A DNA stretch of 64,000 nucleotides from Tragulus kanchil (taxonomy: Eukaryota > Chordata > Mammalia > Artiodactyla > Tragulidae): NCBI GenBank assembly GCA_022376925.1, contig JAIOJX010000003.1:34110874-34174873 (forward strand). The letters are read 5' to 3'. Position numbers and translations under genes: made by a program. This document shows, piece by piece, positions 1-64,000 of this stretch. Positions within the stretch are counted from its first letter, which is position 1, and every line of letters starts with the position of its first letter. The notes under the pieces are model-generated. The model did no database searches, was not told the origin of the DNA, and saw only the letters and a program-made list of their open reading frames with translations.

Positions 1-762
1 CGTGTGCACGTCACATCTCATTGGGCGGAGTGGGTCAGCCCCTTGGAAGAAGGGGACAGGTCCGAGGAGGAGGAGCTCAAACAGTAAATTGTTTGGGATG
101 AAGGTAATATAAGGAACCAGCAACCCATAAAATATTAATTGATGATAAGAGGAAAATGTTTCTCTACAACCAAAGAATAACTGAGCTCCTGAGAGGGGAC
201 CTGGATTGTATTTCAGGCTTCTTATCAGTCACTATTAACAACTGGCTGGGAAGGCATTTTTAGCTGTTGAATGAAGGCAGTGAGTTCAGAACGTGGGGTC
301 AGGGGCAGGAAAGTTTCTTTTGAGAATGGAGAAGAGGTGGACGAGGTTGTTGACTCAGGAAGGGAGAATGTGCCAGAAGGCTTGGACATGTCAGTGGCTC
401 TTTGAGGATAAGGGAGTGAGAGGATTTTAACCACGGCATTTACGTATCTTGTGAGCGTCTGATATGCCACCTGCAACGAAGGGTGGAGGCATTGTAGTTT
501 CATAAGTGTGCAATTTGACCATAGTCTCCTCACTGTGGACATCAGGAAGCTACTTCCTACCATGAGAAAGGAAATTGCAGTGTAAATTGACAGAGATATG
601 TTTGGGATCAAGAGTGAAATGTGACAGAATAGTTTTTGAAGGTTATTACCAGAGTGTCCTCAGGAGAAAAGGACAATGTTTTTCTTACAATGGTAATGGA
701 ATATTGCTTTAAATTGCATTACATTCATGATAAGCTTCTTTTCATTATAGTTAGGATGTTTA
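1..762. other. single-copy sequence, no gene identified
   Basis: No repeat family is recognised. The first 89 bases are open on the plus strand and end in an acidic stretch (EEEELKQ) before TAA, which looks like a coding C-terminus but is too short to assign. A 128-codon minus-strand frame at 225-611 is Ser/Thr/Pro-rich and matches nothing I recognise; it could be chance. Confidence 0.4.
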
Positions 763-843
763 TTTTTCTATTCCTTTAAAAAATATACACCAAAACCCAA
801 GCATTTCTCCTGTAAAACAATTCTTAGAAAAGACCTTTCATCA

Positions 844-1199
844 GGGCTTTCCTGGTAGCTCAGTGGTAAAGTGTTCGCCTGCCAATGCAGGGAACATGAA
901 TTTGATCCCTGGTCCAGGAAGATCCCACATGCTGCGGAGGAACTAAGCCTGTGAGCCACAGCTATTGAGCCTGTACTCTAGAGCTTTGGAGCGGCAACTG
1001 TTGGGCCCAAGTGCTGCAGCAACTGAAGCCCGCATGCCCTAGAGTTCAAGTTCCACAAGAGAAGTTACCTCAACAAGAAGCCTGCTCACCTCAACTGGAG
1101 AGTGGCCCGCACTCCCTGCAACTAGAGAAGAGCCTGTGGCAGCAGTGAAAATCCAGAATAGTCAAAAATAAATAAATAATTGCAAATTAAAAAAAAAAA
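844..1199 (+). mobile_element. CHR-2 type SINE, near full length
   Basis: The tRNA-like head begins at CTTTCCTGGTAGCTCAGTGG and has a box-B-like TTTGATCCC. The CHR body (GCAGCAACTGAAGCCCGC, GCAACTAGAGAAG) follows, then a CAAAAATAAATAAATAA tail and poly-A. A short target-site duplication CTTTCATCA is at 835-843 and 1201-1209. Confidence 0.85.
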
Positions 1200-1230
1200 T
1201 CTTTCATCACTTTCATTTATGATGGATTTT

Positions 1231-1251
1231 ATTTAATTTAATAAATTAAAT
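1231..1251. repeat. 21-bp AT-only palindrome
   Basis: Perfect inverted repeat ATTTAATTTA with a one-base centre (A) and TAAATTAAAT, inside an AT-rich run. It recurs in the second D1 copy near 2311-2331. It may be a by-product of low complexity. Confidence 0.7.
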
Positions 1252-1922
1252 ATTTAATTAAATAAATGAAATAAATAGGAGTTTTATTTAATTTTTGAGA
1301 TGAAGAAACAATTGGAGAGACCATATGTGATTGCCTTCACATTAAAAAAAAAAAGAAAGTGCAGTCTACAATACAAAGTCACAAAGTAGAGCTCCTTGGA
1401 ACTCAGAAATAAAGCTAAATAATAGCAGAAAGCAAGTGGGGGAATCTACATTAAAATAGCAATAATAAAAAACCTCCCCAAACTTACCTAAGCACTAGTA
1501 CTTGGGTCTCAAATAGAGCTTGTCATCTCAGATTGCCATCCTCTTTGCCTGCTGGCATGGACGAACCAATGTCAATTTAAGGGGGATCCTTTTCATACGT
1601 GTACTAATCACTGAAAATGACCATCAAGTCTGATATTTCTGAGCTTCAGCATAAGCCTCCCTTTACAGGGCACACCTTTTGAGATGGCAGCCCTTATTTA
1701 TTGCCTTCTGGGTAAGGCGAGCTATCTTGTTCACGTGTGAGAAAACATAATGCATCTTTCACATTTAAAGTGCCCTCTGAAGCTTTCTGTGCAACCTCTC
1801 TCCCTCTTTCTCTGTTACCTCTAAATTTTTCATAAGTTCTTATTTTTTTTTTCTATTCCTTTAAAAATTCCAAAACCCAAGCATTCTCCTGTAAAACAAT
1901 TCTTAGAAAAGACCTTTCATCA

Positions 1923-2279
1923 GGGCTTTCCTGGTAGCTCAGTGGTAAAGTGTTCGCCTGCCAATGCAGGGAACATGAATTTGATCCCTGGTCCAGGAAG
2001 ATCCCACATGCTGCGGAGGAACTAAGCCTGTGAGCCACAGCTATTGAGCCTGTACTCTAGAGCTTTGGAGCGGCAACTGTTGGGCCCAAGTGCTGCAGCA
2101 ACTGAAGCCCGCATGCCCTAGAGTTCAAGTTCCACAAGAGAAGTTACCTCAACAAGAAGCCTGCTCACCTCAACTGGAGAGTGGCCCGCACTCCCTGCAA
2201 CTAGAGAAGAGCCTGTGGCAGCAGTGAAAATCCAGAATAGTCAAAAATAAATAAATAATTGCAAATTAAAAAAAAAAAT
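1923..2279 (+). mobile_element. CHR-2 type SINE (D1 second copy)
   Basis: This is the same insertion as at 844-1199, carried in the second D1 copy. It is not an independent retrotransposition, because the flanks are duplicated too. Confidence 0.85.
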
Positions 2280-2919
2280 CTTTCATCACTTTCATTTATG
2301 ATGGATTTTATTTAATTTAATAAATTAAATATTTAATTAAATAAATGAAATAAATAGGAGTTTTTTTTAAATTTTTTGAGATGAAGAAACAATTGGAGAG
2401 ACCATATGGGATGGCGTTCAGATTAAAAAAAAAGAAAGTGCAGTCTACAATACAAAGTCACAAAGTAGAGCTCCTTGGAACTCAGAAATAAAGCTAAATA
2501 ATAGCAGAAAGCAAGTGGGGGAATCTACATTAAAATAGCAATAATAAAAAACCTCCCCAAACTTACCTAAGCACTAGTACTTGGGTCTCAAATAGAGCTT
2601 GTCATCTCAGATTGCCATCCTCTTTGCCTGCTGGCATGGACGAACCAATGTCAATTTAAGGGGGATCCTTTTCATACGTGTACTAATCACTGAAAATGAC
2701 CATCAAGTCTGATATTTCTGAGCTTCAGCATAAGCCTCCCTTTACAGGGCACACCTTTTGAGATGGCAGCCCTTATTTATTGCCTTCTGGGTAAGGCGAG
2801 CTATCTTGTTCACGTGTGAGAAAACATAATGCATCTTTCACATTTAAAGTGCCCTCTGAAGCTTTCTGCTTCGCAACCTCTCTCCCTCTTTCTCTGTTAC
2901 CTCTAAATTTTTCATACCA

Positions 2920-3886
2920 TCTTGAGCATCTCTCAAAGAATTGCAAATTCTAACTGGGACATGATTAATTTAGCATGTGGCCTCCTTCGATGGAGTGCTC
3001 TGCCATCCGTTCTCCTTACACAGCCTCCTCCTCCTCTTGGCTCTGAACAGGAAAAGCAAATTAAGGCAGAGGCTGGAGTTGTTCAGATGGGCTGCTTGAA
3101 AATGAATTTTTACTGGCAATGCCGCAAAGTCAAAAGTGTGGTGTTGCAAAAGTGAAATTACAACTTATGGTTCACTTTCTTGCAGTTGCAAAGCTCAGCC
3201 ACCCCCTCCCCCTCCCTCAGTTTGTCAAGCGAAGATCTATTATTCTTTATTTAGAGGTGAAAGGCAAAACACAGGTGTTGTTTCTCCTCCTTAAAAGACT
3301 TTCTACCTTGATTTTGTTTGTGTTTCTAACACCATCTTTAGTTCATCAGCTAATGTTTTCTGTGAGGTCACTTCCCTTTCCTATGGAAAGAAGAAGTATA
3401 TTTATTTCCATTGCTGTAATTCTTTTAATAGAAACCAACCCAGCTGGACCCTGAGGTCATTTCCACTGCAATCACAGGTGGCTTCCAGTGGTATTCACTA
3501 AGGAATTCTTCTCCAGAGCATTGTTTAGACGTGGACCCATTTGGCTCTCATCATTTTTATGAAGAAGGACAGTGGACAGTATAAATCTCCTTTTTAGGTG
3601 GCATTTGGAAATCCCACTTGTGTATATTTCCTACAATTTAATTACTTACTTGTTTAAAAATATTTGTGTGTGTGTGTGTATTAAGAGGTGTGATTATCAG
3701 GTATCTAATATATTTAGCAAGTGCCTGATGTGTATAGTTAAGGCACAATCCATGCTCATAATGATGAGGAGGAGGAGAAAGAAGAAGAAACGGAGGAGAA
3801 GGATGGAATGCTGGGTGTTGGAAAATACGACCAAAACAACCTGTTGATAAGACAAAGCTGAGTTTATCTGTATTTCAGTAATGGAG
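2920..3886. other. single-copy type sequence, no gene seen
   Basis: Non-repetitive, moderately AT-rich sequence holding a (TG)n run at about 3664-3679 and a purine-only GGA/GAA tract at about 3764-3806. Open frames of 77-111 codons occur but have no recognisable domain or splice support. The segment repeats at 4024-4990. Confidence 0.5.
3764..3806 (+). repeat. purine (GGA/GAA) tract
   Basis: Runs of AGGAGGAGGAGAAAGAAGAAG type, nearly pure purine on the plus strand. The second D2 copy has it at about 4868-4910. Such tracts can form triplex DNA and are prone to slippage. Confidence 0.7.
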
Positions 3887-5324
3887 AGTGCTTTACTTTT
3901 TCTGGTTTTAGGTAGGTCTTTGAAAGTCCTTTTTGCATGATGGATCTGTTATAGTGCCCTCTGAAGCTTTCTGCTTCGCAACCTCTCTCCTCTTTCTCTG
4001 TTACCTCTAAATTTTTCATACCATCTTGAGCATCTCTCAAAGAATTGCAAATTCTAACTGGGACATGATTAATTTAGCATGTGGCCTCCTTCGATGGAGT
4101 GCTCTGCCATCCGTTCTCCTTACACAGCCTCCTCCTCCTCTTGGCTCTGAACAGGAAAAGCAAATTAAGGCAGAGGCTGGAGTTGTTCAGATGGGCTGCT
4201 TGAAAATGAATTTTTACTGGCAATGCCGCAAAGTCAAAAGTGTGGTGTTGCAAAAGTGAAATTACAACTTATGGTTCACTTTCTTGCAGTTGCAAAGCTC
4301 AGCCACCCCCTCCCCCTCCCTCAGTTTGTCAAGCGAAGATCTATTATTCTTTATTTAGAGGTGAAAGGCAAAACACAGGTGTTGTTTCTCCTCCTTAAAA
4401 GACTTTCTACCTTGATTTTGTTTGTGTTTCTAACACCATCTTTAGTTCATCAGCTAATGTTTTCTGTGAGGTCACTTCCCTTTCCTATGGAAAGAAGAAG
4501 TATATTTATTTCCATTGCTGTAATTCTTTTAATAGAAACCAACCCAGCTGGACCCTGAGGTCATTTCCACTGCAATCACAGGTGGCTTCCAGTGGTATTC
4601 ACTAAGGAATTCTTCTCCAGAGCATTGTTTAGACGTGGACCCATTTGGCTCTCATCATTTTTATGAAGAAGGACAGTGGACAGTATAAATCTCCTTTTTA
4701 GGTGGCATTTGGAAATCCCACTTGTGTATATTTCCTACAATTTAATTACTTACTTGTTTAAAAATATTTGTGTGTGTGTGTGTATTAAGAGGTGTGATTA
4801 TCAGGTATCTAATATATTTAGCAAGTGCCTGATGTGTATAGTTAAGGCACAATCCATGCTCATAATGATGAGGAGGAGGAGAAAGAAGAAGAAACGGAGG
4901 AGAAGGATGGAATGCTGGGTGTTGGAAAATACGACCAAAACAACCTGTTGATAAGACAAAGCTGAGTTTATCTGTATTTCAGTAATGGAGACTGCTACTT
5001 TTTCAGAGTCCTTACAATGAATGGAAATCTGGTTTTAGGTAGGTCTTTGAAAGTTGCAGGGTCATGAAGGTTGATGGAGTTGGAAGATAAGGATATGTGG
5101 AGTGCAGGAGGGGAATGTACATGGAATTTACATAGAGACTGTTATATAATAGTGTAAGACTGTAGAAGTCAAGAACTTTGAAGGACCTTGGAGAGTAAGC
5201 AGTCATTGGATTGAAGAGTTGAACATTTTGATTTCATCCTAAGTGAGATTTTCATAAAGTTTCTGGAACCAGCCATAAAGCTATTTGCAAACTTCATCTT
5301 CTTGGGCAATTTTTTAAAAAAATT

Positions 5325-5499
5325 GCTGGACCTCTATTTCTATTAGTGGGCTTTCTCCAGTTGTGGTGAGGGGAAGCTACTCCTTGTTGTGTGCTTAGGG
5401 TCCTCATTGCAGAGGCTTCTCTTGTGGAGCATGGACTCTAGAGCATGTAGGCTCAGTAGTTGTGGACCACCAGGGACCACTGGACCACCAGGGAAGTCC
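5325..5499 (-). mobile_element. CHR SINE fragment, minus strand
   Basis: Reverse-strand CHR body (GGGCTTTCTCCAGTTGTGG, GTGGAGCATGGACTCTAGAG, AGGCTCAGTAGTTGTGG) ending at CCACCAGGGAAGTCC, the complement of a CHR head. The tRNA-like part is deleted and a GGACCACCAGGGA unit is repeated at the end. Confidence 0.75.
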
Positions 5500-5745
5500 A
5501 TGGACAAGTTTTTTGAAGTAGTAATGCCAGTGAAAACAGCAAAATAGCCAAGTTCTGTTAGTGATGCATGAAGACTGCCAGTAGTAAACCCATGTTAGCT
5601 GCATGGTAAGGTGTATGGATACAGGAAGCTTCAATTCTTCATCTTCTTTATTCCTTATTCTCTTCTTCCTCTTCCTTATTCTGATATTTTGAAAATGAAT
5701 CCTTTTACCATAAGGGAAATAGTTATTTGAGACATGTGTGTATGC

Positions 5746-5787
<42 letters not shown>

Positions 5788-6265
5788 AGTATGGTAAATA
5801 TTCTGTGCTGACTTAAAAAGAAAGAAATGGGGCCAGGGAATGCTTTCTTTCAAGGTCCTTTCAAATGCTGACTCTTTAAAAAGTTTGACTAAAATGCCGG
5901 AGAACCACACATCCTTCAAAATCTAGCTGTTCTGAGAATATTTCCAGATCTCCTTGTGAGCCCCCAGGGTTGGCTGCTTTCTGGCCTCCACCTCTCCACT
6001 GGGTAAGATCTTCAGGGCAGGAGTTGTACCATTTTTCTGTTATCAAATACTTTTCTACTTAATGTCATGGACTACACTATGTGTTTAGATAGAATGAAGA
6101 ATAAAAAAACAATGCCTTTCCTCTTTGAGTTCTCACTCCAGTACAAAAGGAAAATGAAATAATTGTCCTTTATTTACCTTTTTAGTGTTTCTATATGCAC
6201 AACAGAGCACTGGATCTACTGTCCCAGTAATTCTGTGATGAATGAATGCAAGAGTGCACATCCAT
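5500..6265. other. single-copy sequence with a microsatellite, no gene seen
   Basis: Contains the (TG)n run at 5749-5784 and a CTT-rich patch at about 5640-5690. The minus-strand frame at 5404-5919 is made mostly of the CHR fragment and the TG repeat (TH repeats in translation), so it is not a gene. Confidence 0.5.
5749..5784 (+). repeat. (TG)n microsatellite
   Basis: About 17-18 uninterrupted TG units. Confidence 0.95.
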
Positions 6266-6369
6266 GAGTTAGGTGTGAAATGGTATTTTATCACAGTTTT
6301 ATTTTCCTGAGAAATTTTACATATATCCACTTCCAGATAAATTGCTTTTTGTATCATTTACCCATTCTT

Positions 6370-6760
6370 TGGTTACTAGGTCATTGTCTTTTAAAAAATG
6401 AAATGTAGGGTTTTATTGTACCGTCTGAGCAAAATTTCATACTGGTTTTATGGATTCTGAATATCTTCTCTCTGTGTCTGGTTTGCATTAACGTCACTTT
6501 TTATATACTGTACAGCACTTTCTGGTCCAGAAGTTTTAATTTAAATGTATACAAATTTATTAATTATTTTTCCTTCATGGTGAGTGCTTTTTGGTGCCTT
6601 GCTTAGGAAAATTCTCTATGTAGTTGGATAGATATGTTCTCTACATTCTTCTAAAAGTTTTAAAGTTTTGTTCTTGAATTTATTTTCTTTGAGGTACCAT
6701 GGTTGATTTTATGTGTGGCATAAGGTGGACATTTGACTTTAGTTTCCTCAGGCATTCATC
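6370..6760 (-). mobile_element. old L1 (L1M-like) ORF2/3' fragment
   Basis: The pattern CCAGAAGTTTTAATTTAAATG, then TTCATGGTGAGTGCTTTTTG, then TTCTAAAAGTTTTAAAGTTT and a GTGTGGCATAAGGTGGACAT block is the familiar antisense signature of the ORF2 end of old L1 lines. It is too decayed for any protein. Confidence 0.65.
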
Positions 6761-7536
6761 TGTCAGTTGAATACTTTAGGGAGACCATCTGCAAATCCCT
6801 GCAGGTTCTTTGTGTGGCTCACTCCTGTCTTTTGCGTTGTCCTTCTAATTCTAGCCTCTTGGTCTCTCTGAATTCTCAGCTCAAGTTGGTTACTGGGCTA
6901 TGCCTGAGTTCCTCCTCTCATACACTCTCAAGCCAGTAAGCTGCGTAATCACAGGAGTCATCTCATCTCTCAGGAGTAACTATTCCTTGTCGTCTGATGT
7001 TGAAAACCTTTGTTTCACTTATTTTGTACATTTTTGATTTGTTTTAGATAGGAGGGTGAATCTGGTCCTTATTATTCCATCTTGCCTGGAAATGGAAGTC
7101 TGGAGAAGGCAGTGAGAGTTGAACTAGTTACTATTTGAAGCTGAAGACAGTCAACTTGGAAGAGCTAATTTTATGGATCCACAATCTGAAAGTGAGCTCA
7201 CAATGATTCGGTACAATTAACTGGGGAAATAGGGACTTGGAGAAGGGAAGTGACTTTCTATGTGTGATCTACACACCAAACCGTGGCTACTGTCCAGGAA
7301 ATCAGATGGTGACTTGGTTGCATTTTCGCTGAGCTCTGGCATTACATTTGGAAAGATGAGGTAAAAAGGACTTTTACCTTTTCAGTGCTCATGGCACCTT
7401 GGAGGGAAGGCTGTGGTTTGGGCTAGGGTCCGAGTTAGGTGTGAAATGGTATTTTATCACAGTTTTATTTTCCTGAGAAATTTTACATATATCCACTTCC
7501 AGATAAATTGCTTTTTGTATCATTTACCCATTCTTT

Positions 7537-7930
7537 GGTTACTAGGTCATTGTCTTTTAAAAAATGAAATGTAGGGTTTTATTGTACCGTCTGAGCAAAA
7601 TTTCATACTGGTTTTATGGATTCTGAATATCTTCTCTCTGTGTCTGGTTTGCATTAACGTCACTTTTTATATACTGTACAGCACTTTCTGGTCCAGAAGT
7701 TTTAATTTAAATGTATACAAATTTATTAATTATTTTTCCTTCATGGTGAGTGCTTTTTGGTGCCTTGCTTAGGAAAATTCTCTATGTAGTTGGATAGATA
7801 TGTTCTCTACATTCTTCTAAAAGTTTTAAAGTTTTGTTCTTGAATTTATTTTCTTTGAGGTACCATGGTTGATTTTTATGTGTGGCATAAGGTGGACATT
7901 TGACTTTAGTTTCCTCAGGCATTCATCTGT
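7537..7930 (-). mobile_element. old L1 fragment (D3 second copy)
   Basis: Same fragment as at 6370-6760, carried within the second D3 copy. Confidence 0.65.
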
Positions 7931-8617
7931 CAGTTGAATACTTTAGGGAGACCATCTGCAAATCCCTGCAGGTTCTTTGTGTGGCTCACTCCTGTCTTTT
8001 GCGTTGTCCTTCTAATTCTAGCCTCTTGGTCTCTCTGAATTCTCAGCTCAAGTTGGTTACTGGGCTATGCCTGAGTTCCTCCTCTCATACACTCTCAAGC
8101 CAGTAAGCTGCGTAATCACAGGAGTCATCTCATCTCTCAGGAGTAACTATTCCTTGTCGTCTGATGTTGAAAACCTTTGTTTCACTTATTTTGTACATTT
8201 TTGATTTGTTTTAGATAGGAGGGTGAATCTGGTCCTTATTATTCCATCTTGCCTGGAAATGGAAGTCTGGAGAAGGCAGTGAGAGTTGAACTAGTTACTA
8301 TTTGAAGCTGAAGACAGTCAACTTGGAAGAGCTAATTTTATGGATCCACAATCTGAAAGTGAGCTCACAATGATTCGGTACAATTAACTGGGGAAATAGG
8401 GACTTGGAGAAGGGAAGTGACTTTCTATGTGTGATCTACACACCAAACCGTGGCTACTGTCCAGGAAATCAGATGGTGACTTGGTTGCATTTTCGCTGAG
8501 CTCTGGCATTACATTTGGAAAGATGAGGTAAAAAGGACTTTTTTTTTTACCTTTTCAGTGCTCATGGCACCTTGGAGGGAAGGCTGTGGTTTGGGCTAGG
8601 GTAAAACAGTGTGAAGT

Positions 8618-8866
8618 GGGCTTCCCTGGTGGTGCAGTGGGTAAAGAGTCCTCCTCGCATGCAAAGGGTATAGATTCGATCCCTGGCCTGGGAAGATCCC
8701 ATGTGCTGCAGAGTGGCTGGAATGGTGTGTCCAATTATGAGCCAGAGCTCTGGACACATGTGCCCAGAGCCAGTGCTCTGCAATGAGAAAGGCCATTGCA
8801 ATGGGAGGCCCACACAGGCCAAGGAATAAAAAAAGATGGATGAAAATAAAATATAAAAATAAAAGA
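8618..8866 (+). mobile_element. tailed CHR-type SINE
   Basis: The head GGGCTTCCCTGGTGGTGCAG and box-B-like GATTCGATCCCTGG are followed by the body shared by all tailed copies here: GAGCCAGAGCTCTGGA, CCAGAGCCAGTGCTCTGC, GGGAGGCCCACACAGGCCAA, then GATGGATGAAAAT. It is an older copy that has lost most CpGs. All open frames at 8562-8964 are readings of this SINE. Confidence 0.85.
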
Positions 8867-8879
8867 GGCATGATGGGGG

Positions 8880-9205
8880 AAAAAAATTGAAAACCATGTG
8901 AAGTAAGAAGGAGAAATATTGTATGACATCCCATATATGTGGAATCTAAAAAGAAATGATACACATGAATTTACAGAGAGACTGACAAATTTAGAGAACA
9001 GACTTAGGATTACTTGTACACACTGCTATATTTAAAATGTGTGGCACATGGAACTCTGCTCAATGGTATGCGGCAGCCTGGATAGGAGGGGAGCTTGAGG
9101 AGAATGGATACATGTGTATGTATGGCTGAACCCTTCGCTCTTCACCTGAAACTATCACAGCGTTGTTAATTGGCTATCTCCCAATACAAAATAAAAAGTT
9201 AACAA
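8880..9205 (+). mobile_element. ruminant L1 3' end
   Basis: The last part (CAGCCTGGATAGGAGGGG, GAGAATGGATACATGTGTATG, ACCTGAAACTATCACAGC, ATTGGCTATCTCCCAATAC, AAAATAAAAAGTT) is the typical 3' terminus of ruminant L1. It is a 5'-truncated insertion with no ORF. Confidence 0.85.
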
Positions 9206-9546
9206 AAGTCAGAGTGGCCCTAGGAATGCAAGCAGATTTCCTTAAGGATGGCCTAAGCCTTCCTGTGACTTAACTTCCAAAGTCCAACAGCCTGAGTTCC
9301 ACCACAGTCCACTGGCAAAAAGCAAGTCACAGTGCCAGCCCAAGGTGAAAAGAGGCCACAAGGATATGAATGTTAGTGTGACTATTGAGATGAACATCTT
9401 TGGTACCTCAAACCATAGTAACCTACCTAACATTTGACTGGAGACATAGGAAATGAAATGAGAAATGCAGAATATTGTGTTAGCTTTAGATGTAACAGGA
9501 AAGTGAATCAATTATACATATGCATATATCCACATTTTTTTTTAAT
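9206..9546. other. single-copy sequence, no gene seen
   Basis: Nothing recognisable. The 89-codon minus-strand frame at 9242-9511 has no known domain. Confidence 0.4.
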
Positions 9547-9788
9547 GTTCTTTTCTGATAGTCCAGTGGATACAGAGTCCACCTTGCAGCACAAGGGGCA
9601 CTGGTTCGATCCCTGGCCTGGGAAGATCCCACGTGCAGCAGAGCAGATGGATGGGTTTGGCCAATTGCGAGCCAGCCTGGAGCACATGCTCCTAGAGCCT
9701 GAGCTCTGAAGTGAGAGAGGCCACTTCAATAGGAGGTCCACACATGCCAAAGAATACAAAAGATGGATGAAAATAAATATAAATAAAA
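9547..9788 (+). mobile_element. tailed CHR-type SINE
   Basis: Diverged member of the tailed CHR family: GGTTCGATCCCTGGCCTGGG box-B region, GAGCACATGCTCCTAGAGCC, GGAGGTCCACACATGCCAAAG, GATGGATGAAAATAAAT. Confidence 0.8.
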
Positions 9789-9835
9789 GAGGCGTGATGG
9801 GGGGAAAAACTAGAAAAAAAAAGATTAAAAAAAAA

Positions 9836-9925
9836 AAGGTTTTTTCCTGTATAGGTCATTACAGAATATTAAATAGAATTCCCTGGGCTATATTGCAGGT
9901 TCTTATACAAACCAAGGTATTTCTT
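9836..9925 (-). mobile_element. L1 3' UTR fragment
   Basis: GTATAGGTCATTACAGAATATT and AATTCCCTGGGCTATATTGCAGGT correspond to the antisense ruminant L1 3' UTR, as also at 25630-25945. The D4 copy is at about 10950-11038. Confidence 0.65.
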
Positions 9926-10052
9926 ACTGGCATTTACTACTGTGCCTGCTCTTAATCTCTTTCCTTCAATATGGTGGTAGGACTACTGGAAGATTTGTGG
10001 AATTTCTGAGTGAATTAAGATGTACATATGTCTTACTTACTTATTTTTTTTA

Positions 10053-10318
10053 GGAGGGGAGCCACTTCTATTGGTCTTTCATTTATCTATTTTCATCCAT
10101 CTTTGTTCTTTGGCCTGTGTGGGCCTCCCATCACAGTGGCCTCTGCTGTTGCAAAGCACTGGCTCTGGGGGCATGCGCTCCAGAGCTCTGGCTCAGTAAT
10201 TGGACACATTGGTCTAGTCACTCCGCGGCACGTGGGATCTTCCCAGGCCAGGAATCGAACTGGCGCCCCTTGCACTGCAAGGCAGTGTCCTTACCCACTG
10301 GATCACCAGGGAAGCCCT
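10053..10318 (-). mobile_element. tailed CHR-type SINE, minus strand
   Basis: Reads outward from the complement of the head (CACCAGGGAAGCCC at the right). The body has GGCCTGTGTGGGCCTCCCAT and GGGCATGCGCTCCAGAGCTC. A weak TGTCTTA repeat flanks it (10029-10035 and 10319-10325). Confidence 0.85.
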
Positions 10319-10769
10319 GTCTTATGTTTTGAGGCAACAGGCTAGGCAGAATTAAGTCATGTGTTAGGTATTCTTTGGGATATCCTATGTGACTTTGGAA
10401 AAGCAGGGAGAAATAGAGCTATCTATCTAGTTAGCTATCAAGGACTAATTTATACCTGTAAATTGTGAAAAGAAATGCCCTTGGATCTGTGTAGGTTTCT
10501 ATTGTATAAGAGTTATCAGCCAGCATGCACTAACAATTCAGAATGCAAACCACCTAGACAGGACTGCCATCTTTGCAAGTGTTACCAGGTAGAAAGAGTC
10601 TACTTCATGAGTTTTATCCAAAGCATGAGGACTGCTGTTTGAAGTTTATTCTTTAGGTAAGTCTTTGATTTGGGATAATGCTAATATATATTCTTCATAA
10701 AGAAAGTTTTAGTTCACAAACTTGTGCCACATCTATTATTTGGTTCATTGTACCTCTGAAAACTAGGTA

Positions 10770-10866
10770 GGCATTGTCCCTCCTACTTTACAGACTGAAA
10801 AACTGAGGCTCAAAAACATGAAGCGCCTTGCTGAAGACCAGGTAGGTTATAAGTGGAGAAGGCAAT
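10770..10866 (-). mobile_element. MIR element (first of three copies)
   Basis: The antisense MIR core CTTTACAGACTGAAAAACTGAGGCTC is followed by a decayed GAAGCGCCTTGCTGAAGACC. It sits in the three-fold segment: the complete form is at 11884-11998 and a third copy at 12997-13111. One ancient insertion, not three. Confidence 0.75.
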
Positions 10867-11165
10867 TGATAAGCCACTTATAGTATTTGTTTCTAAATAA
10901 AAAAAATAAAAAAGAGGCGTGATGGGGAAAACTAGAAAAAGATTAAAAAAGTTTTTTTCGTGTATAGGTCATTACAGAATATTAAATAGAATTCCCTGGG
11001 CTATATTGCAGGTTCTTATACAAACCAAGGTATTTCTTACTGGCATTTACTACTGTGCCTGCTCTTAATCTCTTTCCTTCAATATGGTGGTAGGACTACT
11101 GGAAGATTTGTGGAATTTCTGAGTGAATTAAGATGTACATATGTCTTACTTACTTATTTTTTTTA

Positions 11166-11430
11166 GGAGGGGAGCCACTTCTATTGGTCTTTCATTTATC
11201 TATTTTCATCCATCTTTGTTCTTTGGCCTGTGTGGGCCTCCCATCACAGTGGCCTCTGCTGTTGCAAAGCACTGGCTCTGGGGGCATGCGCTCCAGAGCT
11301 CTGGCTCAGTAATTGGACACATTGGTCTAGTCACTCCGCGGCACGTGGGATCTTCCCAGGCCAGGAATCGAACTGGCGCCCCTTGCACTGCAAGGCAGTG
11401 TCCTTACCCACTGGATCACCAGGGAAGCCC
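11166..11430 (-). mobile_element. tailed CHR-type SINE (D4 second copy)
   Basis: Identical to the element at 10053-10318, within the second D4 copy. Confidence 0.85.
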
Positions 11431-11883
11431 TGTCTTATGTTTTGAGGCAACAGGCTAGGCAGAATTAAGTCATGTGTTAGGTATTCTTTGGGATATCCTA
11501 TGTGACTTTGGAAAAGCAGGGAGAAATAGAGCTATCTATCTAGTTAGCTATCAAGGACTAATTTATACCTGTAAATTGTGAAAAGAAATGCCCTTGGATC
11601 TGTGTAGGTTTCTATTGTATAAGAGTTATCAGCCAGCATGCACTAACAATTCAGAATGCAAACCACCTAGACAGGACTGCCATCTTTGCAAGTGTTACCA
11701 GGTAGAAAGAGTCTACTTCATGAGTTTTATCCAAAGCATGAGGACTGCTGTTTGAAGTTTATTCTTTAGGTAAGTCTTTGATTTGGGATAATGCTAATAT
11801 ATATTCTTCATAAAGAAAGTTTTAGTTCACAAACTTGTGCCACATCTATTATTTGGTTCATTGTACCTCTGAAAACTAGGTAG

Positions 11884-11998
11884 GCATTGTCCCTCCTACT
11901 TTACAGACTGAAAAACTGAGGCTCAAAAACATGAAGCGCCTTGCTGAAGACCAGGTAGGTTATAAGTGGAGAAGGCAAGATCTGAATTAAGACCTTTT
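11884..11998 (-). mobile_element. MIR element (complete form)
   Basis: CTGAGGCTCAAAAACATGAAG and AAGTGGAGAAGGCAAGATCTG follow the MIR consensus in antisense. Repeated at 12997-13111 by D5. Confidence 0.8.
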
Positions 11999-12507
11999 GA
12001 CTTATAGTACTTTGTCTTGCTAGAACACTACAGTTTCTTTCTATACGTTTCTGCAAGAGAAAATATCAACACCTAGTGATTCTGATTTAACTTTAAACCT
12101 TTATTTGTGCAAACATATAATTTTAAAAGAACATTTCAGCACATTATTAAGTACACAACACTAGTAACTTCAATAAAAATTTGGCATTTTTGAAGAAATG
12201 TCATTTGTACGTCTCTGCAGTAGACATTACCCTGTTGATAAAGAACAGTTTATTTTACTTATTTATTTGATCATGGTGATGAAGTTGGCCTTGACCCACC
12301 CATGGCCTAGTATATTTCACCCCACAAAATTGCTGGGACACATCCCTGCATTGTAACAGCTTTTGTTTCAATCAGGGAAATCAGGAAAGGATTGTGAAGG
12401 AGGCTTTTTGGAGCTGAGTTTTGCCTATGGATAAGATTTCAAGCAATCTCCGTATGGGGCTGGAGACAAGTGGGGTGAAGGGCATTCTAGAAAGAAAAAA
12501 GGCTTTG

Positions 12508-12748
12508 TAAAAATTTATTTATTTTCAGTGGCACTGGGTCTTTGTTGCTGTGTGGGCTTTCTCTGGTTGTGTTGAGTGGAGGCTACTCTCTAGTGTGGGC
12601 TTCTCATTCTGGTACCTCCTCCTGTTGTGGAGCACAGACTCTAGGTGTTTGGGCTTCAGTACCTGTAGCACACAGGTTCAGTAGTTGAGGTGTCCAGGCT
12701 CTAGGACTCAGAGTAACCAGTAATTCCAGGGCACGGGCTTTAGTTTGT
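12508..12748 (-). mobile_element. CHR-2 SINE, cut by the D5 junction
   Basis: Antisense CHR body (TTTATTTATTTTCAGTGGC, GGGCTTTCTCTGGTTGTG, GTGGAGCACAGACTCTAGG) ending abruptly at 12748 before the head. The missing part is present in the later copies at 13621 and 14701. Confidence 0.85.
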
Positions 12749-13620
12749 TTAAACCTAACAATTCAGAATGCAAACCACCTAGACAGGACTGCCATCTTTG
12801 CAAGTGTTACCAGGTAGAAAGAGTCTACTTCATGAGTTTTATCCAAAGCATGAGGACTGCTGTTTGAAGTTTATTCTTTAGGTAAGTCTTTGATTTGGGA
12901 TAATGCTAATATATATTCTTCATAAAGAAAGTTTTAGTTCACAAACTTGTGCCACATCTATTATTTGGTTCATTGTACCTCTGAAAACTAGGTAGGCATT
13001 GTCCCTCCTACTTTACAGACTGAAAAACTGAGGCTCAAAAACATGAAGCGCCTTGCTGAAGACCAGGTAGGTTATAAGTGGAGAAGGCAAGATCTGAATT
13101 AAGACCTTTTGACTTATAGTACTTTGTCTTGCTAGAACACTACAGTTTCTTTCTATACGTTTCTGCAAGAGAAAATATCAACACCTAGTGATTCTGATTT
13201 AACTTTAAACCTTTATTTGTGCAAACATATAATTTTAAAAGAACATTTCAGCACATTATTAAGTACACAACACTAGTAACTTCAATAAAAATTTGGCATT
13301 TTTGAAGAAATGTCATTTGTACGTCTCTGCAGTAGACATTACCCTGTTGATAAAGAACAGTTTATTTTACTTATTTATTTGATCATGGTGATGAAGTTGG
13401 CCTTGACCCACCCATGGCCTAGTATATTTCACCCCACAAAATTGCTGGGACACATCCCTGCATTGTAACAGCTTTTGTTTCAATCAGGGAAATCAGGAAA
13501 GGATTGTGAAGGAGGCTTTTTGGAGCTGAGTTTTGCCTATGGATAAGATTTCAAGCAATCTCCGTATGGGGCTGGAGACAAGTGGGGTGAAGGGCATTCT
13601 AGAAAGAAAAAAGGCTTTGT

Positions 13621-13916
13621 AAAAATTTATTTATTTTCAGTGGCACTGGGTCTTTGTTGCTGTGTGGGCTTTCTCTGGTTGTGTTGAGTGGAGGCTACTC
13701 TCTAGTGTGGGCTTCTCATTCTGGTACCTCCTCCTGTTGTGGAGCACAGACTCTAGGTGTTTGGGCTTCAGTACCTGTAGCACACAGGTTCAGTAGTTGA
13801 GGTGTCCAGGCTCTAGGACTCAGAGTAACCAGTAATTCCAGGGCACGGGCTTTAGTTGTCTTATGGCATGCATTGGCAGGCAGATTCTTACCCACCGTAC
13901 CACCAGGGTAGTCCAA
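13621..13916 (-). mobile_element. CHR-2 SINE, full length, minus strand
   Basis: Complete antisense CHR element from TTTATTTATTTTCAGTGGC to the head complement ACCACCAGGGTAGTCC. Open frames on it (13716-14080) are SINE readings. Confidence 0.85.
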
Positions 13917-14304
13917 GAGAAATGTTTTACAAACACCGTGAAGTGGGCAGATGTTGAAATAATTGCTGATGATCTGATATCACTCTGGCAGAGGGAGATA
14001 ATAAAGGTGTAGAGCAAGAAAGAAACAACACAGAGAAATGGACGCAGGTCATGGAGACGATGAAGCGCCTTGATGGTCATACAGACCCAGTAAGGGATAT
14101 GTCAAGATTCAGAGCCAAGGGGAGCTGGAACTGAGCTAGGTGCAAGGCAGGCTGCTCGAATTTACAAAAAAGGATGAGAGATGGTCTTTGGGTGAAGCTA
14201 AGGAATGAGGAGGAGGACAGCTGCAGAGAAACCAACGCTTAGGAGGAGATCCAATCAGATCCACATTTCAGAAAAGGTGATAGGAACAGAAGAAAAGATG
14301 GACA
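13917..14304. other. single-copy type sequence, no gene seen
   Basis: No repeat or gene recognised; mixed composition with a GA-rich patch. It repeats exactly at 14997-15384. Confidence 0.4.
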
Positions 14305-14566
14305 GGGGACTTTCCTGGTGGTCCAGTGGGTAAGGACACCGCCTTGCAGTGCAAGGGGCGCCAGTACAATCCCTGGCCTGGGAGGACCCTACGGGCGGCA
14401 GAGCAGCTGGACCGATGTGTCCAACTACCAAGCCGGAGCTCTGGAGCGCATGCGCCCAGAGCCGGCGCTCTGCAACGAGAGAGGCCACTGCGATGGGAGG
14501 CCCACACAGGCCAAAGAACAAAGATGGATGAAAATAGACAAATGGCCAATAGAAGTGGCCAAAAGA
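14305..14566 (+). mobile_element. tailed CHR-type SINE
   Basis: Young-looking copy rich in CpG: CAAGGGGCGCCAG, GGAGCGCATGCGCCCAGAGC, CAACGAGAGAGGCC, GGGAGGCCCACACAGGCC, GATGGATGAAAATAG, CCAATAGAAGTGGCC. Translations on both strands produce several frames of 60-104 codons that are all SINE-derived. Confidence 0.9.
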
Positions 14567-14700
14567 CAAAAATCAGGAAAGGATTGTGAAGGAGGCTTTT
14601 TGGAGCTGAGTTTTGCCTATGGATAAGATTTCAAGCAATCTCCGTATGGGGCTGGAGACAAGTGGGGTGAAGGGCATTCTAGAAAGAAAAAAGGCTTTGT

Positions 14701-14996
14701 AAAAATTTATTTATTTTCAGTGGCACTGGGTCTTTGTTGCTGTGTGGGCTTTCTCTGGTTGTGTTGAGTGGAGGCTACTCTCTAGTGTGGGCTTCTCATT
14801 CTGGTACCTCCTCCTGTTGTGGAGCACAGACTCTAGGTGTTTGGGCTTCAGTACCTGTAGCACACAGGTTCAGTAGTTGAGGTGTCCAGGCTCTAGGACT
14901 CAGAGTAACCAGTAATTCCAGGGCACGGGCTTTAGTTGTCTTATGGCATGCATTGGCAGGCAGATTCTTACCCACCGTACCACCAGGGTAGTCCAA
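14701..14996 (-). mobile_element. CHR-2 SINE (D6 second copy)
   Basis: Same element as at 13621-13916. Confidence 0.85.
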
Positions 14997-15384
14997 GAGA
15001 AATGTTTTACAAACACCGTGAAGTGGGCAGATGTTGAAATAATTGCTGATGATCTGATATCACTCTGGCAGAGGGAGATAATAAAGGTGTAGAGCAAGAA
15101 AGAAACAACACAGAGAAATGGACGCAGGTCATGGAGACGATGAAGCGCCTTGATGGTCATACAGACCCAGTAAGGGATATGTCAAGATTCAGAGCCAAGG
15201 GGAGCTGGAACTGAGCTAGGTGCAAGGCAGGCTGCTCGAATTTACAAAAAAGGATGAGAGATGGTCTTTGGGTGAAGCTAAGGAATGAGGAGGAGGACAG
15301 CTGCAGAGAAACCAACGCTTAGGAGGAGATCCAATCAGATCCACATTTCAGAAAAGGTGATAGGAACAGAAGAAAAGATGGACA

Positions 15385-15645
15385 GGGGACTTTCCTGGTG
15401 GTCCAGTGGGTAAGGACACCGCCTTGCAGTGCAAGGGGCGCCAGTACAATCCCTGGCCTGGGAGGACCCTACGGGCGGCAGAGCAGCTGGACCGATGTGT
15501 CCAACTACCAAGCCGGAGCTCTGGAGCGCATGCGCCCAGAGCCGGCGCTCTGCAACGAGAGAGGCCACTGCGATGGGAGGCCCACACAGGCCAAAGAAAA
15601 AAAAAAAAGATGAAAATAGATAAATGGCCAATAGAAGTGGCCAAA
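15385..15645 (+). mobile_element. tailed CHR-type SINE, chimeric-looking D6 copy
   Basis: The first 210 bases equal the copy at 14305. The 3' part carries a 12-A run and GATAAATGGCC instead of GACAAATGGCC, matching the next copy at 16598. The element therefore looks joined from two different sequences inside the A-rich part. Confidence 0.8.
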
Positions 15646-15712
15646 AAAGACAAAAAAATTAGATGGACAGGGAGTGGGAGTCCCCAAGAGGCAAGAAGTA
15701 AAGACAGTGATG

Positions 15713-15850
15713 GGGGAATTCCCTGGTGGTCCAGTGGCTAAGACTCTGTGCTCCCAATGAAAGGGGCCCAGGTTCGATCCCTGGTCAGGGAACTAGAGCC
15801 CACATGCTACAACTGAGACCCAGTGCAGCCAAATAAATATAAATAAAATA
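15713..15850 (+). mobile_element. CHR-2 type SINE, short form
   Basis: GGGGAATTCCCTGGTGGTCC head, GGTTCGATCCCTGGTCAGGG box-B region, GACCCAGTGCAGCCAAATAAAT tail, followed by a short (TAA)n run to about 15877. Confidence 0.9.
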
Positions 15851-15877
15851 TTTTAAAATAATAATAATAATAAAAAA

Positions 15878-16540
15878 AAGACAGTGATGGGATTTCTAGG
15901 TCTGACTATGGTGAGGATGGTGAGGATGGGAGTGAGTTCAGCAAGTTGTAGAATAAAGGGTGAATGAGCAAAAAGATATTTATTTTGGTTTGAGCTCTCG
16001 GAGTATTTTACCTTTGTGGAGAAAGCACAATAACACACTTCTTTAAAAAAAAAAAAAATCCTCAGGTGGGAATGGTGTGTTTTGCAGACTAGGATTTAGA
16101 GTGCACTGTGGTTGGGTAAATTTTACTGTGTTTGGCCTAAGCACTCAAAAGAGAACTCTTGCTGGGACATGCATTTCAGTTTTGTGTTTCTGTATTTTAC
16201 AAGGAATTTGAAATGCACCACTTCAGAGTGAATTAGGAGCGAGTTTGTACATTTTTTTGCTTAGTGGAACTCAAATCGTTTCCTGGGGAATACATTCTCT
16301 GTTTTTCCAACACCTTTGCCTTATTCCCCAAACAAATTACCATGTGTCTCTCAGATTTCCCACAGTGTCCTCAGAGCAAGAAAGCGAGGGAGAGAGCAGG
16401 CGGAGGGCAAGATAATTTTACACTTGAGACAGAGACGCAGGCTCTGAGGTTTCTAAACTCCCCAAGACTCTTGGGTGCGAGGTACTTGTGTTCCCCCACA
16501 CAACACATTGAGTAATCTCTGAAGGTGTCAGGCCATAGAC
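15878..16540. other. single-copy type sequence, no gene seen
   Basis: No repeat or gene recognised. The 83-codon plus frame at 16264-16515 has no domain and differs between the D7 copies at its end by indels. Repeated at about 16998-17674. Confidence 0.4.
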
Positions 16541-16597
16541 TGCTACTCTCAGGGATTTTCCCAAAGGACGCCAGTGCAAGGGCCAACACCCCAGGAC

Positions 16598-16765
16598 CAG
16601 CAGAGCAGCTGGACCGATGTGTCCAACTACCAAGCCGGAGCTCTGGAGCGCATGCGCCCAGAGCCAGTGCTCTGCAACAGGAGAGGCCACTGTAATGGGA
16701 GGCCCACACAGGCCAAAGAATAAAGATGGATGAAAATAGATAAATGGCCAATAGAAGTGGCCAAA
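16598..16765 (+). mobile_element. tailed CHR-type SINE, headless
   Basis: Begins inside the body (CAGCTGGACCGATGTGTCC) directly at the D7 junction and runs to the CCAATAGAAGTGGCC tail. The tRNA-like head is absent because the duplicated tile starts here. Confidence 0.85.
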
Positions 16766-16832
16766 AAAGACAAAAAAATTAGATGGACAGGGAGTGGGAG
16801 TCCCCAAGAGGCAAGAAGTAAAGACAGTGATG

Positions 16833-16970
16833 GGGGAATTCCCTGGTGGTCCAGTGGCTAAGACTCTGTGCTCCCAATGAAAGGGGCCCAGGTTCGATCC
16901 CTGGTCAGGGAACTAGAGCCCACATGCTACAACTGAGACCCAGTGCAGCCAAATAAATATAAATAAAATA
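16833..16970 (+). mobile_element. CHR-2 type SINE (D7 second copy)
   Basis: Same element as at 15713-15850. Confidence 0.9.
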
Positions 16971-17674
16971 TTTTAAAATAATAATAATAATAAAAAAAAG
17001 ACAGTGATGGGATTTCTAGGTCTGACTATGGTGAGGATGGTGAGGATGGGAGTGAGTTCAGCAAGTTGTAGAATAAAGGGTGAATGAGCAAAAAGATATT
17101 TATTTTGGTTTGAGCTCTCGGAGTATTTTACCTTTGTGGAGAAAGCACAATAACACACTTCTTTAAAAAAAAAAAAAATCCTCAGGTGGGAATGGTGTGT
17201 TTTGCAGACTAGGATTTAGAGTGCACTGTGGTTGGGTAAATTTTACTGTGTTTGGCCTAAGCACTCAAAAGAGAACTCTTGCTGGGACATGCATTTCAGT
17301 TTTGTGTTTCTGTATTTTACAAGGAATTTGAAATGCACCACTTCAGAGTGAATTAGGAGCGAGTTTGTACATTTTTCTGCTTAGTGGAACTCAAATCGTT
17401 TCCTGGGGAATACATTCTCTGTTTTTCCAACACCTTTGCCTTATTCCCCAAACAAATTACCATGTGTCTCTCAGATTTCCCACAGTGTCCTCAGAGCAAG
17501 AAAGCGAGGGAGAGAGCAGGCGGAGGGCAAGATAATTTTACACTTGAGACAGAGACGCAGGCTCTGAGGTTTCTAAACTCCCCCAAGACTCTTGGGTGCG
17601 AGGTATCTTTTGTGTTCCAACACAAAACCAACACAGCACATTGAGTAATCTCTGAAGGTGTCAGGCCATAGACT

Positions 17675-18034
17675 GCACCTGAAGACTCGTATTGTTCAGT
17701 GTTTGGGAACATTTCATGTTGTTTCCTCAATGCCCAGTCTCATGCTCGTAACATATTGAAATTAAAGAGAAAGACTTTATTAATATTCAATAGGACTAAT
17801 ACTGCAAAAATGTAGATGCAGTTTCTCTTGTCTCTCCTTTTAACACTTTTCTCCCACAGTTTATCTCCTGGGAGTCTCTTCCTTATCTTCTCCACCCTTT
17901 ATCATGATTGTATTAACCACAGACTTCTGTAAGCAATAATTGGGAGTTCTCTGACCTAAAGTTAGTATCACCCAGAAAAGCAAGGATTAATTTCGTTGGT
18001 AAGAAGTAGCAATGAATATTTGCAAGGGGCCTCT
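17675..18034. other. single-copy sequence, nothing recognised
   Basis: About 360 bases with no repeat family or gene signal visible. Confidence 0.4.
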
Positions 18035-18336
18035 TGTGTGTGCTTGATTGTGTCTGAATCTGTGACCCCTTGGACTATAGCCATCCCCTCCTGCCATCCC
18101 TGCCCAGGCTCCTCTGTCCTTGGAGACAAGAGTTCTGGAGCCGGTTGCCCTTTCCTGTGTCCAGGGACCATCCCAACTCAGGGGTTGAACCTGTGTCTCT
18201 TTGGTCTCCTGCATTGGCAGGCAGATTCTTTTCTTTTTTTTTTCTTTTGTTTTTTCTTTTTTTTTGTTTTTGTTTGTTTTTCTTTGTTTCTTTGATTGGC
18301 AGGCACATTCTTTACCACTGAGCTATAAGGGAAGTC
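18035..18336 (-). mobile_element. Bov-tA type SINE with internal T-rich expansion
   Basis: Antisense Bov-tA: GTGACCCCTTGGACTATAGCC, CCAGGCTCCTCTGTCC, CAGGGGTTGAACCTGTGTC, CTCCTGCATTGGCAGGCAGATT. A TTTTCTTTT-type expansion (about 18229-18290) separates two versions of the ATTGGCAGGCA(G/C)ATTCTT segment, so the head is duplicated around the T run. Confidence 0.8.
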
Positions 18337-19125
18337 CCCATACCTACCCTTGATCTTAGCCAAGAGGCCTCTTGTGTAGCAGGTTGCACATTTACATGCA
18401 TTATACACAGATGTGCCCAGATGTGTTGACCAAAAGTTCGTTCATGTTTTCCCATAATATCTTATGGAATAAAAGCTTAGCAATATAAGTTAAACGGCAC
18501 CCAAGGCTGGTCCTTCTAGGAGTTGGATGCTTAAGGAGGGTTCCCAAGTCCTGGCCACAGGTTGCAGGTCACACAGATTGCAGCCTTGAGGGCCAAGGGT
18601 GCAGCACCCACCCGCAGGGCACAGAGCACCGCAGTAGAGGAAGAGGCGCCAGTGAATTCAGTGTTATTCTCTGCTGGCTCTGGATCTTGTTTCACGGAGC
18701 AAACTGGAGATGATAAGGCTTTGACTCTTTTACTGTTTTCATAGAAATTATCAGAGCTAGAAACCACAGTGTGAAGAGAAAACCCTTAGACCACTGGGAC
18801 AGGGCAGCAGAAAGGAAGGGGACTCCCACAGCTATCTTCTTCTGCTGAGGGGCTTATGGCCTCACAAGTTGACAAGCTTTACTGAAAACTCTTGGGGGGT
18901 GAGTTCCTTTAAAGATAGTGAAATACAGAGTCATTGTGATTGTCTGGATCTAGGAAATGCTGAATCATAAGAAACAAAGAAAAGAGACCAGATATGTTGG
19001 CAGGAAGTCAACAGATACAAAACTGAAGTTTATCAGATGAGGGAAGTAAAAAGTAAAATAAAGGAAGTCGTTTATTTTCAATTGAGTTGGAGTGGTTTTC
19101 TGAGTACCGTTGTCTGGCTTCAAGT
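18337..19125. other. single-copy type sequence, no gene seen
   Basis: The locally CpG-containing stretch at 18590-18660 (CACCCACCCGCAGGGC, GAGGCGCCAGTG) is open in both directions for 60-78 codons, but I see no domain or splice support. Repeated at about 19425-20210. Confidence 0.4.
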
Positions 19126-19231
19126 TTTTTTTTTCTTAGTTGGAGGATAATTGTTTTATAATATTGTGCTGTATTCTGCTGTACAACAATGGGAATGAGT
19201 CCGAATGATATGTATATATTCCTTTATTGAA
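19126..19231 (-). mobile_element. L1 3' UTR fragment, cut by the D8 junction
   Basis: AGTTGGAGGATAATTGTTTTA and ATTGTGCTGTATTCTGCTG match the antisense ruminant L1 3' UTR. The fuller form is at 20211-20430. Confidence 0.75.
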
Positions 19232-19232
19232 C

Positions 19233-19424
19233 TGCCGGTTGCCCTTTCCTGTGTCCAGGGACCATCCCAACTCAGGGGTTGAACCTGTGTCTCTTTGGTC
19301 TCCTGCATTGGCAGGCAGATTCTTTTTTTTTTTCTTTTGTTTTTTTTTTGTTTTTGTTTGTTTTTCTTTGTTTCTTTGATTGGCAGGCACATTCTTTACC
19401 ACTGAGCTATAAGGGAAGTCCCCA
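19233..19424 (-). mobile_element. Bov-tA SINE, partial (D8 second copy)
   Basis: Starts in mid-element at GCCGGTTGCCC because the duplicated unit starts there. Otherwise the same element as at 18140-18336. Confidence 0.8.
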
Positions 19425-20210
19425 TACCTACCCTTGATCTTAGCCAAGAGGCCTCTTGTGTAGCAGGTTGCACATTTACATGCATTATACACAGATGTGC
19501 CCAGATGTGTTGACCAAAAGTTCGTTCATGTTTTCCCATAATATCTTATGGAATAAAAGCTTAGCAATATAAGTTAAACGGCACCCAAGGCTGGTCCTTC
19601 TAGGAGTTGGATGTTTAAAGGAGGGTTCCCAAGTCCTGGCCACAGGTTGCAGGTCACACAGATTGCAGCCTTGAGGGCCAAGGGTGCAGCACCCACCCGC
19701 AGGGCACAGAGCACCGCAGTAGAGGAAGAGGCGCCAGTGAATTCAGTGTTATTCTCTGCTGGCTCTGGATCTTGTTTCACGGAGCAAACTGGAGATGATA
19801 AGGCTTTGACTCTTTTACTGTTTTCATAGAAATTATCAGAGCTAGAAACCACAGTGTGAAGAGAAAACCCTTAGACCACTGGGACAGGGCAGCAGAAAGG
19901 AAGGGGACTCCCACAGCTATCTTCTTCTGCTGAGGGGCTTATGGCCTCACAAGTTGACAAGCTTTACTGAAAACTCTTGGGGGGTGAGTTCCTTTAAAGA
20001 TAGTGAAATACAGAGTCATTGTGATTGTCTGGATCTAGGAAATGCTGAATCATAAGAAACAAAGAAAAGAGACCAGATATGTTGGCAGGAAGTCAACAGA
20101 TACAAAACTGAAGTTTATCAGATGAGGGAAGTAAAAAGTAAAATAAAGGAAGTCGTTTATTTTCAATTGAGTTGGAGTGGTTTTCTGAGTACCGTTGTCT
20201 GGCTTCAAGT

Positions 20211-20430
20211 TTTTTTTTTCTTAGTTGGAGGATAATTGTTTTATAATATTGTGCTGTATTCTGCTGTACAACAATGGGAATGAGTCCGAATGATATGTAT
20301 ATATTCCTTTATTGAACCTCCAATCCTCCACCCCATCCCAACGCTCTAGGTAATCACAAAACACCAGGCTAGGCTCCTGGTGTTATATAGCAGCTTCTCA
20401 CTAGATATCAGTTTTATACATGGTAATCTA
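20211..20430 (-). mobile_element. L1 3' UTR fragment
   Basis: Antisense ruminant L1 3' UTR: GGAGGATAATTGTTTTATAA, ACCCCATCCCAACGCTCTAGG, ATACATGGTAATCTATA. The D9 copy is at about 21394-21612. Confidence 0.8.
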
Positions 20431-20462
20431 TATCTATCTATCTATCTATATATATATATATC
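20428..20462 (+). repeat. (TATC)n/(TA)n microsatellite
   Basis: ATCTATC units followed by a TATATATATATA run. The D9 copy is at about 21611-21645. Confidence 0.9.
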
Positions 20463-20774
20463 AACGCTACTTTCTTAATTCATTCTCCCCTCTCCTTTCC
20501 CTGCTGTGTCCACATGTTGATTCTCTACATCTGTACTTCCATACCTTCCATGAAAATAGGTTCATTTTTAAGTAATGTTTTCAAATAGCACATATGCTAG
20601 TAATAGCATGTGATTCTTATTTTTCTAAATAAAAAACGATAGCTTTCAGTTTTCACTGGAGGCAAAGCAGCAATCCTGAGAGAAGAAATTCAAATCACAA
20701 AACCTGGTGTAGTTCCATGTGACAGAGGTCTTTCTGGAAATGGATCCATCATCAATTAGTGATGAGGTGTTTGA
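20463..20774. other. single-copy type sequence, nothing recognised
   Basis: AT-rich, no gene or repeat family seen. Repeated at about 21646-21957. Confidence 0.4.
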
Positions 20775-21126
20775 GCTTTTCTATGACTATTTAGTCTCTC
20801 AGGCATGTCCAGCTCTTTGCAATCTCATGGACTGCAGCATGCCAGGCTTACCTGTCCCCCACTAACTTCTGGAGTTCACTCAAACTTATGTTCATTGAGT
20901 TGGTGATGCTAACCATCTCATCCTCTGTTGCCTCTTCTCCTTCTGCCTTTAATCTCTCCCAGCATCAGGATCTTTTCCAAAGAGTCAGCTCTGTGCATCT
21001 AGTTGTCAAAGTACTGGAGCATCAGTTTCAGCATCAGTCTTTCCAATGAATATTCAGGGATGATTTCCTTTAGGATTGACTGGTTTGATCTTCTTGCTGT
21101 CCAAGGACTCTCAAGGGTCTCTTCCC
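20775..21126 (-). mobile_element. BovB/BovA-derived LINE fragment
   Basis: GACTGCAGCATGCCAGGCTTACC, GTTGGTGATGCTAACCATCTC, CCCAGCATCAGGATCTTTTCC, TTCCAATGAATATTCAGGG and GTCCAAGGACTCTCAAGGG follow the antisense BovB 3' region. Cut off at the D9 junction. Confidence 0.85.
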
Positions 21127-21957
21127 CTTAGCACTTCTGCACTAGCAGGTCCTGAAATTAGAATTGGGTGAGTTCCTTTAAAGATAGTGAAATACAGAGT
21201 CATTGTGATTGTCTGGATCTAGGAAATGCTGAATCATAAGAAACAAAGAAAAGAGACCAGATATGTTGGCAGGAAGTCAACAGATACAAAACTGAAGTTT
21301 ATCAGATGAGGGAAGTAAAAAGTAAAATAAAGGAAGTCGTTTATTTTCAATTGAGTTGGAGTGGTTTTCTGAGTACCGTTGTCTGGCTTCAAGTTTTTTT
21401 TTTCTTAGTTGGAGGATAATTGTTTTATAATATTGTGCTGTATTCTGCTGTACAACAATGGGAATGAGTCCGAATGATATGTATATATTCCTTTATTGAA
21501 CCTCCAATCCTCCACCCCATCCCAACGCTCTAGGTAATCACAAAACACCAGGCTAGGCTCCTGGTGTTATATAGCAGCTTCTCACTAGATATCAGTTTTA
21601 TACATGGTAATCTATATCTATCTATCTATCTATATATATATATATCAACGCTACTTTCTTAATTCATTCTCCCCTCTCCTTTCCCTGCTGTGTCCACATG
21701 TTGATTCTCTACATCTGTACTTCCATACCTTCCATGAAAATAGGTTCATTTTTAAGTAATGTTTTCAAATAGCACATATGCTAGTAATAGCATGTGATTC
21801 TTATTTTTCTAAATAAAAAACGATAGCTTTCAGTTTTCACTGGAGGCAAAGCAGCAATCCTGAGAGAAGAAATTCAAATCACAAAACCTGGTGTAGTTCC
21901 ATGTGACAGAGGTCTTTCTGGAAATGGATCCATCATCAATTAGTGATGAGGTGTTTG

Positions 21958-22395
21958 AGCTTTTCTATGACTATTTAGTCTCTCAGGCATGTCCAGCTCT
22001 TTGCAATCTCATGGACTGCAGCATGCCAGGCTTACCTGTCCCCCACTAACTTCTGGAGTTCACTCAAACTTATGTTCATTGAGTTGGTGATGCTAACCAT
22101 CTCATCCTCTGTTGCCTCTTCTCCTTCTGCCTTTAATCTCTCCCAGCATCAGGATCTTTTCCAAAGAGTCAGCTCTGTGCATCTAGTTGTCAAAGTACTG
22201 GAGCATCAGTTTCAGCATCAGTCTTTCCAATGAATATTCAGGGATGATTTCCTTTAGGATTGACTGGTTTGATCTTCTTGCTGTCCAAGGACTCTCAAGG
22301 GTCTCTTCCAGCACCACAATTTGGAAGCATCAGTTCTTCGGCACTCAGCCTTTTTTATGGTCCAGCTTCTACTGGACTGGCTCCCAAGTTACTCA
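21958..22395 (-). mobile_element. BovB-derived LINE fragment (fuller copy)
   Basis: Same as 20775-21126 but continues through CAGCACCACAATTTGGAAGC and TTTTTTATGGTCCAGCTTCT. The 80-codon frames here are antisense BovB readings. Confidence 0.85.
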
Positions 22396-22602
22396 CTGGG
22401 AAATGGAATCTGGGACACCCAGTTTATGAAGATACTTTCACCCTTGGTAAAGACATTGAGCATTTAAACCAGGAATTGATAAGGAATGACCTCAGGGGTG
22501 TAAGCAGCAGAAACATGATGAAGTTTGGTTTTTAGAAGATCACTCTGGCGCCATTCTGAGGCAGAATAGGGCAGTGGCACCACACTGATCAATACTTCTG
22601 GG

Positions 22603-22755
22603 ATGATGGCCAGAAAAGGAGTAAAATCTCCAGAAAACAGCATGTATTTGAAACCAAAGGGCATCAGTCATGACAGAAGAGGCTCCATGAGGTCACGTCA
22701 AACCAAGGTGACTCTTGAGGACATCAAAGAACAGAAGATGGAAGGAGATGCCAGG
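22603..22755 (+). other. possible coding exon, unidentified (low confidence)
   Basis: A 51-codon frame starts MMARKG, carries charged, coding-like composition (MRSRQTKV, LEDIKEQKMEGDAR) and ends at a GCCAG|GTAATT splice-donor-like site at 22754/22755; reading on, it stops at once. The frame is open upstream to 22570, and an acceptor-like TTTGGTTTTTAG ends near 22535. I recognise no family. Frames of this length also arise by chance. Repeated exactly in D10 at 23683-23835. Confidence 0.15.
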
Positions 22756-23163
22756 TAATTCTTTGCTCATGTAGAATACCTCCTATAATGGCTTTTGTTT
22801 TCATTTTCTCCATCCAGATATGCTCTATGTTCTATGTCACACTGAACTTCTGACTCATTCGAAGATTTATTTCAAACTAAGAGTGTATTTTCTTTTGTAT
22901 TTAGATGCGGTGTTGCTATCCTCAGTCTTTCAAGCAAACATCAAGATGGAAACCTTGAACTGAATTATTAAAAGGAAGCCACCTATTGGTTTATAGAACT
23001 AAAGATGAAAATCTACCAGAAGCCATAATAGGTAAAGGATCCAATTGTGAAGCAAATGGAAATTGGATGACAAAAATGTAAATATTTATGTACATGTTTT
23101 AGCAAATGAAGTTTTATCTCCTGGAGAAGTCATCTTAGGTGGGGTGGGGATCGTGCTTCATTT

Positions 23164-23475
23164 AGTTGGTGATGCTAACCATCTCATCCTCTGTTGCCTC
23201 TTCTCCTTCTGCCTTTAATCTCTCCCAGCATCAGGATCTTTTCCAAAGAGTCAGCTCTGTGCATCTAGTTGTCAAAGTACTGGAGCATCAGTTTCAGCAT
23301 CAGTCTTTCCAATGAATATTCAGGGTTGATTTCCTTTAGGACTGACTGGATTGATTTTCTTTCAGTCCAAGGAACTCTCAAGGGTCTCTTCCAGCACCAC
23401 AATTTGGAAGCATCAGTTCTTGCACTCAGCCTTTTTATGGTCCAGCTTCTACTGGACTGGCTCCCAAGTTACTCA
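23164..23475 (-). mobile_element. BovB-derived LINE fragment (D10 second copy)
   Basis: Third appearance of the same BovB segment. Here the sequence around 23326-23370 (GGACTGACTGGATTGATTTTC) differs from the other two, which agree with each other. Confidence 0.8.
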
Positions 23476-24289
23476 CTGGGAAATGGAATCTGGGACACCC
23501 AGTTTATGAAGATACTTTCACCCTTGGTAAAGACATTGAGCATTTAAACCAGGAATTGATAAGGAATGACCTCAGGGGTGTAAGCAGCAGAAACATGATG
23601 AAGTTTGGTTTTTAGAAGATCACTCTGGCGCCATTCTGAGGCAGAATAGGGCAGTGGCACCACACTGATCAATACTTCTGGGATGATGGCCAGAAAAGGA
23701 GTAAAATCTCCAGAAAACAGCATGTATTTGAAACCAAAGGGCATCAGTCATGACAGAAGAGGCTCCATGAGGTCACGTCAAACCAAGGTGACTCTTGAGG
23801 ACATCAAAGAACAGAAGATGGAAGGAGATGCCAGGTAATTCTTTGCTCATGTAGAATACCTCCTATAATGGCTTTTGTTTTCATTTTCTCCATCCAGATA
23901 TGCTCTATGTTCTATGTCACACTGAACTTCTGACTCATTCGAAGATTTATTTCAAACTAAGAGTGTATTTTCTTTTGTATTTAGATGCGGTGTTGCTATC
24001 CTCAGTCTTTCAAGCAAACATCAAGATGGAAACCTTGAACTGAATTATTAAAAAAGGAAGCCACCTATTGGTTTATAGAACTAAAGATGAAAATCTACCA
24101 GAAGCCATAATAGGTAAAGGATCCAATTGTGAAGCAAATGGAAATTGGATGACAAAAATGTAAATATTTATGTACATGTTTTAGCAAATGAAGTTTTATC
24201 TCCTGGAGAAGTCATCTTAGGTGGGGTGGGGATCGTGCTTCATTTAGTGTGTTAGTGCTACCCTGAGAAGTACCAGTCTCTCCCGTGGT

Positions 24290-24518
24290 CTCCTGTGTGT
24301 GTGCCAAAGTCGCTTCAGTTGTGTCTAACTCTTTGTGACCCTATGGTCTGTGGCCCACCAGGCTCCTCTGTCCACGGGATTCTCTAGGCAAGACTACTGG
24401 AGTGGGTTGTCATGCCCTCTTTCAGGGGATCTTCCCAGACCAGGAATCAAACTCATGTCCCTCTTATCTCCTGCACTACAGGCAGATTCTTTATCACTGA
24501 GCCACCAGGGAGACCCCT
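24290..24518 (-). mobile_element. Bov-tA type SINE
   Basis: Near full-length antisense element: GTCGCTTCAGTTGTGTCTAAC, CAGGCTCCTCTGTCCACGGG, GGGATCTTCCCAGACCAGG, CAGGCAGATTCTTTATCACTG, ending GAGCCACCAGGGAGACCC. Confidence 0.9.
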
Positions 24519-25276
24519 GTCATCTCCTAATCACATGCATTTTCCCTGGTAAACCGTATCTCTATAGCTGGAATCACTCTTGGTAATCAACCAGTATTTA
24601 GTACAATTTGTTTTCCTATCATTTGTTGTTGTGAATGTTTTAAGAAACAAGACCCCAAAAAATTCTTTCCACACAGAGAACTCGCCAGTGGAGCTGTTTA
24701 AGCAGTGCTGTTCTGTGATAGAGTGTCTTGTGACTTGCCTCTAGGGAAACGTCTGCACCCCGAGACTCTCTGCTAGCAGTTCTTGTTCTGGACTCCAGGG
24801 CTGGTCGTGACTCGGTGATATCTGGTGTCAGCTGCAGCCGGTGGTGGAGGAGGCGTGTTCTCCGCAGCCTGCTGAGGTCAGGATCTCAGCGAGCTCCAAT
24901 TCCCGTCTTATCTGCCCGGTCAGGAGTACATGATTTGTACTACTTGTGTCTGTTCCCCATATCAGAATCCTGAGTCAAGATAACAGCCTCAAAGCAGTCC
25001 TTTCTTTCAGCATCTGTCCTCGTGCATTTGAAAGGACCCACAACCCACAGCAGACTTCTTTCCTGTCATCCTAGGAGTCCTCAGGGAGTGTCTTGTGTTC
25101 TGTACTGTGACTCAGAAATGTGTCCAGCAGTTTCCTTCTCTCTTGATCGGACTGGCTCTGATAATATTAGTGTTTCTGGGGAGCAATGCATAGCTACTCT
25201 GCCCCCATGTCTACCAGCAGTGCTGTCTCCGAGCCTGCTACCCACTGAGGGAGGTCTCGGCATAAGATGCTTTTTC
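24519..25276. other. single-copy sequence, no gene seen
   Basis: GC-moderate, not duplicated and with no repeat family recognised. The 88-codon plus frame at 25022-25288 runs into a Bov-tA element and is not supported. Confidence 0.4.
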
Positions 25277-25482
25277 TCTGTGTGTTAGTTGCTCAGTTGT
25301 TTCCAACTCTTTGCAACCCTATGGACTGTAGCCTGTCAGCTCTGTCCATGGAATTCTCCAGGCAAGAATAGTAGAGTGGGTTGCCATTTCCTCCTAGAGG
25401 GGATCTTTCTGACTCAGGGATCAAACCCGGGTCTCCTGCATTGCAGGCAGATTCTTTACCATCTGAGCCACTGAGGAAGCCC
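25277..25482 (-). mobile_element. Bov-tA type SINE
   Basis: Antisense element from GTGTGTTAGTTGCTCAGTTG to ATCTGAGCCACTGAGGAAGCCC, with the box-B region GGGATCAAACCCGGGTCTCC intact. Confidence 0.92.
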
Positions 25483-25629
25483 AAGATGTCTTCTGCATCC
25501 TCTTAATGCTGGTGTCTACCGAGAAAACAGTCTCAGCAAAAGACCCCTTCCCTGCCACAAGTGTTGGTGTCCATGCTGAATGCTTTTCTCTGAGGGAAGT
25601 TCTGTTTTGGGATAGGAAATTCACATTTT

Positions 25630-25945
25630 TAAATTTGTTTATGTTATTTATGTGTTTTATTTTTATTTATTTATTTGGAGTATAGTTGATGTAGAATGTT
25701 GTGTTAATGTCAAGTGTACAGCACAGGGAGTCGGTTATGTATACACATATATTCATTCTTTTTCAGATTCTTTCCCCATATAGGTTACTATAGAATATTG
25801 AGTAGAGTTCCTTGTGCTATACAGTAGGTCCTTGTTGATTATCCAGTTTATATACAGTAGTGTGTGTATGTTAATTCTAAGCTTCTGATTTATCTTTCCC
25901 TCTCCCCTTAAGTTTCTTCTTGGATAACCATAATTTTGTTTAGAA
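25630..25945 (-). mobile_element. ruminant L1 3' UTR fragment
   Basis: AGTATAGTTGATGTAGAATG, TCCCCATATAGGTTACTATAG, GTGCTATACAGTAGGTCCTTG and ATATACAGTAGTGTGTGTATG are typical of the antisense L1 3' UTR. Confidence 0.85.
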
Positions 25946-26319
25946 AATAATGAGATTCACACTTTTATAGTCATCTGCTCACTCAGGATTTAGGCTACAG
26001 TCATTGAGGTGGCTGTGACAATTCTTGCTCCCTGCCTCTGGGTGCTGCAGGACTCTGGTCTCCAGCCTATTGTCTGAGATGAATATGATGTGTGTGGGGG
26101 GGTGGGGGGGTGGATGTGGATGCAGGTGTCCTTGTGTTTATAAGGAGGAGCTCAGAGGGACAGGTGCCCACGGACTTGTTTCTTAGCCCCGGGCAGTTAG
26201 AGGATAGAAAACAACAACATCTGTACTTTCCTTCCTGTTCTTTTGAATTGTTTCAATTTTTGTTATAAACATCTCTTACTCTGACAATAAAGAAAGACCA
26301 ATTTAAGAAAAAAAGACTG
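25946..26319. other. single-copy sequence with G-runs
   Basis: No gene seen. Two seven-G runs separated by one T lie at 26096-26110 in a GT-rich context and could slip or form a G-quadruplex. Confidence 0.4.
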
Positions 26320-26650
26320 ACTGTTTGTGTTCTCCCCAAATTCATAGGTTGAAACCAATTCCCTGATGTATTGATATTTGGAGGTGGGACCAACTGGGAG
26401 CTGATGAGGTAAGGGTGAGGCACCCTCATGAATGGGACTGGTGCTCATCTCTCATCTCTTCAGCTGTGTAAGGTGCAATGGGAAGACCGGAATCTGTGAA
26501 CCAAGAAGTGTGTCTCCGCAGACAGCCAAGCATGTTAGCACCTTTATCTTGGACTTTGTAGCCATCAGGGCTGTGAGAAGTGAATTCCTGTTGTTGGTGA
26601 GCTACCTCGTCTGTGGCTTGTGTGACAGCAGCCTGAACAGTCTGAGACAA
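26320..26650 (+). mobile_element. MLT1-like MaLR LTR fragment
   Basis: The order TGTTCTCCCCAAATTCATAGG, GGAGGTGGGACC, CCTCATGAATGGGACTGGTGC, CACCTTTATCTTGGACTTTG, GGGCTGTGAGAAGTGAATTCC and GACAGCAGCCTGAACAGTCTG follows the MLT1 group of LTRs. It is old and degraded with no internal genes. The minus-strand frame at 26426-26890 is a reading of it. Confidence 0.7.
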
Positions 26651-27519
26651 AATGTGATTCTGCCAGAAGGAGTCTATTCCTGTGGGTGGGCAGTGCAGCA
26701 GGAAAGCTTTGGTGTGGGTGATCTGAGGGGACGGGACCACACAGGGCAGACCTGAGGGCTGATGACGGGAGCCAGGGAGGACTGAGGGCCAACCCAGCAG
26801 ATCTATGGAGGAAGGCTGGCCTTCCATCAGCCATCTTGCTGGAAGAGATTCAAGTTGGGCCCTTCTAACCCACTCTTTTCTCTTGTCCAATACTCTGAGT
26901 AACGCTGGGGCAGCTCTGTTTTTTTTTTTTCATCTCTGAATTCTTAGCCTATAGGAAATTGCCAGCCCTGAAAAGAGGCTGAAAATATTTGATTAAAAAA
27001 TTAATAAATGGTCCAGGGTCAAAATTCCTTGATAGTTCTAAATTATACAAAAATATATCACATATATCACTTACATCAGCAAGAAAAAAGTATGTGTATG
27101 ATTCTGAGATTTGGATATCCAAGGATCAAGGTGTTTATTTCTCTTTTTTGGGAAGATGTTTTTTATTTTTTTTCTTTTTTAAAATTTAAAAAATTTTTCT
27201 TTTATTTTTTTCTTTATTGTTTCTTTATTGAGAAACTTAAGACTGGTACATCAAATAAAACCATTTTCTGGGAGGAAAAAATCTAAAACCTACAAAAGAA
27301 AAAGAAGTTAAGATTGTTTGTGCTATATCAGAACCCAGCGAATATATTCTTTCATAGAAAAATTCTGGGTGCTTCATAGCTAACCTTTTGATACCAAATG
27401 ACCTAATACATTTGGAATTTGTGGGGCTGAGGTCCACAGGACAAGCTAGGAAGTCTTCCCACTCTCAGCTGATTTCCACGAGGTTCATTTGGCTTTTGAA
27501 TCATTTTGTCCTTGTCTAA
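26651..27519. other. single-copy type sequence, no gene seen
   Basis: AT-rich, with a T-rich patch at 27160-27215. Frames of 66-92 codons are low complexity. Repeated at about 27750-28623. Confidence 0.4.
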
Positions 27520-27542
27520 GAGGTAAGGGTGACCCCTGGGGG

Positions 27543-27750
27543 CTCATCTCTCATCTCTTCAGCTGTGTAAGGTGCAATGGGAAGACCGGAATCTGTGAAC
27601 CAAGAAGTGTGTCTCCGCAGACAGCCAAGCATGTTAGCACCTTTATCTTGGACTTTGTAGCCATCAGGGCTGTGAGAAGTGAATTCCTGTTGTTGGTGAG
27701 CTACCTCGTCTGTGGCTTGTGTGACAGCAGCCTGAACAGTCTGAGACAAA
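27543..27750 (+). mobile_element. MLT1-like LTR, 5'-cut (D11 second copy)
   Basis: Same LTR as at 26320-26650, beginning at CTCATCTCTCATCTC because the tile starts there. Confidence 0.7.
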
Positions 27751-28690
27751 ATGTGATTCTGCCAGAAGGAGTCTATTCCTGTGGGTGGGCAGTGCAGCAG
27801 GAAAGCTTTGGTGTGGGTGATCTGAGGGGACGGGACCACACAGGGCAGACCTGAGGGCTGATGACGGGAGCCAGGGAGGACTGAGGGCCAACCCAGCAGA
27901 TCTATGGAGGAAGGCTGGCCTTCCATCAGCCATCTTGCTGGAAGAGATTCAAGTTGGGCCCTTCTAACCCACTCTTTTCTCTTGTCCAATACTCTGAGTA
28001 ACGCTGGGGCAGCTCTGTTTTTTTTTTTTCATCTCTGAATTCTTAGCCTATAGGAAATTGCCAGCCCTGAAAAGAGGCTGAAAATATTTGATTAAAAAAT
28101 TAATAAATGGTCCAGGGTCAAAATTCCTTGATAGTTCTAAATTATACAAAAATATATCACATATATCACTTACATCAGCAAGAAAAAAGTATGTGTATGA
28201 TTCTGAGATTTGGATATCCAAGGATCAAGGTGTTTATTTCTCTTTTTTGGGAAGATGTTTTTTATTTTTTTTCTTTTTTAAAATTTAAAAAATTTTTCTT
28301 TTATTTTTTTCTTTATTGTTTCTTTATTGAGAAACTTAAGACTGGTACATCAAATAAAACCATTTTCTGGGAGGAAAAAATCTAAAACCTACAAAAGAAA
28401 AAGAAGTTAAGATTGTTTGTGCTATATCAGAACCCAGCGAATATATTCTTTCATAGAAAAATTCTGGGTGCTTCATAGCTAACCTTTTGATACCAAATGA
28501 CCTAATACATTTGGAATTTGTGGGGCTGAGGTCCACAGGACAAGCTAGGAAGTCTTCACACTCTCAGCTGATTTCCACGAGGGTTCATTTGGCTTTTGAA
28601 TCATTTTGTCCTTGTCTAAGAGGTGGTGGCAGCAACTGCTTTCTTGGCACGATGAGTCTATAGGACCACCGCAACTTCATCTACTTTCGT

Positions 28691-28796
28691 GACTATGGAA
28701 CACTTCACAAATGTTCATGTCAGCCTTGCACAGGGGCCATGCTAATCTTTTCCGTAATGTTCCAATTTTAGTATATGTCCTATCAAAGTGAGCTCT
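28691..28796 (-). pseudogene. U6 snRNA retro-pseudogene
   Basis: On the minus strand this matches U6 along nearly its full length. The 5' domain is decayed (GAGCTCACTTTGATAGGACA), then ATATACTAAAATTGGAAC, GATTAGCATGGCCCCTGTGC, and a 3' end TGTGAAGTGTTCCATAG. The conserved AGATTAGCATGG region near the catalytic core is kept, but the ACAGAGA box is changed (TTACGGAAAAGATTAGC), so a working snRNA is unlikely. No proximal sequence element or terminator run was checked upstream. Confidence 0.88.
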
Positions 28797-28811
28797 TGTG
28801 GTGCTTGTATT

Positions 28812-29067
28812 TTTTACTTAAAAAATACTCATTTACTTGTTTGTCTGTGTTAGGTCATTGTTGCAGCACCAGGATTCTCGTGGTGTCATGCTGGGTCCTC
28901 CATTGGGGCGAATGGACTCTCCAGTTGTGGCACATGGGCTCTGCGTTGCAGCACACGGGCTTAGTTGCTCCATAGCATGTGAGAGCTTAGTTCCTTGTCC
29001 AGGGATTAAACCCGTGTCCCCTGCATCGCAAGGTGAATTCCTAACCACTGGACCATCAGGGAAGTCC
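28812..29067 (-). mobile_element. CHR-2 type SINE, minus strand
   Basis: Antisense body with GGCACATGGGCTCTGCGTTGC and GGGCTTAGTTGCTCCATAGC, box-B region GGGATTAAACCCGTGTCCCC, and head complement CTGGACCATCAGGGAAGTCC. Confidence 0.85.
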
Positions 29068-29286
29068 TAAGGTGTTTATTCCTGATGAGAAACTGTAAAA
29101 TCAAAGTAATTCAGCTATTTTTTTTTTTTTATGAATTATCCAACTAAATTGGGTTAACCAGAAGCAACCTAAGAGAATCTCTGTTGAGGGGAAGTGATTT
29201 GAACATCTGGGTCAAGATGCTTTTTGTGAAGGAAAACTAAGATGTTGAATAAGTAAGTCAATAAATTTATGAACATATTCTTACCC

Positions 29287-29390
29287 GGGAGCTTCCCTGG
29301 TGGCTCAAGATGGTAAAGAGTCTGTCTGCAATGTAAGAGACCTGTGCTCAATCCCTGGGTCAGGAAGATTCTTTGGAGAAGGGATTGAAT
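29287..29390 (+). mobile_element. Bov-tA SINE, 3'-truncated
   Basis: Head GAGCTTCCCTGGTGGCTCAAG, GGTAAAGAGTCTGTCTGCAA, box-B-like GCTCAATCCCTGGGTCAGG, then loss of the body. Confidence 0.85.
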
Positions 29391-29847
29391 GTATCCTTAC
29401 ATAGACCCTTTCAACAGATGCATGGAAAAAGGCTGATTTGGAGTTTTTCTGTTTCCGGCACGTGAGAGGAGCAGACCAGGGCTCCTTAAAATAAATCTAG
29501 TGTTTTTGCTGCCTTGTACCTCTGGCTCTTTGCTCTGCTACTCAGCACAGCTCTTTTAAGAGACCAGCTCCTGGGAAGACATGGGCCATGGGATTTTCTG
29601 CTTCATATGTAAACTAGCCAAGCGCTGCTCCCCACCTCAACTACTCCACACAAACTACCAGCAGTCACCGGCTCCTGAAGAGGCAATCTACATGAAAATG
29701 TTTTCTTCAATTTAAAGTATTCTTAGATTAGCTTCTAATACTTCTGTAAGGAACAAGTTATAAAGTCACTTTACGACGTGATCTCATTTGGTGTGCACAA
29801 TATAAGTCTGAATGGCGGCGGGGACTACTGTCCATTCATTTTACCGA
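29391..29847. other. single-copy sequence, nothing recognised
   Basis: No gene or repeat family visible. Confidence 0.4.
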
Positions 29848-32027
29848 TAAGATAAGGCTTAGAGTTCAAATGCTTGTGTCTGTTCTAGGTCCTGTCCTAC
29901 CTAAGAGTGAAATGGGGTGCTTTGAGTGTCTTCCTAGCTGTTAAACAGCAGTTGAAATGGAGGCAGAGCAGGGAAGGGTGGGAGGATGACTGGTAAACAG
30001 ATGAAGTTGTGGAGAGAGTGACAAGAAGGCTGGGAGCTGGGCTTTCCCCTTTGATTAACCTCTGTTGCAGTCACAGTCGGCAGGCGACTGAGAACTCCAT
30101 CAATACCATCTTGAAAGCGGAAGCAGCGTAGGCTCCCGGACACTACCTCAAAAGAAAGATCTAGAGGGGGAGGATTAAACTGCTATTTAATTGTTGGGGA
30201 CACGTCCACCATGTAACGAATGCCCTTAGAGAAGCAATTTGGAAAAGAGTGAGTTGGAAACCTTGGGGGAAAGTCAGAATCTTTAGCCATAAAACACCTG
30301 AACAAGACATAATTATTAGCCCGGAGCTTTATTTTAATGATGTACTATGTCTTAAATATAATACCGTCAGTTCGCTGAAAGATGCCAGCTGCTCAGAAAA
30401 AACGAAACAAAAGGAAAAGGAGAGCCATTTGTAATGAGTCTGGATCCTCGTACAACCTGTCACTTGGGTTGTCTGAAGCTCCTGTGCCTCAAGGGGCTGA
30501 CAGAATGTGCCAGCATATGCCATGGGACATCTGCCGACAGCCCTCTGGGCTGCCAGTGGTCAGCACTTTGATCCTTTTCCCTGTGTGTGTCCGTGCATTT
30601 GCAGCAGGTTGTGAGAGTCAGTGGTTTACTGCTGGAGTTGGGTGGTTGATCAAGCCTTTTCCTTGGAATTTGGAGACCTGGATTCAAATTCTGACTCCAA
30701 GTTTGGTAAATAACTTTGCTTTTGGACATTGCAGTTCCTTATCTTCCAAATGGAATTTATATTATAATATTGAATTTAGATACTTTAAAGGCTTAATTGC
30801 TCTGTGTGATCACACTTGGAAAGTAGCAGAAGTTTCTCTGAAGAGAAGGTAATTATCTCTATTCCTCCTAGGGAAGATTACATTTCTTATTATCATTCGA
30901 TCTAGTTTACTTGGACAACCAGGTCTTTTCATTTTATAGTAAGATAAGGCTTAGAGTTCAAGTTTTCTGTTCTAGGTCCTGTCCTACCTAAGAGTGAAAT
31001 GGGGTGCTTTGAGTGTCTTCCTAGCTGTTAAACAGCAGTTGAAATGGAGGCAGAGCAGGGAAGGGTGGGAGGATGACTGGTAAACAGATGAAGTTGTGGA
31101 GAGAGTGACAAGAAGGCTGGGAGCTGGGCTTTCCCCTTTGATTAACCTCTGTTGCAGTCACAGTCGGCAGGCGACTGAGAACTCCATCAATACCATCTTG
31201 AAAGCGGAAGCAGCGTAGGCTCCCGGACACTACCTCAAAAGAAAGATCTAGAGGGGGAGGATTAAACTGCTATTTAATTGTTGGGGACACGTCCACCATG
31301 TAACGAATGCCCTTAGAGAAGCAATTTGGAAAAGAGTGAGTTGGAAACCTTGGGGGAAAGTCAGAATCTTTAGCCATAAAACACCTGAACAAGACATAAT
31401 TATTAGCCCGGAGCTTTATTTTAATGATGTACTATGTCTTAAATATAATACCGTCAGTTCGCTGAAAGATGCCAGCTGCTCAGAAAAAACGAAACAAAAG
31501 GAAAAGGAGAGCCATTTGTAATGAGTCTGGATCCTCGTACAACCTGTCACTTGGGTTGTCTGAAGCTCCTGTGCCTCAAGGGGCTGACAGAATGTGCCAG
31601 CATATGCCATGGGACATCTGCCGACAGCCCTCTGGGCTGCCAGTGGTCAGCACTTTGATCCTTTTCCCTGTGTGTGTCCGTGCATTTGCAGCAGGTTGTG
31701 AGAGTCAGTGGTTTACTGCTGGAGTTGGGTGGTTGATCAAGCCTTTTCCTTGGAATTTGGAGACCTGGATTCAAATTCTGACTCCAAGTTTGGTAAATAA
31801 CTTTGCTTTTGGACATTGCAGTTCCTTATCTTCCAAATGGAATTTATATTATAATATTGAATTTAGATACTTTAAAGGCTTAATTGCTCTGTGTGATCAC
31901 ACTTGGAAAGTAGCAGAAGTTTCTCTGAAGAGAAGGTAATTATCTCTATTCCTCCTAGGGAAGATTACATTTCTTATTATCATTCGATTCCTAGTTTACT
32001 TGGACAACCAGGTCTTTTCATTTTATT
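29848..32027 (+). repeat. tandem duplication D12 (about 1.09 kb unit)
   Basis: Copies at 29848-30939 and 30940-32027 abut. Differences are at the junction only: CAAATGCTTGTGTCTG against CAAGTTTTCTG at the left end, and CATTCGATCTAG against CATTCGATTCCTAG and TTATAGTA against TTATTAGTA at the right end of copy 1. Confidence 0.95.
30640..30790 (+). mobile_element. MIR-like element
   Basis: GGAGACCTGGATTCAAATTCTGAC followed by CAGTTCCTTATCTTCCAAATGG resembles the MIR core. The 156-codon plus frame at 30382-30852 runs through it and is therefore not a gene. The D12 copy is at about 31727-31877. Confidence 0.6.
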
Positions 32028-32469
32028 AGTAATTGTATTCTTTGCATTACAAAAATGCACTCTCCAACTTAAATTCCTTCAGACAATAGACCTTTGTGAT
32101 CTGGTTGAATGGGCAGATAATGTCATTTAGGGAAGAATGTAGTTTAGTGATCTTCTTTGGTACTTTTCACTTATAATTAACTAAAACAGTTCAGTGTTTT
32201 GGAAGAAGACCAAATGAGCAATGCCCCCAAGACATTTAAATCTTAACTCAGTACTTCCAAGAAGGTACTAATAATGTTTATAAACTCTCAAGCTGGGTCC
32301 ACGCATTCATTCATGTGTTCCATAGCCAGGTTCTCAGCCACTCTTCGCTTCTCCCACAACGCCCCCACACATCTCCATCATTGTCCTTGCTGTTTCATAA
32401 AACAATTAAGTTTTTATAGGTTTTTATCTCCCCTACTAGAATAAGAATAACTTAAAGATAAAATTTTAG
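32028..32469. other. single-copy sequence, nothing recognised
   Basis: AT-rich; no gene or repeat seen. Confidence 0.4.
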
Positions 32470-32632
32470 GTGGTCCAGGGTTAAGAATCGTTTTACCAGT
32501 GCAGAGGACTCAGGTTCGATTCCTAGTTGAGGAACTAAGATCCCACATGCCACTGGGCAACGAAGCTGTGTGCCATAACTAGAGAAAGCTCCTGTGCCAT
32601 AACACAGACCCAGCACATCCAGGAAGAAAAAA
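32470..32632 (+). mobile_element. CHR SINE, diverged
   Basis: GGTGGTCCAGGGTTAAGAATC, GGTTCGATTCCTAGTTGAGG, GATCCCACATGCCACTGGGC and ACCCAGCACATCCAGGAAGAAA give a decayed CHR element. Confidence 0.8.
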
Positions 32633-32854
32633 GACACAACTCTGACCTGTTTGTCTTTATACCTAGGGGTAGACATGATGCCTGTGTATTATTATACTCA
32701 CATCAGTGAGGTGCTACTGGCAGCAAATAACAGATGACCTAACTCAAAACGACTTAAAGACTAAGAATTTTCTGTATTTATGTTGTAAGAAGCTAAAAAG
32801 GAGGGTTTTTCCAGGGTCGGTTAATTCATTAGCTTCCTGATATGAATATATCCA

Positions 32855-33006
32855 ATATTCTTTACTGTCTGAGCCACCAGGAGGCCCCAAGAATACTGGA
32901 GAGGGTAGCCTATCCCCTCTCCAGGAACTCTTCCTGACCCAGAAATGGCCCCGGAGTTTCCTGCATGGCAGGTACATTCTTTACCAGCTGAGCTACCTGG
33001 GAAGCC
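32855..33006 (-). mobile_element. Bov-tA SINE, diverged
   Basis: AAGAATACTGGAGAGGGTAGCC, CTCTCCAGGAACTCTTCCTG, GTACATTCTTTACCAGCTGAG, ending CTACCTGGGAAGCC. A second head-like CTGAGCCACCAGGAGGCCCC at the left suggests one SINE end landed next to another. Confidence 0.8.
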
Positions 33007-33007
33007 G

Positions 33008-33310
33008 TATTCTTTTTCAGTCTGACAAACATTCCATTATGTATGGAATACAGACACCACATCTTATTTATCTGTTTTGTCTATGTATCAGCCTTTGGTT
33101 GATGTTCATGTCTTGGCTATTGTAACTAGTGCTGCTACGAACATTCAGGTGCATATAATTTCTTAAATTAGTGTTTTTGTTTTTGCCAGATGTATACCTA
33201 GGAGTACTAAATAGACAGAAGCTCTACTTTTCATTTTTGGAGGAAACTCCATATGGTTTTCCACAGTGGTTGCACCAATTTACAGTCCCATCAACAGTGT
33301 ACAGATTTTC
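33008..33310 (-). mobile_element. L1 ORF2/3' fragment
   Basis: TTCCATTATGTATGGAATAC, TCTTGGCTATTGTAACTAGTG, GCTACGAACATTCAGGTGC, CATATGGTTTTCCACAGTGG and CCCATCAACAGTGTAC are hallmark antisense L1 sequences. Confidence 0.9.
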
Positions 33311-33424
33311 TTTTATTCAGTAAATAAACGTTATACATAAATCAAAGCCCGCTTCTCTCTTTAGAAGAATCACTTTCCTGAAGTTGAAATGTTTGAATGT
33401 GTGTGCAAGATTGTTGCGGCACTG

Positions 33425-33580
33425 TTTTTCTTTTTGTTTAACTTGACTTATAACTGGAGAATAATTGCTTTATAACTGTGTAATTGTGCATTGGTTTCTG
33501 CTATCCATCAGCATGAATCAGCCGTCGCTGTACGAACGTCCTGTCCCTCTTGAATCTTCCTCCGGCCTCCCACCCTACAG
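33425..33580 (-). mobile_element. L1 3' UTR fragment
   Basis: ACTGGAGAATAATTGCTTTA, GTTTCTGCTATCCATCAGC, ATGAATCAGCCGTCGCTG and CCTCCGGCCTCCCACCC match the antisense ruminant L1 3' UTR. Confidence 0.8.
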
Positions 33581-33904
33581 CAGTGCTGCTAATGGGTATA
33601 ATTTGCAAATTATTTATATATCTACAAACAAATATATGGATAAATTATTATATAATGAAATGCTGTCGAAATAAACCATATACATTAATACATATGTGTG
33701 TATTAACAGGGATTAATTTTAGAATATAACATTGAATAGAAGCATCACAAAAGGATATATACAGCATGTATCATGAATTCAAAGTTCAAAACACATAGTA
33801 TTATCTTATGTATGTAAAAATATAAGGAGGAGAGTGATAAGTTTCAACTTTAGCAAAGCGGTTACTCTAGAGAAAAGAGGGGACTTTGACTTTGTATAAT
33901 GTTT

Positions 33905-34140
33905 ACTGTTATTTCTTTTTTCCATTGTGGTATAGTTGATGTCCAATATTATATAAGTTTCAGGTATACACCATACTGGGCTGCAATTTTTAAAGTTTAT
34001 ATTCCATTTATAATTATTACAGAATATTGGCTATATCCTCTGTGCTGTACAGTCTATCCTTGCACCTCATTTATCTGATACACCGTGGTTTGAACTTCTT
34101 AATCCCTTAACCCATCCCCCTTCTCTCTCCCCAATGATAA
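33905..34140 (-). mobile_element. L1 3' UTR fragment
   Basis: GTGGTATAGTTGATGTCCAAT, AAGTTTCAGGTATACACC, CTGTGCTGTACAGTCTATCC and AACCCATCCCCCTTC are antisense L1 3' UTR. Confidence 0.75.
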
Positions 34141-34200
34141 TCACCAGTTCTTCACAATTGACTTTTTTGATGGTTTATACTACCCATCTGGAGGAGAATA

Positions 34201-34395
34201 AGGCTTCCCAGCTGGCGCTAGTGGCAAAGAAGCCACCTGCCAATGCAGGAGACGTAATCCCTGGGTCAGGAAGGTCCCCTGGAGGAGGGCATGGCAACCC
34301 GCTCCAGCAGTCTTGCCTGAAGAATCCCATGGACAGAGGAGCCTGGTGGGTACAGTCCCTGGGGTTGCACAGAGTCGGGCACCGAGGAGGAGAGG
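34201..34395 (+). mobile_element. Bov-tA type SINE
   Basis: AGGCTTCCCAGCTGGCGCTAG, GCCACCTGCCAATGCAGGAG, GGAGGAGGGCATGGCAACCC, GAATCCCATGGACAGAGGAG, GTTGCACAGAGTCGGGCACC. Frames at 34134-34466 are readings of it. Confidence 0.9.
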
Positions 34396-34599
34396 AAGCA
34401 GACGGGCACATCAGAGAAGGCAAACTTCCTGAGAGTGTTCTGCATACTCCCAGACACCACCAGTAGATTTTACAGAGAGAATAGAAAGTCTTGAATCTGA
34501 TGGATTAGTTAATTAGAGGTTGGTTAAAACAGCTTCTGTATGTTCTGAATATAACACAAATAAAAGCTGCAAGCTTTTAACAGCTGAGGCAATTCAAAA

Positions 34600-35461
34600 C
34601 ATACTTTCTCCGAAGTACGAGGAGGCTTGTGTGACTTTCCAGACATAAATGATTTTAAACAAATCTCCACTTTATGCCATTCGACAGAGTAGAAATGTTC
34701 ATAATCGCTTAGAGAAAGAGATAATGTTTTACGTGTCACCAGAGGAAAGCGTAAAACAGATAGTTTACCATTTTCCTCTAGCCATTTATTGTTTTGATTT
34801 GACTCAAATAACCTTTTCTTATTATTGTAATCGACTTCCTAATGCGTCTTCTCAATGGCGTGGGCAGATCCACCAAACTTTATATGCATGAATAATATAA
34901 GTTGATGTAGCAGTATATTTTCTTTGTTTTCACATTACACATACAGCACAAATCCTAATAAAACTAGACTGGAATCTATTACAAATTCATTTGGTGAGTA
35001 CCCAGGTACCAAGTGAGTGAATAAATATATATGATTTAAATGAAGACTATGCAGTCCATTACTTAAAATGCCACCTCTTCCACTTTATTTTGACTTTTGC
35101 GCTTATCATGTTTTATTAACATTTGGGAGTTGTAAACATGAGTAGAGTGACAGTCATATCACAAAGTTAAGGTTATGGGTTTGTTATATGTTAGAACAGG
35201 AAAGGCCTGAGAGGAACTATAGAGAAACTTATTCTCAGGTGCAGTGCCTGAAAATACTGCTGTGTCAGTCTTGCTCCTTGGTTCTGCTTGTGTGACCCTA
35301 GCCCCATGCATCTCAAAGAGTAGTTAGCAGACAATGGTATTGAATTCAAATTCCATCTTGTTCAAAATGCCAAATCCTGGGCTCCCCGAAAACCTATTAA
35401 ATTAACTTTCCTGGAGGTAGGGCCAAGGAAATGTGCATTGAACTTTCTATTGATTCTTTTG
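34600..35461. other. single-copy type sequence, no gene seen
   Basis: Non-repetitive and AT-rich. An 80-codon frame (34649-34891) has no recognised domain. It could be conserved non-coding DNA, which only a cross-species alignment would show. Repeated at about 35690-36550. Confidence 0.35.
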
Positions 35462-35630
35462 AAAAAATATTTATTTAATTTTGGCTGTGTTGGGTCTTAG
35501 TTAGGGCCTGTGGGATCTTCCCTTGCATCACAAGGTCTCAGGGAGACATGCGGGATCTTAGTACTCTGACCAGTGATCAAACCTGTGTCCCTTGTATCGG
35601 AAGGCAGATTCGTAATCACTGGACCACCAG
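35462..35630 (-). mobile_element. CHR-2 SINE, cut at the D13 junction
   Basis: Antisense CHR: TTGGCTGTGTTGGGTCTTAG, GGGATCTTAGTACTCTGACC, box-B region GTGATCAAACCTGTGTCCC. The final GGAAGTCC of the head is missing here but present in the copy at 36551-36720. Confidence 0.85.
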
Positions 35631-36550
35631 GCTTAAGTGACTTTTCCAAAAAAAAAGCTGCAAGCTTTTAACAGCTGAGCAATTCAAAACATACTTTCTC
35701 CGAATACGAGGAGGCTTGTGTGACTTTCAGACATAAATGATTTTAAACAAATCTCCACTTTATGCCATTCGACAGAGTAGAAATGTTCATAATCGCTTAG
35801 AGAAAGAGATAATGTTTTACGTGTCACCAGAGGAAAGCGTAAAACAGATAGTTTACCATTTTTCTCTAGCCATTTATTGTTTTGATTTGACTCAAATAAC
35901 CTTTTCTTATTATTGTAATCGACTTCCTAATGCGTCTTCTCAATGGCGTGGGCAGATCCACCAAACTTTATATGCATGAATAATATAAGTTGATGTAGCA
36001 GTATATTTTCTTTGTTTTCACATTACACATACAGCACAAATCCTAATAAAACTAGACTGGAATCTATTACAAATTCATTTGGTGAGTACCCAGGTACCAA
36101 GTGAGTGAATAAATATATATGATTTAAATGAAGACTATGCAGTCCATTACTTAAAATGCCACCTCTTCCACTTTATTTTGACTTTTGCGCTTATCATGTT
36201 TTATTAACATTTGGGAGTTGTAAACATGAGTAGAGTGACAGTCATATCACAAAGTTAAGGTTATGGGTTTGTTATATGTTAGAACAGGAAAGGCCTGAGA
36301 GGAACTATAGAGAAACTTATTCTCAGGTGCAGTGCCTGAAAATACTGCTGTGTCAGTCTTGCTCCTTGGTTCTGCTTGTGTGACCCTAGCCCCATGCATC
36401 TCAAAGAGTAGTTAGCAGACAATGGTATTGAATTCAAATTCCATCTTGTTCAAAATGCCAAATCCTGGGCTCCCTGAAAACCTATTAAATTAACTTTCCT
36501 GGAGGTAGGGCCAAGGAAATGTGCATTGAACTTTCTATTGATTCTTTTGA

Positions 36551-36720
36551 AAAAATATTTATTTAATTTTGGCTGTGTTGGGTCTTAGTTAGGGCCTGTG
36601 GGATCTTCCCTTGCATCACAAGGTCTCAGGGAGACATGCGGGATCTTAGTACTCTGACCAGTGATCAAACCTGTGTCCCTTGTATCGGAAGGCAGATTCG
36701 TAATCACTGGACCACCAGGG
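36551..36720 (-). mobile_element. CHR-2 SINE (D13 second copy, complete head)
   Basis: Same element as at 35462, ending CCACCAGGGAAGTCCC. Confidence 0.85.
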
Positions 36721-37579
36721 AAGTCCCATGTCCTATTGATCCTTATAAACAATCACTTTGAGATTTTCTTTGTCCTGGTTCCTTAAAGGGAGAAGTCTTC
36801 AACAGGGTGGTAATAGTTATGGTCCGTGATTTACTGAGATAGTGTTTTTCAGAAAATTGTGTGAGGTTGAGAGTGAAGCAGGATAGGGAAAGGGAAAAGG
36901 GCTGAGCAGTGGTGTGGTTTTGGGTACAGTCTAGCCTTGATCTGATCCACAGGGGGTGGCCTATGACGTTGCCCCCTTTGAGACAAAGGTGGTGGTATTT
37001 AGTACCCTGCTTTCAAGGTCCTTAGTGATGGGCTTATGGGGGCTGAAGGGAATGGAGGCGGTGCAGATCTTCCTGGTGAGTGAGCTCCTAGGAGCAGAGG
37101 GCAATCTTCCTGCCAAGGGCAGAGCTGTGGCCCCTTTGACTGCACTTGGGACATGAATGCCCTGGTCTGGGTATACGGATGTAGGTGGGACATCAAAAAA
37201 GCATTCCTCCCCATCTGCCCCTTATATTGTTCAGGTCCACTTGCTTCTTACATTAAATTCACTCTGATAATACATACCCCATGATCACAGTTCTTGGGGA
37301 AACTTAGGAAGAGAGCTGGTGGGATAAACGGCAGCTCCTGCTCCTGCATTTGGTGTGGGGTCCTAACTGGTACTCACCATCTCCCTCCTCCACTGCCAAT
37401 TTCTGAGCCTCCGACCCCCAGCTAGCAGTCTGACTGTTCTACATGTCTTGCCTTTGGGGTTGATGCAGCTGCCATCTCTGAGGAGGCCATGTCTCGTGTT
37501 ACCGTGTCTTTCTGAAAGTGGGATTGCTGTATTTGCACAAATGGCAATCTGTGCCAGGAGATGCCCCAGCAGAGGTACC
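36721..37579. other. single-copy sequence, no gene seen
   Basis: About 860 bases without a repeat family. Frames of 66-105 codons are unassigned. The 105-codon minus frame (37363-37680) enters the Bov-tA element. Confidence 0.4.
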
Positions 37580-37775
37580 AGGCTTTCCTGGTGGCTCAGA
37601 TGGTAAAGAGTCTGCCTGCAACATGGGAGGCTGGATTCAGTCCCAGGGTTGGGAAGATCCCCTGGAAAAGGAAATGACAACCAACTCTAGTCATTCTTGC
37701 CCGGAAAATCCCACAAACAGAGGAGACTGGCAGGCTACAGTCCACGGGTTTGCAAAGAGTCAGACATGACTGAGA
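37580..37775 (+). mobile_element. Bov-tA type SINE
   Basis: GGCTTTCCTGGTGGCTCAGATGG, GTCTGCCTGCAACATGGGAGG, GATCCCCTGGAAAAGG, CTACAGTCCACGGGTTTGC, GAGTCAGACATGACTGAG. The D14 second copy repeats only its 3' part (38792-38875). Confidence 0.9.
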
Positions 37776-38361
37776 GCCATCATGTCTTTCTGAAATCGGG
37801 GTTGCTGTATTTGCCAGAAATGGCAGAATGGACCAGGAGGTGCCCCAGCAGAGGTACCAGGCATATGCATTTACGTCCTTATTATTAGATGGTGTTTCTA
37901 ATTACTCATAAGGATCAGGGCTGATTTTCCTGGGACATTAGATTAGAGTAGCACCTTTCTGTATCTGTTGGACTAAGTGGCATAAGGAGCCCATTGTGAC
38001 TTTGTAGTATCTATTACCTTGAATTGGGTTGCAGTTAGTCTTTCTGTGTCTTTTGGGTGGGAATGTTTCCTATATTGCAATCTAGATACCTAGATTCAGA
38101 GACTGTCCACATATGGGAATGGGAAGTATAAGTTCCTTAAGGTAATCACTGGAAATGTTGGTGGATGGGGGTACACCTACATTTCTACTCCTTGATACCT
38201 GAACCTACATTTTCTACTTGCTGGGAATCCAACACCACATGATGGACCTTGCTTTAAGGAATTTGTCAAATTGTGCAGGTTAGCGTCTATCATGACAGGG
38301 ATGTTTATGACATCAAAATGTTCATTAAGCTAGTTCAAGTTGGTGTCTTGGCTACATCTTT

Positions 38362-38626
38362 TCTGTTTTGGGCCACTTCTATTGGTCTTCCATTTATCTA
38401 TCTTCATCCATCTTTGTCTGGCCTGTGTGGGCCTCCCATCGCAGTGGCCTTTGCCACTGCAGAGCACTAGCTCTGGGCGCATGCACCCCAGAGCTCCGGC
38501 TCGTTAGTTGGACACATCGGTCCAACCTCTCTGCAGCATGTGGGATCTTCCCAGGCCAGGGATTGAACTGGCGCCCCTTGCACTGCAAGGCAGTATCCTT
38601 ACCCACTGGACCACCAGGGAAGCCCA
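38362..38626 (-). mobile_element. tailed CHR-type SINE with target-site duplication
   Basis: Antisense tailed CHR (GGCCACTTCTATTGGTC at the left, ACCACCAGGGAAGCCC at the right). The 14-bp flank TTGGCTACATCTTT occurs at 38348-38361 and 38627-38640, a clean target-site duplication. Confidence 0.92.
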
Positions 38627-39458
38627 TTGGCTACATCTTTAAGAGCTGTTTTATCACTCTATCTGAACAGGAGCTTTTGATGGTATGTAAAGTGGTAGAA
38701 CTGTGTACTCCATATGTATAAGCCTGCTGCCACACCTTATTGGCTGTAAAGTGAGTCCTTTTGATCAGGGATGATTTTTTTAAAGTTTATATCTTGCCCG
38801 GAAAATCCCACAAACAGAGGAGACTGGCAGGCTACAGTCCACGGGTTTGCAAAGAGTCAGACATGACTGAGAGCCATCATGTCTTTCTGAAATCGGGGTT
38901 GCTGTATTTGCCAGAAATGGCAGAATGGACCAGGAGGTGCCCCAGCAGAGGTACCAGGCATATGCATTTACGTCCTTATTATTAGATGGTGTTTCTAATT
39001 ACTCATAAGGATCAGGGCTGATTTTCCTGGGACATTAGATTAGAGTAGCACCTTTCTGTATCTGTTGGACTAAGTGGCATAAGGAGCCCATTGTGACTTT
39101 GTAGTATCTATTACCTTGAATTGGGTTGCAGTTAGTCTTTCTGTGTCTTTTGGGTGGGAATGTTTCCTATATTGCAATCTAGATACCTAGATTCAGAGAC
39201 TGTCCACATATGGGAATGGGAAGTATAAGTTCCTTAAGGTAATCACTGGAAATGTTGGTGGATGGGGGTACACCTACATTTCTACTCCTTGATACCTGAA
39301 CCTACATTTTCTACTTGCTGGGAATCCAACACCACATGATGGACCTTGCTTTAAGGAATTTGTCAAATTGTGCAGGTTAGCGTCTATCATGACAGGGATG
39401 TTTATGACATCAAAATGTTCATTAAGCTAGTTCAAGTTGGTGTCTTGGCTACATCTTT

Positions 39459-39723
39459 TCTGTTTTGGGCCACTTCTATTGGTCTTCCATTTATCTATCT
39501 TCATCCATCTTTGTCTGGCCTGTGTGGGCCTCCCATCGCAGTGGCCTTTGCCACTGCAGAGCACTAGCTCTGGGCGCATGCACCCCAGAGCTCCGGCTCG
39601 TTAGTTGGACACATCGGTCCAACCTCTCTGCAGCATGTGGGATCTTCCCAGGCCAGGGATTGAACTGGCGCCCCTTGCACTGCAAGGCAGTATCCTTACC
39701 CACTGGACCACCAGGGAAGCCCA
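39459..39723 (-). mobile_element. tailed CHR-type SINE (D14 second copy)
   Basis: Same insertion as at 38362-38626, including its target-site duplication. Confidence 0.92.
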
Positions 39724-39877
39724 TTGGCTACATCTTTAAGAGCTGTTTTATCACTCTATCTGAACAGGAGCTTTTTGATGGTATGTAAAGTGGTAGAACT
39801 GTGTACTCCATATGTATAAGCCTGCTGCCACACCTTATTGGCTGTAAAGTGAGTCCTTTTGATCAGGGAGTGATTTT

Positions 39878-40209
39878 TTTTTTTTTTAAAGATTTATTTA
39901 TTTATTTACTTTTGGGCCGGGGTCAGGTTGGGGAGGGAGGGGAGTGGGCGGGCCACTTCTATTGGTCTCTCATTTCTCTATTTTCATTCATCTTCGTTCT
40001 TTGGCTCCTGTGGGCCTCCCATCGCGGTGGCGTCTGTCGTTGCAGAGCACCGGCTCTGGGCGCATGCGCTCCAGAGCTCCGGCTCGGTGATTGGACACAT
40101 CAGTCCAGCCACTCCACGGCACGTGGGATCCTCCCAGGCCAGGGCTCGAACCGGCGCCCCTTGCACTACAAGGCGGTGTCCTTACCCACTGGACCACCAG
40201 GGGAAGCCC
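39878..40209 (-). mobile_element. tailed CHR-type SINE, full length and young
   Basis: Antisense full-length member: T-rich tail complement, GATTTATTTATTTATTTAC, the GGTTGGGGAGGGAGGGGAGTG block, GCGGGCCACTTCTATTGGTC, CpG-rich body and head complement. The 14-bp target-site duplication CAGGGAGTGATTTT is at 39864-39877 and 40210-40223. The long frames at 39801-40394 are antisense SINE readings, not genes. Confidence 0.95.
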
Positions 40210-40223
40210 CAGGGAGTGATTTT

Positions 40224-41340
40224 ATGCCGAATTCTGTGAGTGTCACTCAGATAGTCTATGAGCCCTTGGATAGCAGAACTGGCAGAAAACCTGAGGAAGA
40301 AAGGCAAACCCATACTGAGTGTGCTAATCCTGGTCAGAATGGATCTCTTCCCTCTCCAGGATGGGAGAAGTCTAATGCAAGCAAACTGCTATGAACTAAC
40401 TGGTTGGTCTCTTGGAGAAAGGGCATGTTGTCTCAGTGAAGTGGATCTAGGTGGGCACCGAAATTAGTTCTACTACAGAGACCAAAGGCACTGGCCTTTC
40501 TTTCAGGGTACAGTTTAAGTCAGATTTGACACAGAGGATCAAATCTGATCATATCTACAAATTTATTGATGGCATACCGGCTGTTTGATTAAATCTAAAA
40601 TGTGCTCAAACTAGTTGAATTCATACACTTAATTGCAGTTTAGTTTGTTTGAGTAAACCCAAATCAGATTTATTATTAGGTTAAGTTAGTTTAATCAACA
40701 CTGATATTAGATATTAGCCAGTTAGTGGAGACAAACAGGTAAAACCATTGGAATGTGCAGAATTAACATTTGAAAAATGTAGCTATTATTGACAATGAAA
40801 GAGCTCAGAAACAGGTATTACAGACAGATGGCAACGCTCAATGTGGTTTTCTTTTTGATTTTGCAAATTATGCTTTATAAAATATATTTCCTTAAAAAAG
40901 ACTTCTTTGTAAAGTCTTTGGCCTAATCTTGAATAGAAGGATATACTAACTTAACTTTTAAATTAGCAAATTACTTATAAATTCTGAAAAATAATATCAT
41001 AGAGTTGGGAGAGTTAGATCCTCATGAACAGCATCCTTTCCAGTAAAGGAGTTCTGTTTATTGCAGGCTGATGGTCAAATAGCTTCAACTAATTATGTGA
41101 TAGAAAATCTAGCACTTCCCAAGAGAGTCTGCTTAATTTCTTTTAAACATTATGTTTTTATAGCTATAAGGATAATGCATTTTGAGAATAGGAAAAAACT
41201 AACTAAAAAGTAGTAAGTAAAAAGTCACTTTAAATTCCCTATTAAAAAACTGCTGCTATTAGCATTTTGTTGTTTTTTTTTTTCTTTCAACATTTTTGTA
41301 GAATTTAATTGTCCCTCAAAGTGGTTGTAACCATGTTATA
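40224..41340. other. single-copy type sequence, no gene seen
   Basis: AT-rich, non-repetitive DNA with a 10-bp perfect inverted repeat (40520-40548). Mostly repeated by D15. Confidence 0.4.
40520..40548. repeat. 10-bp perfect inverted repeat
   Basis: TCAGATTTGA, nine-base spacer CACAGAGGA, TCAAATCTGA. Copied at 41645-41673. It could form a small hairpin; no function is evident. Confidence 0.85.
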
Positions 41341-41349
41341 TATACAGCT

Positions 41350-41420
41350 AGCTGTGTGTGTTCAGTCGCTCAGTCATGTCTGATTCCTGCGACCTCATGA
41401 ATCTGCAGATGCCTTCCCGT
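41350..41420 (-). mobile_element. Bov-tA/BovA fragment
   Basis: GTGTGTTCAGTCGCTCAGTCATG and CTGCGACCTCATGAATCTGC, a short antisense piece. The D15 copy is at about 42476-42543. Confidence 0.75.
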
Positions 41421-42544
41421 TTTTAAAAGAGTTTATTGAAGTATAGTTACAAGTAGTTTTGGTATGTATCTCTTCCCTCTCCAGGATGGGAGAAGTCTAA
41501 TGCAAGCAAACTGCTATGAACTAACTGGTTGGTCTCTTGGAGAAAGGGCATGTTGTCTCAGTGAAGTGGATCTAGGTGGGCACCGAAATTAGTTCTACTA
41601 CAGAGACCAAAGGCACTGGCCTTTCTTTCAGGGTACAGTTTAAGTCAGATTTGACACAGAGGATCAAATCTGATCATATCTACAAATTTATTGATGGCAT
41701 ACCGGCTGTTTGATTAAATCTAAAATGTGCTCAAACTAGTTGAATTCATACACTTAATTGCAGTTTAGTTTGTTTGAGTAAACCCAAATCAGATTTATTA
41801 TTAGGTTAAGTTAGTTTAATCAACACTGATATTAGATATTAGCCAGTTAGTGGAGACAAACAGGTAAAACCATTGGAATGTGCAGAATTAACATTTGAAA
41901 AATGTAGCTATTATTGACAATGAAAGAGCTCAGAAACAGGTATTACAGACAGATGGCAACGCTCAATGTGGTTTTCTTTTTGATTTTGCAAATTATGCTT
42001 TATAAAATATATTTCCTTAAAAAAGACTTCTTTGTAAAGTCTTTGGCCTAATCTTGAATAGAAGGATATACTAACTTAACTTTTTAAATTAGCAAATTAC
42101 TTATAAATTCTGAAAAATAATATCATAGAGTTGGGAGAGTTAGATCCTCATGAACAGCATCCTTTCCAGTAAAGGAGTTCTGTTTATTGCAGGCTGATGG
42201 TCAAATAGCTTCAACTAATTATGTGATAGAAAATCTAGCACTTCCCAAGAGAGTCTGCTTAATTTCTTTTAAACATTATGTTTTTATAGCTATAAGGATA
42301 ATGCATTTTGAGAATAGGAAAAAACTAACTAAAAAGTAGTAAGTAAAAAGTCACTTTAAATTCCCTATTAAAAAACTGCTGCTATTAGCATTTTGTTGTT
42401 TTTTTTTTTCTTTCAACATTTTTGTAGAATTTAATTGTCCCTCAAAGTGGTTGTAACCATGTTATATATACAGCTAGCTGTGTGTGTTCAGTCGCTCAGT
42501 CATGTCTGATTCCTGCGACCTCATGAATCTGCAGATGCCTTCCT

Positions 42545-42640
42545 GTTTTTTAAAAAGAGTTTATTGAAGTATAGTTACAATATTGTGTTAGTTTCTTCTC
42601 TACAGCAAAGCGAATCAGCTCTATGTATACATATAGCGCC
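42545..42640 (-). mobile_element. L1 3' UTR fragment
   Basis: GAGTTTATTGAAGTATAGTTAC, TACAGCAAAGCGAATCAGC and TCTATGTATACATATAG are antisense ruminant L1 3' UTR. A stub is also seen at the damaged end of D15 copy 1. Confidence 0.75.
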
Positions 42641-42649
42641 TTTCTTTTA

Positions 42650-42909
42650 AAAATTTTTTGGCCTCTTTTATTGGTCCTTCATTTATTTATTTTCATCCAT
42701 CTTAATTCTTTGGCCTGTGTGAACCTCCCATCACGGTGGCCTCTTGTAGAGCACTGGCTCTGGGCACATGCTCTCCAGAGTGCTGGCTCATAATTGGATG
42801 CACCGGTCCAGCCGCTCCGCAACATGCAGGATCTTCCCGTGCCAGGGATCGAACCGGTGCCCCTTGCACTGCAAGGCAGACTCTTTACCCACTGGACCAC
42901 CAGTGAAGC
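42650..42909 (-). mobile_element. tailed CHR-type SINE
   Basis: Antisense element with GGCCTCTTTTATTGGTCC, GTGAACCTCCCATCACGG, CCGCTCCGCAACATGC, GGGATCGAACCGGTGCCCC and head complement ACCACCAGTGAAGCCC. Confidence 0.9.
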
Positions 42910-42941
42910 CCACCTTTTCCTTTTCTTTTTCTTTTTTTTTT

Positions 42942-43078
42942 TTGATACAGCCACTATGGAGAACAGAATAGAGATTCCTTCAAAAACTAAAAATAGAGCT
43001 ACCATATGATCCAGTAATCCCACTGCTGGGCATACATCTTGAGAAAACCATAATTCCAAAAGATACACACACCCCAAT
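42942..43078 (+). mobile_element. L1 ORF2 3' fragment
   Basis: GCCACTATGGAGAACAGAATAG, CTACCATATGATCCAGTAATCC and CCACTGCTGGGCATAC are sense L1 ORF2 end sequences. The D16 copy is at 44052-44188. Confidence 0.9.
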
Positions 43079-43571
43079 ATCTTGTTGTTTTTTTTTCTTT
43101 TTTTTTAAAAAATTTAAGTCTATAAGGATACTTTTCAGTGGTGCATAGTCCATCCTGTTCAACCACAAGATGTGGTTCCATCATAAGCTATGTTATCAAT
43201 TTTTTTCACAGTTAGGAAATAAGGTTGTTCCCATAGGCTAAACAAAGACTCATAGAGAATTTACCCAAAGATACTTCAAGAAACAAAATTGCCTTCCAAA
43301 AGTTATGCTATAATGCTATGACTTGATGGACACCTATGTCTGTACGCATTTGGGATCTTAACAAGGTTTGTGCTTCACTTCTAGTTTGTATATCCCTTTG
43401 CTAGAGATTGTAGATGCAAGACAGAAACTGGGTTACTTCCTTTTCTCTGATGTAACACACACTTCAAAAGCATCTGTACTTTTTTCATATGCTCTCCTTG
43501 CTTTGAGAAAGCCAATATATCCCTCTACAATGCACTTAACAGTCTTTTTCCCCACAATCTTCAGTTGTGTT
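43079..43571. other. single-copy type sequence, no gene seen
   Basis: T-rich patches at 43088-43110, otherwise non-repetitive. Repeated at 44189-44687. The 107- and 188-codon frames extend into BovB sequence. Confidence 0.4.
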
Positions 43572-43828
43572 CTTCAGTTCAGTTCAGTCTCTCAGTCGTG
43601 TCCAACTCTTTGTGACCCCATGCACTGCAGCGTGCCAGGCTTCCCTGTCCATCAATGTCTCTTGGAGCCTGCTCAAACTCATGTCCATTGACTCAGTGAC
43701 GCCATCCAAGCCCCTCGTCCTCTGTCATCCCCTTTTCCTTCTGCCTTCTCTTTTCCTCAGCATCAGGGTCTTTTCCAATGAGTCGTCTCTTTGCATCAAG
43801 TGGCTAAAGTATTGGAACTTCAGTTTAT
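43572..43828 (-). mobile_element. BovB/BovA-derived LINE fragment
   Basis: CAGTTCAGTTCAGTCTCTCAG, ATGCACTGCAGCGTGCCAGG, GACTCAGTGACGCCATCC, CAGCATCAGGGTCTTTTCC and GGCTAAAGTATTGGAACTTC are antisense BovB 3' region. Confidence 0.9.
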
Positions 43829-43871
43829 TTTTCAATTTTGGTTTTCAGCAATGTGACTCAAGCTCCCATCA

Positions 43872-44019
43872 GGGCACATGCTCTCCAGAGTGCTGGCTCA
43901 TAATTGGATGCACCGGTCCAGCCGCTCCGCAACATGCAGGATCTTCCCGTGCCAGGGATCGAACCGGTGCCCCTTGCACTGCAAGGCAGACTCTTTACCC
44001 ACTGGACCACCAGTGAAGC
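43872..44019 (-). mobile_element. tailed CHR-type SINE, truncated by the D16 junction
   Basis: Only the head half of the element at 42650-42909 is present, starting exactly at the duplication join. Confidence 0.85.
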
Positions 44020-44687
44020 CCACCTTTTCCTTTTCTTTTTCTTTTTTTTTTTTGATACAGCCACTATGGAGAACAGAATAGAGATTCCTTCAAAAACTAA
44101 AAATAGAGCTACCATATGATCCAGTAATCCCACTGCTGGGCATACATCTTGAGAAAACCATAATTCCAAAAGATACACACACCCCAATATCTTGTTGTTT
44201 TTTTTTCTTTTTTTTTAAAAAATTTAAGTCTATAAGGATACTTTTCAGTGGTGCATAGTCCATCCTGTTCAACCACAAGATGTGGTTCCATCATAAGCTA
44301 TGTTATCAATTTTTTTCACAGTTAGGAAATAAGGTTGTTCCCATAGGCTAAACAAAGACTCATAGAGAATTTACCCAAAGATACTTCAAGAAACAAAATT
44401 GCCTTCCAAAAGTTATGCTATAATGCTATGACTTGATGGACACCTATGTCTGTACGCATTTGGGATCTTAACAAGGTTTGTGCTTCACTTCTAGTTTGTA
44501 TATCCCTTTGCTAGAGATTGTAGATGCAAGACAGAAACTGGGTTACTTCCTTTTCTCTGATGTAACACACACTTCAAAAGCATCTGTACTTTTTTCATAT
44601 GCTCTCCTTGCTTTGAGAAAGCCAATATATCCCTCTACAATGCACTTAACAGTCTTTTTTTCCCCACAATCTTCAGTTGTGTTCTTC

Positions 44688-44944
44688 AGTTCAGTTCAGT
44701 CTCTCAGTCGTGTCCAACTCTTTGTGACCCCATGCACTGCAGCGTGCCAGGCTTCCCTGTCCATCAATGTCTCTTGGAGCCTGCTCAAACTCATGTCCAT
44801 TGACTCAGTGACGCCATCCAAGCCCCTCGTCCTCTGTCATCCCCTTTTCCTTCTGCCTTCTCTTTTCCTCAGCATCAGGGTCTTTTCCAATGAGTCGTCT
44901 CTTTGCATCAAGTGGCTAAAGTATTGGAACTTCAGTTTATTTTT
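44688..44944 (-). mobile_element. BovB/BovA-derived fragment (D16 second copy)
   Basis: Same fragment as at 43572-43828. A third, partly deleted appearance is at 45954-46054. Confidence 0.88.
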
Positions 44945-44977
44945 CAATTTTGGTTTTCAGCAATGTGACTCAAGCTC

Positions 44978-45560
44978 CTACATATCATTCTCTTTCTATT
45001 TATCATATTTAGATTTTATTAAGCTTCTTCAATCTGCTGGTTGATATTTTTCATCAATTTTGGAACATTTTTGCAGCTATTAATTATTCAATTTTTTTTC
45101 TATTCCACTATTTCTCTTTTCTCTTTCTGTGACTTCATCTCTGTATGTATTAGACCATTTGATATTGCTCTAAAAGTTATTGGAGCCCTTTTCATTTTTT
45201 TTCAAACTTTTTCTTCTTTGTACTTAAATTTGGATAATTTCTATTTTCCTATCTTCAGGTTCCTTAGTTTTTCTACTATAATGTCCAATGTACTGGGGAA
45301 GTTTGTGTAGTGGTTTCTTCCATTCACTTATTGTATTTTTTATTCTAGAATTTTCTCTTTTAAATAATATCCATTTCTTTACTGATATTCTTCCTATGGA
45401 CTTTATGAAGTCATTTTCCCTTTAAATAAGTACAGATATTTATTAAACTGTTTAAACATAATTTCCTACTAATTTAGATATTTCTACCATCTCTGGGTCT
45501 GTTTTTTGGGGAGTCTGTTTGTATTTCCTGACTTTTTTCTTCTTATTTTACATCAGATAA
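44978..45560 (-). mobile_element. probable old L1 3' fragment
   Basis: T-rich sequence resembling the antisense 3' region of old L1M elements: CTTTACTGATATTCTTCC, TTTAAACATAATTTCC, CATCTCTGGGTCTG, CTTCTTATTTTACATCAG. It is heavily diverged. The 89- and 67-codon frames are T-rich chance frames. The D17 copy is at about 46094-46677. Confidence 0.5.
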
Positions 45561-45561
45561 T

Positions 45562-45675
45562 TCTGGGGTGGGTTGCTGATACCTTCTCTGGGGGACCTTC
45601 CCAGCCCAGAAATCAAACCACATCTCCTGCATTTGCAGGTGGATTCTTTACCTGTGAGCCATCTGGGAAGTCCAG
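45562..45675 (-). mobile_element. Bov-tA SINE fragment
   Basis: GGGGTGGGTTGCTGATACC, GGGGACCTTCCCAGCCCAG, ATCTCCTGCATTTGCAGGTGG, GAGCCATCTGGGAAGTCC. The D17 copy is at 46678-46792. Confidence 0.85.
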
Positions 45676-47029
45676 AAGGGACTCCAAATTAAAACTCAGG
45701 CTCCAGTAACCCTGAATTCAATATAAAGTTGAGTTAATGTAGCTGCATATAATGCATATATCCATGTCAAATCATAGATTCTTAGGAAAGCTTCACAAAG
45801 AAGACAACGAAGCCCCATTTGATTTTTCAGCCTGACCCTTGCCTGATTTTCACTTCATCCTGCATATCCTACAGGCAGCTGTGGGAGAGAAACACTAAGG
45901 ACCTAAAGTAGGAGACCTGAGTTTGAAGCCAGCTCCCATTTGGATTAATTTAGTCAGTGACGCCATCCAAGCCCCTCTCTTCCCTCAGCATCAGGGTCTT
46001 TTCCAATGAGTCGTCTCTTTGCATCAAGTGGCTAAAGTATTGGAACTTCAGTTTATTTTTCAATTTTGGTTTTCAGCAATGTGACTCAAGCTCCTACATA
46101 TCATTCTCTTTCTATTTATCATATTTAGATTTTATTAAGCTTCTTCAATCTGCTGGTTGATATTTTTCATCAATTTTGGAACATTTTTGCAGCTATTAAT
46201 TATTCAATTTTTTTTCTATTCCACTATTTCTCTTTTCTCTTTCTGTGACTTCATCTCTGTATGTATTAGACCATTTGATATTGCTCTAAAAGTTATTGGA
46301 GCCCTTTTCATTTTTTTTCAAACTTTTTCTTCTTTGTACTTAAATTTGGATAATTTCTATTTTCCTATCTTCAGGTTCCTTAGTTTTTCTACTATAATGT
46401 CCAATGTACTGGGGAAGTTTGTGTAGTGGTTTCTTCCATTCACTTATTGTATTTTTTATTCTAGAATTTTCTCTTTTAAATAATATCCATTTCTTTACTG
46501 ATATTCTTCCTATGGACTTTATGAAGTCATTTTCCCTTTAAATAAGTACAGATATTTATTAAACTGTTTAAACATAATTTCCTACTAATTTAGATATTTC
46601 TACCATCTCTGGGTCTGTTTTTTGGGGAGTCTGTTTGTATTTCCTGACTTTTTTCTTCTTATTTTACATCAGATAATTCTGGGGTGGGTTGCTGATACCT
46701 TCTCTGGGGGACCTTCCCAGCCCAGAAATCAAACCACATCTCCTGCATTTGCAGGTGGATTCTTTACCTGTGAGCCATCTGGGAAGTCCAGAAGGGACTC
46801 CAAATTAAAACTCAGGCTCCAGTAACCCTGAATTCAATATAAAGTTGAGTTAATGTAGCTGCATATAATGCATATATCCATGTCAAATCATAGATTCTTA
46901 GGAAAGCTTCACAAAGAAGACAACGAAGCCCCATTTGATTTTTCAGCCTGACCCTTGCCTGATTTTCACTTCATCCTGCATATCCTACAGGCAGCTGTGG
47001 GAGAGAGAAACACTAAGGACCTAAAGTAG

Positions 47030-47255
47030 GAGACCTGAGTTTGAAGCCAGCTCTGAAACTCATTCTTCTGACCTTTGGGTTCTCATTTAAACTTTCAGAG
47101 GCTCACTCTCCTGACCTGTCATGTGGAGACCAAAACTCTCCTAGCCTAGGTTAGCTGGGAAGATGAAATGATTAAAATATTAAATGTTACATGTGCACAA
47201 AGTTTTGTAAGCTGTAGTGTGTGCTAGTCATGGGAAGAATGTTAATAATTATTAT
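47030..47255 (+). mobile_element. MIR element
   Basis: GAGTTTGAAGCCAGCTCTGA, TTCAGAGGCTCACTCTCCTG, GAAGATGAAATGATTAAAATA and CATGTGCACAAAGTTTTG follow the MIR consensus in sense, near full length. The D18 copy is at about 48177-48406. Confidence 0.75.
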
Positions 47256-48138
47256 ATATTGGCATTCATTTATATCTTAGCAAAGCTTTTGATGCAATTT
47301 GGGAGATATTCTGATAAAAGTATATTCTGATAAAATTTGGGAAAGCAACCAACCAGATTTATGTCTTTCAAAGGTGTCCTGAGTGCCTAGCGTGGTAAAT
47401 AAGTAATGATGATAATAAATAAAGCCAGGAATTAAGTATTTATGTATAATACTTTACAACTTCATTTGCTGAAGCATCTTTCATGCCAACTATATCCCCA
47501 AACAGATTACATTCAATAAAGACTTACAGTGATATGCAATAAATACTAGCAGTGAGAGACAGACATTGAGATAAACAGGCAGGGGAAAAGTGCTTTTCAG
47601 CTAAATTCTGAAACAAAATGAAGAAGTTAGGGGTGAAGAGACCCAGGAGAGACGTCACCATAGACTGAAACTATTGGAGGTAAAGTTTTCACAGACAGTT
47701 TTCTTAGTGAGAGGCCTGAGGCACAGAGTACCGAGGCCTAGATCCTCTGCCTGGGTTCTCTCAGTGGAGCATGTCCTCACTGTGGGGAAAGAGAGAGACT
47801 AAGTCCAAGGGAGATGAGTTCCAACTTCATGGGGATTATGAACCAGGGAACACTTTGCTCTGACTTGTGGGGCACAGAGGAGGACTTGATTTTGGTATTC
47901 TGTTCCCTCTACTCTTAAGAAATGCATTGCAAAATCATCTCCAAAAGTCAGCTGGAAATCTGAATTGCAGTCTAGTCTGAGGATTTCCAAGTTAGCTCAG
48001 AATACACTAATTTCTGAATCCTTCCATAAATTTGCCTTTTTTAATATGTCAATCTGCCTTTTTTGTAGGCATGTGGAGAACATGAGCCTTCCGTTTTGGG
48101 GCGTGTGTTTGTGTATGTTTTAAGGAGGAATTTATCGC
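47256..48138. other. single-copy type sequence, no gene seen
   Basis: Non-repetitive. The 63-codon minus frame at 47799-47990 is unassigned. Repeated at about 48407-49290. Confidence 0.4.
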
Positions 48139-49290
48139 TACAGGCAGCTGTGGGAGAGAAACACTAAGGACCTAAAGTAGGAGACCTGAGTTTGAAGCCA
48201 GCTCTGAAACTCATTCTTCTGACCTTTGGGTTCTCATTTAAACTTTCAGAGGCTCACTCTCCTGACCTGTCATGTGGAGACCAAAACTCTCCTAGCCTAG
48301 GTTAGCTGGGAAGATGAAATGATTAAAATATTAAATGTTACATGTGCACAAAGTTTTGTAAGCTGTAGTGTGTGCTAGTCATGGGAAGAATGTTAATAAT
48401 TATTATATATTGGCATTCATTTATATCTTAGCAAAGCTTTTGATGCAATTTGGGAGATATTCTGATAAAAGTATATTCTGATAAAATTTGGGAAAGCAAC
48501 CAACCAGATTTATGTCTTTCAAAGGTGTCCTGAGTGCCTAGCGTGGTAAATAAGTAATGATGATAATAAATAAAGCCAGGAATTAAGTATTTATGTATAA
48601 TACTTTACAACTTCATTTGCTGAAGCATCTTTCATGCCAACTATATCCCCAAACAGATTACATTCAATAAAGACTTACAGTGATATGCAATAAATACTAG
48701 CAGTGAGAGACAGACATTGAGATAAACAGGCAGGGGAAAAGTGCTTTTCAGCTAAATTCTGAAACAAAATGAAGAAGTTAGGGGTGAAGAGACCCAGGAG
48801 AGACGTCACCATAGACTGAAACTATTGGAGGTAAAGTTTTCACAGACAGTTTTCTTAGTGAGAGGCCTGAGGCACAGAGTACCGAGGCCTAGATCCTCTG
48901 CCTGGGTTCTCTCAGTGGAGCATGTCCTCACTGTGGGGAAAGAGAGAGACTAAGTCCAAGGGAGATGAGTTCCAACTTCATGGGGATTATGAACCAGGGA
49001 ACACTTTGCTCTGACTTGTGGGGCACAGAGGAGGACTTGATTTTGGTATTCTGTTCCCTCTACTCTTAAGAAATGCATTGCAAAATCATCTCCAAAAGTC
49101 AGCTGGAAATCTGAATTGCAGTCTAGTCTGAGGATTTCCAAGTTAGCTCAGAATACACTAATTTCTGAATCCTTCCATAAATTTGCCTTTTTTAATATGT
49201 CAATCTGCCTTTTTTGTAGGCATGTGGAGAACATGAGCCTTCGACACTGTATTATGGGTGTGCGTGTGTTTGTGTATGTTTTAAGGAGGG

Positions 49291-49574
49291 AATGGTAACA
49301 TAAAGGCAAGAGATAGAGAAGAGGAAAAGGTTACTAATAAGGTCTAATTTAAGACTAATTTATTCTACTCTTAACATTTTTATTACTCTCAGTTTGTTTC
49401 ACCTAGAAAAGGATGATATTGATCTCTGTTCCTAGGATTGTGTGATGATAAATAAGACAATGGAGAACCTTGGTACTATAATTGTTAAGGTTCTTCGTAA
49501 ACATTAGTCCTCATCTTCATTAGCCTGAATGTGCTATTGCCATGGAACCCAGAAAGCATCAGAAAGTGCTGTAT
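49291..49574. other. single-copy sequence, nothing recognised
   Basis: AT-rich; no gene or repeat seen. Confidence 0.4.
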
Positions 49575-49590
49575 CTTCTTTCTCTTTTTA

Positions 49591-49920
49591 TTATTTATTT
49601 ATTTATTTTTAAAAAGATTTATTTATCTATGGGGGGTGGGGTGGGGAGGGAGGGGAGTGGGTGGGCCACTTCTATTGGTCTTTCATTTGTCTATATTCAT
49701 CCATCTTTGTTCTTTGGCCCGTGTGGGCCTCCCATTGCGGTGGCCTCTGTAGCTGCAGAGCACCGGTTGTGGGCGCATGTGCCCCAGAGCTCCGACTCGG
49801 TAATTGGACACATGGGTCCAGCCGCTCCGCGGCATGTGGAATCTTCCCAGGCCAGGGATCGAACCGGTGCCCCTTGCACTGCAAGGCGGTGCCCTTACCC
49901 ACTGGACCACCAAGGAAGCC
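49591..49920 (-). mobile_element. tailed CHR-type SINE, full length
   Basis: Antisense, with TTATTTATTTATTTTTAAAAAG, GGGGTGGGGAGGGAGGGG, GGGCCACTTCTATTGGTC and head complement. The 16-bp target-site duplication CTTCTTTCTCTTTTTA is at 49575-49590 and 49921-49936. All frames of 60-131 codons here are SINE readings. Confidence 0.95.
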
Positions 49921-50192
49921 CTTCTTTCTCTTTTTAGGCAGCAATTATTTAGGATGTTTAACTTTTGTAAAATACTTGCTGTTAGAGACACAATCACATG
50001 ACAGAAAATTCTTAGGGTAGCCAACTCAAAATTTCTTATATTTTGACTTTAAAATGCATTCTATGCATTTTTTAAGCACCCTTATGCTCTAGGCTAGTAC
50101 TAAAATGAATATATTTGTGTCCTGACTGAGACTGGGGGAAGGTAAGAGTGGGGACAGGTAAGAAGGCTCAAAGGTTAAGAAAAGGTGGCTTG

Positions 50193-50531
50193 GGCTTCCC
50201 CTGGTGGTCCAGTGGGTAAGGACACCGCCTTGCAGTGCAAGGGGCGCCGGTTCGAGCCCTGGCCTGGGAAGATCCCACGTGCCGCGGAGCGGCTGAACTG
50301 ATGTGTCCAATCACCGAGCCAGAGCTCTGGAGCGCATGCACCCAGAGCCAGTGCTCTGCAGCGACAGACACCACCGTGATGGGAGGCCCACGGGAGCCAA
50401 GGAGTGAAGACGAATGAAAATAGAGAAATGAAAGACCAATAGAAGTGGCCCGCCCACTCCCCTCCCTCCCCAACCCGACCCCCGCCCAAAGTAAAAATAA
50501 ATAAATAAATCTAAAAAAAAAAAAAGAAAAA
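50193..50531 (+). mobile_element. tailed CHR-type SINE, full length and young
   Basis: Sense reference copy for the family: GGCTTCCCCTGGTGGTCC head, CGGTTCGAGCCCTGG box B, CpG-rich body, GATGGGAGGCCCACGGGAGCC, ACCAATAGAAGTGGCCCGCC, CTCCCCTCCCTCCCCAACC, then AAATAAATAAATAAAT and A-run. The 16-bp target-site duplication AAGAAAAGGTGGCTTG is at 50177-50192 and 50532-50547. Confidence 0.96.
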
Positions 50532-50547
50532 AAGAAAAGGTGGCTTG

Positions 50548-51084
50548 TATGAGAAACTTGATTTTAGACCATCTAGAGTATATAAGTAAGAGTTACTGTA
50601 TTTTCTATTCATAAAGTGTTTCTGTGTGATTTGTTTGGTTTAAAGACCAATAATGCCCTCCAATGGGGCGAGATGACTTTGCAAACCTATCTGAAACTCT
50701 ATTACATCACTTTATATTCAGAGCAGTAGATATAGTTCAATATCTACAGGATACCTTTGGCTTCCTGGACACACATTGATAGCTTTAAGAAGGGGCATGA
50801 AAGTGTCTTGTGTGATGTAAAATGGCCTCAGAATGAGCTGTTTATTTTGGAAGAGCATATATAGAGTAAAAAAAAATAATAATAAAAAATATATATACAT
50901 ATATATATATATGTATATATATATAAACTTTATTTGGAAGCATTGATAGAAAGAGACTGTACATAAATGAATGAAGAGATTAGTACCAAGTAGCTACAAT
51001 CACAGATTAGTTTCACAGCAGTTCTGGATATGACCAATGAAAAAGATGAAGAATGAAGAGAACTATTCAAGTCAGTCAAACAGC
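50548..51084. other. single-copy sequence with a (TA)n run
   Basis: No gene seen. A TATATA-rich microsatellite lies at about 50885-50926. Confidence 0.45.
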
Positions 51085-51195
51085 TATGAGGGGTTCACTC
51101 CTTGAGGGCAGGGGTGCTGTTTGGTTGTGCGTAATATATTCTCAGTGCCTAGAATGTGGCGGGCACACAGTAGGTTCTCACTGTGAAGAAATGAA
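51085..51195 (+). mobile_element. L2-type 3' end
   Basis: CTTGAGGGCAGGGGTGCTGT, CTCAGTGCCTAGAATGTGGC and GGCACACAGTAGGTTCTCAC are the well-known L2 3' tail pattern. Confidence 0.75.
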
Positions 51196-52014
51196 TATAC
51201 ATATATGTATATCATATATTAAGGAGAGAATGACTTGACTTTTTTTTTTTTTAGGGAGATTCTAGATTACTTGACCCCCATGGCAGAGGTTATCTTTTAT
51301 AATATTTCCTCTATTTTTGGGTACGTATTTCTATCCGAGGTGTTCTTTTATGGGCTAATAGGTGTAGGAGAAATACCTCTAGGGACACAAAGATCTGAAG
51401 CTGTTACATTAAAAAGGTTTTCCAGGCAGGCAAGATATGGCCTGGAGTCTGCTCCTGGTTACAACTTTAATCATTTTATACCAGCTGACTGTGGAAATTT
51501 ATGTGAATGATGAAGGAAATACTTTAATCAGGACTTCATCATGTTACTTTCACAACTTTGGAGTTCTGAATTAAACTAAGAGCGTGGAAGATTGTCTGCA
51601 GCTTCAGTGACCCCAATTCTAGTAAATCCATGAGGTGATATATTACTCCCTGGAATGAAAGACAGGAATTCAGGCAAGGAATTAGGAATGGCAGAGATCT
51701 GCGAGTTGATGGGTTCAGGTTCCAGAAAATTCAGTTCTAATAGCTATTGAGAGTTTGAATTAAGTTTTGGAAAAGAGGAAGGCTAGCAGGGGTCATGAGA
51801 TCAATGGTAATTGATGAGTAGAGTGGCACCATGTATTTGGAGCCCAGGAGATCAAGCTGACTTCAGAAGTCTGAAGTCTTGGACACAAAAGGAATCTAAA
51901 GCTACAATAGTCATGAAGTCAATCAAGGTGAGAAGGAATGGGTAGGAAAGGCGATGAAGAGAGGTAAGGGACTGGGCTGAATTAGAATGGCCAAAAGAAA
52001 AAGTGCTTCTCTCA
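51196..52014. other. single-copy sequence, no gene seen
   Basis: Non-repetitive and not duplicated. The 91-codon frame at 51235-51510 begins in a T-run and is unassigned. Confidence 0.4.
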
Positions 52015-52135
52015 GAAAATAGGCCAATTCATGTTGATGTATGGCAAAATCCATTACAGGATTGTAAAGTAATTATCCTCCAATTAAAGTAAATGAATTA
52101 ATTTTAAAACTAAAAAATAAAATATTTTCAATTAT
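52015..52135 (+). mobile_element. ruminant L1 3' end
   Basis: CATGTTGATGTATGGCAAAATCC, AGGATTGTAAAGTAATTATCC and CTCCAATTAAAGTAAATGAATT form the L1 3' terminus in sense. Confidence 0.85.
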
Positions 52136-52724
52136 TAAAAAATAATAAGCTTAACCCAGGTTTTAAATAGTATTAGTCACAAAATTATATACTAATAGGC
52201 TAATTCATTATGCATATGAAATAAAAACATAATGATGAAACTATAACTGTAAAGTTTTTGATATCACCAAAAGAACTTGAGCCCCTATCTGTTGCTTAAT
52301 GATGGGGAGATACTTAACATTTCTGAACTGTACCTTAAAAATAAAATTAACTGTACCTTCAAAAAAAAACCAGGACTTGTCTAATTACTCTTACAAAGGA
52401 ATGATTGGCGTTGAAGATGCTTCTCATCTTGTCAGGTATAGGAACTTGTTCCCCAGCACTACAAGGGCACACAGGTGGAAATAGGTCCTTCCTGCAGGGA
52501 CTTGTGTGAAGCCAGGGTATGCATAGGAGAGCAAGAAGTCAAGGAATGCTCTTTTGTTTTCCTGTGAGCAGATCAGCACATTTCTCAGCTCAGAGGAGCC
52601 ACGGAGAGAAGGGGCTCAGAAAGGCATTTCTCTGAACAGGAAGACAACTCTGGGATATTGTTCTAGGAGAACTGTGTTTCTTACAAACAAACACAGGGAT
52701 CTTTTGAATCGAGATTACTACTTG

Positions 52725-52940
52725 ACTGACACTAGGTATAAACAGATAACTAATAAGACCCTACTGTATCATACAGAGATCTCTACTCAGAGCTCTGTGC
52801 TGACCTAAATGGGAAGGAAATCCAAAAATGAGGGGGTATATGTATCTGTGTAGCTAATTCACTTTGCTGTACTTCAGAAACTAACACAACATTGTAAAGA
52901 AACTGTACTCCAACAAAAATTAACTTAAAAAAATGAATAA
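52725..52940 (+). mobile_element. ruminant L1 3' end
   Basis: GATAACTAATAAGACCCTACTG, GGGAAGGAAATCCAAAAATG, AATTCACTTTGCTGTACTTC and ACACAACATTGTAAAG show the L1 3' UTR in sense. The D19 copy is at about 53871-54086. Confidence 0.85.
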
Positions 52941-53424
52941 AAGAAGAGAAACTCAATCGATTCCTCTCAGTCTATAGAAAACAAATACATGCAGGACAGG
53001 TATCCCGAGTGAGATATCTGCAAGGAGTGGACAAAAGTCATTGTTGGTTTTAACGATCCCATCCAAAGAATCTAAATGAGGGTGGCATCTCTCTTAACTC
53101 CCTGGAGAGCACTGCACATGTTCCTATGTGGTTAGGCCGGCCACCCCAAGTAGCCCAGCGGTGAAGCTGCTTTTCTGGCGATGTCTGTCATGTCTGATCC
53201 ATAACCTCCATCATGGCTGTTTTTTTTTTTTTAAATCTCTTATGATAGCACAGCACATTTGAGTATGCTTAAAGTATTCAAGTGGCGCTACCGGCTATAA
53301 TTAAGTTCTTTCAGCCTTTCCATTACAAATTCTTCTTTCCAGGGTTTAATATCTCAGAGACTTCTAATCCCACTGGACCAAGCTCAGTATAGAAATTGTC
53401 AGCAGGAATGCAAATTTTCTGCTC
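52941..53424. other. single-copy type sequence, possibly conserved non-coding
   Basis: About 480 bases without repeats, holding AGTGGCGCTACCGGC and TATAATTAAG motifs; present in full or part three times through D19 and D20. Conservation cannot be judged here. Confidence 0.35.
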
Positions 53425-54579
53425 GAGCCCCTATCTGTTGCTTAATGATGGGGAGATACTTAACATTTCTGAACTGTACCTTAAAAATAAAATTAACTGT
53501 ACCTTCAAAAAAAAACCAGGACTTGTCTAATTACTCTTACAAAGGAATGATTGGCGTTGAAGATGCTTCTCATCTTGTCAGGTATAGGAACTTGTTCCCC
53601 AGCACTACAAGGGCACACAGGTGGAAATAGGTCCTTCCTGCAGGGACTTGTGTGAAGCCAGGGTATGCATAGGAGAGCAAGAAGTCAAGGAATGCTCTTT
53701 TGTTTTCCTGTGAGCAGATCAGCACATTTCTCAGCTCAGAGGAGCCACGGAGAGAAGGGGCTCAGAAAGGCATTTCTCTGAACAGGAAGACAACTCTGGG
53801 ATATTGTTCTAGGAGAACTGTGTTTCTTACAAACAAACACAGGGATCTTTTGAATCGAGATTACTACTTGACTGACACTAGGTATAAACAGATAACTAAT
53901 AAGACCCTACTGTATCATACAGAGATCTCTACTCAGAGCTCTGTGCTGACCTAAATGGGAAGGAAATCCAAAAATGAGGGGGTATATGTATCTGTGTAGC
54001 TAATTCACTTTGCTGTACTTCAGAAACTAACACAACATTGTAAAGAAACTGTACTCCAACAAAAATTAACTTAAAAAAATGAATAAAAGAAGAGAAACTC
54101 AATCGATTCCTCTCAGTCTATAGAAAACAAATACATGCAGGACAGGTATCCCGAGTGAGATATCTGCAAGGAGTGGACAAAAGTCATTGTTGGTTTTAAC
54201 GATCCCATCCAAAGAATCTAAATGAGGGTGGCATCTCTCTTAACTCCCTGGAGAGCACTGCACATGTTCCTATGTGGTTAGGCCGGCCACCCCAAGTAGC
54301 CCAGCGGTGAAGCTGCTTTTCTGGCGATGTCTGTCATGTCTGATCCATAACCTCCATCATGGCTGTTTTTTTTTTTTTTTTTTAATCTCTTATGATAGCA
54401 CAGCACATTTGAGTATGCTTAAAGTATTCAAGTGGCGCTACCGGCTATAATTAAGTTCTTTCAGCCTTTCCATTACAAATTCTTCTTTCCAGGGTTTAAT
54501 ATCTCAGAGACTTCTAATCCCACTGGACCAAGCTCAGTATAGAAATTGTCAGCAGGAATGCAAATTTTTCTGCTCACCC

Positions 54580-55077
54580 CGAAATATTTCCAATTAGACA
54601 AATGTGTTTTTTTCCCCCTTTCTCATTACAGCAAAGGTATAAGGTTTCAGGCTCTTTTGAAAGGCCAAAAGAAAAAAGTAACCTAAGCATAAAATCAGAA
54701 AGAAATATACAAGAATGCAAAATTTGTCTCATTTGGGAGGGGTGTGTGTGTGGAGAAATATAGAATAGTTCCAGTATCAAAAATTTTTTGCCTTCTGTTT
54801 TTAAAATCAAACTCAAGATTTAGCTGTGAAATAAATGGAAAGCATATTGTTTGTGGTGTTGGACTTTTTTTTTTTGAAGTGCAATGTTTTTTAAGTCTGT
54901 GAAAATTTAAAATGATTGATTTGAAAGATACTGATTATTTCTAATTGGTTGATCTGAATATATTCATCTGATGTAATCTACAATTGAAGTGTTTCTTTTC
55001 CTTTCTACTCTGTCTTAAAGTTAATTGATTAGAAATCATTTGTGGCATGTAACAAAGCCACTAATGCAAAATTTTTG
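54580..55077. other. single-copy type sequence, no gene seen
   Basis: AT-rich. The 80-codon minus frame (54574-54816) is unassigned. Repeated at about 55780-56278. Confidence 0.4.
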
Positions 55078-55400
55078 TATTTTTGGGGGGCAAAAACTAT
55101 ACAAAATTTACCATCTTAAGCATTTGTAAATGTACAGTTCAGTAGTGTTAAGTATATTCACATTCTTGTACAACTAATCTCCAAAACTTTTCATCGTGTA
55201 AAACCAAAGTTTAATGCCCATTAAACACCTTTCCATTTCCCCTTCCCCTCAGCCTCTGGCAACCACCATTCTACTTTCTGTTTCTATGAATTTGCCTGCT
55301 CCTCGATACCTTACATAAATGGAATCATGTAGTGTTCATCTTGGGACAATCTGTAACTCGCATGTTTCAATAGCATAAAAGACGATAAGGTCATGCATGT
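55078..55400 (-). mobile_element. old L1M 3' region fragment
   Basis: AAATTTACCATCTTAAGCATT, GTACAGTTCAGTAGTGTTAAG, CCTCTGGCAACCACCATTC and ATAAATGGAATCATGTAGTG are the classic antisense L1M 3' sequence. The D20 copy continues to about 56625. Confidence 0.85.
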
Positions 55401-56278
55401 TTTAACGATCCCATCCAAAGAATCTAAATGAGGTGGCATCTCTCTTAACTCCTGGAGAGCACTGCACATGTTCCTATGTGGTTAGGCGCCACCACAAGTA
55501 GCCCAGCGGTGAAGCTGCTTTTCTGGCGATGTCTGTCATGTCTGATCCATAACCTCCATCATGGCTGTTTTTTTTTTTTTTTTTAAATCTCTTATGATAG
55601 CACAGCACATTTGAGTATGCTTAAAGTATTCAAGTGGCGCTACCGGCTATAATTAAGTTCTTTCAGCCTTTCCATTACAAATTCTTCTTTCCAGGGTTTA
55701 ATATCTCAGAGACTTCTAATCCCACTGGACCAAGCTCAGTATAGAAATTGTCAGCAGGAATGCAAATTTTTCTGCTCACCCCGAAATATTTCCAATTAGA
55801 CAAATGTGTTTTTTTCCCCCTTTCTCATTACAGCAAAGGTATAAGGTTTCAGGCTCTTTTGAAAGGCCAAAAGAAAAAAGTAACCTAAGCATAAAATCAG
55901 AAAGAAATATACAAGAATGCAAAATTTGTCTCATTTGGGAGGGGTGTGTGTGTGGAGAAATATAGAATAGTTCCAGTATCAAAAATTTTTTGCCTTCTGT
56001 TTTTAAAATCAAACTCAAGATTTAGCTGTGAAATAAATGGAAAGCATATTGTTTGTGGTGTTGGACTTTTTTTTTTTGAAGTGCAATGTTTTTTAAGTCT
56101 GTGAAAATTTAAAATGATTGATTTGAAAGATACTGATTATTTCTAATTGGTTGATCTGAATATATTCATCTGATGTAATCTACAATTGAAGTGTTTCTTT
56201 TCCTTTCTACTCTGTCTTAAAGTTAATTGATTAGAAATCATTTGTGGCATGTAACAAAGCCACTAATGCAAAATTTTT

Positions 56279-56625
56279 GTATTTTTGGGGGGCAAAAACT
56301 ATACAAAATTTACCATCTTAAGCATTTGTAAATGTACAGTTCAGTAGTGTTAAGTATATTCACATTCTTGTACAACTAATCTCCAAAACTTTTCATCGTG
56401 TAAAACCAAAGTTTAATGCCCATTAAACACCTTTCCATTTCCCCTTCCCCTCAGCCTCTGGCAACCACCATTCTACTTTCTGTTTCTATGAATTTGCCTG
56501 CTCCTCGATACCTTACATAAATGGAATCATGTAGTGTTCATCTTGGGACAATCTGTAACTCGCATGTTTCAATAGCATAAAAGACGATAAGGTCATGCAT
56601 GTTTTAACATGTATCAGAACTTTTG
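56279..56625 (-). mobile_element. old L1M fragment (D20 second copy)
   Basis: Same fragment as at 55078, continuing through TTTTAACATGTATCAGAAC, which is L1M sequence missing at the end of copy 1. Confidence 0.85.
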
Positions 56626-56831
56626 TAAGACTGTGCGATGCGAAAGTTATGAAAATTTGACTTTTGAATGTTATTCGGTTTTGTCTTTATTCTGTTTTTA
56701 AATTTATTTATTAATCCAAAGTCCCAATTTCTTAATTGGAAGACTTTCCTATGTCTTCAAATTGGTTCATACTTTTCATAAAATTTCTCATTAGGGGCTT
56801 TTAACTCTCTAGCTTGAAGCTACAGTCCTTT

Positions 56832-57012
56832 TAAAAATTTTTTTATTTATTTAGTTTCGATTGAGGTGGGTCTTCATTGCTTCATGGACTTTTCTGTAGT
56901 TGTAGTGAGTAGGGCTAGTCTCTAGTTGTGATTCTTGGGCTTCTCTCTGTGGTGGCTTCTTTTATTGGGGAGGATGGGCTCCAGGGAAGGTGGAGTTCAG
57001 TAGTTGCAGCAT
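56832..57012 (-). mobile_element. CHR-2 SINE, interrupted
   Basis: Antisense CHR body (TTTATTTATTTAGTTTCG, GGGTCTTCATTGCTTCATGG, GTAGTTGTAGTGAGTAGGG, GGGCTCCAGGGAAGG, TTCAGTAGTTGCAGC). It stops where a Bov-tA element begins, so its head half is missing. Confidence 0.8.
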
Positions 57013-57207
57013 ATGTGCATGCTTAGTTACATCTGTTTCTTTGCAACCCCATGGACAGTAGCCCACCAGGATCCTTTGTCTGTGGGATTCTCCATGCAAG
57101 ACTACTGGAGTGGGTTGCCGTTTTTTTCTCCAAGGGATCTTCCCAACCTAGGAATTGAACCTGGGTCTCCTGCATTGGCAGGCAGATTCTTTACCCCTGA
57201 GTCACCT
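57013..57207 (-). mobile_element. Bov-tA type SINE
   Basis: CATGCTTAGTTACATCTG, CCCCATGGACAGTAGCCC, GACTACTGGAGTGGGTTGCC, GGAATTGAACCTGGGTCTCC, TTCTTTACCCCTGAGTCACC. The 120-codon frame at 57004-57366 is a reading of this and the next element. Confidence 0.9.
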
Positions 57208-57244
57208 CAATTATTTGCTTATATGGTAAAAATACACCTGGAAG

Positions 57245-57460
57245 TGAATTGTTGTTGTTTAGTTATGTCTGACTCTCTGCAACCCCATGGACTGGAGTAT
57301 GCCAGTCTTTCCTGTCCTTCACTATCTCCTGGAGCTTGCTCAAACTCCTGTCCATTGAGATGGTGATGCCATCCAACCATCTCATCCTGTCATCCCCTTC
57401 TCTTCCTGCCTTCAGTCTTTCCAGCATCAGGGTCTTTTCCACTGAGTGGGCTCTTTGCAG
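57245..57460 (-). mobile_element. BovB/BovA-derived insertion with 33-bp target-site duplication
   Basis: Antisense BovA sequence (GTTGTTGTTTAGTTATGTC, CCCATGGACTGGAGTATGCC, GATGGTGATGCCATCCAACC, AGCATCAGGGTCTTTTCC). It is flanked by a perfect 33-bp direct repeat beginning TATTTGCTTATATGG and ending CACCTGGAAG, at 57212-57244 and 57461-57493. Confidence 0.93.
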
Positions 57461-57493
57461 TATTTGCTTATATGGTAAAAATACACCTGGAAG

Positions 57494-58566
57494 AATCCCA
57501 AAGGGTACAAAGGAATGGATTCTGACTAGTCAGTAAACACACTATACCTTGTTATTGGTTATTTACGTGTAGGTGTGAATCAGGTAAATGAAAGCAGACT
57601 TTGAGAGAAGCAGGAAGAGAGAGGCAAGAGAATAGGAGGAGCTTGGGAAAGACAAACTGGAAATTCACTGGTGAAAAGGAAGTAGGAAAGTTGAAGGATG
57701 GGGACACGGGACAAGCTATAGACCTGATTCTCTGTAAAAGTAGCTCTGCATGTGCAAGAATGTCTTTTGAGTTGCACTTTATTTGAACAACAAAGGTGTA
57801 AGATATTCCAAAGTTTCCAAGGCTTCTGATGAGTAGTGGCTGTTTTCCTCACTTGGGTTCCAAGCAAACTGAGAAATAAAACAGAGTAAATATAGGATTA
57901 AAAAAAAAAAAGATTCCCTTTGCTACTGGTAGAGTTCAGAGTTTTGGGTGCCACAGCCTGTCAGCCAGGTGCATAGAGAATAGCAGATGTGATGAGCCTT
58001 TAAGAAATAAAGAACACACAGACATACAGACAGAAAGGATGGGAACGGGGGGCTCAAGACCTCTTGGGTCAAGGCCCCAAAGGCGTTCACCACTCCTGCT
58101 TTTATCCAGTGCTGAAACCTCTAGGTATTTACAGGGAATAATATTAGCATGGGCTGGAATCAGTCACAGCCCTATTCAATAATCACCCTTGTGACTCTAA
58201 GTCACTTTCTTTATCCTCCCAATGGACAGAGTGCATTACAGCTGGGGGGCAACGGTACCTGCAAGAAGTTAAGGAGTCTGCACAGACCTGGCTTTCCAAA
58301 GTCATAGCAGATCTCCCACCTGTTGCTGATCAGTATGACCCCCGCTAATGAGCCCATGTGAATCAAATTGACTTGTTTTTCTCTTAGTTTTCTTATTTCC
58401 AAGATGGTTTTCTCCTGGCTCGGCCAAAGCTGCACAAACCTTCACTGGTTTGTTTCTCCACATTTGGGCTTGATACTCTAGTGAGCTTTCTGATCTTGAA
58501 CCCAGAATTGCACTGACTTGCTATCCAGACTTCATTAGCCTGCACTAGATGGGAACAGCCCATTCC
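57494..58566. other. single-copy sequence, no gene seen
   Basis: About 1.07 kb, not duplicated and with no repeat family. Minus frames of 74-95 codons are unassigned. An A-run lies at 57899-57910. Confidence 0.4.
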
Positions 58567-58796
58567 ACAAGGATGAGTACCCATACTCTTCTCTGCATTT
58601 ACCAAACACACCACCACTCTTCCTCCCCCAGGCTAGAATGAGGAAAGGGGCAAGAAAAAGCTAGAAAGGTGCTAATATTTTAGCTTTGCAGTAAGAAAGC
58701 AAGACATCAACAAGAGAAAAGCTTCCCCTCTTATCCCTCTGCCAAAAAGTTGCTCTTTTGCCAAAAGTATGGATGGCATCCCTGACCCAAGGGTCA

Positions 58797-58885
58797 TGAG
58801 TTGAATACTCTGGGAGAGACAGGGAAGCCTGGCATGCTGTAGTCTGTGGGCTGCAAAGAGTGGGACACAAATGACTGACTAAACA
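58797..58885 (+). mobile_element. BovA/BovB 3' end fragment
   Basis: GGGAAGCCTGGCATGCTGTAG, GGCTGCAAAGAGTGGGAC and ACAAATGACTGACTAAAC are the sense 3' end of a BovA-type element. The D21 copy is at about 59924-60012. Confidence 0.8.
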
Positions 58886-59692
58886 ACCACAATATGTGGT
58901 GTTGCCTTTCAGTTATTTCATCTTCAACTTCTGTTTTGTCATATATTTGGGGCACTGAGGCGCTCTCATATTTTCAGTAGAGATTTTCAGTGTGACTAGC
59001 CTCCACACCCTCTCTTTAATTATTCTCATCTTTATTTGTCCAGTTTGTAATGTCTGATGTTGCTTCGTTTTTGCTTACAGATGGACGCCAGTTCTCCAAG
59101 CAGAATGCTGACGAGTGTAAAACCAGGGGCTCTTGAGTCCTTAATGCTATTGCCATTCTCTGCTTTGGTCCCTTTCAGACTTTCTGGCATTCAGAGTAGG
59201 GAGAGTCTGTCAGGTGCCATGTGGATGGGCTTGCATCTTCGCATAATGAATGTGGAAGCCATGGCCTGTTTACCTGGCCTCCCCGCTGCAGTGTGGTGAA
59301 TTACTAGGGGCTATTTGAATTAGCCTTTATATTTGTTTTTGGGAGCCATGCCTTCATCTTTCTGTCCCCTCTCTATACCATTGCCCCTGTGAGGCTTATG
59401 GAAGCTGCAGGGACTTCAAAATGAAGCAAATGGCTCTCCAAGGAAGGTTAGAACCACTCGGAGTCTCTGAACACCTAGAGTTTAATTCTCACTCTATAAT
59501 GAGATGAACATAAGATAGACATGTATGAAATGCTTTGTTCCCTTGGGTAAAGTCAGATTGGTGACAGCTAGGTATGCTGAGAGTCAAGTTTCATAACATG
59601 GATTGATTTCTAAAGAAATTTAGAGATCATCAGTGGTTATAGTGCTATGAATATGTAAGAGTAGCAAGAGAAGGGCATAAATGCTAATTGCA
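58886..59692. other. single-copy type sequence, no gene seen
   Basis: The 80-codon plus frame at 59057-59299 follows a CTTACAG acceptor-like site (59076-59082) but shows no known domain. Repeated by D21 at about 60012-60803. Confidence 0.35.
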
Positions 59693-60937
59693 TACAAGGA
59701 TGAGTACCCATACTCTTCTCTGCATTTACCAAACACACCACCACTCTTCCTCCCCCAGGCTAGAATGAGGAAAGGGGCAAGAAAAAGCTAGAAAGGTGCT
59801 AATATTTTAGCTTTGCAGTAAGAAAGCAAGACATCAACAAGAGAAAAGCTTCCCCTCTTATCCCTCTGCCAAAAAGTTGCTCTTTTGCCAAAAGTATGGA
59901 TGGCATCCCTGACCCAAGGGTCATGAGTTGAATACTCTGGGAGAGACAGGGAAGCCTGGCATGCTGTAGTCTGTGGGCTGCAAAGAGTGGGACACAAATG
60001 ACTGACTAAACAACCACAATATGTGGTGTTGCCTTTCAGTTATTTCATCTTCAACTTCTGTTTTGTCATATATTTGGGGCACTGAGGCGCTCTCATATTT
60101 TCAGTAGAGATTTTCAGTGTGACTAGCCTCCACACCCTCTCTTTAATTATTCTCATCTTTATTTGTCCAGTTTGTAATGTCTGATGTTGCTTCGTTTTTG
60201 CTTACAGATGGACGCCAGTTCTCCAAGCAGAATGCTGACGAGTGTAAAACCAGGGGCTCTTGAGTCCTTAATGCTATTGCCATTCTCTGCTTTGGTCCCT
60301 TTCAGACTTTCTGGCATTCAGAGTAGGGAGAGTCTGTCAGGTGCCATGTGGATGGGCTTGCATCTTCGCATAATGAATGTGGAAGCCATGGCCTGTTTAC
60401 CTGGCCTCCCCGCTGCAGTGTGGTGAATTACTAGGGGCTATTTGAATTAGGCTTTATATTTGTTTTTGGGTGCCATGCCTTCATCTTTCTGTCCCCTCTC
60501 TATACCATTGCCCCTGTGAGGCTTATGGAAGCTGCAGGGACTTCAAAATGAAGCAAATGGCTCTCCAAGGAAGGTTAGAACCACTCGGAGTCTCTGAACA
60601 CCTAGAGTTTAATTCTCACTCTATAATGAGATGAACATAAGATAGACATGTATGAAATGCTTTGTTCCCTTGGGTAAAGTCAGATTGGTGACAGCTAGGT
60701 ATGCTGAGAGTCAAGTTTCATAACATGGATTGATTTCTAAAGAAATTTAGAGATCATCAGTGGTTATAGTGCTATGAATATGTAAGAGTAGCAAGAGAAG
60801 GGATTCTAATATAAATGAGAAGCAGCACCATCAACGCTAATTTGCTTCCTCTTTTATTCTTGGCATGACAAAGTGGCTGAGGAGAGCTTTTACTGTTGTG
60901 GCTGTCTTTCAGATAGAAGGTAGTTTCAACATCATGC

Positions 60938-61250
60938 CTTTTTTTTTTTTTTTGGGTGGGGGGCGTGTTGGGGAGGGAGGTGGGCAGGCGGGCCACTTCT
61001 ATTGGTCTTTCATTTTATCTATTTTCATCCATCTTTGTTCTTTGGCCCTTGTGGGCCTCCCATCGCAGTGGCCTCTGTCGTTTCAGAGCACCAGCTCTGG
61101 GTGCATGCGCTCCAGAGCTCTGGCTCGGCAATTGAACACATCCGTCTAGCTGCTCCATGGCTGCATGTGGGATCTTCCCAGGCCAGGGATCAAACTGGCA
61201 CCCCTTGCACTGCAAGGCGGTGTCCTTACCCACTGGACCACCAGGGAAGC
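60938..61250 (-). mobile_element. tailed CHR-type SINE, full length
   Basis: Antisense, with T-run, GGGGCGTGTTGGGGAGGGAGG, GCGGGCCACTTCTATTGGTC, GGGTGCATGCGCTCCAGAGC and ACCACCAGGGAAGC. The 12-bp target-site duplication TCAACATCATGC is at 60926-60937 and 61251-61262. Confidence 0.94.
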
Positions 61251-61262
61251 TCAACATCATGC

Positions 61263-62054
61263 TTTTAAAAAGTGATTTTGGCATAGATCATGGAGTAATG
61301 TCTGGTGTGTAGTGAGCATGACCTGAGGATTTCATTAAATAAAAAGTATTAGAGGAAATCAACCATATTTGCCCAAATTCACAAATGAGGATAAAAACTG
61401 TGGGCTTTGTTGATCATTTTATAGTTCAAGTCATCTTCCCTGTGTTTCACATCTTTTGGGATTGGCAAAGTGACTTCTGGTAACACTAGGTTAAAGGTTC
61501 TTCTACCGTATCATTTACACATTATTCACAAATAGCCTCTTCAGAATTTCCTAAACGTACAAATCATTGTGAATGCAAGGACATTATAGAGAAGACTAAT
61601 GAGAGTGTGTGTATTAATTAACAAAAGCTTATGGTAGATTAACTGAAGGTAAAGTGATTTAATTACGGACAAAAGAAATGACATTGTTAATTTGAAGAAG
61701 CATCAGCCATAAGTGTGCTCAAGGTATTTGCCAAATTCGGGAATGGAAGAAAACATTGTGAACTGACACCCAATAATGTATGTCTCCATAGAGACGGTCC
61801 CACCTTTTTAGGTTCTTGGACTAGATAAAATAGATGAACCTCAATGGCCTTAGAATCCAGAGATCTGGCTAATACACCCATCTTTACACCATATATTGTT
61901 TCCACTCTGTATAAGGTTCCATCCTAGTATTCTCACAAACACAGACCAGTATGAGAAGAAAGGATGTAGTCCCTAAAGTGTTTCATGGAGGTTTTGAGCT
62001 TAGTTGATTCGTACAATGATTAAAATTTCCTTTGGAAACATTTTCACTTATCAC

Positions 62055-62057
<3 letters not shown>
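61263..62057. other. single-copy sequence, no gene seen
   Basis: About 800 bases, AT-rich, not duplicated, no repeat family. The 72-codon minus frame is unassigned. Confidence 0.4.

Positions 62058-62090
<33 letters not shown>
62058..62090 (+). repeat. (CA)n microsatellite
   Basis: About 16 uninterrupted CA units. The minus-strand frame VCVCVC and the plus THTHTH are its readings. Confidence 0.95.
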
Positions 62091-62091
<1 letters not shown>

Positions 62092-62451
62092 TTAAAATTG
62101 ATCCCAGAACAAGTACTGCAATCATAATCCCAAGTAATCCCATTACTTTATCACACGGAGTTTCTGTCAGAAATCGTCTCAAAACCGAGAGTGATGATTC
62201 ATCATCTTCTACAAGTAAGAGAAAAAACAGCAAGAAGGTGGAAAGGAAACTTCTTCCTCCTAAACTCATCCAATCCATTGATTGCCATCTTTGCAGCTTT
62301 AATGAACACAACCCAGAGCGTCAATTTCCTGATTCCCATCTTCAAGGTGACTGTCAATGTCAAGGAGCGCTTTCAGGCTTCCCTTGGTCACCTGCAGTTG
62401 AATGTCAGTCCACCAGTGGGAGCGTCCTTTCGTTTCACTGCTTTGTGAACT

Positions 62452-62735
62452 CTCTGCGGCAGCGCTTGCAGAAGTCGCTGCACCGGGCCGGAGCCGTCGG
62501 GTCAAGGATCTCCTCTGCAAGCAACCGACAGAAGCACGGCTCGTAGCCCCGCTTGCTGTGGACTCTGCCTCGGTCAGCCCGTTTCTGGCGGCCACGCCCT
62601 CGGATGGCGTCACTTCTCGGGGGCGTGGCTTTATGGGAAGACGCAATTACGCACTAGGAAGGCGGGGAAGGCGACGTAGGAACCTTTTAAAGAAGGGTGT
62701 AGAAGGTGACGCGGCTTCCCGGTTGTTTAAGAAGG
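62452..62735. promoter_or_regulatory. CpG-rich promoter-like segment, gene unidentified
   Basis: About 27 CpGs in roughly 285 bases, far above the rest of the window outside young SINEs. An inverted pair of GC/CACCC boxes (GCCACGCCC 62591-62599, GGGCGTGGC 62621-62629) flanks a CRE-like TGGCGTCA (62605-62612). On the minus side a pyrimidine-rich acceptor-like TTTTTTCTCTTACTTGTAG lies near 62213, followed by a frame EDDESSLSVLRRF with a hydrophobic GLLGIMIAVLVLG stretch. That may be a short exon of an unknown transcript, but no complete ORF can be assembled. On the plus side the segment runs into a Bov-tA element. Confidence 0.4.
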
Positions 62736-62736
62736 T

Positions 62737-62865
62737 AAAGAATTTGCCTGCAGGGTGGAGGGCGCGGCCACCCACTCCAGTATTCTTGCCTGGTGAGTCC
62801 CCATGAACAGAGGAGCCTGGTCGGCTGCAGCCCATGGCGTTGCAGAGTTGGCACGACTAAGCGTA
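62737..62865 (+). mobile_element. Bov-tA SINE, partial
   Basis: GGTAAAGAATTTGCCTGCAG, CACCCACTCCAGTATTCTTG, CATGAACAGAGGAGCCTGG, GCAGCCCATGGCGTTGCAG and GGCACGACTAAGC are Bov-tA with its first bases merged into the flank. The D22 copy is at about 63820-63945. Confidence 0.85.
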
Positions 62866-63084
62866 GGACAGCCTCGGAGATGCTGAAGATAAGAGAGAAA
62901 AGATGGAAAGAGGGAGAAAGCACCACAGTTGAGCCTGAGCAGCAGAACTGAGTCTGAGAGTGTACTGCCGACTAAGGACGGATTTGATGTGGTAAGAGCA
63001 CTGTTACAGCGGTTCTCTAGGAAAGAATGCGCAACTGGTTTGCCGTGCCTTGTTCCAGTGGACCTTTTTAAAAAAATTTTTATG

Positions 63085-63265
63085 TTTTGGCCTTTTTTAC
63101 TTGATTTTTTGTTGATTTATTTCCATCTATCTTCATTCTTTGGCCTGTGTGGGCCTCCCATCACAGTGGCCTCTTTTGTTTCAGAGCGCAGACTCTGGGC
63201 GCATGGGCACCAGAGCGCTGGCTCGTGGTTTGGGCACACAGGTCTAGGTGCCTTACTGCATGTTG
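63085..63265 (-). mobile_element. tailed CHR-type SINE, headless
   Basis: GGCCTTTTTTACTTGATTTT, GGCCTGTGTGGGCCTCCCAT, CGCATGGGCACCAGAGCGC and GGGCACACAGGTCTAGGTGCC are the antisense body. The tRNA-like head is missing before the D22 junction. Confidence 0.8.
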
Positions 63266-63535
63266 CATGTTCCTGGAAATGGAAACATCATCTTCTACAA
63301 GTAAGAGAAAACAGCAAGAAGGTGGAAAGGAAACTTCTTCCTCCTAAACTCATCCAATCCATTGATTGCCATCTTTGCAGCTTTAATGAACACAACCCAG
63401 AGCGTCAATTTCCTGATTCCCATCTTCAAGGTGACTGTCAATGTCAAGGAGCGCTTTCAGGCTTCCCTTGGTCACCTGCAGTTGAATGTCAGTCCACCAG
63501 TGGGAGCGTCCTTTCGTTTCACTGCTTTGTGAACT

Positions 63536-63819
63536 CTCTGCGGCAGCGCTTGCAGAAGTCGCTGCACCGGGCCGGAGCCGTCGGGTCAAGGATCTCCTCT
63601 GCAAGCAACCGACAGAAGCACGGCTCGTAGCCCCGCTTGCTGTGGACTCTGCCTCGGTCAGCCCGTTTCTGGCGGCCACGCCCTCGGATGGCGTCACTTC
63701 TCGGGGGCGTGGCTTTATGGGAAGACGCAATTACGCACTAGGAAGGCGGGGAAGGCGACGTAGGAACCTTTTAAAGAAGGGTGTAGAAGGTGACGCGGCT
63801 TCCCGGTTGTTTAAGAAGG
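63536..63819. promoter_or_regulatory. CpG-rich promoter-like segment (D22 second copy)
   Basis: Exact repeat of 62452-62735, with the GC-box pair at 63675-63683 and 63705-63713. Since D22 is probably an artefact, only one such promoter is expected in the real genome. Confidence 0.35.
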
Positions 63820-64000
63820 TAAAGAATTTGCCTGCAGGGTGGAGGCGGGGCCACCCACTCCAGTATTCTTGCCTGGTGAGTCCCCATGAACAGAGGAGCC
63901 TGGTCGGCTGCAGCCCATGGCGTTGCAGAGTTGGCACGACTAAGCGTAGGACAGCCTCGGAGATGCTGAAGATAAGAGAGAAAAGATGGAAAGAGGGAGA

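Follow-up and report, generated by a model that had tools for sequence, protein, structure and literature searches.

Unmerged consensus tiles as the very probable source of 22 direct duplications of about 1.1 kb in a Tragulus kanchil contig

The window, i.e., the whole stretch of 64,000 nucleotides analysed here, is almost certainly composed of consensus tiles that were called independently and joined without merging, its duplications being very probably absent from the animal. Self-comparison of the window revealed 22 direct, near-adjacent pairs of copies between positions 759 and 64,000, which bears out the 22 near-tandem direct repeats reported in the initial annotation. The pairs, based on self-comparison and BLAST and recorded with no strand (.), are the following:

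759..2916, pair 1: copies 759-1834 and 1844-2916
2844..5004, pair 2: copies 2844-3902 and 3949-5004
6266..8602, pair 3: copies 6266-7429 and 7432-8602
9771..12015, pair 4: copies 9771-10890 and 10895-12015
11643..13857, pair 5: copies 11643-12745 and 12755-13857, identical over 1,103 bases
13490..15656, pair 6: copies 13490-14572 and 14570-15656
15478..17676, pair 7: copies 15478-16543 and 16600-17676
18140..20317, pair 8: copies 18140-19232 and 19234-20317
19982..22309, pair 9: copies 19982-21125 and 21166-22309, identical over 1,144 bases
22075..24248, pair 10: copies 22075-23166 and 23157-24248
26443..28624, pair 11: copies 26443-27524 and 27542-28624
29835..32032, pair 12: copies 29835-30942 and 30928-32032
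34558..36719, pair 13: copies 34558-35631 and 35649-36719
37695..39880, pair 14: copies 37695-38781 and 38792-39880
40339..42580, pair 15: copies 40339-41452 and 41464-42580
42762..44978, pair 16: copies 42762-43866 and 43872-44978
44860..47053, pair 17: copies 44860-45935 and 45975-47053
46981..49289, pair 18: copies 46981-48128 and 48133-49289
52279..54575, pair 19: copies 52279-53424 and 53425-54575
54193..56608, pair 20: copies 54193-55406 and 55399-56608
58567..60802, pair 21: copies 58567-59675 and 59694-60802
62200..64000, pair 22: copies 62200-62917 (visible part) and 63286-64000, cut by the window end

The copies are 1,059-1,214 bases long (median 1,103, 21 complete pairs) and their aligned starts are offset by 1,080-1,206 bases (median 1,111, 22 pairs), the exact-match diagonals of the near-adjacent pairs lying at 1,079-1,202. 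One and the same assembly holds both copies in all 22 cases, with a BLAST identity of 97.4-100%, and each pair presumably corresponds to one locus in the animal. In ten of the 22 pairs the copies share one uninterrupted identical stretch of 1,003-1,144 bases, and chance is therefore excluded. Neighbouring blocks overlap, by 73-383 bases, in 9 of 20 neighbouring pairs; where they do, the same tiling gives rise to third copies, offset by 2,192-2,352. The earlier statement that no shorter or longer offsets occur thus holds for the pairs and fails for these third copies. All pairs are direct, with no inverted counterpart (none of 98 minus-strand self-matches combined at least 150 bases with at least 97% identity), and this uniform orientation, together with the narrow block size, favours unmerged tiles. 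Dispersed repeat copies of about 75-89% identity, unrelated to the pairs, are also found in the window, among the 60 listed of the 89 remaining BLAST rows.

The summed offsets amount to 24,601 redundant bases and leave 39,399 of 64,000, while the tiles, measured from seam to seam, span 1,821-5,294 bases for the 20 tiles that the first 21 seams delimit; these values agree with the redundancy of about 24 of 64 kb, the tiles of about 1.8-5.3 kb and the real locus of about 39-40 kb that had been proposed initially. According to the proposed mechanism, about 23 consensus tiles, called independently in a long-read assembly, would have been concatenated to give the window; successive tiles would share one unit of fixed size, about 1.0-1.2 kb, and 22 seams would have been left unmerged, so that every overlap was written twice. 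The consensus would be poorer at the tile ends, presumably from fewer or truncated reads, and the resulting loss of bases may account for deletion-biased block ends and for ragged filler at some seams. The locus itself would measure about 39.4 kb and be free of these duplications; both the merging failure and its cause are what we infer. Real tandem duplications of fixed length, recurring recently in the lineage by re-replication or template switching, would also produce copies that are direct, adjacent and nearly identical; however, 22 young events of nearly equal size would be needed within 64 kb, and the data on indels and seams given below make such an origin exceedingly improbable.

Differences between the copies are directed towards the block ends. 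In the pairwise copy alignments, 61 of 73 indel events lie within 130 columns of a block end, a zone width that was picked after viewing the indel histogram, and indels reach a density of 10.9 per kb in these end zones, compared with 0.65 per kb in the middle of the blocks. Their direction is fixed as well: in 56 of the 61 end-zone indels the seam-side copy is the one missing the base, a bias that is seen both by event (binomial p 6e-12) and by block end (21 ends for, 2 against and 1 tied; p 7e-5). An even spread of differences is expected of a biological tandem duplication, and replication would not favour seam-side deletions at both ends of a block. Mismatches in the middle zones occur at 1.2 per kb (22 in 18,469 columns), a value included in the range of mammalian heterozygosity; alleles could be among these 22, and the tiles could in places be drawn from different haplotypes. 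This rate would also suit a haplotype (heterotype) false duplication, in which the assembler sets two alleles side by side; however, a fixed size is not expected of allelic duplications, pairs 5 and 9 show no difference over their whole length, and the end-directed deletions would be left unexplained, so that this origin is very improbable.

Where three tiles cover one locus, a three-way comparison could be made (9 segments, 2,160 columns; the counts are columns, not events). The odd copy out was the tile end in 55 columns, the tile start in 28 and the tile interior in 8; the segment of pairs 4/5 contributes 42 of the 55 tile-end columns, and without it the counts become 13, 28 and 8, respectively. 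At tile starts the odd columns are substitutions in 21 of 28 cases, not deletions. The interior copy is the odd one in 5 columns of segment 6/7, 2 of segment 17/18 and 1 of segment 19/20, while segments 5/6 and 8/9 exhibit no differences among the three copies. As indicated by the indel direction and by the distribution of odd columns, the differences between the copies reflect sequencing or consensus errors, not allelic variation.

Seven seams carry at least 17 filler bases, which at three of them, and perhaps at two more, resemble the far flank with stretches missing. The 46-base filler of pair 2 agrees with the bases that follow copy 2 if a skip of 25 bases is allowed; at pair 7, part of the 56-base filler is similar to what precedes copy 1, several deletions apart; and the last 27 of the 39 bases at pair 17 (25 identical) occur before copy 1, the next 34 being missing; each of the three ranks 1 of 21. 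Weaker likeness is seen at pair 21 (18 bases; sequence after copy 2, 26-base skip, rank 2 of 21 with a tied score) and at pair 11 (17 bases, similar to those preceding copy 1; rank 3 of 21). The fillers of pair 9 (40 bases, rank 12 of 21) and pair 13 (17 bases, rank 18 of 21) show no match to their own flanks, which counts against this origin. When compared with shuffled flanks, 5 of the 11 fillers of at least 9 bases, i.e., those of pairs 2, 7, 11, 17 and 21, exceed 3 SD. Replication would not put a decayed far flank into a seam; the end-directed indels, the three-way pattern and the seam filler are marks of consensus tiles joined unmerged, and the unmerged overlaps of about 1.1 kb suggested by the initial annotation find support in the position and direction of the indels, in the comparison of three tiles and in the filler of three seams.

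The closest known phenomenon is the homotype false duplication, a VGP term: in the available excerpts of Ko et al. 2022 (PMC9516828) it likewise designates copies of a single locus that were left under-collapsed and are set apart by sequencing or consensus errors, some of them lying on the same scaffold. Unlike the cases in those excerpts, the copies described here have a near-fixed size of about 1.1 kb and follow one another through the window with no N between them; moreover, the published classification, as excerpted, rests on read depth and k-mers, whereas the window was judged from the finished sequence alone (PMC9516828).

As for the program behind the tiling, wtdbg/wtdbg2 is tentatively put forward as its fairly probable source, the repeated unit being most likely, again tentatively, a four-bin node. 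Such a node, which we take to be 1,024 bases long, is proposed as the unit duplicated in the window, and would give a tentative name to the "processing parameter" that the initial annotation had recognised in the lower limit near 1.08 kb. Adjacent wtdbg/wtdbg2 layout units share one node, with an expected overlap of about 1,024 bases if that node size is right, on a 256-base grid; adjacent nodes overlap by one bin at most, 256 by default. However, wtdbg2 is expected to merge the node shared by adjacent units, whereas the window retains 22 unmerged seams within 64 kb. The layout units and the wtpoa-cns consensus were reportedly described by Ruan and Li in 2020. Copy lengths exceed the assumed 1,024 bases by 35-190, which would be plausible for reads with net deletions; the largest of the nine block overlaps is 383 and the four largest are 336-383, near 256 plus roughly the block-length excess (our own correction).

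With the period preset, the block-to-block advances fall near multiples of 256 by three mutually dependent measures (p 0.0004 for block starts, 0.0005 for centres and 0.006 for ends), and the four smallest advances by start are 735-768, about 3 bins. A scan of periods 200-350 weakens the value of 256 (start p 0.0017, best 262; centre 0.013, best 260; end 0.40, best 256), and off-grid advances exist, e.g., 908 and 909, equal to 3.55 bins. The 256 phase is absent from the seam-to-seam tile lengths (p 0.90), a result that speaks against the program and leaves the case for tiling unaffected. Excerpts of published reports give wtdbg2 bins of 256 bases (PMC11831799, PMC9902641) and contigs laid out as overlapping read sequences, followed by wtpoa-cns (PMC12037172). 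A wtdbg2 assembly of the mule deer has the ordinary size of 2.6 Gb, as stated in an excerpt of PMC9650288; unmerged seams are therefore not the rule for wtdbg2. Structural errors listed for HG002 numbered 2,226 in a Nanopore assembly by wtdbg2, compared with 481 (Flye), 1,432 (Canu) and 2,527 (Shasta), counts that have no particular bearing on unmerged seams (PMC8590762). In the titles and abstract openings of the matches listed for wtdbg2 with false, artificial, homotype or tandem duplication, a description of the artefact was not found, which is no claim that it is unreported.

The same unmerged tiles could come from another pipeline, in which contigs or consensus chunks overlapping by about 1 kb were joined by a scaffolder, a gap filler or a chunked polisher, an origin of sizeable but minor probability. 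It differs from the main claim in the program only. The evidence of the indels, the three-way comparison and the filler is independent of the program, and same-scaffold false duplications with gaps between copies, as well as incorrect gap filling, appear in the excerpts of Ko et al. (PMC9516828). On the other hand, the blocks vary little in size, have a suggestive 256-base phase and overlap their neighbours by no more than 383, which points to units of fixed size placed on a grid, and the window contains no N bases.

The content of the window is doubled along with the tiles. Rfam gave three matches at the gathering score (one U6, two tRNA) and ARAGORN called four tRNAs, of which two coincide with those of Rfam; the tRNA calls represent two loci, each doubled by pairs 7 and 14. 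Ruminants carry tRNA-like SINEs, and the tRNA-Cys pair probably marks SINEs; the remaining pair is tRNA-Trp. A CpG-island-like stretch is present twice, at 62.3-63.0 kb and 63.4-63.9 kb. Ten of the 60 listed ORFs of at least 100 aa were scanned: they revealed no Pfam family at E up to 0.01, and no coding exon across a seam was found among these ten. A 30-base pattern of the window had 0 matches in viral contigs and 0 in genome contigs, and an 801-base stretch had no match among plasmids.

Thus the feature is very probably an ordinary assembly artefact, without biological significance. About 38% of the window (24,601 of 64,000) is probably spurious, including the second CpG-island-like copy, and counting genes, repeats or copy numbers on sequence of this kind would give wrong results; the test for seam-directed deletions can indicate such tiling without reads. 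Somewhat short of an even chance, in our judgement, is the broader proposal that unmerged nodes of a fuzzy Bruijn graph give rise to a class of false tandem duplications of about 1.1 kb, for whose recognition the block length, the 256-base phase and the seam-directed deletions in finished sequence would suffice. If this is true, such false duplication may extend over entire contigs in a public assembly of a ruminant, and false exon and regulatory duplications would then arise there.

Comparing the window with itself, by exact 40-mer diagonals and by BLAST, recovers the 22 same-sized duplications of the initial annotation as direct, near-adjacent repeat pairs spanning position 759 to the window end. 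Offsets between aligned starts are 1,080-1,206 bases (median 1,111; 22 pairs), copy lengths 1,059-1,214 (median 1,103; 21 complete pairs, pair 22 being cut by the window end) and BLAST identities 97.4-100%; the copies are identical across 1,103 bases in pair 5 and 1,144 in pair 9. Of the 98 inverted self-matches of at least 150 bases in the window, none has an identity of 97% or more. The single offset class originally proposed holds for the pairs, but not for the third copies, seen at offsets of 2,192-2,352 wherever successive blocks overlap. The offsets total 24,601 bases and leave 39,399, in agreement with the annotated 24 kb of redundancy and real locus of about 39-40 kb. Judging from the sequence, the 22 pairs are best read as a false duplication through unmerged consensus tiles, i.e., independently called pieces running from seam to seam (the junctions between copies); the annotation's reading is upheld, with small corrections such as the third copies. 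Homotype false duplication (Ko et al. 2022, PMC9516828) is of the same kind, among which the form seen in the window is unusually regular.

When every pair was aligned globally (22 pairs, 24,059 columns), the two copies differed by 49 mismatches (19 transitions, 30 transversions), 22 of which fall in the block middle, and by 73 indel events, of which 33 lie at homopolymers. Counted in 5% bins, indels are U-shaped along the block: the first tenth holds 28 and the last tenth 30. End zones were set at 130 columns after the indel histogram had been seen; they hold 61 of the 73 events in 5,590 columns, and pair 22 has no right end zone, its later columns being assigned to the middle. The seam-side copy lacks the base in 56 of these 61 events: copy 2 is short in 26/30 at left block ends, and copy 1 in 30/31 at right ends. 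Scored per block end, seam-side loss gives 21 for, 2 against and 1 tie (p 7e-5); scored in bases, 109/116. The 12 events of the block middle have extra bases in copy 1 (4) or copy 2 (8). A real tandem duplication offers nothing to cause such loss in both copies, whereas an independently called consensus would fray at tile ends and drop bases next to the seam in either copy.

Neighbouring blocks overlap by 73-383 bases in 9 of 20 cases, so that three tiles cover one locus there, and the end of one tile could be compared with the interior of the next and the start of a third (2,160 aligned columns; columns were counted, not events). The odd one out was the tile end in 55 columns (40 missing bases, 15 substitutions), the tile start in 28 (5 missing, 2 extra, 21 substitutions) and the interior in 8 (4 extra, 4 substitutions); in one column all three tiles differed. 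The overlap of pairs 4 and 5 alone supplies 42 of the 55 tile-end columns, and leaving it out gives 13, 28 and 8. The overlap 6/7 shows no trend (end 4, start 6, interior 5), and 17/18 opposes it (0, 1 and 2). In 19/20 a single column is odd, an interior one, and in 5/6 and 8/9 the three tiles agree throughout.

Filler of at least 17 bases lies between the copies in 7 of the 21 complete pairs. It was compared with the 200 bases on each outer side, the same flanks of 20 other seams serving as control. Its own flanks ranked 1/21 for pairs 2, 7 and 17, 2/21 with a tied score for pair 21, and 3/21 for pair 11; the fillers of pairs 9 (21126-21165, rank 12/21) and 13 (35632-35648, rank 18/21) matched neither flank. 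With shuffled near flanks as the reference, 11 fillers of at least 9 bases were scored and five exceeded 3 SD, namely those of pairs 2, 7, 11, 17 and 21. The first 24 bases of the pair 2 filler recur 25 bases past the end of copy 2; the last 27 of the pair 17 filler are found upstream of copy 1 (25 identical), and the 34 bases that follow this match before copy 1 are absent from the filler. In these pairs the filler is the tile's continuation minus some stretches.

A wtdbg2 node spans 1,024 bases in four bins, neighbouring nodes can share 256 bases, and wtpoa-cns joins units across a shared node. This program would predict blocks of about 1,024 bases and advances close to a multiple of 256, with the smallest at about 768. 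Blocks exceed 1,024 by 35-190 bases. For start-to-start advances (n=20), the mean cosine at 256 was reached by 0.04% of jittered sets, and by 0.05% and 0.6% when taken by centre and by end; the smallest advances are 735, 748, 748 and 768 by start and 725-800 by centre. When periods of 200-350 were scanned, p was 0.0017 by start (best 262), 0.013 by centre (best 260) and 0.40 by end (best 256). Off-grid advances exist, such as 908 and 909, and seam-to-seam lengths have no 256-base phase. On balance, wtdbg/wtdbg2 is tentatively the more likely program. wtdbg2 handles reads as 256-base bins (PMC11831799, PMC9902641), and its contig layout consists of overlapping read sequences, with consensus by wtpoa-cns (PMC12037172). 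Either wtdbg or wtdbg2 was applied to mule deer (PMC9650288) and sika deer (PMC10372904), which makes the same choice plausible here; the mule deer assembly is given an ordinary size, 2.6 Gb (PMC9650288), so such a failure would be local or data-set specific. Neither deer assembly is proposed as the source of the window.

The window also contains the following elements:
5749-5784, GT dinucleotide run, perfect, 18 units
15720-15793 and 16840-16913, tRNA-Trp (cca), ARAGORN call and 35-bit Rfam tRNA match
28689-28793, minus strand, U6 snRNA, full-length match, 80.2 bits, model 1-105
62058-62090, AC dinucleotide run, perfect, 16.5 units
62301-63000 and 63401-63900, CpG-island-like stretch, 500-base windows

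Repeat translations look like ruminant SINEs, of which the tRNA-Cys-like calls inside such repeats would be a mark; both are in keeping with a ruminant origin of the window. The U6 match falls outside the doubled blocks and probably belongs among the numerous U6 copies or pseudogenes of mammals. The tRNA-Trp is a single locus doubled by pair 7. The CpG-island-like windows have a GC of 0.57-0.59 and a CpG observed/expected ratio of 0.75-0.84, versus 0.22 across 1-62000; the stretch is written twice because of pair 22, and it may hold a promoter.
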